The notes under the pieces: model-generated
Databases searched by the model: none
Told to the model about the DNA's origin: nothing
The model's input: only the letters and a program-made list of their open reading frames with translations
Made by a program: the position numbers and the translations under genes
Part shown: piece by piece, positions 1 to 64,000 of the stretch
How the letters are laid out: each line of letters starts with the position of its first letter
Position numbering within the stretch: position 1 is the stretch's first letter
Source of the DNA: Gordius sp. MW1
Taxonomy: Eukaryota > Nematomorpha > Gordioida > Gordea > Gordiidae
DNA: 64,000 bases
Direction: 5' to 3'
Assembly: GCA_964036665.1 (NCBI GenBank)
Contig: OZ038526.1
Span: forward strand, 15,438,001-15,502,000

Positions 1-5
1 TTTTT

Positions 6-349
6 ACTTGGGATCATAGAAACCACGTCTGAAAACGACAACTTTCATCGGATGAATACGGTTCAAAGTAAAATATGTGAAAAATTTTGAGGCAAAAATA
101 TTTATGTTTTCGATTCTATGTGAAAGAGCATGAAAAAATATATAAAAGTAAGCCAATTTGAGAATCCTATTATCCTCGATTGACTTCCGAAAAGAGGTTT
201 TAAGCTGCGAGAACTATCATTTTGACAAAAGACAATGTTTTATTGTTGCGATTAGTTTGTTGTATCGCAACGTGAGTGCCTAATTTTTGAAAACTGTAAT
301 ATGCGATCATGATTTCAAAGTAATAATTTTTAAATTCTGATAAATTTTT
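6..349 (+). repeat. Type-A variant monomer (first of 15)
   Basis: A coherent haplotype of linked changes: GTAAAATATG, GAGGCAAA, ATTTATGTTTT(T)CG, GACAATGTTTTATTG (which removes the AACGTT site found in most monomers), GTGCCTAATTTT, ACTGTAATATGCG and usually TAATAATTTTTAAATTC. Complete type-A monomers start at 6, 2757, 4471, 7220, 9640, 11361, 15497, 30493, 36696, 41861, 44621, 45311, 46690, 48758 and 51518. Those after 30 kb mostly read GGCAAATATATTT and GAACCATC, forming a subtype; 44621 and 51518 keep the earlier form. None occurs in 16-30 kb or after 52 kb. The minus strand of this tail is open for 61 codons by chance. Confidence 0.85.
100..110 (+). other. ATTTATGTTTT, exact match to the budding-yeast ARS core (type-A monomers only)
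   Basis: The 11-mer fits WTTTAYRTTTW at every position. Ordinary monomers have ATTTATTTTTT here, one mismatch. It recurs in every type-A monomer and in the type-A head of the chimeric monomer 33251. The consensus is defined for Saccharomyces only, and animal or plant origins do not depend on it, so this is recorded as a string match and not as an origin. Confidence 0.25.
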
Positions 350-1626
350 ACTTGGGATCATAGAAACCACGTCTGAAAACGACAACTTTCATCGGATGAA
401 TACGGTTCAAAGAAAAATATGTGAAAAATTTTGAGGTAAAAATATTTATTTATTTCGATTCTATGTGAAAGAGCATGAAAAAATATATAAAAGTAAGCCA
501 ATTTGAGAATCCTATTATCCTCGATTGACTTCCGAAAAGAGGTTTTAAGCTGCGAGAACTATCATTTTGACAAAAGACAACGTTTTATTGTTGCGATTAG
601 TTTGTTGTATCGCAACGTGAGTGCTTAATTTTTGGAAACTGCTCTATGCGATCATGATTTCAAAGTAATAGTTTTTAGATTCTGATAAATATTTACTTGG
701 GATCATAGAAACCACGTCTGAAAACGACAACTTTCATCGGATGAACACGGTTCAAAGAAAAATATGTGAAAAATTTTGAGGTAAAATTTTTTATTTTTTT
801 CGATTCTCTGTGAAAGAGCATGAAAAAATATATAAAAGTAAGCCAATTTGAGAATCCTATTATCCTCGATTGACTTCCGAAAAGAGGTTTTAAGCTGCGA
901 GAACTATCATTTTGACAAAAGACAACGTTTTATTGTTGCGATTAATTTGTTGTATCGCAACGTGAGTGCTTAATTTTTGAAAACTGCTCTATGCGTCAAA
1001 GTAATAGTTTTTAGATTCTGATAAATTTTTACTTGGGATCATAGAAACCACGTCTGAAAACGACAACTTTCATCGGATGAATACGGTTCAAAGAAAAATA
1101 TGTGAAAAATTTTGAGGTAAAATTTTTTATTTTTTTCGATTCTATGTGAAAGAGCATGAAAAAATATATAAAAGTAAGCCAATTTGAGAATCCTATTATC
1201 CTCGATTGACTTCCGAAAAGAGGTTTTAATCTGCGAGAACTATCATTTTGACAAAAGACAACGTTTTATTGTTGCGATTAGTTTGTTGTATCGCAACGTG
1301 AGTGCTTAATTTTTGAAAACTGCTCTATGCGATCATTCAAAGTAATAGTTTTTAGATTCTGATAAATTTTTACTTGGGATCATAGAAACCACGTCTGAAA
1401 ACGACAACTTTCATCGGATGAATACGGTTCAAAAATATGTGAAAAATTGTGAGGTAAAAATATTTATTTTTTTCGATTCTATGTGAAAGAGCATGAAAAA
1501 ATATATAAAAGTAAGTCAATTTGAGAATCCTATTATCCTCGATTGACTTCCGAAAAGAGGTTTTAAGCTGCGAGAACTATCATTTTGACAAAAGACAACG
1601 TTTTATTGTTGCGATTAGTTTGTTGT

Positions 1627-1650
1627 ATCGCAACGTGAAATCGCAACGTG
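1627..1650. repeat. 13 bp tandem duplication of the stem-loop right arm
   Basis: ATCGCAACGTGAA is directly repeated, giving two right arms for one left arm GTTGCGAT. The monomer (start 1372) would be 358 bp but is 354 bp because of a 4 bp loss elsewhere (GTTCAAAAATATG). Confidence 0.9.
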
Positions 1651-2756
1651 AGTGCTTAATTTTTGAAAACTGCTCTATGCGATCATGATTTCAAAGTAAT
1701 AGTTTTTAGATTCTGATAAATTTTTACTTGGGATCATAGAAACCACGTCTGAAAACGACAACTTTCATCGGATGAATACGGTTCAAAGAAAAATATGTGA
1801 AAAATTGTCAGGTAAAAATATTTATTTTTTTCGATTCTATGTGAAAGAGCATGAAAAAATATATAAAAGTAAGCCAATTTGAGAATCCTCTTATATTCGA
1901 TTGACTTCCGAAAAGAGGTTTTAAGCTGCGAGAACTATCATTTAGACAAAAGACAACGTTTTATTGTTGCGATTAGTTTGTTGTATCGCAACGTGAGTGC
2001 TTAATTTTTGAAAACTGCTCTATGCGATCATTCAAAGTAATAGTTTTTAGATTCTGATAAATTTTTACTTGGGATCATAGAAACCACGTCTGAAAACGAC
2101 AACTTTCATCGGATGAATACGGTTCAAAGATAAATATGTGAAAAATTGTGAGGTAAAAATATTTATTTTTTTCGATTCTATGTGAAAGAGCATGAAAAAA
2201 TATATAAAAGTAAGTCAATTTGAGAATCCTATTATCCTCGATTGACTTCCGAAAAGAGGTTTTAAGCTGCGAGAACTATCATTTTGACAAAAGACAACGT
2301 TTTATTGTTGCGATTAGTTTGTTGTATCGCAACGTGAGTGCTTAATTTTTGAAAACTGCTCTATGCGATCATGATTTCAAAGTAATAGTTTTTATATTCT
2401 GATAAATTTTTACTTGGGATCATAGAAACCACGTCTGAAAACGACAACTTTCATCGGATGAATACGGTTCAAAGAAAAATATGTGAAAAATTTTGAGGTA
2501 AAAATATTTATTTTTTTCGATTCTATGTGAAAGAGCATGAAAAAATATATAAAAGTAAGCCAATTTGAGAATCCTATTATCCTCGATTGACTTCCGAAAA
2601 GAGGTTTTAAGCTGCGAGAACTATCATTTTGACAAAAGACAACGTTTTATTGTTGCGATTAGTTTGTTGTATCGCAACGTGAGTGCTTAATTTTTCAAAA
2701 CTGCTCTATGCGGTCATGATTTCAAAGTAAAAGTTTTTAGATTCTGATAAATTTTT

Positions 2757-5700
2757 ACTTAAGATCATAGAAACCACGTCTGAAAACGACAACTTTCATC
2801 GGATGAATACGGTTCAAAGTAAAATATGTGAAAAATTTTGAGGCAAAAATATTTATGTTTTCGATTCTATGTGAAAGAGCATGAAAAAATATATAAAAGT
2901 AAGCCAATTTGAGAATCCTATTATCCTCGATTGACTTCCGAAAAGAGGTTTTAAGCTGCGAGAACTATCATTTTGACAAAAGACAATGTTTTATTGTTGC
3001 GATTAGTTTGTTGTATCGCAACGTGAGTGCCTAATTTTTGAAAACTGTAATATGCGATCATGATTTCAAAGTAATAATTTTTAAATTCTGATAAATTTTT
3101 ACTTGGGATCATAGAAACCACGTCTGAAAACGACAACTTTCATCGGATGAATACGGTTCAAAGAAAAATATGTGAAAAATTTTGAGGTAAAAATATTTAT
3201 TTATTTCGATTCTATGTGAAAGAGCATGAAAAAATATATAAAAGTAAGCCAATTTGAGAATCCTATTATCCTCGATTGACTTCCGAAAAGAGGTTTTAAG
3301 CTGCGAGAACTATCATTTTGACAAAAGACAACGTTTTATTGTTGCGATTAGTTTGTTGTATCGCAACGTGAGTGCTTAATTTTTGGAAACTGCTCTATGC
3401 GATCATGATTTCAAAGTAATAGTTTTTAGATTCTGATAAATATTTACTTGGGATCATAGAAACCACGTCTGAAAACGACAACTTTCATCGGATGAATACG
3501 GTTCAAAGAAAAATATGTGAAAATTTTTGAGGTAAAATTTTTTATTTTTTTCGATTCTAAGAGCATGAAAAAATATATAAAAGTAAGCCAATTTGAGAAT
3601 CCCATATCCTCGATTGACTTCCGAAAAGAGGTTTTAAGCTGCGAGAACTATCATTTTGACAAAAGACAACGTTTTATTGTTGCGATTAGTTTGTTGTATC
3701 GCAACGTGAGTGCTTAATTTTTGGAAACTGCTCTATGCGATCATGATTTCAAAGTAATAGTTTTTAGATTCTGATAAATTTTTACTTGGGATCATAGAAA
3801 CCACGTCTGAAAACGACAACTTTCATCGGATGAATACGGTTCAAAGAAAAATATGTGAAAAATTTTGAGGTAAAAATATTTATTTTTTTCGATTCTATGT
3901 GAAAGAGCATGAAAAAATATATAAAAGTAAGCCAATTTGAGAATCCTATTATCCTGGATTGACTTCCGAAAAGAGGTTTTAAGCTGCGAGAACTATCATT
4001 TTGACAAAAGACAACGTTTTATTGTTGCGATTAGTTTGTTGTATCGCAACGTGAGTGCTTAATTTTTGAAAACTGCTCTATGCGATCATGATTTCAAAGT
4101 AATAGTTTTTAGATTCTGATAAATTTTTACTTGGGATCATGGAAACCACGTCTGAAAACGACAACTTTCATCGGATGAATACGGTTCAAAGAAAAATATG
4201 TGCAAAATTTTGAGGTAAAAATATTTATTTTTTTCGATTCTATGTAAAAGAGCATGAAAAAATATATAAAGTAAGCCAATTTGAGAATCCTATTATCCTC
4301 GATTGACTTCCGAAAAGAGGTTTTAAGCGGCGAGAACTATATTTGACAAAAGACAACGTTTTATTGTTGCGATTAGTTTGTTGTATCGCAACGTGAGAGC
4401 TTAATTTTTAAAAACTGCTCTATGCGATCATGATTTCAAAGTAATAGTTTTTAAATTCTGATAAATTTTTACTTGGGATCATAGAAACCACGTCTGAAAA
4501 CGACAACTTTCATCGGATGAATACGGTTCAAAGTAAAATATGTGAAAAATTTTGAGGCAAAAATATTTATGTTTTCGATTCTATGTGAAAGAGCATGAAA
4601 AAATATATAAAAGTAAGCCAATTTGAGAATCCTATTATCCTCGAATGACTTCCGAAAAGAGGTTTTAAGCTGCGAGAACTATCATTTTGACAAAAGACAA
4701 TGTTTTATTGTTGCGATTAGTTTGTTGTATCGCAACGTGAGTGCCTAATTTTTGAAAACTGTAATATGCGATCATGATTTCAAAGTAATAATTTTTAAAT
4801 TCTGATAAATTTTTACTTGGGATCATAGAAACCACGTCTGAAAACGACAACTTTCATCGGATGAATACGGTTCAAAGAAAAATATGTGAAAAATTTTGAG
4901 GTAAAAATATTTATTTATTTCGATTCTATGTGAAAGAGCATGAAAAAATATATAAAAGTAAGCCAATTTGAGAATCCTATTATCCTCGATTGACTTCCGA
5001 AAAGAGGTTTTAAGCTGCGAGAACTATCATTTTGACAAAAGACAACGTTTTATTGTTGCGATTAGTTTGTTGTATCGCAACGTGAGTGCTTAATTTTTGG
5101 AAACTGCTCTATGCGATCATGATTTCAAAGTAATAGTTTTTAGATTCTGATAAATTTTTACTTGGGATCATAGAAACCACGTCTGAAAACGACAACTTTC
5201 ATCGGATGAATACGGTTCAAAGAAAAATATGTGAAAAATTTTGAGGTAAAAATATTTATTTTTTTCGATTCTATGTGAAAGAGCATGAAAAAATATATAA
5301 AAGTAAGCCAATTTGAAAATCCTATTATCCTCGATTGACTTCCGAAAAGAGGTTTTAAGCTGCGAGAACTATCATTTTGACAAAGACAACGTTTTATTGT
5401 TGCGATTAGTTTGTTGTATCGCAACGTGAGTGCTTAATTTTTGAAAACTGCTCTATGCGATCATGATTTCAAAGTAATAGTTTTTAAATTCTGATAAATT
5501 TTTACTTGGGATCATGGAAACCACGTCTGAAAACGACAACTTTCATCGGATGAATACGGTTCAAAGTAAAATATGTGAAAAATTTTGAGGCAAAAATATT
5601 TATTTTTTTCGATTCTATGTGAAAGAGCATGAAAAAATATATAAAAGTAAGCCAATTTGAGAATCCTATTATCCTCGATTGACTTCCGAAAAGAGGTTTT

Positions 5701-7219
5701 AAGCTGCGAGAACTATCATTTTGACAAAAGACATCGTTTTATTGTTGCGATTAGTTTGTTGTATCGCAACGTGAGTGCTTAATTTTTGAAAACTGCTCTA
5801 TGCGATCATGTTTCAAAGTAATAGTTTTTAGATTCTCATAAATTTTTACATAGAAACCACGTCTGAAAACGACAACTTTCATCGGATGAATACGGTTCAA
5901 AGTAAAATATGTGAAAAATTTTGAGGTAAAAATTTTTATTTTTTTCGATTCTATGTGAAAGAGCATGAAAAAATATATAAAAGTAAGCCAATTTGAGAAT
6001 CCTATTATCCTCGATTGACTTCCGAAAAGAGGTTTTAAGCTGCGAGAACTATCATTTTGACAAAAGACAACGTTTTATTGTTGCGATTAGTTTGTTGTAT
6101 CGCAACGTGAGTGCTTAATTTTTGAAAACTGCTCTATGCGATCATGATTTTAAAGTAATAGTTTTTAGATTCTGATAAATTTTTACTTGGAATCATAGAA
6201 ACCACGTCTGAAAACGACAACTTTCATCGGATGAATACGGTTCAAAGAAAAATATGTGAAAAATTTTGAGGTAAAAATATTTATTTTTTTCGATTCTATG
6301 TGAAAGAGCATAAAAAAATATATAAAAGTAAGCCAATTTGAGAATCCTATTATCCTCGATTGACTTCCGAAAAGAGGTTTTAAGCTGCGAGAACTATCAT
6401 TTTGACAAAAGACAACGTTTTATTGTTGCGATTAGTTTGTTGTATCGCAACGTGAGTGCTTAATTTTTGAAAACTGCTCTATGCGATCATGATTTCAAAG
6501 TAATAGTTTTTAGATTCTGATAAATTTTTACTTGGGATCATAGAAACCACGTCTGAAAACGACAACTTTCATCGGATGAATACGGTTCAAAGTAAAATAT
6601 GTGAAAAATTTTGAGGTAAAAATATTTATTTTTTTCGATTCTATGTGAAAGAGCATGAAAAAATATATAAAAGTAAGCCAATTTGAGAATCCTATTATCC
6701 TCGATTGACTTCCGAAAAGAGGTTTTAAGCTGCGAGAACTATCATTTTGACAAAAGACAACGTTTTATTGTTGCGATTAGTTTGTTGTATCGCAACGTGA
6801 GTGCTTAATTTTTGAAAACTGCTCTATGCGATCATGATTTCAAAGTAATAGTTTTTAGATTCTGATAAATTTTTACTTGGGATCATAGAAACCGCGTCTG
6901 AAAACGACAACTTTCATCGGATGAATACGGTTCAAAGAAAAATATGTGAAAAGTTTTGAGGTAAAAATATTTATTTTTTTCGATTCTATGTGAAAGAGCA
7001 TGAAAAAATATATAAAAGTAAGCCAATTTGAGAATCCTATTATCCTCGATTGACTTCCGAAAAGAGGTTTTAAGCTGCGAGAACTATCATTTTGACAAAA
7101 GACAACGTTTTATTGTTGCGATTAGTTTGTTGTATCGCAACGTGAGTGCTTAATTTTTCAAAACTGCTCTTTGCGGTCATGATTTCAAAGTAAAAGTTTT
7201 TAGATTCTGATAAATTTTT
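2757..7219 (+). repeat. Mixed block of 13 monomers, including an early copy of the 12-mer segment
   Basis: Monomer starts: 2757, 3101, 3446, 3784, 4129, 4471, 4815, 5160, 5504, 5848, 6185, 6530, 6875. The first two repeat the head of the 8-mer HOR, with ACTTAAGATC instead of ACTTGGGATC at 2757. From 3446 to about 5463 the monomers match 10329-12353 and 14465-16489, including the 342 bp monomer, GAAAATCC and GACAAAGACAACG variants. Monomer 3446 has a private 6 bp loss, CGATTCTAAGAGC. Monomer 5848 lacks 8 bp of the anchor. Starts 6185 (GGAATCATAG), 6875 (ACCGCGTCTG, GAAAAGTTTTG) and the type-A monomer that follows at 7220 prefigure the order seen in the 10-mer HOR. Confidence 0.8.
5843..5853 (+). 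repeat. Anchor deletion: monomer lacking CTTGGGAT
   Basis: TTTTTACATAG replaces TTTTTACTTGGGATCATAG, an 8 bp loss that shortens this monomer to 337 bp. It is the only monomer in the window without a recognisable ACTTG anchor and was placed by its flanks. The preceding tail also has CATGTTTC and TTCTCATA, private changes. Confidence 0.85.
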
Positions 7220-9639
7220 ACTTGGGATCATAGAAACCACGTCTGAAAACGACAACTTTCATCGGATGAATACGGTTCAAAGTAAAATATGTGAAAAATT
7301 TTGAGGCAAAAATATTTATGTTTTCGATTCTATGTGAAAGAGCATGAAAAAATATATAAAAGTAAGCCAATTTGAGAATCCTATTATCCTCGATTGACTT
7401 CCGAAAAGAGGTTTTAAGCTGCGAGAACTATCATTTTGACAAAAGACAATGTTTTATTGTTGCGATTAGTTTGTTGTATCGCAACGTGAGTGCCTAATTT
7501 TTGAAAACTGTAATATGCGATCATGATTTCAAAGTAATAATTTTTAAATTCTGATAAATTTTTACTTGGGATCATAGAAACCACGTCTGAAAACGACAAC
7601 TTTCATCGGATGAATACGGTTCAAAGAAAAATATGTGAAAAATTTTGAGGTAAAAATATTTATTTATTTCGATTCTATGTGAAAGAGCATGAAAAAATAT
7701 ATAAAAGTAAGCCAATTTGAGAATCCTATTATCCTCGATTGACTTCCGAAAAGAGGTTTTAAGCTGCGAGAACTATCATTTTGACAAAAGACAACGTTTT
7801 ATTGTTGCGATTAGTTTGTTGTATCGCAACGTGAGTGCTTAATTTTTGGAAACTGCTCTATGCGATCATGATTTCAAAGTAATAGTTTTTAGATTCTGAT
7901 AAATATTTACTTGGGATCATAGAAACCACGTCTGAAAACGACAACTTTCATCGGATGAACACGGTTCAAAGAAAAATATGTGAAAAATTTTGAGGTAAAA
8001 TTTTTTATTTTTTTCGATTCTATGTGAAAGAGCATGAAAAAATATATAAAAGTAAGCCAATTTGAGAATCCTATTATCCTCGATTGACTTCCGAAAAGAG
8101 GTTTTAAGCTGCGAGAACTATCATTTTGACAAAAGACAACGTTTTATTGTTGCGATTAGTTTGTTGTATCGCAACGTGAGTGCTTAATTTTTGAAAACTG
8201 CTCTATGCGATCATTCAAAGTAATAGTTTTTAGATTCTGATAAATTTTTACTTGGGATCATAGAAACCACGTCTGAAAACGACAACTTTCATCGGATGAA
8301 TACGGTTCAAAGATAAATATGTGAAAAATTGTGAGGTAAAAATATTTATTTTTTTCGATTCTATGTGAAAGAGCATGAAAAAATATATAAAAGTAAGTCA
8401 ATTTGAGAATCCTATTATCCTCGATTGACTTCCGAAAAGAGGTTTTAAGCTGCGAGAACTATCATTTTGACAAAAGACAACGTTTTATTGTTGCGATTAG
8501 TTTGTTGTATCGCAACGTGAAATCGCAACGTGAGTGCTTAATTTTTGAAAACTGCTCTATGCGATCATGATTTCAAAGTAATAGTTTTTAGATTCTGATA
8601 AATTTTTACTTGGGATCATAGAAACCACGTCTGAAAACGACAACTTTCATCGGATGAATACGGTTCAAAGAAAAATATGTGAAAAATTGTGAGGTAAAAA
8701 TATTTATTTTTTTCGATTCTATGTGAAAGAGCATGAAAAAATATATAAAAGTAAGCCAATTTGAGAATCCTCTTATATTCGATTGACTTCCGAAAAGAGG
8801 TTTTAAGCTGCGAAAACTATCATTTAGACAAAAGACAACGTTTTATTGTTGCGATTAGTTTGTTGTATCGCAACGTGAGTGCTTAATTTTTGAAAACTGC
8901 TCTATGCGATCATTCAAAGTAATAGTTTTTAGATTCTGATAAATTTTTACTTGGGATCATAGAAACCACGTCTGAAAACGACAACTTTCATCGGATGAAT
9001 ACGGTTCAAAGATAAATATGTGAAAAATTGTGAGGTAAAAATATTTATTTTTTTCGATTCTATGTGAAAGAGCATGAAAAAATATATAAAAGTAAGTCAA
9101 TTTGAGAATCCTATTTTACCTCGATTGACTTCCGAAAAGAGGTTTTAAGCTGCGAGAACTATCATTTTGACAAAAGACAACGTTTTATTGTTGCGATTAG
9201 TTTGTTGTATCGCAACGTGAGTGCTTAATTTTTGAAAACTGCTCTATGCGATCATGATTTCAAAGTAATAGTTTTTAGATTCTGATAAATTTTTACTTGG
9301 GATCATAGAAACCACGTCTGAAAACGACAACTTTCATCGGATGAATACGGTTCAAAGAAAAATATGTGAAAAATTTTGAGGTAAAAATATTTATTTTTTT
9401 CGATTCTATGTGAAAGAGCATAAAAAAATATATAAAAGTAAGCCAATTTGAGAATCCTATTATCCTCGATTGACTTCCGAAAAGAGGTTTTAAGCTGCGA
9501 GAACTATCATTTTGACAAAAGACAACGTTTTATTGTTGCGATTAGTTTGTTGTATCGCAACGTGAGTGCTTAATTTTTCAAAACTGCTCTATGCGGTCAT
9601 GATTTCAAAGTAAAAGTTTTTAGATTCTGATAAATTTTT
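7220..9639 (+). repeat. 7-monomer derivative of the 8-mer HOR
   Basis: Monomer starts: 7220, 7564, 7909, 8250, 8608, 8949, 9295. The first three align with 6, 350 and 695 at an offset of 7214 bp, including the rare GATGAACACGG at 7909. Monomer 7909 then ends like monomer 1031 (GATCATTCAAAG) instead of like 695 (GCGTCAAAG), so one monomer has been lost by fusion of two. Starts 8250, 8608 and 8949 match 1372, 1726 and 2067, including the 13 bp duplication and CTTATATTCG. Start 9295 matches 2412 but has CATAAAAAAAT. Confidence 0.8.
8509..8532. repeat. 13 bp tandem duplication of the stem-loop right arm
   Basis: Same allele as at 1627, in the corresponding monomer (start 8250) of the 7-monomer derivative, length 358 bp. 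Supports descent of the two blocks from one HOR. Confidence 0.9.
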
Positions 9640-12600
9640 ACTTGGGATCATAGAAACCACGTCTGAAAACGACAACTTTCATCGGATGAATACGGTTCAA
9701 AGTAAAATATGTGAAAAATTTTGAGGCAAAAATATTTATGTTTTCGATTCTATGTGAAAGAGCATGAAAAAATATATAAAAGTAAGCCAATTTGAGAATC
9801 CTATTATCCTCGATTGACTTCCGAAAAGAGGTTTTAAGCTGCGAGAACTATCATTTTGACAAAAGACAATGTTTTATTGTTGCGATTAGTTTGTTGTATC
9901 GCAACGTGAGTGCCTAATTTTTGAAAACTGTAATATGCGATCATGATTTCAAAGTAATAATTTTTAAATTCTGATAAATTTTTACTTGGGATCATAAAAA
10001 CCACGTCTGAAAACGACAACTTTCATCGGATGAATACAGTTCAAAGAAAAATATGTGAAAAATTTTGAGGTAAAAATATTTATTTATTTCGATTCTATGT
10101 GAAAGAGCATGAAAAAATATATAAAAGTAAGCCAATTTGAGAATCCTATTATCCTCGATTGACTTCCGAAAAGAGGTTTTAAGCTGCGAGAACTATCATT
10201 TTGACAAAAGACAACGTTTTATTGTTGCGATTAGTTTGTTGTATCGCAACGTGAGTGCTTAATTTTTGGAAACTGCTCTATGCGATCATGATTTCAAAGT
10301 AATAGTTTTTAGATTCTGATAAATATTTACTTGGGATCATAGAAACCACGTCTGAAAACGACAACTTTCATCGGATGAATACGGTTCAAAGAAAAATATG
10401 TGAAAATTTTTGAGGTAAAATTTTTTATTTTTTTCGATTCTATGTGAAAGAGCATGAAAAAATATATAAAAGTAAGCCAATTTGAGAATCCTATTATCCT
10501 CGATTGACTTCCGAAAAGATGTTTTAAGCTGCGAGAACTATCATTTTGACAAAAGACAACGTTTTATTGTTGCGATTAGTTTGTTGTATCGCAACGTGAG
10601 TGCTTAATTTTTGGAAACTGCTCTATGCGATCATGATTTCAAAGTAATAGTTTTTAGATTCTGATAAATTTTTACTTGGGATCATAGAAACCACGTCTGA
10701 AAACGACAACTTTCATCGGATGAATACGGTTCAAAGAAAAATATGTGAAAAATTTTGAGGTAAAAATATTTATTTTTTTCGATTCTATGTGAAAGAGCAT
10801 GAAAAAATATATAAAAGTAAGCCAATTTGAGAATCCTATTATCCTGGATTGACTTCCGAAAAGAGGTTTTAAGCTGCGAGAACTATCATTTTGACAAAAG
10901 ACAACGTTTTATTGTTGCGATTAGTTTGTTGTATCGCAACGTGAGTGCTTAATTTTTGAAAACTGCTCTATGCGATCATGATTTCAAAGTAATAGTTTTT
11001 AGATTCTGATAAATTTTTACTTGGGATCATGGAAACCACGTCTGAAAACGACAACTTTCATCGGATGAATACGGTTCAAAGAAAAACATGTGAAAAATTT
11101 TGAGGTAAAAATATTTATTTTTTTCGATTCTATGTAAAAGAGCATGAAAAAATATATAAAGTAAGCCAATTTGAGAATCCTATTATCCTCGATTGACTTC
11201 CGAAAAGAGGTTTTAAGCGGCGAGAACTATATTTGACAAAAGACAACGTTTTATTGTTGCGATTAGTTTGTTGTATCGCAACGTGAGAGCTTAATTTTTG
11301 AAAACTGCTCTATGCGATCATGATTTCAAAGTAATAGTTTTTAAATTCTGATAAATTTTTACTTGGGATCATAGAAACCACGTCTGAAAACGACAACTTT
11401 CATCGGATGAATACGGTTCAAAGTAAAATATGTGAAAAATTTTGAGGCAAAAATATTTATGTTTTCGATTCTATGTGAAAGAGCATGAAAAAATATATAA
11501 AAGTAAGCCAATTTGAGAATCCTATTATCCTCGATTGACTTCCGAAAAGAGGTTTTAAGCTGCGAGAACTATCATTTTGACAAAAGACAATGTTTTATTG
11601 TTGCGATTAGTTTGTTGTATCGCAACGTGAGTGCCTAATTTTTGAAAACTGTAATATGCGATCATGATTTCAAAGTAATAATTTTTAAATTCTGATAAAT
11701 TTTTACTTGGGATCATAGAAACCACGTCTGAAAACGACAACTTTCATCGGATGAATACGGTTCAAAGAAAAATATGTGAAAAATTTTGAGGTAAAAATAT
11801 TTATTTATTTCGATTCTATGTGAAAGAGCATGAAAAAATATATAAAAGTAAGCCAATTTGAGAATCCTATTATCCTCGATTGACTTCCGAAAAGAGGTTT
11901 TAAGCTGCGAGAACTATCATTTTGACAAAAGACAACGTTTTATTGTTGCGATTAGTTTGTTGTATCGCAACGTGAGTGCTTAATTTTTGGAAACTGCTCT
12001 ATGCGATCATGATTTCAAAGTAATAGTTTTTAGATTCTGATAAATTTTTACTTGGGATCATAGAAACCACGTCTGAAAACGACAACTTTCATCGGATGAA
12101 TACGGTTCAAAGAAAAATATGTGAAAAATTTTGAGGTAAAAATATTTATTTTTTTCGATTCTATGTGAAAGAGCATGAAAAAATATATAAAAGTAAGCCA
12201 ATTTGAAAATCCTATTATCCTCGATTGACTTCCGAAAAGAGGTTTTAAGCTGCGAGAACTATCATTTTGACAAAGACAACGTTTTATTGTTGCGATTAGT
12301 TTGTTGTATCGCAACGTGAGTGCTTAATTTTTGAAAACTGCTCTATGCGATCATTCAAAGTAATAGTTTTTAGATTCTGATAAATTTTTACTTGGGATCA
12401 TAGAAACCACGTCTGAAAACGACAACTTTCATCGGATGAATACGGTTCAAAGATAAATATGTGAAAAATTGTGAGGTAAAAATATTTTTTTTTTTCGATT
12501 CTATGTGAAAGAGCATGAAAAAATATATAAAAGTAAGCCAATTTGAGAATCCTATTATCCTCGATTGACTTCCGAAAAGAGGTTTTAAGCTGCGAGAACT

Positions 12601-14225
12601 ATCATTTTGACAAAAGACATCGTTTTATTGTTGCGATTAGTTTGTTGTATCGCAACGTGAGTGCTTAATTTTTGAAAACTGCTCTATGCGATCATGATTT
12701 TAAAGTAATAGTTTTTAGATTCTGATAAATTTTTACTTGGGATCATAGAAACCACGTCTGAAAACGACAACTTTCATCGGATGAATACGGTTCAAAGAAA
12801 AATATGTGAAAAATTTTGAGGTAAAAATATTTATTTTTTTCGATTCTATGTGAAAGAGCATGAAAAAATATATAAAAGTAAGCCAATTTGAGAATCCTAT
12901 TATCCTGGATTGACTTCCGAAAAGAGGTTTTAAGCTGCGAGAACTATCATTTTGACAAAAGACAACGTTTTATTGTTGCGATTAGTTTGTTGTATCGCAA
13001 CGTGAGTGCTTAATTTTTGAAAACTGCTCTATGCGATCATTCAAAGTAATAGTTTTTAGATTCTGATAAATTTTTACTTGGGATCATAGAAACCACGTCT
13101 GAAAACGACAACTTTCATCGGATGAATACGGTTCAAAGATAAATATGTGAAAAATTGTGAGGTAAAAATATTTATTTTTTTCGATTCTATGTGAAAGAGC
13201 ATGAAAAAATATATAAAAGTAAGTCAATTTGAGAATCCTATTATCCTCGATTGACTTCCGAAAAGAGGTTTTAAGCTGCGAGAACTATGATTTTGACAAA
13301 AGACAACGTTTTATTGTTGCGATTAGTTTGTTGTATCGCAACGTGAAATCGCAACGTGAGTGCTTAATTTTTGAAAACTGCTCTATGCGATCATGATTTC
13401 AAAGTAATAATTTTTAAATTCTGATAAATTTTTACTTGGGATCATAGAAACCACGTCTGAAAACGACAACTTTCATCGGATGAATACGGTTCAAAGAAAA
13501 ATATGTGAAAAATTTTGAGGTAAAAATATTTATTTTTTTCGATTCTATGTGAAAGAGCATGAAAAAATATATAAAAGTAAGCCAATTTGAGAATCCTATT
13601 ATCCTCGATTGACTTCCGAAAAGAGGTTTTAAGCTGCGAGAACTATCATTTTGACAAAAGACAACGTTTTATTGTTGCGATTAGTTTGTTGTATCGCAAC
13701 GTGAGTGCTTAATTTTTGAAAACTGCTCTATGCGATCATTCAAAGTAATAGTTTTTAGATTCTGATAAATTTTTACTTGGGATCATAGAAACCACGTCTG
13801 AAAACGACAACTTTCATCGGATGAATACGGTTCAAAGATAAATATGTGAAAAATTGTGAGGTAAAAATATTTATTTTTTTCGATTCTATGTGAAAGAGCA
13901 TGAAAAAATATATAAAAGTAAGTCAATTTGAGAATCCTATTATCCTCGATTGACTTCCGAAAAGAGGTTTTAAGCTGCGAGAACTATCATTTTTACAAAA
14001 GACAACGTTTTATTGTTGCGATTAGTTTGTTGTATCGCAACGTGAGTGCTTAATTTTTGAAAACTGCTCTATGCGATCATGACTTCAAAGTAATAGTTTT
14101 TAGATTCTGATAAATTTTGACTTGGGATCATAGAAACCACGTCTGAAAACGACAACTTTCATCGGATGAATACGGTTCAAAGAAAAATATGTGAAAGATT
14201 TTGAGGTTAAAATATTTATTTTTTT
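9640..14225 (+). repeat. First copy of a 12-monomer, 4136 bp unit (from about 10090)
   Basis: Monomer starts: 9640, 9984, 10329, 10674, 11019, 11361, 11705, 12050, 12390, 12735, 13076, 13434, 13775, 14120. The stretch from about 10090 repeats after 4136 bp. Shared marks with the second copy include AAAGATGTTTT, GAAAAACATGTG, the 342 bp monomer (TATATAAAGTAAG plus CTATATTTGAC), a T-run expansion near 12487, and the 13 bp duplication at 13335. The start is a type-A/B pair at 9640/9984; 9984 has private changes GATCATAAAAACC and TACAGTTC. The last monomer, 14120, is of the type otherwise seen at 20.9-24.3 kb. Confidence 0.85.
13335..13358. repeat. 13 bp tandem duplication of the stem-loop right arm
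   Basis: In monomer 13076 (358 bp) of the first 4136 bp unit. This copy also has CTATGATTTTGAC instead of CTATCATTTTGAC, which separates it from the 1.6 and 8.5 kb copies. Confidence 0.9.
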
Positions 14226-17200
14226 CGATTCTATGTGAAAGAGCATGAAAAAATATATAAAAGTAAGCCAATTTGAGAATCCTATTATCCTCGATTGACT
14301 TCCGAAAAGAGGTTTTAAGCTGCGAGAACTATCATTTTGACAAAAGACAACGTTTTATTGTTGCGATTAGTTTGTTGTATCGCAACGTGAGTGCTTAATT
14401 TTTGGAAACTGCTCTATGCGATCATGATTTCAAAGTAATAGTTTTTAGATTCTGATAAATATTTACTTGGGATCATAGAAACCACGTCTGAAAACGACAA
14501 CTTTCATCGGATGAATACGGTTCAAAGAAAAATATGTGAAAATTTTTGAGGTAAAATTTTTTATTTTTTTCGATTCTATGTGAAAGAGCATGAAAAAATA
14601 TATAAAAGTAAGCCAATTTGAGAATCCTATTATCCTCGATTGACTTCCGAAAAGATGTTTTAAGCTGCGAGAACTATCATTTTGACAAAAGACAACGTTT
14701 TATTGTTGCGATTAGTTTGTTGTATCGCAACGTGAGTGCTTAATTTTTGGAAACTGCTCTATGCGATCATGATTTCAAAGTAATAGTTTTTAGATTCTGA
14801 TAAATTTTTACTTGGGATCATAGAAACCACGTCTGAAAACGACAACTTTCATCGGATGAATACGGTTCAAAGAAAAATATGTGAAAAATTTTGAGGTAAA
14901 AATATTTATTTTTTTCGATTCTATGTGAAAGAGCATGAAAAAATATATAAAAGTAAGCCAATTTGAGAATCCTATTATCCTGGATTGACTTCCGAAAAGA
15001 GGTTTTAAGCTGCGAGAACTATCATTTTGACAAAAGACAACGTTTTATTGTTGCGATTAGTTTGTTGTATCGCAACGTGAGTGCTTAATTTTTGAAAACT
15101 GCTCTATGCGATCATGATTTCAAAGTAATAGTTTTTAGATTCTGATAAATTTTTACTTGGGATCATGGAAACCACGTCTGAAAACGACAACTTTCATCGG
15201 ATGAATACGGTTCAAAGAAAAACATGTGAAAAATTTTGAGGTAAAAATATTTATTTTTTTCGATTCTATGTAAAAGAGCATGAAAAAATATATAAAGTAA
15301 GCCAATTTGAGAATCCTATTATCCTCGATTGACTTCCGAAAAGAGGTTTTAAGCGGCGAGAACTATATTTGACAAAAGACAACGTTTTATTGTTGCGATT
15401 AGTTTGTTGTATCGCAACGTGAGAGCTTAATTTTTGAAAACTGCTCTATGCGATCATGATTTCAAAGTAATAGTTTTTAAATTCTGATAAATTTTTACTT
15501 GGGATCATAGAAACCACGTCTGAAAACGACAACTTTCATCGGATGAATACGGTTCAAAGTAAAATATGTGAAAAATTTTGAGGCAAAAATATTTATGTTT
15601 TCGATTCTATGTGAAAGAGCATGAAAAAATATATAAAAGTAAGCCAATTTGAGAATCCTATTATCCTCGATTGACTTCCGAAAAGAGGTTTTAAGCTGCG
15701 AGAACTATCATTTTGACAAAAGACAATGTTTTATTGTTGCGATTAGTTTGTTGTATCGCAACGTGAGTGCCTAATTTTTGAAAACTGTAATATGCGATCA
15801 TGATTTCAAAGTAATAATTTTTAAATTCTGATAAATTTTTACTTGGGATCATAGAAACCACGTCTGAAAACGACAACTTTCATCGGATGAATACGGTTCA
15901 AAGAAAAATATGTGAAAAATTTTGAGGTAAAAATATTTATTTATTTCGATTCTATGTGAAAGAGCATGAAAAAATATATAAAAGTAAGCCAATTTGAGAA
16001 TCCTATTATCCTCGATTGACTTCCGAAAAGAGGTTTTAAGCTGCGAGAACTATCATTTTGACAAAAGACAACGTTTTATTGTTGCGATTAGTTTGTTGTA
16101 TCGCAACGTGAGTGCTTAATTTTTGGAAACTGCTCTATGCGATCATGATTTCAAAGTAATAGTTTTTAGATTCTGATAAATTTTTACTTGGGATCATAGA
16201 AACCACGTCTGAAAACGACAACTTTCATCGGATGAATACGGTTCAAAGAAAAATATGTGAAAAATTTTGAGGTAAAAATATTTATTTTTTTCGATTCTAT
16301 GTGAAAGAGCATGAAAAAATATATAAAAGTAAGCCAATTTGAAAATCCTATTATCCTCGATTGACTTCCGAAAAGAGGTTTTAAGCTGCGAGAACTATCA
16401 TTTTGACAAAGACAACGTTTTATTGTTGCGATTAGTTTGTTGTATCGCAACGTGAGTGCTTAATTTTTGAAAACTGCTCTATGCGATCATTCAAAGTAAT
16501 AGTTTTTAGATTCTGATAAATTTTTACTTGGGATCATAGAAACCACGTCTGAAAACGACAACTTTCATCGGATGAATACGGTTCAAAGATAAATATGTGA
16601 AAAATTGTGAGGTAAAAATATTTTTTTTTTTCGATTCTATGTGAAAGAGCATGAAAAAATATATAAAAGTAAGCCAATTTGAGAATCCTATTATCCTCGA
16701 TTGACTTCCGAAAAGAGGTTTTAAGCTGCGAGAACTATCATTTTGACAAAAGACATCGTTTTATTGTTGCGATTAGTTTGTTGTATCGCAACGTGAGTGC
16801 TTAATTTTTGAAAACTGCTCTATGCGATCATGATTTTAAAGTAATAGTTTTTAGATTCTGATAAATTTTTACTTGGGATCATAGAAACCACGTCTGAAAA
16901 CGACAACTTTCATCGGATGAATACGGTTCAAAGAAAAATATGTGAAAAATTTTGAGGTAAAAATATTTATTTTTTTCGATTCTATGTGAAAGAGCATGAA
17001 AAAATATATAAAAGTAAGCCAATTTGAGAATCCTATTATCCTGGATTGACTTCCGAAAAGAGGTTTTAAGCTGCGAGAACTATCATTTTGACAAAAGACA
17101 ACGTTTTATTGTTGCGATTAGTTTGTTGTATCGCAACGTGAGTGCTTAATTTTTGAAAACTGCTCTATGCGATCATTCAAAGTAATAGTTTTTAGATTCT

Positions 17201-17874
17201 GATAAATTTTTACTTGGGATCATAGAAACCACGTCTGAAAACGACAACTTTCATCGGATGAATACGGTTCAAAGATAAATATGTGAAAAATTGTGAGGTA
17301 AAAATATTTATTTTTTTCGATTCTATGTGAAAGAGCATGAAAAAATATATAAAAGTAAGTCAATTTGAGAATCCTATTATCCTCGATTGACTTCCGAAAA
17401 GAGGTTTTAAGCTGCGAGAACTATGATTTTGACAAAAGACAACGTTTTATTGTTGCGATTAGTTTGTTGTATCGCAACGTGAAATCGCAACGTGAGTGCT
17501 TAATTTTTGAAAACTGCTCTATGCGATCATGATTTCAAAGTAATAATTTTTAAATTCTGATAAATTTTTACTTGGGATCATAGAAACCACGTCTGAAAAC
17601 GACAACTTTCATCGGATGAATACGGTTCAAAGAAAAATATGTGAAAAATTTTGAGGTAAAAATATTTATTTTTTTCGATTCTATGTGAAAGAGCATGAAA
17701 AAATATATAAAAGTAAGCCAATTTGAGAATCCTATTATCCTCGATTGACTTCCGAAAAGAGGTTTTAAGCTGCGAGAACTATCATTTTGACAAAAGACAA
17801 CGTTTTATTGTTGCGATTAGTTTGTTGTATCGCAACGTGAGTGCTTAATTTTTGAAAACTGCTCTATGCGATCA
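14226..17874 (+). repeat. Second, truncated copy of the 4136 bp unit
   Basis: Monomer starts: 14465, 14810, 15155, 15497, 15841, 16186, 16526, 16871, 17212, 17570. Monomer lengths (345, 345, 342, 344, 345, 340, 345, 341, 358) repeat exactly those from 10329. The match to the first copy ends near 17874: this copy reads GATCATGATTTC where copy one (near 13738) reads GATCATTCAAAG. About 3.65 kb is therefore shared and the final two monomers of the unit are missing. The few differences seen by eye imply a recent event or ongoing homogenisation. Confidence 0.85.
17471..17494. repeat. 13 bp tandem duplication of the stem-loop right arm
   Basis: Exactly 4136 bp after the 13335 copy and sharing its CTATGATTTTGAC mark, as expected for the second copy of the 4136 bp unit. 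Last occurrence in the window. Confidence 0.9.
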
Positions 17875-17914
17875 TGATTTCAAAGTAATAGTTTTTAGAT
17901 TCTGATAAATTTTT

Positions 17915-18911
17915 ACTTGGGATCATAGAAACCACGTCTGAAAACGACAACTTTCATCGGATAAATAAAGAAAAATATGTGAAAAATTTTGAGGTAAAAA
18001 TATTTATTTTTTTCGATTCTATGTGAAAGATCATGAAAAAATATATAAAAGTAAGCCAATTTGAGAATCCTATTATCCTGGATTGACTTCCGAAAAGAGG
18101 TTTTAAGCTGCGAGAACTATCATTTTGACAAAAGACAACGTTTTATTGTTGCGATTAGTTTGTTGTATCGCAACGTGAGTGCTTAATTTTTGAAAACTGC
18201 TCTATGCGATCATGATTTCAAAGTAATAGTTTTTAGATTCTTATAAATTTTTACTTGGGATCATAGAAACCACGTCTGAAAACGACAACTTTCATCGGAT
18301 GAATACGGTTCAAAGAAAAATATTTTTTTCGATTCTATGTGAAAGAGCATGAAAAAATATATAAAAGTAAGCCAATTTGAGAATCCTATTATCCTCGATT
18401 GACTTCCGAAAAGAGTTTTAAGCTGCGAGAACTATCATTTTGACAAAAGACAACGTTTTATTGTTGCGATTAGTATGTTGTATCGCAACGTGAGTGCTTA
18501 ATTTTTGAAAACTGCTCTATGCGATCATGATTTCAAAGTAATAGTTTTTAGATTCTGATAAATTTTTACTTGGGATCATAGAAACCACGTCTGAAACGAC
18601 AACTTTCATCGGATGAATACGGTTCAAAGAAAAATATGTGAAAAATTTTGACATAAAAATATTTATTTTTTTCGTTACTATGTGAAAAAGCATGAAAAAA
18701 TATATAAAAGTAAGCCAATTTGAGAATCCTATTATCCTCGATTGACTTCCGAAAAGAGGTTTTAAGCTGCGAGAACTATCATTTTGACAAAAGACAACGT
18801 TTTATTGTTGCGATTAGTTTGTTGTATCGCAACGTGAGTGCTTAATTTTTGAAAACTGCTCTATGCGATCATGATTTCAAAGTAATAGTTTTTAGATTCT
18901 GATAAATTTTT
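17915..18911 (+). repeat. 997 bp trimer of 338 + 315 + 344 bp monomers
   Basis: Monomer starts: 17915, 18253, 18568. Marks: a 7 bp loss giving CGGATAAATAAAG in the first; a 29 bp A/T-tract loss in the second; CTGAAACGACAAC, TTTTGACATAAAA and TTCGTTACTATG in the third. The same trimer recurs at 18912-19908 with identical lengths. It opens the shortened-monomer domain and has no counterpart before this point. Confidence 0.85.
18253..18567 (+). repeat. 315 bp short monomer (29 bp A/T-tract deletion)
   Basis: CAAAGAAAAATAT is followed directly by TTTTTTCG, so about 29 bp of the A/T-tract segment are gone. A further base is lost in most copies (AAAAGAGTTTTAAG). The intact segment has AAAAATAT at both ends of the missing stretch, which fits deletion between short direct repeats by slippage. 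The same allele occurs at 18253, 19250, 19909, 22286 and 22945, always followed by a 344 bp monomer with CTGAAACGACAAC. Confidence 0.85.
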
Positions 18912-21900
18912 ACTTGGGATCATAGAAACCACGTCTGAAAACGACAACTTTCATCGGATAAATAAAGAAAAATATGTGAAAAATTTTGAGGTAAAAATAT
19001 TTATTTTTTTCGATTCTATGTGAAAGATCATGAAAAAATATATAAAAGTAAGCCAATTTGAGAATCCTATTATCCTGGATTGACTTCCGAAAAGAGGTTT
19101 TAAGCTGCGAGAACTATCATTTTGACAAAAGACAACGTTTTATTGTTGCGATTAGTTTGTTGTATCGCAACGTGAGTGCTTAATTTTTGAAAACTGCTCT
19201 ATGCGATCATGATTTCAAAGTAATAGTTTTTAGATTCTTATAAATTTTTACTTGGGATCATAGAAACCACGTCTGAAAACGACAACTTTCATCGGATGAA
19301 TACGGTTCAAAGAAAAATATTTTTTTCGATTCTATGTGAAAGAGCATGAAAAAATATATAAAAGTAAGCCAATTTGAGAATCCTATTATCCTCGATTGAC
19401 TTCCGAAAAGTGTTTTAAGCTGCGAGAACTATCATTTTGACAAAAGACAACGTTTTATTGTTGCGATTAGTATGTTGTATCGCAACGTGAGTGCTTAATT
19501 TTTGAAAACTGCTCTATGCGATCATGATTTCAAAGTAATAGTTTTTAGATTCTGATAAATTTTTACTTGGGATCATAGAAACCACGTCTGAAACGACAAC
19601 TTTCATCGGATGAATACGGTTCAAAGAAAAATATGTGAAAAATTTTGACATAAAAATATTTATTTTTTTCGTTACTATGTGAAAAAGCATGAAAAAATAT
19701 ATAAAAGTAAGCCAATTTGAGAATCCTATTATCCTCGATTGACTTCCGAAAAGAGGTTTTAAGCTGCGAGAACTATCATTTTGACAAAAGACAACGTTTT
19801 ATTGTTGCGATTAGTTTGTTGTATCGCAACGTGAGTGCTTAATTTTTGAAAACTGCTCTATGCGATCATGATTTCAAAGTAATAGTTTTTAGATTCTTAT
19901 AAATTTTTACTTGGGATCATAGAAACCACGTCTGAAAACGACAACTTTCATCGGATGAATACGGTTCAAAGAAAAATATTTTTTTCGATTCTATGTGAAA
20001 GAGCATGAAAAAATATATAAAAGTAAGCCAATTTGAGAATCCTATTATCCTCGATTGACTTCCGAAAAGAGTTTTAAGCTGCGAGAACTATCATTTTGAC
20101 AAAAGACAACGTTTTATTGTTGCGATTAGTTTGTTGTATCGCAACGTGAGTGCTTAATTTTTGAAAACTGCTCTATGCGATCATGATTTCAAAGTAATAG
20201 TTTTTAGATTCTGATAAATTTTTACTTGGGATCATAGAAACCACGTCTGAAACGACAACTTTCATCGGATGAATACGGTTCAAAGAAAAATATGTGAAAA
20301 ATTTTGACATAAAAATATTTATTTTTTTCGTTACTATGTGAAAAAGCATGAAAAAATATATAAAAGTAAGCCAATTTGAGAATCCTATTATCCTCGATTG
20401 ACTTCCGAAAAGAGGTTTTAAGCTGCGAGAACTATCATTTTTACAAAAGACAACGTTTTATTGTTGCGATTAGTTTGTTGTATCGCAACGTGAGTGCTTA
20501 ATTTTTGAAAACTGCTCTATGCGATCATGATTTCAAAGTAATAGTTTTTAGATTCTGATAAATTTTTACTTGGGATCATAGAAACCACGTCTGAAAACGA
20601 CAACTTTAATCGGATGAATACGGTTCAAAGAAAAATATGTAAAATATTTTGAGGTAAAAATATTTATTTTTTTCGATTCTATGTGAAAGAGCATGAAAAA
20701 ATATATAAAAGTAAGCCAATTTGAGAATCCTATTATCCTCGATTGACTTACGAAAAGAGGTTTTAAGCTGCGAGAACTATCATTTTGACAAAAGAAAACG
20801 TTTTATTGTTGCGATTAGTTTGTTGTATCGAAACGTGAGTGCTTAATTTTTGAAAACTGCTCTATGCGATCATGACTTCAAAGTAATAGTTTTTAGATTC
20901 TGATAAATTTTGACTTGGGATCATAGAAACCACGTCTGAAAACGACAACTTTCATCGGATGAATACGGTTCAAAGAAAAATATGTGAAAGATTTTGAGGT
21001 TAAAATATTTATTTTTTTCGATTCTATGTGAAAGAGCATGAAAAAATATATAAAAGTAAGCCAATTTGAGAATCCTATTATCCTCGATTGACTTCCGAAA
21101 AGAGGTTTTAAGCTGCGAGAACTATCATTTTTACAAAAGACAACGTTTTATTGTTGCGATTAGTTTGTTGTATCGCAACGTGAGTGCTTAATTTTTGAAA
21201 ACTGCTCTATGCGATCATGACTTCAAAGTAATAGTTTTTAGATTCTGATAAATTTTGACTTGGGATCATAGAAACCACGTCTGAAAACGACAACTTTCAT
21301 CGGATGAATACGGTTCAAAGAAAAATATGTGAAAGATTTTGAGGTTAAAATATTTATTTTTTTCGATTCTATGTGAAAGAGCATGAAAAAATATATAAAA
21401 GTAAGCCAATTTGAGAATCCTATTATCCTCGATTGACTTCCGAAAAGAGGTTTTAAGCTGCGAGAACTATCATTTTTACAAAAGACAACGTTTTATTGTT
21501 GCGATTAGTTTGTTGTATCGCAACGTGAGTGCTTAATTTTTGAAAACTGCTCTATGCGATCATGATTTCAAAGTAATAGTTTTTAGATTCTGATAAATTT
21601 TTACTTGGGATCATAGAAACCACGTCTGAAAACGACAACTTTCATCGGATGAATACGGTTCAAAAGAAAAATATGTGAAAAATTTTGAGGTTAAAATATT
21701 TATTTTTTCGATTCTATGTAAAAGAGCATGAAAAAATATATAAAAGTAAGCAAATTTGAGAATCCTATTATCCTCGATTGACTTCCGAAAAGAGGTTTTA
21801 AGCTGCGAGAACTATCATTTTGACAAAAGACAACGTTTTATTGTTGCGATTAGTTTGTTGTATCGCAACGTGAGTGCTTAATTTTTGAAAACTGCTCTAT

Positions 21901-21947
21901 GCGATCATGATTTCAAAGTAATAGTTTTTAGATTCTGATAAATTTTT
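18912..21947 (+). repeat. 9-monomer, 3036 bp unit, copy 1
   Basis: Monomer starts: 18912, 19250, 19565, 19909, 20224, 20568, 20913, 21258, 21603. Lengths 338, 315, 344, 315, 344, 345, 345, 345, 345. It consists of the trimer, a shortened dimer (315 + 344), then four full-length monomers, two of which start with TTTTGACTTGGG (20913, 21258). A private change here is AAAAGTGTTTTAAG in 19250. Copy 2 follows directly. Confidence 0.88.
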
Positions 21948-24900
21948 ACTTGGGATCATAGAAACCACGTCTGAAAACGACAACTTTCATCGGATAAATA
22001 AAGAAAAATATGTGAAAAATTTTGAGGTAAAAATATTTATTTTTTTCGATTCTATGTGAAAGATCATGAAAAAATATATAAAAGTAAGCCAATTTGAGAA
22101 TCCTATTATCCTGGATTGACTTCCGAAAAGAGGTTTTAAGCTGCGAGAACTATCATTTTGACAAAAGACAACGTTTTATTGTTGCGATCAGTTTGTTGTA
22201 TCGCAACGTGAGTGCTTAATTTTTGAAAACTGCTCTATGCGATCATGATTTCAAAGTAATAGTTTTTAGATTCTTATAAATTTTTACTTGGGATCATAGA
22301 AACCACGTCTGAAAACGACAACTTTCATCGGATGAATACGGTTCAAAGAAAAATATTTTTTTCGATTCTATGTGAAAGAGCATGAAAAAATATATAAAAG
22401 TAAGCCAATTTGAGAATCCTATTATCCTCGATTGACTTCCGAAAAGAGTTTTAAGCTGCGAGAACTATCATTTTGACAAAAGACAACGTTTTATTGTTGC
22501 GATTAGTATGTTGTATCGCAACGTGAGTGCTTAATTTTTGAAAACTGCTCTATGCGATCATGATTTCAAAGTAATAGTTTTTAGATTCTGATAAACTTTT
22601 ACTTGGGATCATAGAAACCACGTCTGAAACGACAACTTTCATCGGATGAATAAGGTTCAAAGAAAAATATGTGAAAAATTTTGACATAAAAATATTTATT
22701 TTTTTCGTTACTATGTGAAAAAGCATGAAAAAATATATAAAAGTAAGCCAATTTGAGAATCCTATTATCCTCGATTGACTTCCGAAAAGAGGTTTTAAGC
22801 TGCGAGAACTATCATTTTGACAAAAGACAACGTTTTATTGTTGCGATTAGTTTGTTGTATCGCAACGTGAGTGCTTAATTTTTGAAAACTGCTCTATGCG
22901 ATCATGATTTCAAAGTAATAGTTTTTAGATTCTTATAAATTTTTACTTGGGATCATAGAAACCACGTCTGAAAACGACAACTTTCATCGGATGAATACGG
23001 TTCAAAGAAAAATATTTTTTTCGATTCTATGTGAAAGAGCATGAAAAAATATATAAAAGTAAGCCAATTTGAGAATCCTATTATCCTCGATTGACTTCCG
23101 AAAAGAGTTTTAAGCTGCGAGAACTATCATTTTGACAAAAGACAACGTTTTATTGTTGCGATTAGTTTGTTGTATCGCAACGTGAGTGCTTAATTTTTGA
23201 AAACTGCTCTATGCGATCATGATTTCAAAGTAATAGTTTTTAGATTCTGATAAATTTTTACTTGGGATCATAGAAACCACGTCTGAAACGACAACTTTCA
23301 TCGGATGAATACGGTTCAAAGAAAAATATGTGAAAAATTTTGACATAAAAATATTTATTTTTTTCGTTACTATGTGAAAAAGCATGAAAAAATATATAAA
23401 AGTAAGCCAATTTGAGAATCCTATTATCCTCGATTGACTTCCGAAAAGAGGTTTTAAGCTGCGAGAACTATCATTTTTACAAAAGACAACGTTTTATTGT
23501 TGCGATTAGTTTGTTGTATCGCAACGTGAGTGCTTAATTTTTGAAAACTGCTCTATGCGATCATGATTTCAAAGTAATAGTTTTTAGATTCTGATAAATT
23601 TTTACTTGGGATCATAGAAACCACGTCTGAAAACGACAACTTTAATCGGATGAATACGGTTCAAAGAAAAATATGTAAAATATTTTGAGGTAAAAATATT
23701 TATTTTTTTCGATTCTATGTGAAAGAGCATGAAAAAATATATAAAAGTAAGCCAATTTGAGAATCCTATTATCCTCGATTGACTTACGAAAAGAGGTTTT
23801 AAGCTGCGAGAACTATCATTTTGACAAAAGAAAACGTTTTATTGTTGCGATTAGTTTGTTGTATCGAAACGTGAGTGCTTAATTTTTGAAAACTGCTCTA
23901 TGCGATCATGACTTCAAAGTAATAGTTTTTAGATTCTGATAAATTTTGACTTGGGATCATAGAAACCACGTCTGAAAACGACAACTTTCATCGGATGAAT
24001 ACGGTTCAAAGAAAAATATGTGAAAGATTTTGAGGTTAAAATATTTATTTTTTTCGATTCTATGTGAAAGAGCATGAAAAAATATATAAAAGTAAGCCAA
24101 TTTGAGAATCCTATTATCCTCGATTGACTTCCGAAAAGAGGTTTTAAGCTGCGAGAACTATCATTTTTACAAAAGACAACGTTTTATTGTTGCGATTAGT
24201 TTGTTGTATCGCAACGTGAGTGCTTAATTTTTGAAAACTGCTCTATGCGATCATGACTTCAAAGTAATAGTTTTTAGATTCTGATAAATTTTGACTTGGG
24301 ATCATAGAAACCACGTCTGAAAACGACAACTTTCATCGGATGAATACGGTTCAAAGAAAAATATGTGAAAGATTTTGAGGTTAAAATATTTATTTTTTTC
24401 GATTCTATGTGAAAGAGCATGAAAAAATATATAAAAGTAAGCCAATTTGAGAATCCTATTATCCTCGATTGACTTCCGAAAAGAGGTTTTAAGCTGCGAG
24501 AACTATCATTTTTACAAAAGACAACGTTTTATTGTTGCGATTAGTTTGTTGTATCGCAACGTGAATGCTTAATTTTTGAAAACTGCTCTATGCGATCATG
24601 ATTTCAAAGTAATAGTTTTTAGATTCTGATAAATTTTTACTTGGGATCATAGAAACCACGTCTGAAAACGACAACTTTCATCGGATGAATACGGTTCAAA
24701 AGAAAAATATGTGAAAAATTTTGAGGTTAAAATATTTATTTTTTCGATTCTATGTAAAAGAGCATGAAAAAATATATAAAAGTAAGCCAATTTGAGAATC
24801 CTATTATCCTCGATTGACTTCCGAAAAGAGGTTTTAAGCTGCGAGAACTATCATTTTGACAAAAGACAACGTTTTGTTGTTGCGATTAGTTTGTTGTATC

Positions 24901-24981
24901 GCAACTTGAGTGCTTAATTTGAAAACTGCTCTATGCGATCATGATTTCAAAGTAATAGTTTTTAGATTCTGATAAATTTTT
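21948..24981 (+). repeat. 9-monomer, 3036 bp unit, copy 2
   Basis: Monomer starts: 21948, 22286, 22601, 22945, 23260, 23604, 23949, 24294, 24639. Each lies exactly 3036 bp after its partner in copy 1, and marker variants (CATGACTTC at 20871/23907, GTTCAAAAGAAAA at 21661/24697) keep that offset. Private changes include GATCAGTTTG near 22186, ATAAACTTTT near 22590 and AATAAGGTTC near 22649. The final monomer is 343 bp because of GCTTAATTTGAAAAC, and similarity to copy 1 fades after it. Confidence 0.88.
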
Positions 24982-27900
24982 ACTTGGGATCATAGAAACC
25001 ACGTCTGAAAACGACAACTTTCATCGGATAAATACGGTTCAAAAGAAAAATATGTGAAAAATTTTGAGGTAAAAATATTTATTTTTTTCGATTCTATGTG
25101 AAAGAGCATGAAAAAATATATAAAAGTAAGCCAATTTGAGAATCCTATTATCCTCGATTGACTTCCAAAAAAAGGTTTTAATCTGCGAGAACTATCATTT
25201 TGACAAAAGACAACGTTTTATTGTTGCGATTAGTTTGTTGTATCGCAACGTGAGTGCTTAATTTTTGGAAACTGCTCTATGCGATCATGATTTCAAAGTA
25301 ATAGTTTTTAGATTCTGATAAATTTTTACTTGGGATCATAGAAACCACGTCTGAAAACGACACCTTTCATCGGATGAATACGGTTCAAAGAAAAATATGT
25401 GAAAAATTATGAGGTAAAAATATTTATTTTTTTCGATTCTATGTGAAAGAGCATGAAAAATTATATAAAAGTAAGCCAATTTGAGAATCCTATTATCCTC
25501 GATTGACTTCCGAAAAGAGGTTTTAAGCTGCGAGAACTATCATTTTGACAAAAGACAACGTTTTATTGTTGCGATTAGTTTGTTGTATCGCAACGTGAGT
25601 GCTTATTTTTTGAAAACTGCTCTATGCGATCATGATTTCAAAGTAATAGTTTCTAGATTCTGATAAATTTTTACTTGGGATCATAGAAACCACGTCTGAA
25701 AACGACAACTTTCATCGGATGAATACGGTTCAAAGAAAAATATGTGAAAAATTTTGAGGTTAAAATATTTATTTTTTCGATTCTATGTGAAAGAGCATGA
25801 AAAAATATATAAAAGTAAGCCAATTTGAGAATCCTATTATCCTCGATTGACTTCCGAAAATAGGTTTTAATCTGCGAGAACTATCATTTTGACAAAAGAC
25901 AACGTTTTATTGTTGCGATTAGTTTGTTGTATCGCAACGTGAGTGCTTAATTTTTGAAAACTGCTCTATGCGATCATGATTTCAAAGTAATAGTTTTTAA
26001 ATTCTGATAAATTTTTACTTGGGATCATAGAAACCACGTCTGAAAACGACAACTTTCACCGGTTGAATACGGTTCAAAGAAAAATATGTGAAAAATTTTG
26101 AGGCAAAAATATTTATTTTTTTCGATTCTTTGTAAAAGAGCATGAAAAAATATATAAAAGTAAGCCAATTTGAGAATTCTATTATCCTCGATTGATTTCT
26201 GAAAAGAGGTTTTAATCTGCGAGAACTATCATTTTGACAAAAGACAACGTTTTATTGTTGCAATTAGTTTGTTGTATCGCAACGTGAGTGCTTAATTTTT
26301 GAAAACTGCTCTATGCGATCATGATTTCAAAGTAATAGTTTTTAGATTCTGATAAATTTTTACTTGGGATCATAGAAACCACGTCTGAAAACGACAACTT
26401 TCATCGGATGAATACGGTTCAAAGAAAAATATGTGAAAAATTTTGAGGTAAAAATATTTATTTTTTTCGATTCTATGTGAAAGAGCATGAAAAAATCAAT
26501 AAAAGTAAGCCAATTTGAGAATCCTATTATCCTCGATTGACTTCCGAAAAGAGGTTTTAATCTGCGAGAACTATCATTTTGACAAAAGACAACGTTTTAT
26601 TGTTGCGATTAGTTTGTTGTATCGCAACGTGATTGCTTAATTTTTGAAAACTGCTCTATGCGATCATGATTTCAAAGTAATAGTTTTTAGATTCTGATAA
26701 ATTTTTACTTGGGATCATAGAAACTACGTCTGAAAACGACAACTTTCATCGGTTGAATACGGTTCAAAGAAAAATATGTGAAAATTTTGAGGTAAAAATA
26801 TTTATTTTTTTCGATTCTATGTGAAAGAGCATGAAAAAATCAATAAAAGTAAGCCAATTTGAGAATCCTATTATCCTCGATTGACTTCCGAAAAGAGGTT
26901 TTAAGCTGCGAGAACTATCATTTTGACAAAAGACAACGTTTTATTGTTGCGATTAGTTTGTTGTATCGCAACGTGAGTGCTTAATTTTTGAAAACTGCTC
27001 TATGCGATCATGATTTCAAAGTAATAGTTTTATAATTCTGATAAATTTTTACTTGGGATCATAGAAACCACGTCTGAAAACGACAACTTTCACCGGTTGA
27101 ATACGGTTCAAAGAAAAATATGTGAAAAATTTTGAGGCAAAAATATTTATTTTTTTCGATTCTTTGTAAAAGAGCATGGAAAAATATATAAAAGTAAGCC
27201 AATTTGAGAATTCTATTATCCTCGATTGATTTCTGAAAAGAGGTTTTAATCTGCGAGAACTATCATTTTGACAAAAGACAACGTTTTATTGTTGCGATTA
27301 GTTTGTTGTATCGCAACGTGAATGCTTAATTTTTGAAAACTGCTCTATGCGATCATGATTTCAAAGTAATAGTTTTTAGATTCTGATAAATTTTTACTTG
27401 GGATCATAGAAACCACGTCTGAAAACGACAACTTTCATCGGATGAATACGGTTCAAAGAAAAATATGTAAAAAATTTTGAGGTAAAAATATTTATTTTTT
27501 TCGATTCTATGTGAAAGAGCATGAAAAAATCAATAAAAGTAAGCCAATTTGAGAATCCTATTATCCTCGATTGACTTCCGAAAAGAGGTTTTAAGCTGCG
27601 AGAACTATCATTTTGACAAAAGACAACGTTTTATTGTTGCGATTAGTTTGTTGTATCGCAACGTGAGTGCTTAATTTTTGAAAACTGCTCTATGCGATCA
27701 CGATTTCAAAGTAATAGTTTTTAGATTCTGATAAATTTTTACTTGGGATCATAGAAACCACGTCTGAAAGCGACAACTTTCATCGGTTGAATACGGTTCA
27801 AAGAAAAATATGTGAAAAATTTTGAGGCAAAAATATTTATTTTTTTCGATTTTATGTGAAAGAGCATGAAAAAATATATAAAAGTAAGCCAATTTGAGAA

Positions 27901-28290
27901 TTCTATTATCCTCGATTGATTTCCGAAAAGAGGTTTTTAGCGGCGAGAACTATCATTTTGACAAAGGTCAACGTTTTATTGTTGCTATTAGTTTGTTGTA
28001 TCGCAACGTGAGTGCTTAATTTTTGAAAACTGCTCTATGCGATCATGATTTCAAAGTAATAGTTTTTAGATTCTGATAAATTTTTACTTGGGATCATAGA
28101 AACCACGTCTGAAAACGACAACTTTCATCGGATGAATACGGTTCAAAGAAAAATATGTGAAAAATTTTGAGGTAAAAATATTTATTTTTTTCGATTCTAT
28201 GTGAAAGAGCATGAAAAAATATATAAAAGTAAGCCAATTTGAGAATCCTATTATCCTCGATTGACTTCCGAAAATAGGTTTTAATCTGCG
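24982..28290 (+). repeat. Block of 10 monomers with CACCGGTTGAA and TCAATAAAAG variants
   Basis: Monomer starts: 24982, 25328, 25673, 26017, 26362, 26707, 27051, 27396, 27741, 28086. A loose trimer runs 26017-26362-26707 and 27051-27396-27741: the first member has CACCGGTTGAA, TCTTTGTAAAAG and GATTTCTG, the second TCAATAAAAG, the third CGGTTGAATA. The 26.4-28.1 kb part recurs at 33.9-36.0 kb at an offset of 7577 bp, which becomes 7921 bp after an extra monomer (35318) in the later copy. Start 27741 has the very distinctive CTGAAAGCGAC, TTTTTAGCGGCG and CAAAGGTCAACG, shared only with 35662. Confidence 0.8.
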
Positions 28291-30147
28291 AGAACTATCA
28301 TTTTGACAAAAGACAACGTTTTATTGTTGCGATTAGTTTGTTGTATCGCAACGTGAGTGCTTAATTTTTGAAAACTGCTCTATGCGATCATGATTTCAAA
28401 GTAATAGTTTTTAAATTCTGATAAATTTTTACTTGGGATCATAGAAACCACGTCTGAAAACGACAACTTTCATCGGATGAATACGGTTCAAAGAAAAATA
28501 TGTGAAAATTTTGAGGTAAAAATATTTATTTTTTTCGATTCTATGTGAAAGAGCATGAAAAAATCAATAAAAGTAAGCCAATTTCAGAATCCTATTATCC
28601 TGATTGACTTCCGAAAAGAGGTTTTAAGCTGAGAGAACTATCATTTTGACAAAAGACAACGTTTTATTGTTGCGATTAGTTTGTTGTATCGCAACGTGAG
28701 TGCTTAATTTTTGAAAACTGCTCTATGCGATCATGATTTCAAAGTAATAGTTTTTAGATTCTGATAAATTTTTACTTGGGATCATAGAAACCACGTCTGA
28801 AAACGACAACTTTCATCGGATGAATACGGTTCAAAGAAAAATATGTAAAAAATTTTGAGGTAAAAATATTTATTTTTTCGATTCTATGTGAAAGAGCATG
28901 AAAAAATATATAAAAGTAAGCCAATTTGAGAATCCTATTATCCTCGATTGACTTCCGAAAAGAGGTTTTAAGCTGCGAGAACTATCATTTTGACAAAAGA
29001 CAACGTTTTATTGTTGCGATTAGTTTGTTGTATCGCAACGTGAGTGCTTAATTTTTGAAAACTGCTCTATGCGATCATGATTTCAAAGTAATTTTAGATT
29101 CTGATAAATTTTTACTTGGGATCATAGAAACCACGTCTGAAAACGACAACTTTCATCGGATAAATACGGTTCAAAGGAAAATATGTGAAAAATTTTGAGG
29201 TAAAAATATTTATTTTTTTCGATTCTATGTGAAAGAGCATGAAAAAATATATAAAAGTAAGCCAATTTGAGAATCCTATTATCCTCGATTGACTTCCGAA
29301 AAGAGGTTTTAAGCTGCGAGAACTATCATTTTGACAAAAGACAACGTTTTATTGTTGCGATTAGTTTGTTGTATCGCAACGTGAGTGCTTAATTTTTGAA
29401 AACTGCTCTATGCGATCATGATTTTAAAGTAATAGTTTTTAGATTCTGATAAATTTTTACTTGGAATCATAGAAACCACGTCTGAAAACGACAACTTTCA
29501 TCGGATGAATACGGTTCAAAGAAAAATATGTGAAAAATTTTGAGGTAAAAATATTTATTTTTTTCGATTCTATGTGAAAGATCATGAAAAAATATATAAA
29601 AGTAAGCCAATTTGAGAATCCTATTATCCTGGATTGACTTCCGAAAAGAGGTTTTAAGCTGCGAGAACTATCATTTTGACAAAAGACAACGTTTTATTGT
29701 TGCGATTAGTTTGTTGTATCGCAACGTGAGTGCTTAATTTTTGAAAACTGCTCTATGCGATCATGATTTTAAAGTAATAGTTTTTAAATTCTGATAAAAT
29801 TTTACTTGGGATCATAGAAACCACGTCTGAAAACGACAATTTCATCGGATAAATACGGTTCAAAGAAAAATATGTGAAAAATTTTGAGGTAAAAATATTT
29901 ATTTTTTTCGATTCTATGTGAAAGAGCATGAAAAAATATATAAAAGTAAGCCAATTTGAGAATCCTATTATCCTCGATTGACTTCCGAAAAGAGGTTTTA
30001 AGCTGCGAGAACTATCATTTTGACAAAAGACAACGTTTTATTGTTGCGATTAGTTTGTTGTATCGCAACGTGAGTGCTTAATTTTTGAAAACTGCTCTAT
30101 GCGATCATGATTTCAAAGTAATAGTTTTTAGATTCTGATAAATTTTT
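28291..30147 (+). repeat. Five-monomer lead-in, start of a 5.1 kb segment repeated at about 39.66 kb
   Basis: Monomer starts: 28431, 28774, 29114, 29459, 29804. From roughly 28290 to 33436 the sequence matches 39658-44806 at an offset of 11368-11370 bp; the 2 bp shift is a loss in GCAACGAGTGC near 31794. Marks shared with the later copy: TATCCTGATTG plus GCTGAGAG (28431/39799), a 5 bp tail loss GTAATTTTAGATTC (28774/40142), GGAATCATAG (29459/40827) and GACAATTTCATCGG (29804/41172). Confidence 0.82.
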
Positions 30148-32598
30148 ACTTGGGATCATAGAAACCGCGTCTGAAAACGACAACTTTCATCGGATGAATA
30201 CGGTTCAAAGAAAAATATGTGAAAAGTTTTGAGGTAAAAATATTTATTTTTTTCGATTCTATGTGAAAGAGCATGAAAAAATATATAAAAGTAAGCCAAT
30301 TTGAGAATTCTATTATCCTCGATTGACTTCCGAAAAGAGGTTTTAAGCTGCGAGAACTATCATTTTGACAAAAGACAACGTTTTATTGTTGCGATTAGTT
30401 TGTTGTATCGCAACGTGAGTGCTTAATTTTTCAAAACTGCTCTATGCGGTCATGATTTCAAAGTAAAAGTTTTTAGATTCTGATAAATTTTTACTTGGGA
30501 TCATAGAAACCACGTCTGAAAACGACAACTTTCATCGGATGAATACGGTTCAAAGTAAAATATGTGAAAAATTTTGAGGCAAATATATTTATGTTTTCGA
30601 TTCTATGTGAAAGAGCATGAAAAAATATATAAAAGTAAGCCAATTTGAGAATCCTATTATCCTCGATTGACTTCCGAAAAGAGGTTTTAAGCTGCGAGAA
30701 CCATCATTTTGACAAAAGACAATGTTTTATTGTTGCGATTAGTTTGTTGTATCGCAACGTGAGTGCCTAATTTTTGAAAACTGTAATATGCGATCATGAT
30801 TTCAAAGTAATAATTTTTAAATTCTGATAAATTTTTACTTGGGATCATAGAAACCACGTCTGAAAACGACAACTTTCATCGGATGAATACGGTTCAAAGA
30901 AAAATATGTGAAAAATTTTGAGGTAAATTTTTTTATTTTTTTCGATTCTATGTGAAAGAGCATGAAAAAATATATAAAAGTAAGCCAATTTGAGAATCCT
31001 ATTATCCTCGATTGACTTCCGAAAAGAGGTTTTAAGCTGCGAGAACTATCATTTTGACAAAAGACAACGTTTTATTGTTGCGATTAGTTTGTTGTATCGC
31101 AACGTGAATGCTTAATTTTTGGAAACTGCTCTATGCGATCATGATTTCAAAGTAATAGTTTTTAGATTCTGATAAATATTTACTTGGGATCATAGAAACC
31201 ACGTCTGAAAACGACAACTTTCATCGGATGAATACGGTTCAAAGAAAAATATGTGAAAATTTTTGAGGTAAAATTTTTTATTTTTTTCGATTCTATGTGA
31301 AAGAGCATGAAAAAATATATAAAAGTAAGCCAATTTGAGAATCCTATTATCCTCGATTGACTTCCGAAAAGAGGTTTTAAGCTGCGAGAACTATCATTTT
31401 GACAAAAGACAACGTTTTATTGTTGCGATTAGTTTGTTGTATCGCAACATGAGTGCTTAATTTTTCAAAACTGCTCTATGCGATCATGATTTCAAAGTAA
31501 TAGTTTTTAGATTCTGATAAATTTTTACTTGGGATCATAGAAACCACGTCTGAAAACGACAACTTTCATCGGATGAATACGGTTCAAAGAAAAATATGTG
31601 AAAAATTTTGAGGTAAAAATATTTATTTTTTTCGATTCTATGTGAAAGAGCATGAAAAAATATATAAAAGTAAGCCAATTTGAGAATCCTATTATCCTGG
31701 ATTGACTTCCGAAAAGAGGTTTTAAGCTGCGAGAACTATCATTTTGACAAAAGACAACGTTTTATTGTTGCGATTAGTTTGTTGTATCGCAACGAGTGCT
31801 TAATTTTTGAAAACTGCTCTATGCGATCATGATTTCAAAGTAATAGTTTTTAGATTCTGATAAATTTTTACTTGGGATCATGGAAACCACGTCTGAAAAC
31901 GACAACTTTCATCGGATGAATACGGTTCAAAGAAAAATATGTAAAAAATTTTGAGGTAAAAATATTTATTTTTTTTCGATTCTATGTGAAAGAGCATGAA
32001 AAAATATATAAAAGTAAGCCAATTTGAGAATCCTATTATCCTCGATTGACTTCCGAAAAGAGGTTTTAATCTGCGAGAACTATCATTTTGACAAAAGACA
32101 ACGTTTTATTGTTGCGATTAGTTTGTTGTATCGCAACGTGAGTGGTTAATTTTTGAAAACTGCTCTATGCGATCATGATTTCAAAGTAATAGTTTTTAGA
32201 TTCTGATAAATTTTTACTTGGGATCATAGAAACCACGTCTGAAAACGACAACTTTCATCGGATGAATACGGTTCAAAGAAAAATATGTGAAAAATTTTGA
32301 GGTAAAAATATTTATTTTTTTCGATTCTATGTGAAAGAGCATGAAAAAATATATAAAAGTAAGCCAATTTGAGAATCCTATTATCCTCGATTGACTTCCG
32401 AAAAGAGGTTTTAAGCTGCGAGAACTATCATTTTGACAAAAGACAACGTTTTATTGTTGCGATTAGTTTGTTGTATCGCAACGTGAGTGCTTAATTTTTG
32501 AAAACTGCTCTATGCGATCATGATTTCAAAGTAATAGTTTTTAGATTCTGATAAATTTTTACTTGGGATCATAGAAACCACGTCTGAAAACGACAACT

Positions 32599-32611
32599 TT
32601 CATCGGATGAA
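32599..32611. repeat. 13 bp dyad TTCATC-G-GATGAA (one per monomer)
   Basis: A perfect 6 bp inverted repeat around a single G, shown here in the reference monomer and present at the same place in most copies. It is the right size for a dimeric protein site, but no protein is implied by the sequence. It is broken in defined variants: CGGATAAATA copies (starts 17915, 18912, 21948, 24982, 29114, 29804, 40482, 41172, 48069), CGGTTGAATA copies (26707, 27741, 34284, 35662) and CACCGGTTGAA copies (26017, 27051, 34628). The last group creates a different palindrome, ACCGGT. Confidence 0.8.
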
Positions 32612-32620
32612 TACGGTTCA

Positions 32621-32666
32621 AAGAAAAATATGTGAAAAATTTTGAGGTAAAAATATTTATTTTTTT
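32621..32666. other. A/T-tract segment of the monomer
   Basis: A stretch of about 46 bp almost free of G and C, with successive A5, A5T4, A5 and T7 tracts spaced roughly 11-14 bp apart. Phased A-tracts of this kind are known to curve DNA, so a bend per monomer is a reasonable inference but untested. Much of the length polymorphism lies here: the 29 bp deletion of the 315 bp monomers, T-run length changes (for example starts 31870, 38075, 43240, 50137), and the AAATTTTTTTA versus AAAAATATTTA alternatives that help define monomer types. Confidence 0.6.
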
Positions 32667-32694
32667 CGATTCTATGTGAAAGAGCATGAAAAAA

Positions 32695-32704
32695 TATATA
32701 AAAG
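32695..32704 (+). promoter_or_regulatory. TATA-box-like element TATATAAAAG (one per monomer, function unproven)
   Basis: TATAAAAG is an exact match to the strong eukaryotic TATA-box core, here preceded by another TA. It is kept in nearly all monomers, except in 16 copies between about 26.5 and 40 kb where the element reads TCAATAAAAG (CCAATAAAAG in one). Satellite arrays in other organisms are transcribed, which makes the match worth recording. In an AT-rich repeat, however, one such octamer can arise by chance and then be amplified. There is no direct evidence of a start site downstream. Confidence 0.2.
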
Positions 32705-32800
32705 TAAGCCAATTTGAGAATCCTATTATCCTCGATTGACTTCCGAAAAGAGGTTTTAAGCTGCGAGAACTATCATTTTGACAAAAGACAACGTTTTATT

Positions 32801-32827
32801 GTTGCGATTAGTTTGTTGTATCGCAAC
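32801..32827. repeat. 8 bp inverted repeat GTTGCGAT / ATCGCAAC with 11-nt loop (one per monomer)
   Basis: Both arms are perfectly complementary and the spacer is TAGTTTGTTGT, so the strand can fold to a stem-loop or the duplex extrude a small cruciform. It is the strongest dyad in the monomer and lies in a relatively GC-richer part. Arm mutations are uncommon: GTTGCTAT near 27984 and 35904, GTTGCAAT near 26261, ATCGAAAC near 20827 and 23864, ATCGTACG near 54526 and 60010, ATCGCACC near 58300 and 63784. Most of these come in pairs because the surrounding blocks are duplicated. In four monomers the right arm itself is duplicated. Confidence 0.85.
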
Positions 32828-33595
32828 GTGAGTGCTTAATTTTTGAAAACTGCTCTATGCGATCATGATTTCAAAGTAATAGTTTTTAGATTCTGATAAA
32901 TTTTTACTTGATATCATAGAAACCGCGTCTGAAAAGGACAACTTTCATCGGATGAATACGGTTCAAAGAAAAATATGTGAAAAGTTTTTAGGTAAAAATA
33001 TTTATTTTTTTCGATTCTATGTGAAAGAGCATGAAAAAATATATAAAAGTAAGCCAATTTGAGAATCCTATTATCCTCGATTGACTTCCGAAAAGAGGTT
33101 TTAAGCTGCGAGAACTATCATTTTGACAAAAGACAACGTTTTATTGTTGCGATTAGTTTGTTGTATCGCAACGTGAGTGCTTAATTTTTCAAAACTGCTC
33201 TATGCGGTCATGATTTCAAAGTAAAAGTTTTTAGATTCTGATAAATTTTTACTTGGGATCATAGAAACCACGTCTGAAAACGACAACTTTCATCGGATGA
33301 ATACGGTTCAAAGTAAAATATGTGAAAAATTTTGAGGCAAAAATATTTATGTTTTTCGATTCTATGTGAAAGAGCATGAAAAAATATATAAAAGTAAGCC
33401 AATTTGAGAATCCTATTATCCTCGATTGACTTCCGAAAATAGGTTTTAATCTGCGAGAACTATCATTTTGACAAAAGACAACGTTTTATTGTTGCGATTA
33501 GTTTGTTGTATCGCAACGTGAGTGCTTAATTTTTGAAAACTGCTCTATGCGATCATGATTTCAAAGTAATAGTTTTTAAATTCTGATAAATTTTT

Positions 33596-36350
33596 ACTTA
33601 GGATCATAGAAACCACGTCTGAAAACGACAACTTTCATCGGATGAATACGGTTCAAAGAAAAATGTGTGAAAATTTTGAGGTAAAAATATTTATTTTTTT
33701 CGATTCTATGTGAAAGAGCATGAAAAAATCAATAAAAGTAAGCCAATTTCAGAATCCTATTATCCTCGATTGACTTCCGAAAAGAGGTTTTAAGCTGAGA
33801 GAACTATCATTTTGACAAAAGACAACGTTTTATTGTTGCGATTAGTTTGTTGTATCGCAACGTGAGTGCTTAATTTTTGAAAACTGCTCTATGCGATCAT
33901 GATTTCAAAGTAATAGTTTTTAGATTCTGATAAATTTTTACTTGTTATCATAGAAACCACGTCTGAAAACGACAACTTTCATCGGATGAATACGGTTCAA
34001 AGAAAAATATGTGAAAATTTTGAGGTAAAAATATTTATTTTTTTCGATTCTATGTGAAAGAGCATGAAAAAATCAATAAAAGTAAGCCAATTTGAGAATC
34101 CTATTATCCTCGATTGACTTCCGAAAAGAGGTTTTAATCTGCGAGAACTATCATTTTGACAAAAGACAACGTTTTATTGTTGCGATTAGTTTGTTGTATC
34201 GCAACGTGAGTGCTTAATTTTTGAAAACTGCTCTATGCGATCATGATTTCAAAGTAATAGTTTTTAGATTCTGATAAATTTTTACTTGGGATCATAGAAA
34301 CTACGTCTGAAAACGACAACTTTCATCGGTTGAATACGGTTCAAAGAAAAATATGTGAAAATTTTGAGGTAAAAATATTTATTTTTTTCGATTCTATGTG
34401 AAAGAGCATGAAAAAATCAATAAAAGTAAGCCAATTTGAGAATCCTATTATCCTCGATTGACTTCCGAAAAGAGGTTTTAAGCTGCGAGAACTATCATTT
34501 TGACAAAAGACAACGTTTTATTGTTGCGATTAGTTTGTTGTATCGCAACGTGAGTGCTTAATTTTTGAAAACTGCTCTATGCGATCATGATTTCAAAGTA
34601 ATAGTTTTATAATTCTGATAAATTTTTACTTGGGATCATAGAAACCACGTCTGAAAACGACAACTTTCACCGGTTGAATACGGTTCAAAGAAAAATATGT
34701 GAAAAATTTTGAGGCAAAAATATTTATTTTTTTCGATTCTTTGTAAAAGAGCATGGAAAAATATATAAAAGTAAGCCAATTTGAGAATTCTATTATCCTC
34801 GATTGATTTCTGAAAAGAGGTTTTAATCTGCGAGAACTATCATTTTGACAAAAGACAACGTTTTATTGTTGCGATTAGTTTGTTGTATCGCAACGTGAAT
34901 GCTTAATTTTTGAAAACTGCTCTATGCGATCATGATTTCAAAGTAATAGTTTTTAGATTCTGATAAATTTTTACTTGGGATCATAGAAACCACGTCTGAA
35001 AACGACAACTTTCATCGGATGAATACGGTTCAAAGAAAAATATGTAAAAAATTTTGAGGTAAAAATATTTATTTTTTTCGATTCTATGTGAAAGAGCATG
35101 AAAAAATCAATAAAAGTAAGCCAATTTGAGAATCCTATTATCCTCGATTGACTTCCGAAAAGAGGTTTTAAGCTGCGAGAACTATCATTTTGACAAAAGA
35201 CAACGTTTTATTGTTGCGATTAGTTTGTTGTATCGCAACGTGAGTGCTTAATTTTTGAAAACTGCTCTATGCGATCATGATTTCAAAGTAATAGTTTTTA
35301 GATTCTGATAAATTTTTACTTGGGATCATAGAAACCACGTCTGAAAACGACAACTTTCATCGGATGAATACGGTTCAAAGTAAAATATGTGAAAATTTTG
35401 AGGTAAAAATATTTATTTTTTTCGATTCTATGTGAAAGAGCATGAAAAAATCAATAAAAGTAAGCCAATTTGAGAATCCTATTATCCTCGATTGACTTCC
35501 GAAAAGAGGTTTTAAGCTGCGAGAACTATCATTTTGACAAAAGACAACGTTTTATTGTTGCGATTAGTTTGTTGTATCGCAACGTGAGTGCTTAATTTTT
35601 GAAAACTGCTCTATGCGATCATGATTTCAAAGTAATAGTTTTTAGATTCTGATAAATTTTTACTTGGGATCATAGAAACCACGTCTGAAAGCGACAACTT
35701 TCATCGGTTGAATACGGTTCAAAGAAAAATATGTGAAAAATTTTGAGGCAAAAATATTTATTTTTTTCGATTTTATGTGAAAGAGCATGAAAAAATATAT
35801 AAAAGTAAGCCAATTTGAGAATTCTATTATCCTCGATTGATTTCCGAAAAGAGGTTTTTAGCGGCGAGAACTATCATTTTGACAAAGGTCAACGTTTTAT
35901 TGTTGCTATTAGTTTGTTGTATCGCAACGTGAGTGCTTAATTTTTGAAAACTGCTCTATGCGATCATGATTTCAAAGTAATAGTTTTTAGATTCTGATAA
36001 ATTTTTACTTGGGATCATAGAAACCACGTCTGAAAACGACAACTTTCATCGGATGAATACGGTTCAAAGAAAAATATGTGAAAATTTTGAGGTAAAAATA
36101 TTTATTTTTTTCGATTCTATGTGAAAGAGCATGAAAAAATCAATAAAAGTAAGCCAATTTGAGAATCCTATTATCCTCGATTGACTTCCGAAAAGAGGTT
36201 TTAAGCTGCGAGAACTATCATTTTGACAAAAGACAACGTTTTATTGTTGCGATTAGTTTGTTGTATCGCAACGTGAGTGCTTAATTTTTGAAAACTGCTC
36301 TATGCGATCATGATTTCAAAGTAATAGTTTTTAGATTCTGATAAATTTTT
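33596..36350 (+). repeat. Eight-monomer TCAATAAAAG block, related to 26.4-28.1 kb
   Basis: Monomer starts: 33596, 33940, 34284, 34628, 34973, 35318, 35662, 36007. Six of the eight carry TCAATAAAAG (not 34628 and 35662). The first corresponds to 28431 (ATTTCAGAATCC, GCTGAGAG), while the next ones correspond to 26362, 26707, 27051, 27396 and 27741 with one extra monomer, 35318, inserted. Marks such as GAAACTACG (34300) and ACTTGTTATC (33940) identify individual copies. Confidence 0.8.
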
Positions 36351-38420
36351 ACTTGGGATCATAGAAACCGCGTCTGAAAACGACAACTTTCATCGGATGA
36401 ATACGGTTCAAAGAAAAATATGTGAAAAGTTTTGAGGTAAAAATATTTATTTTTTTCGATTCTATGTGAAAGAGCATGAAAAAATATATAAAAGTAAGCC
36501 AATTTGAGAATTCTATTATCCTCGATTGACTTCCGAAAAGAGGTTTTAAGCTGCGAGAACTATCATTTTGACAAAAGACAACGTTTTATTGTTGCGATTA
36601 GTTTGTTGTATCGCAACGTGAGTGCTTAATTTTTCAAAACTGCTCTATGCGGTCATGATTTCAAAGTAAAAGTTTTTAGATTCTGATAAATTTTTACTTG
36701 GGATCATAGAAACCACGTCTGAAAACGACAACTTTCATCGGATGAATACGGTTCAAAGTAAAATATGTGAAAAATTTTGAGGCAAATATATTTATGTTTT
36801 CGATTCTATGTGAAAGAGCATGAAAAAATATATAAAAGTAAGCCAATTTGAGAATCCTATTATCCTCGATTGACTTCCGAAAAGAGGTTTTAAGCTGCGA
36901 GAACCATCATTTTGACAAAAGACAATGTTTTAATGTTGCGATTAGTTTGTTGTATCGCAACGTGAGTGCCTAATTTTTGAAAACTGTAATATGCGATCAT
37001 GATTTCAAAGTAATAATTTTTAAATTCTGATAAATTTTTACTTGGGATCATAGAAACCACGTCTGAAAACGACAACTTTCATCGGATGAATACGGTTCAA
37101 AGAAAAATATGTGAAAAATTTTGAGGTAAATTTTTTTATTTTTTTCGATTCTATGTGAAAGAGCATGAAAAAATATATAAAAGTAAGCCAATTTGAGAAT
37201 CCTATTATCCTCGATTGACTTCCGAAAAGAGGTTTTAAGCTGCGAGAACTATCATTTTGACAAAAGACAACGTTTTATTGTTGCGATTAGTTTGTTGTAT
37301 CGCAACGTGAGTGCTTAATTTTTGGAAACTGCTCTATGCGATCATGATTTCAAAGTAATAGTTTTTAGATTCTGATAAATATTTACTTGGGATCATAGAA
37401 ACCACGTCTGAAAACGACAACTTTCATCGGATGAATACGGTTCAAAGAAAAATATGTGAAAATTTTTGAGGTAAAATTTTTTATTTTTTTCGATTCTATG
37501 TGAAAGAGCATGAAAAAATATATAAAAGTAAGCCAATTTGAGAATCCTATTATCCTCGATTGACTTCCGAAAAGAGGTTTTAAGCTGCGAGAACTATCAT
37601 TTTGACAAAAGACAACGTTTTATTGTTGCGATTAGTTTGTTGTATCGCAACATGAGTGCTTAATTTTTCAAAACTGCTCTATGCGATCATGATTTCAAAG
37701 TAATAGTTTTTAGATTCTGATAAATTTTTACTTGGGATCATAGAAACCACGTCTGAAAACGACAACTTTCATCGGATGAATACGGTTCAAAGAAAAATAT
37801 GTGAAAAATTTTGAGGTAAAAATATTTATTTTTTTCGATTCTATGTGAAAGAGCATGAAAAAATATATAAAAGTAAGCCAATTTGAGAATCCTATTATCC
37901 TGGATTGACTTCCGAAAAGAGGTTTTAAGCTGCGAGAACTATCATTTTGACAAAAGACAACGTTTTATTGTTGCGATTAGTTTGTTGTATCGCAACGTGA
38001 GTGCTTAATTTTTGAAAACTGCTCTATGCGATCATGATTTCAAAGTAATAGTTTTTAGATTCTGATAAATTTTTACTTGGGATCATGGAAACCACGTCTG
38101 AAAACGACAACTTTCATCGGATGAATACGGTTCAAAGAAAAATATGTAAAAAATTTTGAGGTAAAAATATTTATTTTTTTTCGATTCTATGTGAAAGAGC
38201 ATGAAAAAATCAATAAAAGTAAGCCAATTTCAGAATCCTATTATCCTCGATTGACTTCCGAAAAGAGGTTTTAAGCTGAGAGAACTATCATTTTGACAAA
38301 AGACAACGTTTTATTGTTGCGATTAGTTTGTTGTATCGCAACGTGAGTGCTTAATTTTTGAAAACTGCTCTATGCGATCATGATTTCAAAGTAATAGTTT
38401 TTAAATTCTGATAAATTTTT
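36351..38420 (+). repeat. Truncated copy of the 10-mer HOR (six monomers)
   Basis: Monomer starts: 36351, 36696, 37040, 37385, 37730, 38075. They match the first six monomers of the HOR at 41516 at a constant offset of 5165 bp. The sixth monomer is chimeric: CATGGAAACC, GTAAAAAATTTTG and the T8 run follow the HOR, but after about 38210 it reads TCAATAAAAG, ATTTCAGAATCC and GCTGAGAG, belonging to the neighbouring block. It still has a normal length of 346 bp. Confidence 0.85.
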
Positions 38421-41400
38421 ACTTGGGATCATAGAAACCACGTCTGAAAACGACAACTTTCATCGGATGAATACGGTTCAAAGAAAAATATGTAAAAAAT
38501 TTTGAGGTAAAAATATTTATTTTTTTCGATTCTATGTGAAAGAGCATGAAAAAATCAATAAAAGTAAGCCAATTTGAGAATCCTATTATCCTCGATTGAC
38601 TTCCGAAAAGAGGTTTTAAGCTGCGAGAACTATCATTTTGACAAAAGACAACGTTTTATTGTTGCGATTAGTTTGTTGTATCGCAACGTGAGTGCTTAAT
38701 TTTTGAAAACTGCTCTATGCGATCATGATTTCAAAGTAATAGTTTTTAAATTCTGATAAATTTTTACTTGGGATCATAGAAACCACGTCTGAAAACGACA
38801 ACTTTCATCGGATGAATACGGTTCAAAGAAAAATATGTGAAAATTTTGAGGTAAAAATATTTATTTTTTTCGATTCTATGTGAAAGAGCATGAAAAAACC
38901 AATAAAAGTAAGCCAATTTCAGAATCCTATTATCCTGATTGACTTCCGAAAAGAGGTTTTAAGCTGAGAGAACTATCATTTTGACAAAAGACAACGTTTT
39001 ATTGTTGCGATTAGTTTGTTGTATCGCAACGTGAGTGCTTAATTTTTGAAAACTGCTCTATGCGATCATGATTTCAAAGTAATAGTTTTTAGATTCTGAT
39101 AAATTTTTACTTGGGATCATAGAAACCACGTCTGAAAACGACAACTTTCATCGGATGAATACGGTTCAAAGAAAAATATGTAAAAAATTTTGAGGTAAAA
39201 ATATTTATTTTTTTCGATTCTATGTGAAAGAGCATGAAAAAATCAATAAAAGTAAGCCAATTTGAGAATCCTATTATCCTCGATTGACTTCCGAAAAGAG
39301 GTTTTAAGCTGCGAGAACTATCATTTTGACAAAAGACAACGTTTTATTGTTGCGATTAGTTTGTTGTATCGCAACGTGAATGCTTAATTTTTGAAAACTG
39401 CTCTATGCGATCATGATTTCAAAGTAATAGTTTTTAGATTCTGATAAATTTTTACTTGGGATCATAGAAACCACGTCTGAAAACGACAACTTTCATCGGA
39501 TGAATACGGTTCAAAGAAAAATATGTAAAAAATTTTGAGGTAAAAATATTTATTTTTTTCGATTCTATGTGAAAGAGCATGAAAAAATCAATAAAAGTAA
39601 GCCAATTTGAGAATCCTATTATCCTCGATTGACTTCCGAAAAGAGGTTTTAAGCTGCGAGAACTATCATTTTGACAAAAGACAACGTTTTATTGTTGCGA
39701 TTAGTTTGTTGTATCGCAACGTGAGTGCTTAATTTTTGAAAACTGCTCTATGCGATCATGATTTCAAAGTAATAGTTTTTAAATTCTGATAAATTTTTAC
39801 TTGGGATCATAGAAACCACGTCTGAAAACGACAACTTTCATCGGATGAATACGGTTCAAAGAAAAATATGTGAAAATTTTGAGGTAAAAATATTTATTTT
39901 TTTCGATTCTATGTGAAAGAGCATGAAAAAATCAATAAAAGTAAGCCAATTTCAGAATCCTATTATCCTGATTGACTTCCGAAAAGAGGTTTTAAGCTGA
40001 GAGAACTATCATTTTGACAAAAGACAACGTTTTATTGTTGCGATTAGTTTGTTGTATCGCAACGTGAGTGCTTAATTTTTGAAAACTGCTCTATGCGATC
40101 ATGATTTCAAAGTAATAGTTTTTAGATTCTGATAAATTTTTACTTGGGATCATAGAAACCACGTCTGAAAACGACAACTTTCATCGGATGAATACGGTTC
40201 AAAGAAAAATATGTAAAAAATTTTGAGGTAAAAATATTTATTTTTTCGATTCTATGTGAAAGAGCATGAAAAAATATATAAAAGTAAGCCAATTTGAGAA
40301 TCCTATTATCCTCGATTGACTTCCGAAAAGAGGTTTTAAGCTGCGAGAACTATCATTTTGACAAAAGACAACGTTTTATTGTTGCGATTAGTTTGTTGTA
40401 TCGCAACGTGAGTGCTTAATTTTTGAAAACTGCTCTATGCGATCATGATTTCAAAGTAATTTTAGATTCTGATAAATTTTTACTTGGGATCATAGAAACC
40501 ACGTCTGAAAACGACAACTTTCATCGGATAAATACGGTTCAAAGAAAAATATGTGAAAAATTTTGAGGTAAAAATATTTATTTTTTTCGATTCTATGTGA
40601 AAGAGCATGAAAAAATATATAAAAGTAAGCCAATTTGAGAATCCTATTATCCTCGATTGACTTCCGAAAAGAGGTTTTAAGCTGCGAGAACTATCATTTT
40701 GACAAAAGACAACGTTTTATTGTTGCGATTAGTTTGTTGTATCGCAACGTGAGTGCTTAATTTTTGAAAACTGCTCTATGCGATCATGATTTTAAAGTAA
40801 TAGTTTTTAGATTCTGATAAATTTTTACTTGGAATCATAGAAACCACGTCTGAAAACGACAACTTTCATCGGATGAATACGGTTCAAAGAAAAATATGTG
40901 AAAAATTTTGAGGTAAAAATATTTATTTTTTTCGATTCTATGTGAAAGATCATAAAAAAATATATAAAAGTAAGCCAATTTGAGAATCCTATTATCCTGG
41001 ATTGACTTCCGAAAAGAGGTTTTAAGCTGCGAGAACTATCATTTTGACAAAAGACAACGTTTTATTGTTGCGATTAGTTTGTTGTATCGCAACGTGAGTG
41101 CTTAATTTTTGAAAACTGCTCTATGCGATCATGATTTTAAAGTAATAGTTTTTAAATTCTGATAAATTTTTACTTGGGATCATAGAAACCACGTCTGAAA
41201 ACGACAATTTCATCGGATAAATACGGTTCAAAGAAAAATATGTGAAAAATTTTGAGGTAAAAATATTTATTTTTTTCGATTCTATGTGAAAGAGCATGAA
41301 AAAATATATAAAAGTAAGCCAATTTGAGAATCCTATTATCCTCGATTGACTTCCGAAAAGAGGTTTTAAGCTGCGAGAACTATCATTTTGACAAAAGACA

Positions 41401-41515
41401 ACGTTTTATTGTTGCGATTAGTTTGTTGTATCGCAACGTGAGTGCTTAATTTTTGAAAACTGCTCTATGCGATCATGATTTCAAAGTAATAGTTTTTAGA
41501 TTCTGATAAATTTTT
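38421..41515 (+). repeat. Nine-monomer TCAATAAAAG block leading into HOR copy 2
   Basis: Monomer starts: 38421, 38766, 39109, 39454, 39799, 40142, 40482, 40827, 41172. A 1033 bp trimer (343 + 345 + 345) starts at 38766, and the TATCCTGATTG/GCTGAGAG monomer recurs at 39799. From about 39658 the block is the later copy of 28291-30147. From about 40590 it is also the beginning of the 6897 bp duplication whose second copy starts near 47487. Confidence 0.8.
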
Positions 41516-44500
41516 ACTTGGGATCATAGAAACCGCGTCTGAAAACGACAACTTTCATCGGATGAATACGGTTCAAAGAAAAATATGTGAAAAGTTTTGA
41601 GGTAAAAATATTTATTTTTTTCGATTCTATGTGAAAGAGCATGAAAAAATATATAAAAGTAAGCCAATTTGAGAATTCTATTATCCTCGATTGACTTCCG
41701 AAAAGAGGTTTTAAGCTGCGAGAACTATCATTTTGACAAAAGACAACGTTTTATTGTTGCGATTAGTTTGTTGTATCGCAACGTGAGTGCTTAATTTTTC
41801 AAAACTGCTCTATGCGGTCATGATTTCAAAGTAAAAGTTTTTAGATTCTGATAAATTTTTACTTGGGATCATAGAAACCACGTCTGAAAACGACAACTTT
41901 CATCGGATGAATACGGTTCAAAGTAAAATATGTGAAAAATTTTGAGGCAAATATATTTATGTTTTCGATTCTATGTGAAAGAGCATGAAAAAATATATAA
42001 AAGTAAGCCAATTTGAGAATCCTATTATCCTCGATTGACTTCCGAAAAGAGGTTTTAAGCTGCGAGAACCATCATTTTGACAAAAGACAATGTTTTATTG
42101 TTGCGATTAGTTTGTTGTATCGCAACGTGAGTGCCTAATTTTTGAAAACTGTAATATGCGATCATGATTTCAAAGTAATAATTTTTAAATTCTGATAAAT
42201 TTTTACTTGGGATCATAGAAACCACGTCTGAAAACGACAACTTTCATCGGATGAATACGGTTCAAAGAAAAATATGTGAAAAATTTTGAGGTAAATTTTT
42301 TTATTTTTTTCGATTCTATGTGAAAGAGCATGAAAAAATATATAAAAGTAAGCCAATTTGAGAATCCTATTATCCTCGATTGACTTCCGAAAAGAGGTTT
42401 TAAGCTGCGAGAACTATCATTTTGACAAAAGACAACGTTTTATTGTTGCGATTAGTTTGTTGTATCGCAACGTGAGTGCTTAATTTTTGGAAACTGCTCT
42501 ATGCGATCATGATTTCAAAGTAATAGTTTTTAGATTCTGATAAATATTTACTTGGGATCATAGAAACCACGTCTGAAAACGACAACTTTCATCGGATGAA
42601 TACGGTTCAAAGAAAAATATGTGAAAATTTTTGAGGTAAAATTTTTTATTTTTTTCGATTCTATGTGAAAGAGCATGAAAAAATATATAAAAGTAAGCCA
42701 ATTTGAGAATCCTATTATCCTCGATTGACTTCCGAAAAGAGGTTTTAAGCTGCGAGAACAATCATTTTTACAAAAGACAACGTTTTATTGTTGCGATTAG
42801 TTTGTTGTATCGCAACATGAGTGCTTAATTTTTCAAAACTGCTCTATGCGATCATGATTTCAAAGTAATAGTTTTTAGATTCTGATAAATTTTTACTTGG
42901 GATCATAGAAACCACGTCTGAAAACGACAACTTTCATCGGATGAATACGGTTCAAAGAAAAATATGTGAAAAATTTTGAGGTAAAAATATTTATTTTTTT
43001 CGATTCTATGTGAAAGAGCATGAAAAAATATATAAAAGTAAGCCAATTTGAGAATCCTATTATCCTGGATTGACTTCCGAAAAGAGGTTTTAAGCTGCGA
43101 GAACTATCATTTTGACAAAAGACAACGTTTTATTGTTGCGATTAGTTTGTTGTATCGCAACGTGAGTGCTTAATTTTTGAAAACTGCTCTATGCGATCAT
43201 GATTTCAAAGTAATAGTTTTTAGATTCTGATAAATTTTTACTTGGGATCATGGAAACCACGTCTGAAAACGACAACTTTCATCGGATGAATACGGTTCAA
43301 AGAAAAATATGTAAAAAATTTTGAGGTAAAAATATTTATTTTTTTTCGATTCTATGTGAAAGAGCATGAAAAAATATATAAAAGTAAGCCAATTTGAGAA
43401 TCCTATTATCCTCGATTGACTTCCGAAAAGAGGTTTTAATCTGCGAGAACTATCATTTTGACAAAAGACAACGTTTTATTGTTGCGATTAGTTTGTTGTA
43501 TCGCAACGTGAGTGGTTAATTTTTGAAAACTGCTCTATGCGATCATGATTTCAAAGTAATAGTTTTTAGATTCTGATAAATTTTTACTTGGGATCATAGA
43601 AACCACGTCTGAAAACGACAACTTTCATCGGATGAATACGGTTCAAAGAAAAATATGTGAAAAATTTTGAGGTAAAAATATTTATTTTTTTCGATTCTAT
43701 GTGAAAGAGCATGAAAAAATATATAAAAGTAAGCCAATTTGAGAATCCTATTATCCTCGATTGACTTCCGAAAAGAGGTTTTAAGCTGCGAGAACTATCA
43801 TTTTGACAAAAGACAACGTTTTATTGTTGCGATTAGTTTGTTGTATCGCAACGTGAGTGCTCAATTTTTGAAAACTGCTCTATGCGATCATGATTTCAAA
43901 GTAATAGTTTTTAGATTCTGATAAATTTTTACTTGGGATCATAGAAACCACGTCTGAAAACGACAACTTTCATCGGATGAATACGGTTCAAAGAAAAATA
44001 TGTGAAAAATTTTGAGGTAAAAATATTTATTTTTTTCGATTCTATGTGAAAGAGCATGAAAAAATATATAAAAGTAAGCCAATTTGAGAATCCTATTATC
44101 CTCGATTGACTTCCGAAAAGAGGTTTTAAGCTGCGAGAACTATCATTTTGACAAAAGACAACGTTTTATTGTTGCGATTAGTTTGTTGTATCGCAACGTG
44201 AGTGCTTAATTTTTGAAAACTGCTCTATGCGATCATGATTTCAAAGTAATAGTTTTTAGATTCTGATAAATTTTTACTTGATATCATAGAAACCGCGTCT
44301 GAAAAGGACAACTTTCATCGGATGAATACGGTTCAAAGAAAAATATGTGAAAAGTTTTTAGGTAAAAATATTTATTTTTTTCGATTCTATGTGAAAGAGC
44401 ATGAAAAAATATATAAAAGTAAGCCAATTTGAGAATCCTATTATCCTCGATTGACTTCCGAAAAGAGGTTTTAAGCTGCGAGAACTATCATTTTGACAAA

Positions 44501-44965
44501 AGACAACGTTTTATTGTTGCGATTAGTTTGTTGTATCGCAACGTGAGTGCTTAATTTTTCAAAACTGCTCTATGCGGTCATGATTTCAAAGTAAAAGTTT
44601 TTAGATTCTGATAAATTTTTACTTGGGATCATAGAAACCACGTCTGAAAACGACAACTTTCATCGGATGAATACGGTTCAAAGTAAAATATGTGAAAAAT
44701 TTTGAGGCAAAAATATTTATGTTTTTCGATTCTATGTGAAAGAGCATGAAAAAATATATAAAAGTAAGCCAATTTGAGAATCCTATTATCCTCGATTGAC
44801 TTCCGAAAAGAGGTTTTAAGCTGCGAGAACTATCATTTTGACAAAAGACAATGTTTTATTGTTGCGATTAGTTTGTTGTATCGCAACGTGAGTGCCTAAT
44901 TTTTGAAAACTGTAATATGCGATCATGATTTCAAAGTAATAGTTTTTAAATTCTGATAAATTTTT
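41516..44965 (+). repeat. 10-monomer HOR, copy 2 (3450 bp)
   Basis: Monomer starts: 41516, 41861, 42205, 42550, 42895, 43240, 43586, 43931, 44276, 44621. Same order as copy 1. The tail of 43586 reads GTGCTCAATTTTT, shared with copy 3 but not copy 1, so copies 2 and 3 are closer to each other. In 42550 the tail reads GAACAATCATTTTTAC where copy 3 has GAACTATCATTTTTAC. The last monomer, 44621, is a complete type-A monomer, unlike its chimeric counterpart 33251. Confidence 0.9.
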
Positions 44966-47900
44966 ACTTGGGATCATAGAAACCGCGTCTGAAAACGACA
45001 ACTTTCATCGGATGAATACGGTTCAAAGAAAAATATGTGAAAAGTTTTGAGGTAAAAATATTTATTTTTTTCGATTCTATGTGAAAGAGCATGAAAAAAT
45101 ATATAAAAGTAAGCCAATTTGAGAATTCTATTATCCTCGATTGACTTCCGAAAAGAGGTTTTAAGCTGCGAGAACTATCATTTTGACAAAAGACAACGTT
45201 TTATTGTTGCGATTAGTTTGTTGTATCGCAACGTGAGTGCTTAATTTTTCAAAACTGCTCTATGCGGTCATGATTTCAAAGTAAAAGTTTTTAGATTCTG
45301 ATAAATTTTTACTTGGGATCATAGAAACCACGTCTGAAAACGACAACTTTCATCGGATGAATACGGTTCAAAGTAAAATATGTGAAAAATTTTGAGGCAA
45401 ATATATTTATGTTTTCGATTCTATGTGAAAGAGCATGAAAAAATATATAAAAGTAAGCCAATTTGAGAATCCTATTATCCTCGATTGACTTCCGAAAAGA
45501 GGTTTTAAGCTGCGAGAACCATCATTTTGACAAAAGACAATGTTTTATTGTTGCGATTAGTTTGTTGTATCGCAACGTGAGTGCCTAATTTTTGAAAACT
45601 GTAATATGCGATCATGATTTCAAAGTAATAATTTTTAAATTCTGATAAATTTTTACTTGGGATCATAGAAACCACGTCTGAAAACGACAACTTTCATCGG
45701 ATGAATACGGTTCAAAGAAAAATATGTGAAAAATTTTGAGGTAAATTTTTTTATTTTTTTCGATTCTATGTGAAAGAGCATGAAAAAATATATAAAAGTA
45801 AGCCAATTTGAGAATCCTATTATCCTCGATTGACTTCCGAAAAGAGGTTTTAAGCTGCGAGAACTATCATTTTGACAAAAGACAACGTTTTATTGTTGCG
45901 ATTAGTTTGTTGTATCGCAACGTGAGTGCTTAATTTTTGGAAACTGCTCTATGCGATCATGATTTCAAAGTAATAGTTTTTAGATTCTGATAAATATTTA
46001 CTTGGGATCATAGAAACCACGTCTGAAAACGACAACTTTCATCGGATGAATACGGTTCAAAGAAAAATATGTGAAAATTTTTGAGGTAAAATTTTTTATT
46101 TTTTTCGATTCTATGTGAAAGAGCATGAAAAAATATATAAAAGTAAGCCAATTTGAGAATCCTATTATCCTCGATTGACTTCCGAAAAGAGGTTTTAAGC
46201 TGCGAGAACTATCATTTTGACAAAAGACAACGTTTTATTGTTGCGATTAGTTTGTTGTATCGCAACGTGAGTGCTTAATTTTTGAAAACTGCTCTATGCG
46301 ATCATGATTTTAAAGTAATAGTTTTTAGATTCTGATAAATTTTTACTTGGAATCATAGAAACCACGTCTGAAAACGACAACTTTCATCGGATGAATACGG
46401 TTCAAAGAAAAATATGTGAAAAATTTTGAGGTAAAAATATTTATTTTTTTCGATTCTATGTGAAAGATCATAAAAAAATATATAAAAGTAAGCCAATTTG
46501 AGAATCCTATTATCCTGGATTGACTTCCGAAAAGAGGTTTTAAGCTGCGAGAACTATCATTTTGACAAAAGACAACGTTTTATTGTTGCGATTAGTTTGT
46601 TGTATCGCAACGTGAGTGCTTAATTTTTCAAAACTGCTCTATGCGGTCATGATTTCAAAGTAAAAGTTTTTAGATTCTGATAAATTTTTACTTGGGATCA
46701 TAGAAACCACGTCTGAAAACGACAACTTTCATCGGATGAATACGGTTCAAAGTAAAATATGTGAAAAATTTTGAGGCAAATATATTTATGTTTTCGATTC
46801 TATGTGAAAGAGCATGAAAAAATATATAAAAGTAAGCCAATTTGAGAATCCTATTATCCTCGATTGACTTCCGAAAAGAGGTTTTAAGCTGCGAGAACCA
46901 TCATTTTGACAAAAGACAATGTTTTATTGTTGCGATTAGTTTGTTGTATCGCAACGTGAGTGCCTAATTTTTGAAAACTGTAATATGCGATCATGATTTC
47001 AAAGTAATAATTTTTAAATTCTGATAAATTTTTACTTGGGATCATAGAAACCACGTCTGAAAACGACAACTTTCATCGGATGAATACGGTTCAAAGAAAA
47101 ATATGTGAAAAATTTTGAGGTAAATTTTTTTATTTTTTTCGATTCTATGTGAAAGAGCATGAAAAAATATATAAAAGTAAGCCAATTTGAGAATCCTATT
47201 ATCCTCGATTGACTTCCGAAAAGAGGTTTTAAGCTGCGAGAACTATCATTTTGACAAAAGACAACGTTTTATTGTTGCGATTAGTTTGTTGTATCGCAAC
47301 GTGAGTGCTTAATTTTTGGAAACTGCTCTATGCGATCATGATTTCAAAGTAATAGTTTTTAGATTCTGATAAATATTTACTTGGGATCATAGAAACCACG
47401 TCTGAAAACGACAACTTTCATCGGATGAATACGGTTCAAAGAAAAATATGTGAAAATTTTTGAGGTAAAATTTTTTATTTTTTTCGATTCTATGTGAAAG
47501 AGCATGAAAAAATATATAAAAGTAAGCCAATTTGAGAATCCTATTATCCTCGATTGACTTCCGAAAAGAGGTTTTAAGCTGCGAGAACTATCATTTTGAC
47601 AAAAGACAACGTTTTATTGTTGCGATTAGTTTGTTGTATCGCAACGTGAGTGCTTAATTTTTGAAAACTGCTCTATGCGATCATGATTTTAAAGTAATAG
47701 TTTTTAGATTCTGATAAATTTTTACTTGGAATCATAGAAACCACGTCTGAAAACGACAACTTTCATCGGATGAATACGGTTCAAAGAAAAATATGTGAAA
47801 AATTTTGAGGTAAAAATATTTATTTTTTTCGATTCTATGTGAAAGATCATAAAAAAATATATAAAAGTAAGCCAATTTGAGAATCCTATTATCCTGGATT

Positions 47901-48412
47901 GACTTCCGAAAAGAGGTTTTAAGCTGCGAGAACTATCATTTTGACAAAAGACAACGTTTTATTGTTGCGATTAGTTTGTTGTATCGCAACGTGAGTGCTT
48001 AATTTTTGAAAACTGCTCTATGCGATCATGATTTTAAAGTAATAGTTTTTAAATTCTGATAAATTTTTACTTGGGATCATAGAAACCACGTCTGAAAACG
48101 ACAATTTCATCGGATAAATACGGTTCAAAGAAAAATATGTGAAAAATTTTGAGGTAAAAATATTTATTTTTTTCGATTCTATGTGAAAGAGCATGAAAAA
48201 ATATATAAAAGTAAGCCAATTTGAGAATCCTATTATCCTCGATTGACTTCCGAAAAGAGGTTTTAAGCTGCGAGAACTATCATTTTGACAAAAGACAACG
48301 TTTTATTGTTGCGATTAGTTTGTTGTATCGCAACGTGAGTGCTTAATTTTTGAAAACTGCTCTATGCGATCATGATTTCAAAGTAATAGTTTTTAGATTC
48401 TGATAAATTTTT
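44966..48412 (+). repeat. Ten monomers with a 4-monomer, 1379 bp tandem duplication
   Basis: Monomer starts: 44966, 45311, 45655, 46000, 46345, 46690, 47034, 47379, 47724, 48069. Starts 45311-46345 repeat at 46690-47724 with exactly 1379 bp offset and matching lengths (344, 345, 345, 345). Monomers 46000 and 47379 are chimeric: heads of the ATATTTACTTGG / GAAAATTTTTG type and tails with GATTTTAAAG, as in 29114. From about 47487 onward the sequence is the second copy of the 6897 bp (20-monomer) duplication that began near 40590. Confidence 0.88.
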
Positions 48413-51400
48413 ACTTGGGATCATAGAAACCGCGTCTGAAAACGACAACTTTCATCGGATGAATACGGTTCAAAGAAAAATATGTGAAAAGTTTTGAGGT
48501 AAAAATATTTATTTTTTTCGATTCTATGTGAAAGAGCATGAAAAAATATATAAAAGTAAGCCAATTTGAGAATTCTATTATCCTCGATTGACTTCCGAAA
48601 AGAGGTTTTAAGCTGCGAGAACTATCATTTTGACAAAAGACAACGTTTTATTGTTGCGATTAGTTTGTTGTATCGCAACGTGAGTGCTTAATTTTTCAAA
48701 ACTGCTCTATGCGGTCATGATTTCAAAGTAAAAGTTTTTAGATTCTGATAAATTTTTACTTGGGATCATAGAAACCACGTCTGAAAACGACAACTTTCAT
48801 CGGATGAATACGGTTCAAAGTAAAATATGTGAAAAATTTTGAGGCAAATATATTTATGTTTTCGATTCTATGTGAAAGAGCATGAAAAAATATATAAAAG
48901 TAAGCCAATTTGAGAATCCTATTATCCTCGATTGACTTCCGAAAAGAGGTTTTAAGCTGCGAGAACCATCATTTTGACAAAAGACAATGTTTTATTGTTG
49001 CGATTAGTTTGTTGTATCGCAACGTGAGTGCCTAATTTTTGAAAACTGTAATATGCGATCATGATTTCAAAGTAATAATTTTTAAATTCTGATAAATTTT
49101 TACTTGGGATCATAGAAACCACGTCTGAAAACGACAACTTTCATCGGATGAATACGGTTCAAAGAAAAATATGTGAAAAATTTTGAGGTAAATTTTTTTA
49201 TTTTTTTCGATTCTATGTGAAAGAGCATGAAAAAATATATAAAAGTAAGCCAATTTGAGAATCCTATTATCCTCGATTGACTTCCGAAAAGAGGTTTTAA
49301 GCTGCGAGAACTATCATTTTGACAAAAGACAACGTTTTATTGTTGCGATTAGTTTGTTGTATCGCAACGTGAGTGCTTAATTTTTGGAAACTGCTCTATG
49401 CGATCATGATTTCAAAGTAATAGTTTTTAGATTCTGATAAATATTTACTTGGGATCATAGAAACCACGTCTGAAAACGACAACTTTCATCGGATGAATAC
49501 GGTTCAAAGAAAAATATGTGAAAATTTTTGAGGTAAAATTTTTTATTTTTTTCGATTCTATGTGAAAGAGCATGAAAAAATATATAAAAGTAAGCCAATT
49601 TGAGAATCCTATTATCCTCGATTGACTTCCGAAAAGAGGTTTTAAGCTGCGAGAACTATCATTTTTACAAAAGACAACGTTTTATTGTTGCGATTAGTTT
49701 GTTGTATCGCAACATGAGTGCTTAATTTTTCAAAACTGCTCTATGCGATCATGATTTCAAAGTAATAGTTTTTAGATTCTGATAAATTTTTACTTGGGAT
49801 CATAGAAACCACGTCTGAAAACGACAACTTTCATCGGATGAATACGGTTCAAAGAAAAATATGTGAAAAATTTTGAGGTAAAAATATTTATTTTTTTCGA
49901 TTCTATGTGAAAGAGCATGAAAAAATATATAAAAGTAAGCCAATTTGAGAATCCTATTATCCTGGATTGACTTCCGAAAAGAGGTTTTAAGCTGCGAGAA
50001 CTATCATTTTGACAAAAGACAACGTTTTATTGTTGCGATTAGTTTGTTGTATCGCAACGTGAGTGCTTAATTTTTGAAAACTGCTCTATGCGATCATGAT
50101 TTCAAAGTAATAGTTTTTAGATTCTGATAAATTTTTACTTGGGATCATGGAAACCACGTCTGAAAACGACAACTTTCATCGGATGAATACGGTTCAAAGA
50201 AAAATATGTAAAAAATTTTGAGGTAAAAATATTTATTTTTTTTCGATTCTATGTGAAAGAGCATGAAAAAATATATAAAAGTAAGCCAATTTGAGAATCC
50301 TATTATCCTCGATTGACTTCCGAAAAGAGGTTTTAATCTGCGAGAACTATCATTTTGACAAAAGACAACGTTTTATTGTTGCGATTAGTTTGTTGTATCG
50401 CAACGTGAGTGGTTAATTTTTGAAAACTGCTCTATGCGATCATGATTTCAAAGTAATAGTTTTTAGATTCTGATAAATTTTTACTTGGGATCATAGAAAC
50501 CACGTCTGAAAACGACAACTTTCATCGGATGAATACGGTTCAAAGAAAAATATGTGAAAAATTTTGAGGTAAAAATATTTATTTTTTTCGATTCTATGTG
50601 AAAGAGCATGAAAAAATATATAAAAGTAAGCCAATTTGAGAATCCTATTATCCTCGATTGACTTCCGAAAAGAGGTTTTAAGCTGCGAGAACTATCATTT
50701 TGACAAAAGACAACGTTTTATTGTTGCGATTAGTTTGTTGTATCGCAACGTGAGTGCTCAATTTTTGAAAACTGCTCTATGCGATCATGATTTCAAAGTA
50801 ATAGTTTTTAGATTCTGATAAATTTTTACTTGGGATCATAGAAACCACGTCTGAAAACGACAACTTTCATCGGATGAATACGGTTCAAAGAAAAATATGT
50901 GAAAAATTTTGAGGTAAAAATATTTATTTTTTTCGATTCTATGTGAAAGAGCATGAAAAAATATATAAAAGTAAGCCAATTTGAGAATCCTATTATCCTC
51001 GATTGACTTCCGAAAAGAGGTTTTAAGCTGCGAGAACTATCATTTTGACAAAAGACAACGTTTTATTGTTGCGATTAGTTTGTTGTATCGCAACGTGAGT
51101 GCTTAATTTTTGAAAACTGCTCTATGCGATCATGATTTCAAAGTAATAGTTTTTAGATTCTGATAAATTTTTACTTGATATCATAGAAACCGCGTCTGAA
51201 AAGGACAACTTTCATCGGATGAATACGGTTCAAAGAAAAATATGTGAAAAGTTTTTAGGTAAAAATATTTATTTTTTTCGATTCTATGTGAAAGAGCATG
51301 AAAAAATATATAAAAGTAAGCCAATTTGAGAATCCTATTATCCTCGATTGACTTCCGAAAAGAGGTTTTAAGCTGCGAGAACTATCATTTTGACAAAAGA

Positions 51401-51862
51401 CAACGTTTTATTGTTGCGATTAGTTTGTTGTATCGCAACGTGAGTGCTTAATTTTTCAAAACTGCTCTATGCGGTCATGATTTCAAAGTAAAAGTTTTTA
51501 GATTCTGATAAATTTTTACTTGGGATCATAGAAACCACGTCTGAAAACGACAACTTTCATCGGATGAATACGGTTCAAAGTAAAATATGTGAAAAATTTT
51601 GAGGCAAAAATATTTATGTTTTTCGATTCTATGTGAAAGAGCATGAAAAAATATATAAAAGTAAGCCAATTTGAGAATCCTATTATCCTCGATTGACTTC
51701 CGAAAAGAGGTTTTAAGCTGCGAGAACTATCATTTTGACAAAAGACAATGTTTTATTGTTGCGATTAGTTTGTTGTATCGCAACGTGAGTGCCTAATTTT
51801 TGAAAACTGTAATATGCGATCATGATTTCAAAGTAATAGTTTTTAAATTCTGATAAATTTTT
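48413..51862 (+). repeat. 10-monomer HOR, copy 3 (3450 bp)
   Basis: Monomer starts: 48413, 48758, 49102, 49447, 49792, 50137, 50483, 50828, 51173, 51518. Each lies 6897 bp after its partner in copy 2 and all ten lengths agree. The shared stretch runs about 4.4 kb in total, from near 40590/47487 to 44984/51881, where ACCGCGTCTG (copy 2 side) versus ACCACGTCTG (copy 3 side) marks the divergence. Only single-base differences were noticed inside it. Confidence 0.9.
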
Positions 51863-53924
51863 ACTTGGGATCATAGAAACCACGTCTGAAAACGACAACT
51901 TTCATCGGATGAATACGGTTCAAAGAAAAATATGTGAAAAATTTTGAGGTAAATTTTTTTATTTTTTTCGATTCTATGTGAAAGAGCATAAAAAATATAT
52001 AAAAGTAAGCCAATTTGAGAATCCTATTATCCTCGATTGACTTCCGAAAAGAGGTTTTAAGCTGCGAGAACTATCATTTTGACAAAAGACAACGTTTTAT
52101 TGTTGCGATTAGTTTGTTGTATCGCAACATGAGTGCTTTTTTTTCAAAACTGCTCTATGCGATCATGATTTCAAAGTAATAGTTTTTAGATTCTGATAAA
52201 TTTTTACTTGGGATCATAGAAACCACGTCTGAAAACGACAACTTTCATCGGATGAATACGGTTCAAAGAAAAATATGTGAAAAATTTTGAGGTAAAAATA
52301 TTTATTTTTTTCCATTCTATGTGAAAGAGCATGAAAAAATATATTAAAGTAAGCCAATTTGAGAATCCTATTATCCTGGATTGACTTCCGAAAAGAGGTT
52401 TTAAGCTGCGAGAACTATCATTTTGACAAAAGACAACGTTTTATTGTTGCGATTAGTTTGTTGTATCGCAACGTGAGTGCTTAATTTTTGAAAAATGTAC
52501 TATGCGATCATGATTTCAAAGTAATAGTTTTTAGATTCTGATAAATTTTTACTTGGGATCATAGAAACCACGTCTGAAAACGACAACTTTCATCGGATGA
52601 ATACGGTTAAAAGAAAAATATGTGAAAAATTTTGAGGTAAAATTTTTTATTTTTTTCAATTCTATGTGAAAGAGCATGAAAAAATATATAAAAGTAAGCC
52701 AATTTGAGAATCCCATATCCTCGATTGACTTCCGAAAAGAGGTTTTAAGCTGCGAGAACTATCATTTTGACAAAAGACAACGTCTTATTGTTGCGATTAG
52801 TTTGTTGTATCGCAACGTGAGTGCTTAATTTTTGAAAACTGCTCTATGCGATCATGATTTCAAAGTAATAGTTTTTAGATTCTGATAAATTTTTACTTGG
52901 GATCATAGAAACCACGTCTGAAAACGACAACTTTCATCGGATGAATACGGTTCAAAGAAAAATATGTGAAAAATTTTGAGGTAAAAATTTTAAATTTTTC
53001 TCGATTCTATGTGAAAGAGCATGAAAAAATATATAAAAGTAAGCCAGTTTGAGAATCCTATTATCGTCGATTGACTTCCGAAAAGAGGTTTTAAGCTGCG
53101 AGAACTATCATTTTGACAAAAGACAACGTTTTATTGTTGCGATTAGTTTGTTGTATCGCAACGTGGCTTAATTTTTGAAAAATGTTCTATGCGATCATGA
53201 TTTCAAAGTAATAGTTTTTAGATTCTGATAAATTTTTACTTGGGATCATAGAAACCACGTCTGAAAACGACAACTTTCATCGGATGAATACGGTTCAAAG
53301 AAAAATATGTGAAATATTTTGAGGTAAAAATATTTATTTTTTTCGATTCTCTGTGAAAGAGCATAAAAAAATATATAAAAGTAAGCCAATTTGAGAATCC
53401 TATTAACCTGGATTGACTTCCGAAAATAGGTTTTAAGCTGCGAGAACTATCATTTTGACAAAAGACAACGTTTTATTGTTGCGATTAGTTTGTTGTATCG
53501 CAACGTAGCTTAATTTTTGAAAAATGCTCTATGCGATCATGATTTCAAAGTAATAGTTTTTAGATTCTGATAAATATTTACTTGGGATCATAGAAACCAC
53601 GTGTGAAAACGCCAACTTTCATCGGATGAATACGGTTCAAAGAAAAATATGTGAAAAATTTTGAGGTAAAATTGTTTATTTTTTTCGATTCTATGTGAAA
53701 GAGCATGAAAAAATATATAAAAGTAATTCAATTTGAGAATCCTATTATCCTAAATTGACTTCCGAAAAGAGGTTTTAAGCTGCGAGAACTATCATTTTGA
53801 CAAAAGACAAAGTTTTATTGTTGCGATTAGTTTGTTGTATCGCAACGTGAGTGCTTAATTTTTGAAAACTGCTCTATGCGATCATGATTTCAAAGTAATA
53901 GTTTTTAGATTCTGATAAATTTTT
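51863..53924 (+). repeat. Transitional block of six diverged monomers
   Basis: Monomer starts: 51863, 52206, 52551, 52895, 53238, 53580. Each has private marks: GTGCTTTTTTTTTC in 51863, ATATTAAAG in 52206, GAATCCCATATCC in 52551 (also seen only in 3446), an A/T rearrangement plus ATCGTCGATTG in 52895, ATTAACCTGG with AAAATAGG in 53238, and CACGTGTGAAAACGCC in 53580. The last two recur as 54267 and 54608, so this block grades into the 16-mer domain. CGTGGCTTAA or CGTAGCTTAA tails begin here. Confidence 0.75.
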
Positions 53925-56900
53925 ACTTGGGATCATAGAAACCACGTCTGAAAACGACAACTTTCATCGGATGAATACGGTTCAAAGAAAAATATGTGAA
54001 AAGTTTTGAGGTAAAATTTTTTATTTTTTTCGATTCTATGCGAAAGAGCATGACAAAATATATAAAAGTAATTCAATTTGAGAATCCTATTATCCTCGAT
54101 TGACTTCCGAAAAGAGGTTTTAAGCTGCGAGAACTATCATTTTGACAAAAGACAACGTTTTATTGTTGCGATTAGTTTGTTGTATCGCAACGTGGCTTAA
54201 TTTTTGAAAAATGCTCTATGCGATCATGATTTCAAAGTAATAGTTTTTAGATTCTGATAAATTTTTACTTGGGATCATAGAAACCACGTCTGAAAACGAC
54301 AACTTTCATCGGATGAATACGGTTCAAAGAAAAATATGTGAAATATTTTGAGGTAAAAAAATTTATTTTTTTCGATTCTCTGTGAAAGAGCATAAAAAAA
54401 TATATAAAAGTAAGCCAATTTGAGAATCCTATTAACCTGGATTGACTTCCGAAAATAGGTTTTAAGCTGCGAGAACTATCATTTTGACAAAAGACAACGT
54501 TTTATTGTTGCGATTAGTTTGTTGTATCGTACGTGGCTTAATTTTTAAAAAATGCTCTATGCGATCATGATTTCAAAGTAATAGTTTTTAGATTCTGATA
54601 AATATTTACTTGGGATCATAGAAACCACGTGTGAAAACGCCAACTTTCATCGGATGAATACGGTTCAAAGAAAAATATGTGAAAAATTTTGAGGTAAAAT
54701 TTTTTATTTTTTTCGATTCTATGTGAAAGAGCATGAAAAAATATATAAAAGTAATTCAATTTGAGAATCCTATTATCCTCAATTGACTTCCGAAAAGAGG
54801 TTTTAAGCTGCGAGAACTATCATTTTGACAAAAGACAACGTTTTATTGTTGCGATTAGTTTGTTGTATCGCAACGTGAGTGCTTAATTTTTGAAAACTGC
54901 TCTATGCGATCATGATTTCAAAGTAATAGTTTTTAGATTCTGATAAATTTTTACTTGGGATCATAGAAACCACGTCTGAAAACGACAACTTTCATCGGAT
55001 GAATACGGTTCAAAGAAAAATATGTGAAAAGTTTTGAGGTAAAATTTTTTATTTTTTTCGATTCTATGTGAAAGAGCATGACAAAATATATAAAAGTAAT
55101 TCAATTTGAGAATCCTATTATCCTCGATTGACTTCCGAAAAAGGTTTTAAGCTGCGAGAACTATCATTTTGACAAAAGACAACGTTTTATTGTTGCGATT
55201 AGTTTGTTGTATCGCAACGTGCTTAATTTTTGAAAACTGCTCTATGCGATCATGATTTCAAAGTAATAGTTTTTAGATTCTGATAAATTTTAACTTGGGA
55301 TCATAGAAACCACGTCTGAAAACGACAACTTTCATCGGATGAATACGGTTCAAAGAAAAATATGTGAAAAGTTTTGAGGTAAAAACATTTATTTTTTTCG
55401 ATTCTATGTGAAAGAGCATGAAAAAATATATAAAAGTAAGCCAGTTTGAGAATCCTATTATCGTCGATTGACTTCCGAAAAGAGGTTTTAAGCTGCGAGA
55501 ACTAATTTTGACAAAAGACAACGTTTTATTGTTGCGATTAGTTTGTTGTATCGCAACGTGGCTTAATTTTTGAAAAATGCTCTATGCGATCATGATTTCA
55601 AAGTAATAGTTTTTAGATTCTGATAAATTTTTACTTGGGATCATAGAAACCACGTCTGAAAACGACAACTTTCATCGGATGAATACGGTTGAAAGAAAAA
55701 TATGTGAAAAATTTTGAGGTAAAAATATTTAGTTTTTTCGATTCTATGTGAAAGAGCATGAAAAAATATATAAAAGTAAGCCAATTTGAGAATCCTATTA
55801 TCCTGGATTGACTTCCGAAAAGAGGTTTTAAGCTGCGAGAACTATCATTTTGACAAAAGACAACGTTTTATTGTTGCGATTAGTTTGTTGTATCGCAACG
55901 TGAGTGCTTAATTTTTGAAAACTGCTCTATGCGATCATTCAAAGTAATAGTTTTTAGATTCTGATAAATTTTTACTTGGGATCATAGAAACCACGTCTGA
56001 AAACGACAACTTTCATCGGATGAATACGGTTCAAAGAAAAATATGTGAAAAATTTTGAGGTAAAAATATTTATTTTTTTCGATTCTATGTGAAAGAGCAT
56101 GAAAAAATATATAAAAGTAAGCCAATTTGAGAATCCTATTATCCTCGATTGACTTCCGAAAAGAGGTTTTAAGCTGCGAGAACTATCATTTTGACAAAAG
56201 ACAACGTTTTATTGTTGCGATTAGTTTGTTGTATCGCAACGTGATTGCTTAATTTTTGAAAACTGCTCTATGCGATCATGATTTCAAAGTAATAGTTTTT
56301 AGATTCTGATAAATTTTTACTTGGGATCATAGAAACCACGTCTGAAAACGACAACTTTCATCGGATGAATACGGTTCAAAGAAAAATATGTCAAAAATTT
56401 TGAGGTAAAAATATTTATTTTTTTCGATTCTATGTGAAAGAGCATGAAAAAATATATAAAAGTAAGCCAATTTGAGAATCCTATTATCCTCGATTGACTT
56501 CCGAAAAGAGGTTTTAAGCTGCGAGAACTATCATTTAGACAAAAGACAACGTTTTATTGTTGCGATTAGTTTGTTGTATCGCAACGTGAGTGCTTAATTT
56601 TTGAAAACTGCTCTATGCGATCATTCAAAGTAATAGTTTTTAGATTCTGATAAATTTTTACTTGGGATCATAGAAACCACGTCTGAAAACGACAACTTTC
56701 ATCTGATGAATACGGTTCAAAGATAAATATGTGAAAAATTGTGAGGTAAAAATATTTATTTTTTTCGATTCTATGTGAAAGAGCATGAAAAAATATATAA
56801 AAGTAAGTCAATTTGAGAATCCTATTATCCTCGATTGACTTCCGAAAAGAGGTTATAAGCTGCGAGAACTATCATTTTGACAAAAGACAACGTTTTATTG

Positions 56901-59407
56901 TTGCGATTAGTTTGTTGTATCGCAACGTGATTGCTTAATTTTTGAAAACTGCTCTATGCGATCATAATTTCAAAGTAATAGTTTTTAGATTCTGATAAAT
57001 TTTTACTTGGGATCATAGAAACCACGTCTGAAAACGACAACTTTGATCGGATGAATACGGTTCAAAGAAAAATATGTGAAAAATTTTGAGGCAAAAATAT
57101 TTATTTTTTTCGATTCTATGTGAAAGAGCATGAAAAAATATATAAAAGTAAGTCAATTTGAGAATCCTATTATCCTCGATTGACTTCCGAAAAGAGGTTT
57201 TAAGCTGCGAGAACTATCATTTTGACAAAAGACAACGTTTTATTGTTGCGATTAGTTTGTTGTATCGCAACGTGATTGCTTAATTTTTGAAAACTGCTCT
57301 ATGCGATCATGATTTCAAAGTAATAGTTTTTAGATTCTGATAAATTTTTACTTGGGATCATAGAAACCACGTCTGAAAACGACAACTTTCATCGGATGAA
57401 TACGGTTCAAAGATAAATATGTGAAAAATTGTGAGGTAAAAATATTTATTTTTTTTCGATTCTATGTGAAAGAGCATGAAAAAATATATAAAAGTAAGTC
57501 AATTTGAGAATCCTATTATCCTCGATTGACTTCCGAAAAGAGGTTTTAAGCTGCGAGAACTATCATTTTGACAAAAGACAACGTTTTATTGTTGCGATTA
57601 GTTTGTTGTATCGCAACGTGATTGCTTAATTTTTGAAAACTGCTCTATGCGATCATGATTTCAAAGTAATAGTTTTTAGATTCTGATAAATTTTTACTTG
57701 GGATCATAGAAACCACGTCTGAAAACGACAACTTTCATCGGATGAATACGGTTCAAAGAAAAATATGTGAAAAATTTTGAGGTAAAAATATTTATTTTTT
57801 TCAATTCTATGTGAAAGAGCATGAAAAAATATATAAAAGTAAGCCAATTTGAGAATCCTATTATCCTCGATTGACTTCCGAAAAGAGGTTTTAAGCTGCG
57901 AGAACTATCATTTTGACAAAAGGCAACGTTTTATTGTTGCGATTAGTTTGTTGTATCGCAACGTGAGAGCTTAATTTTTGAAAACTGCTCTATGCGATCA
58001 TGATTTTAAAGTAATAGTTTTTAGATTCTGATAAATTTTTACTTGGGATCATAGAAACCACATCTGAAAACGACAACTTTCATCTGATGAATACGGTTCA
58101 AAGAAAAATATGTGAAAAATTTTGAGGTAAAAATATTTATTTTTTTCGATTCTATGTGAAAGAGCATGAAAAAATATATAAAAGTAAGCCAATTTAAGAA
58201 TCCTATTATCCTCGATTGATTTCCGAAAAGAGGTTTTAAGCTGCGAGAATTATCATTTTGACAAAAGACAACGTTTTATTGTTGCGATTAGTTTGTTGTA
58301 TCGCACCGTGAGTGCTTAATTTTTAAAAACTGCTCTATGCGATCATGATTTCAAGGTAATAGTTTTTAGATTCTGATAAATTTTTACTTGGAATCATAGA
58401 AACCACGTCTGAAAACGACAACTTTCATCGGATGAATACGGTTCAAAGAAAAATATGTGAAAAATTTTGAGGTAAAAATATTTATTTTTTTCGATTCTAT
58501 GTGAAAGAGCATAAAAAAATATATAAAAGTAAGCCAATTTGAGAATCCTATTATCCTCGATTGACTTCCGAAAAGAGGTTTTAAGCTGCGAGAACTATCA
58601 TTTTGACAAAAGACAACGTTTTATTGTTGCGATTAGTTTGTTGTATCGCAACGTGAGTGCTTAATTTTTGAAAACTGCTCTATGCGATCATGATTTCAAA
58701 GTAATAGTTTTTAGATTCTGATAAATTTTTACTTGGGATCATAGAAACCACGTCTGAAAACGACAACTTTCATCGGATGAATACGGTTCAAAGAAAAATA
58801 TGTGAAAAATTTTGAGGTAAAAATATTTATTTTTTTCAATTCTATGTGAAAGAGCATGAAAAAATATATAAAAGTAAGCCAATTTGAGAATCCTATTATC
58901 CTCGATTGACTTCCGAAAAGAGGTTTTAAGCTGCGAGAACTATCATTTTGACAAAAGACAACGTTTTATTGTTGCGATTAATTTGTTGTATCGCAACGTG
59001 AGTGCTTAATTTTTGAAAACTGCTCTATGCGTCAAAGTAATAGTTTTTAGATTCTGATAAATTTTTACTTGGGATCATAGAAACCACGTCTGAAAACGAC
59101 AACTTTCATCGGATGAATACGGTTCAAAGAAAAATATGTGAAAAATTTTGAGGTAAAATTTTTTATTTTTTTCGATTCTATGTGAAAGAGCATGAAAAAA
59201 TATATAAAAGTAAGCCATTTTGAGAATCCTATTATCCTCGATTGACTTCCGAAAAGAGGTTTTAATCTGCGAGAACTATCATTTTGACAAAAGACAACGT
59301 TTTATTGTTGCGATTAGTTTGTTGTATCGCAACGTGAGTGCTTAATTTTTGAAAACTGCTCTATGCGATCATTCAAAGTAATAGTTTTTAGATTCTGATA
59401 AATTTTT
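53925..59407 (+). repeat. 16-monomer, 5483 bp unit, copy 1
   Basis: Monomer starts: 53925, 54267, 54608, 54953, 55293, 55633, 55974, 56319, 56660, 57005, 57350, 57696, 58041, 58386, 58731, 59067. Lengths 342, 341, 345, 340, 340, 341, 345, 341, 345, 345, 346, 345, 345, 345, 336, 341. Early monomers have GTAATTCAATTTG and GAGCATGACAAA; the middle ones have CGTGATTGC tails. The last two (336, 341 bp) match 695 and 1031 at the other end of the window, including the GCGTCAAAG deletion and AGGTTTTAATCTG. Confidence 0.9.
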
Positions 59408-62400
59408 ACTTGGGATCATAGAAACCACGTCTGAAAACGACAACTTTCATCGGATGAATACGGTTCAAAGAAAAATATGTGAAAAGTTTTGAGGTAAAAT
59501 TTTTTATTTTTTTCGATTCTATGCGAAAGAGCATGACAAAATATATAAAAGTAATTCAATTTGAGAATCCTATTATCCTCGATTGACTTCCGAAAAGAGG
59601 TTTTAAGCTGCGAGAACTATCATTTTGACAAAAGACAACGTTTTATTGTTGCGATTAGTTTGTTGTATCGCAACGTGGCTTAATTTTTGAAAAATGCTCT
59701 ATGCGATCATGATTTCAAAGTAATAGTTTTTAGATTCTGATAAATTTTTACTTGGGATCATAGAAACCACGTCTGAAAACGACAACTTTCATCGGATGAA
59801 TACGGTTCAAAGAAAAATATGTGAAATATTTTGAGGTAAAAAAATTTATTTTTTTCGATTCTCTGTGAAAGAGCATAAAAAAATATATAAAAGTAAGCCA
59901 ATTTGAGAATCCTATTAACCTGGATTGACTTCCGAAAATAGGTTTTAAGCTGCGAGAACTATCATTTTGACAAAAGACAACGTTTTATTGTTGCGATTAG
60001 TTTGTTGTATCGTACGTGGCTTAATTTTTAAAAAATGCTCTATGCGATCATGATTTCAAAGTAATAGTTTTTAGATTCTGATAAATATTTACTTGGGATC
60101 ATAGAAACCACGTGTGAAAACGCCAACTTTCATCGGATGAATACGGTTCAAAGAAAAATATGTGAAAAATTTTGAGGTAAAATTTTTTATTTTTTTCGAT
60201 TCTATGTGAAAGAGCATGAAAAAATATATAAAAGTAATTCAATTTGAGAATCCTATTATCCTCAATTGACTTCCGAAAAGAGGTTTTAAGCTGCGAGAAC
60301 TATCATTTTGACAAAAGACAACGTTTTATTGTTGCGATTAGTTTGTTGTATCGCAACGTGAGTGCTTAATTTTTGAAAACTGCTCTATGCGATCATGATT
60401 TCAAAGTAATAGTTTTTAGATTCTGATAAATTTTTACTTGGGATCATAGAAACCACGTCTGAAAACGACAACTTTCATCGGATGAATACGGTTCAAAGAA
60501 AAATATGTGAAAAGTTTTGAGGTAAAATTTTTTATTTTTTTCGATTCTATGTGAAAGAGCATGACAAAATATATAAAAGTAATTCAATTTGAGAATCCTA
60601 TTATCCTCGATTGACTTCCGAAAAAGGTTTTAAGCTGCGAGAACTATCATTTTGACAAAAGACAACGTTTTATTGTTGCGATTAGTTTGTTGTATCGCAA
60701 CGTGCTTAATTTTTGAAAACTGCTCTATGCGATCATGATTTCAAAGTAATAGTTTTTAGATTCTGATAAATTTTAACTTGGGATCATAGAAACCACGTCT
60801 GAAAACGACAACTTTCATCGGATGAATACGGTTCAAAGAAAAATATGTGAAAAGTTTTGAGGTAAAAACATTTATTTTTTTCGATTCTATGTGAAAGAGC
60901 ATGAAAAAATATATAAAAGTAAGCCAGTTTGAGAATCCTATTATCGTCGATTGACTTCCGAAAAGAGGTTTTAAGCTGCGAGAACTAATTTTGACAAAAG
61001 ACAACGTTTTATTGTTGCGATTAGTTTGTTGTATCGCAACGTGGCTTAATTTTTGAAAAATGCTCTATGCGATCATGATTTCAAAGTAATAGTTTTTAGA
61101 TTCTGATAAATTTTTACTTGGGATCATAGAAACCACGTCTGAAAACGACAACTTTCATCGGATGAATACGGTTGAAAGAAAAATATGTGAAAAATTTTGA
61201 GGTAAAAATATTTATTTTTTTCGATTCTATGTGAAAGAGCATGAAAAAATATATAAAAGTAAGCCAATTTGAGAATCCTATTATCCTGGATTGACTTCCG
61301 AAAAGAGGTTTTAAGCTGCGAGAACTATCATTTTGACAAAAGACAACGTTTTATTGTTGCGATTAGTTTGTTGTATCGCAACGTGAGTGCTTAATTTTTG
61401 AAAACTGCTCTATGCGATCATTCAAAGTAATAGTTTTTAGATTCTGATAAATTTTTACTTGGGATCATAGAAACCACGTCTGAAAACGACAACTTTCATC
61501 GGATGAATACGGTTCAAAGAAAAATATGTGAAAAATTTTGAGGTAAAAATATTTATTTTTTTCGATTCTATGTGAAAGAGCATGAAAAAATATATAAAAG
61601 TAAGCCAATTTGAGAATCCTATTATCCTCGATTGACTTCCGAAAAGAGGTTTTAAGCTGCGAGAACTATCATTTTGACAAAAGACAACGTTTTATTGTTG
61701 CGATTAGTTTGTTGTATCGCAACGTGATTGCTTAATTTTTGAAAACTGCTCTATGCGATCATGATTTCAAAGTAATAGTTTTTAGATTCTGATAAATTTT
61801 TACTTGGGATCATAGAAACCACGTCTGAAAACGACAACTTTCATCGGATGAATACGGTTCAAAGAAAAATATGTCAAAAATTTTGAGGTAAAAATATTTA
61901 TTTTTTTCGATTCTATGTGAAAGAGCATGAAAAAATATATAAAAGTAAGCCAATTTGAGAATCCTATTATCCTCGATTGACTTCCGAAAAGAGGTTTTAA
62001 GCTGCGAGAACTATCATTTAGACAAAAGACAACGTTTTATTGTTGCGATTAGTTTGTTGTATCGCAACGTGAGTGCTTAATTTTTGAAAACTGCTCTATG
62101 CGATCATTCAAAGTAATAGTTTTTAGATTCTGATAAATTTTTACTTGGGATCATAGAAACCACGTCTGAAAACGACAACTTTCATCTGATGAATACGGTT
62201 CAAAGATAAATATGTGAAAAATTGTGAGGTAAAAATATTTATTTTTTTCGATTCTATGTGAAAGAGCATGAAAAAATATATAAAAGTAAGTCAATTTGAG
62301 AATCCTATTATCCTCGATTGACTTCCGAAAAGAGGTTATAAGCTGCGAGAACTATCATTTTGACAAAAGACAACGTTTTATTGTTGCGATTAGTTTGTTG

Positions 62401-64000
62401 TATCGCAACGTGATTGCTTAATTTTTGAAAACTGCTCTATGCGATCATAATTTCAAAGTAATAGTTTTTAGATTCTGATAAATTTTTACTTGGGATCATA
62501 GAAACCACGTCTGAAAACGACAACTTTGATCGGATGAATACGGTTCAAAGAAAAATATGTGAAAAATTTTGAGGCAAAAATATTTATTTTTTTCGATTCT
62601 ATGTGAAAGAGCATGAAAAAATATATAAAAGTAAGTCAATTTGAGAATCCTATTATCCTCGATTGACTTCCGAAAAGAGGTTTTAAGCTGCGAGAACTAT
62701 CATTTTGACAAAAGACAACGTTTTATTGTTGCGATTAGTTTGTTGTATCGCAACGTGATTGCTTAATTTTTGAAAACTGCTCTATGCGATCATGATTTCA
62801 AAGTAATAGTTTTTAGATTCTGATAAATTTTTACTTGGGATCATAGAAACCACGTCTGAAAACGACAACTTTCATCGGATGAATACGGTTCAAAGATAAA
62901 TATGTGAAAAATTGTGAGGTAAAAATATTTATTTTTTTTCGATTCTATGTGAAAGAGCATGAAAAAATATATAAAAGTAAGTCAATTTGAGAATCCTATT
63001 ATCCTCGATTGACTTCCGAAAAGAGGTTTTAAGCTGCGAGAACTATCATTTTGACAAAAGACAACGTTTTATTGTTGCGATTAGTTTGTTGTATCGCAAC
63101 GTGATTGCTTAATTTTTGAAAACTGCTCTATGCGATCATGATTTCAAAGTAATAGTTTTTAGATTCTGATAAATTTTTACTTGGGATCATAGAAACCACG
63201 TCTGAAAACGACAACTTTCATCGGATGAATACGGTTCAAAGAAAAATATGTGAAAAATTTTGAGGTAAAAATATTTATTTTTTTCAATTCTATGTGAAAG
63301 AGCATGAAAAAATATATAAAAGTAAGCCAATTTGAGAATCCTATTATCCTCGATTGACTTCCGAAAAGAGGTTTTAAGCTGCGAGAACTATCATTTTGAC
63401 AAAAGGCAACGTTTTATTGTTGCGATTAGTTTGTTGTATCGCAACGTGAGAGCTTAATTTTTGAAAACTGCTCTATGCGATCATGATTTTAAAGTAATAG
63501 TTTTTAGATTCTGATAAATTTTTACTTGGGATCATAGAAACCACATCTGAAAACGACAACTTTCATCTGATGAATACGGTTCAAAGAAAAATATGTGAAA
63601 AATTTTGAGGTAAAAATATTTATTTTTTTCGATTCTATGTGAAAGAGCATGAAAAAATATATAAAAGTAAGCCAATTTAAGAATCCTATTATCCTCGATT
63701 GATTTCCGAAAAGAGGTTTTAAGCTGCGAGAATTATCATTTTGACAAAAGACAACGTTTTATTGTTGCGATTAGTTTGTTGTATCGCACCGTGAGTGCTT
63801 AATTTTTAAAAACTGCTCTATGCGATCATGATTTCAAGGTAATAGTTTTTAGATTCTGATAAATTTTTACTTGGAATCATAGAAACCACGTCTGAAAACG
63901 ACAACTTTCATCGGATGAATACGGTTCAAAGAAAAATATGTGAAAAATTTTGAGGTAAAAATATTTATTTTTTTCGATTCTATGTGAAAGAGCATAAAAA
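59408..64000 (+). repeat. 16-monomer, 5483 bp unit, copy 2, cut by window end
   Basis: Monomer starts: 59408, 59750, 60091, 60436, 60776, 61116, 61457, 61802, 62143, 62488, 62833, 63179, 63524, 63869. All lie exactly 5483 bp after copy 1. Even private changes are retained: ATGCGAAAG at 54038/59521, TCAAGGTAAT at 58351/63834 and the CATAAAAA ending the window. One difference noticed: ATATTTAGTTTTT near 55727 versus ATATTTATTTTTT near 61210. The final monomer is truncated at 132 bp. Confidence 0.9.

Follow-up and report, generated by a model that had tools for sequence, protein, structure and literature searches.

The window, meaning the whole 64,000-nucleotide stretch analysed here, is satellite DNA: a long head-to-tail array of one unit that is abundant and present at several locations. 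The array has likely been shaped by many independent, single, in-register duplications of blocks of monomers, together with a finer mixing of variants.

Duplicated blocks in a regular array

An AT-rich monomer of ~345 bp occupies positions 1 to 64,000 on the forward strand without interruption, and all 186 monomer spacings in the window measure 316-358 bp. The window belongs to a one-strand array of 191 kb (about -88,885 to 102,500 in window coordinates), in which 553 of 556 spacings keep to the same range. The outliers are 278, 282 and 689 bp, the last reflecting a diverged monomer at about 100 kb whose anchor went undetected. Mean divergence across the whole array is 3%, neighbouring monomers are ~97% alike (about 10-11 changes apart), and 24 variant columns of the 191-kb array exceed 5% frequency. 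A 46-bp core of the satellite has 18,228 exact copies in the genome, with satellite places on contigs C5, C8 and, among the matches listed, C2; 1.4 kb of the window is 97% identical to places on C5. A dimeric origin of the monomer was rejected, as its two halves share no meaningful similarity, and folding of whole-monomer DNA is unremarkable (z 0.12). Strings of the satellite sequence were unmatched in the published text covered by the search, outside which most subscription papers and supplements lie.

The preliminary description listed eight multimer periods for the window, and each is present as an exact same-strand repeat whose longest match is between 722 and 3,653 bp. The assigned sizes of 8, 12, 3, 9, 10, 4, 20 and 16 monomers (offsets of 2751, 4136, 997, 3036, 3450, 1379, 6897 and 5483 bp) are also correct; 997 and 3036 bp fall below 3 and 9 full monomer lengths owing to the 316-bp monomers in that stretch. 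These matches come from an exhaustive listing of exact same-strand matches inside the window. It replaced a megablast self-comparison that gave six rows and one of the eight offsets (the 3036 region), a result judged to reflect a limit in reporting overlapping hits.

Three of the eight offsets are contiguous pairs, with length/offset ratios of 1.03-1.21; all copies at the eight offsets lie on the forward strand. The 997-bp pair (17692..18900 and 18689..19897) extends over 1,209 bp with 1 edit (ratio 1.21; longest exact matches 722 and 486 bp) and has a unit of 3 monomers, one of them 316 bp. The 1379-bp pair (45139..46628 and 46518..48007) is exact over 1,490 bp (0 edits, ratio 1.08). The 3036-bp pair (18717..21839 and 21753..24875) extends over 3,123 bp with 6 edits (ratio 1.03; longest exact match 1,911 bp). 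Its first copy overlaps both the 997-bp pair and a 659-bp pair, and we can only infer the order of events among the three.

Two further offsets are nearly contiguous, with 174-400 unmatched bases between copies. At 4136 bp, copies at 10087..13822 and 14223..17962 match over 3,736 bp with 1 edit (ratio 0.90; longest exact match 3,653 bp; 400-bp gap). At 5483 bp, the match covers 5,313 bp with 2 edits (ratio 0.97; longest exact matches 2,785 and 1,843 bp; 174-bp gap) from 53812..59124 to 59299..64000, the second copy continuing beyond the window end as far as about 64,607.

The other three are spaced duplicates, with ratios of 0.37-0.64. The 2751-bp pair spans 1,101 bp with 3 edits (ratio 0.40; longest exact match 734 bp), its first copy occupying 1..745 in a match that starts before the window at -355 and its second 2396..3496. 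The 6897-bp pair (40577..44984 and 47474..51881) spans 4,408 bp with 1 edit (ratio 0.64; longest exact matches 2,224 and 2,183 bp). Inside its first copy lies the first copy of the 3450-bp pair (41500..42759 and 44950..46209), exact over 1,260 bp (0 edits, ratio 0.37). Equally strong offsets had gone unlisted; examples are a match of 5,154 bp (99.84%) at 11,368 bp and one of 4,382 bp (99.54%) at 6,878-6,890 bp. The opposite-strand array holds like duplicates, one exact over 4,206 bp at offset 4,110 and another of 1,792 bp at 1,713.

Copy number and the question of higher-order repeats

The preliminary description interpreted these periods as higher-order repeats (HORs) in a patchwork of short local amplifications with no single dominant period. 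The lack of a dominant period extends to the 191-kb array, in which the best of 119 lags connects just 8% of monomers, and the window offsets together with the duplicate pairs in the 191 kb support a patchwork of separate local amplifications. If HOR means a multimer repeated over and over, the term is not borne out: blocks have about two copies each, and three of the eight pairs are non-adjacent.

Evidence on copy number comes from tandem pairs extended from exact seeds of at least 300 bp and accepted at a length of at least 690 bp, an identity of at least 99.5% and a length/offset ratio of at least 0.85. Among the 21 such base-level pairs in 191 kb, the ratio ranges from 0.90 to 1.39 and is never near 2, and therefore no third copy is present. 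Three-copy multimers accordingly number 0 of 21 base-level pairs and 0 of 15 monomer-level pairs (lags 2-59) in the 191 kb. Copies of a multimer are 99.5-100% identical, the lower figure following from the cut used, versus about 97% for neighbouring monomers.

True HORs, that is, several adjoining families of multimers amplified and homogenised as units, would likewise produce distinct multimers with copies up to 100% identical amid neighbours about 10-11 changes apart. Some periodicity is also seen in a motif-presence string from C2 (247 monomer positions, among the matches listed for the first 100 places), with an autocorrelation of 0.23 at lag 5, just above the shuffle 95% limit of 0.21, and an agreement over 20 monomers at lag 14 (shuffle 95% limit 18, maximum 22). 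However, this signal borders on chance, and the lack of third copies and the small share of monomers connected by the best lag both make true HORs improbable. Rolling-circle amplification with reinsertion of extrachromosomal circles has been proposed as a general route for satellite growth (PMC8122249), but the runs of several identical multimers expected from it are not seen in the 191 kb, and its contribution here is very improbable.

Long exact matches could also arise by chance among ~97% alike monomers drawn from a few subfamilies. Tandem pairs number 15 and near-identical runs 103 in the real order of 555 monomers (191 kb, lags 2-59), whereas 50 shuffles of that order average 0.04 and 2.5, which leaves chance similarity with almost no credibility.

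Within the window, 200 shuffles set a 95% threshold that 5 of 99 lags (12, 16, 20, 33 and 53) surpass; lag 53, being 33+20, is a nested effect. Each of the lags of 3, 4, 8, 9 and 10 monomers occupies only a short stretch and so is not prominent across the window as a whole. One lag-1 run stands outside the pair counts: at offset 345 it covers 1,587 bp at 98.87%, or about 5.6 single monomers, and lies under the 99.5% cut and beyond the range of lags 2-59. Single monomers may thus be copied repeatedly.

Local spread, nesting and probable mixing of variants

Marker variants follow the blocks. A 13-bp-duplication variant has all 16 of its exact copies within 263 kb (15.250-15.513 Mb of C8), at spacings of 4136, 7225, 4840 and 1385 that agree with block offsets. 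Four window monomers carry it, at 1626, 8508, 13334 and 17470 on the forward strand (stretch 1626..17494), the last two 4136 bp apart as block duplication predicts. Five forward-strand deletion monomers of 316 bp (stretch 18247..23254; starts 18247, 19244, 19903, 22280 and 22939) similarly mark block copies by their spacings of 997, 659 and 3036. The visible duplication events are a local spread, as followed with the one 13-bp marker.

These markers also bear on an assembly artefact, in which the assembler wrote one segment twice. Satellite arrays are difficult for assemblers, several pairs are 100% identical across 1.3-6.6 kb, and the analysis was made from assembled sequence alone. Yet 17 of the 21 pairs contain at least one difference, marker variants recur at nested block spacings, and the 264 kb examined around the window contain no N. 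An artefact is therefore an unlikely source of the pairs.

Under the favoured account of block duplication, each event would take a run of ~2 to 30 adjacent monomers and place a single in-register copy beside it. Such events would most likely arise when misaligned sister chromatids undergo homology-driven exchange, or when break-induced replication re-enters out of register. Duplications made later would land inside earlier ones, which would therefore produce nested offsets and push some copies apart. Junction overlaps are positive in 18 of 21 pairs (median 113.5 bp) and resemble tract lengths at randomly chosen homologous points, whose median is 96.5 bp (p = 0.23, with null points lacking a local 12-base match scored 0), so ordinary homology suffices.

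Single variants would also be mixed between monomers by a finer process, which is most likely short-tract gene conversion. Within monomers, r2 is 0.38 at <10 bp, a value inflated because a 4-bp deletion was counted as four columns, and 0.04 at 10-40 bp. All four combinations occur in 32-62% of site pairs >10 bp apart, some of which could stem from recurrent mutation. This low linkage suggests short-tract conversion in addition to block duplication.

A young-array model was simulated in 8 runs with a mean block of 15 monomers and 8 mutations per event, the best of 12 settings picked by hand. It gave 13.2 tandem pairs versus 15 observed, 0 triples versus 0, a longest run of 30.4 versus 30 and 113 runs versus 103. 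It yielded 1.4 common variants versus the 24 observed variant columns, too few for block duplication and new mutation to be the whole account. An equilibrium simulation was rejected as overpredicting duplicates (26-55 tandem pairs, 224-786 runs, mean distance 7.6-17.1). The 3% divergence, the 24 common variant columns and the identity to C5 call for one of two things: an array that is still fairly young and started from a mixed pool, or extra homogenisation.

The dyad, the contig and known systems

Each monomer carries one conserved 27-bp dyad. The strand switch lies about 38.5 kb beyond the window end and is direct, joining the 191-kb arm to an opposite arm traced for 61 kb in what may be a macro-dyad layout. 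Judged from sequence features, the satellite is possibly, on a tentative reading, a putative (peri)centromeric macro-dyad repeat of an invertebrate outside Tribolium, with the 27-bp dyad box selected as a candidate protein-binding or cruciform site and the rest freely reshuffled by block duplication. Against the CENP-B box motif, the consensus at best matches 6 of 9 conserved core bases, short of a box.

CCCTAA repeats (TTAGGG-type) fill the first 600 bases of C8, whose other end is a GGACAACGGAC-type minisatellite without CCCTAA repeats. Exact 25-mers of TTAGG occur at 2 places and those of TCAGG at 0. Tribolium telomeres differ from this combination of a CCCTAA contig start and 0 TCAGG 25-mers. 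The T. castaneum major satellite TCAST was rejected as a match: two published primers, allowed up to 4 edits, had 0 matches in 264 kb, and one searched genome-wide had 0 at up to 2 mismatches. For COX1, the ascidian mitochondrial code was judged less likely than code 5, given that AGA falls where serine is presumably found.

This type of array is already known. Satellite turnover becomes countable here: an event apparently adds about one copy, blocks measure ~2 to 30 monomers, register is strict and, judged by the single marker traced, copies spread across hundreds of kilobases instead of throughout the genome. With marker variants it could be possible to put single events in order. Simple array-evolution models become testable, and the block-duplication picture fits them without overturning them.

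Arabidopsis CEN178 arrays may resemble this one, with local duplications in irregular pairs in place of a single HOR. The CEN178 monomer is 178 bp, in another host, versus ~345 bp here. A term search of PMC10804481 gave no HOR passage. The (peri)centromeric satellites of Tribolium form abundant, long, strand-switching arrays, as here, and satellite macro-dyads were documented only in Tribolium according to PMC13081366.

As in human alpha-satellite HOR arrays (PMC8122249), multi-monomer blocks are more alike than neighbouring monomers. Unlike those arrays, no block is repeated many times, and neighbours are ~97% alike versus ~70% for alpha-satellite units within a HOR (PMC8122249). PMC8997354 describes unequal sister-chromatid exchange (Smith 1976) as a model for tandem repeats and break-induced replication as one for satellite centromeres. 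The case treated there is that of human alpha-satellite HORs, whereas here multimers stay at ~2 copies and no HOR takes over; in-register block duplication, nesting and local homogeneity are common to those models and this array.

Local duplication of satellite blocks

The array shows the usual kind of satellite turnover, in which duplications are local, nested, and in register and leave each block at about two copies. The window, at positions 15,438,001-15,502,000 of contig C8, consists without a break of head-to-tail copies of an AT-rich repeat of ~345 bp (30-31% GC; 185.4 copies; 186 monomer spacings of 316-358 bp) and keeps to one strand throughout. In window coordinates, this one-strand (plus) array begins near -88,885 and extends for 191 kb to about 102,500, where the strand changes.

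Eight multimer offsets had been reported in the preliminary description: 2751, 4136, 997, 3036, 3450, 1379, 6897, and 5483 bp, labeled 8-, 12-, 3-, 9-, 10-, 4-, 20-, and 16-mers. A self-comparison listing every exact same-strand match of at least 60 bp recovers all eight in the window, with longest exact matches per offset of 722 to 3,653 bp, and the labels are correct; the observation is real and precise. Offsets 997 and 3036 are slightly short because 316-bp monomers occur in that stretch (starting at window coordinates 18247, 19244, 19903, 22280, and 22939). As had also been claimed for the window, no single lag (distance counted in monomers) dominates there, nor does one in the 191 kb. In the window, lag 20 is the strongest (11% of monomer pairs differ by two or fewer changes), followed by 33, 12, 16, and 53; across 191 kb the top of 119 lags is 30, with 8%. 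The actual order of 555 monomers contains 15 tandem pairs and 103 near-identical runs at lags 2-59, versus means of 0.04 and 2.5 in 50 shuffles of monomer order, which abolish the effect.

Matches were extended through differences from exact seeds of at least 300 bp, excluding words seen more than 400 times from seeding. Offsets 997, 1379, and 3036 are contiguous pairs (ratio of match length to offset, 1.03-1.21), 4136 (ratio 0.90, 400-bp gap) and 5483 (0.97, 174-bp gap) are near-contiguous, and 6897 (0.64), 2751 (0.40), and 3450 (0.37) are spaced duplicates. At a cut of at least 690 bp, at least 99.5% identity, and a ratio of at least 0.85, the 191 kb holds 21 tandem pairs, which are partly dependent because some are nested inside others; their stretches cover 52% of the array, and for the window alone the figure is 44%. 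One pair of 1,468 bp at offset 1385 occurs twice, 4,840 bp apart, within a larger duplication. The biggest duplications lie in other parts of the array: one of 10,643 bp with an offset of 10,270 (99.96%), and an exact one of 6,615 bp whose offset is 6,517. A like event in the opposite-strand array that follows the switch is an exact match of 4,206 bp with an offset of 4,110.

None of the 21 pairs in 191 kb reaches a third copy (ratio 2; the maximum is 1.39), and none of the 15 monomer-level pairs among 555 monomers at lags 2-59 has three copies, so the multimers were copied about once each. One lag-1 run of about 5.6 single monomers (1,587 bp, offset 345, 98.87%) falls under the 99.5% identity cut and outside the monomer-level lags. 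The proposed patchwork of higher-order repeats thus holds as a patchwork of local duplications, but not of true higher-order repeats, as the blocks have about two copies.

Duplication that ignored register would give junction monomers of odd length. Spacings lie within 316-358 bp in 553 of 556 cases; the exceptions are 278, 282, and 689, the last because one diverged monomer, about 2.5 kb ahead of the strand switch, escaped anchor detection. Junction overlap is positive in 18 of the 21 pairs (median 113.5 bp) and does not exceed the length of the tract that matches around randomly chosen homologous positions (median 96.5, p = 0.23); by eye, junction positions show no obvious clustering within the monomer. 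Blocks may have been duplicated by homologous unequal exchange or by out-of-register break-induced replication, and the in-register duplicates fit both alike. The available part of PMC8997354 describes both models and also gives a microhomology end-joining view for maize.

Array age and locality of spread

An array at equilibrium, simulated with block duplication and deletion balanced with mutation, is rejected because, for the diversity observed, its duplicates are too numerous: 26-55 tandem pairs and 224-786 runs where the mean distance is 7.6-17.1, versus 15 and 103 at 11.0. In simulation, a young array grown from a uniform start comes closer. With a mean block of 15 and 8 mutations per event, the most successful of 12 settings produces 13.2 tandem pairs, no triples, a longest run of 30.4, and 113 runs, versus 15, 0, 30, and 103 observed. 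The same setting yields 1.4 common variants versus 24 observed columns, four of which are one 4-bp deletion. Beyond 10 bp, variant linkage is weak (mean r2 0.006-0.04) and 32-62% of variant pairs show all four combinations, which argues that variants were shared and mixed beforehand, most simply by short-tract conversion or in a mixed founding pool. Mean monomer distance climbs slowly with lag, from 10.4 to 11.2. Given this slow rise and the mixing, the earlier suggestion of turnover without array-wide replacement is neither shown nor excluded.

A 13-bp-duplication variant, traced genome-wide as an exact 25-mer, has 16 copies, all in a single orientation at 15,250,129-15,512,832 of the window's contig (C8), 15 of them in the examined 264-kb region. 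Their spacings include 4136, 7225, 4840, and 1385, block offsets found independently. A 1,258-bp exact inverted match links -88,670, at the start of the plus array, with 126,032 in the opposite-strand array, ~215 kb apart, and suggests transfer across orientation.

A conserved dyad in the monomer

Each window monomer carries a 27-bp dyad, GTTGCGAT-N11-ATCGCAAC, at consensus positions 246-272 (counted from 0) of 345 bp. In 555 plus-strand monomers it is the lowest-variability 27-bp window (0.45% versus 2.06% elsewhere; rank 1 of 319); among 159 opposite-strand monomers its rank is 4 of 319, dropping to 13 of 319 when just the 43 most diverged of them are taken. This conservation is a lead, as site permutation ignores monomer relatedness. 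Perfect 8-bp dyads number 515 versus 555 aligned plus-strand monomers and 151 versus 159 on the opposite strand. The dyad arms vary less than the loop in the 43 most diverged monomers (0.7% versus 3.8%), but slightly more in the plus array (0.61 versus 0.21%) and the other 116 opposite-strand monomers (0.38 versus 0.16%), leaving a pairing-maintained structure unsupported. A dyad 44-mer, chosen after the dyad was seen, folds better than every one of 200 shuffles. In the 43 most diverged monomers, the top-conserved 27-bp window is CGACAACTTTCATCGGATGAATACGGT (consensus 36-62, from 0; 0.7%). The best CENP-B-box-like match in the consensus overlaps this window and fails at 6/9.

Genomic setting and comparison with known satellites

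The assembly comprises 211.8 Mb in 12 contigs, of which C8 accounts for 37.4 Mb; CCCTAA repeats occupy its first 600 bases. Exact matches to a 46-bp satellite core number 18,228 genome-wide (6,157 forward, 12,071 reverse), and the 264-kb region around the window holds 466 exact cores per about 728 monomer anchors. By this ratio the genome may total ~28,000 monomers, near 10 Mb or 5% of the assembly, presuming that the region is typical.

A 2.06-kb insert at -90,941 to -88,885 is bounded by terminal direct repeats of 552 bp that are 98% alike, and it has no open frame of more than 76 codons; in this it resembles a short non-autonomous LTR-type element. Two 2,153-bp inserts with internal repeats (151,919-154,072 and 159,200-161,353) are 99.95% alike and 7,281 bp apart; nearby exact satellite matches share this offset, so both were copied along with the satellite.

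Elsewhere, the genome has a histone 3' stem-loop and two large tandem histone gene clusters on contig C2 (12.99-13.21 and 15.18-15.28 Mb; units about 5.2 and 6.3 kb), the first with two strand changes among the matches listed. COX1 reads through with code 5 on C12, taken as mitochondrial. Together with the CCCTAA repeats of C8, the stem-loop and this reading of COX1 point towards an invertebrate animal as host. Many COX1-like copies on nuclear contigs (C8:2829490-2830827, plus C1, C3, C4, and C5), one covering positions 1-435 of a 436-position profile, are likely nuclear mitochondrial insertions.

A literature text search with satellite sequence strings gave no match. TCAST, the T. castaneum major satellite, is absent as judged by one published primer (from the available part of PMC7598501) that has no match genome-wide. 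The strand switch lies at about 102,400-102,730 in window coordinates (C8:15,540,391-15,540,727) and is direct, with no obvious sequence in between; the opposite arm is only ~92% like the consensus at its start and 97% further on. The available part of PMC13081366 reports that Tribolium satellites switch strand and states that macro-dyads of this kind had been documented in Tribolium only; strand switching is a feature of those satellites and of this ~345-bp array.
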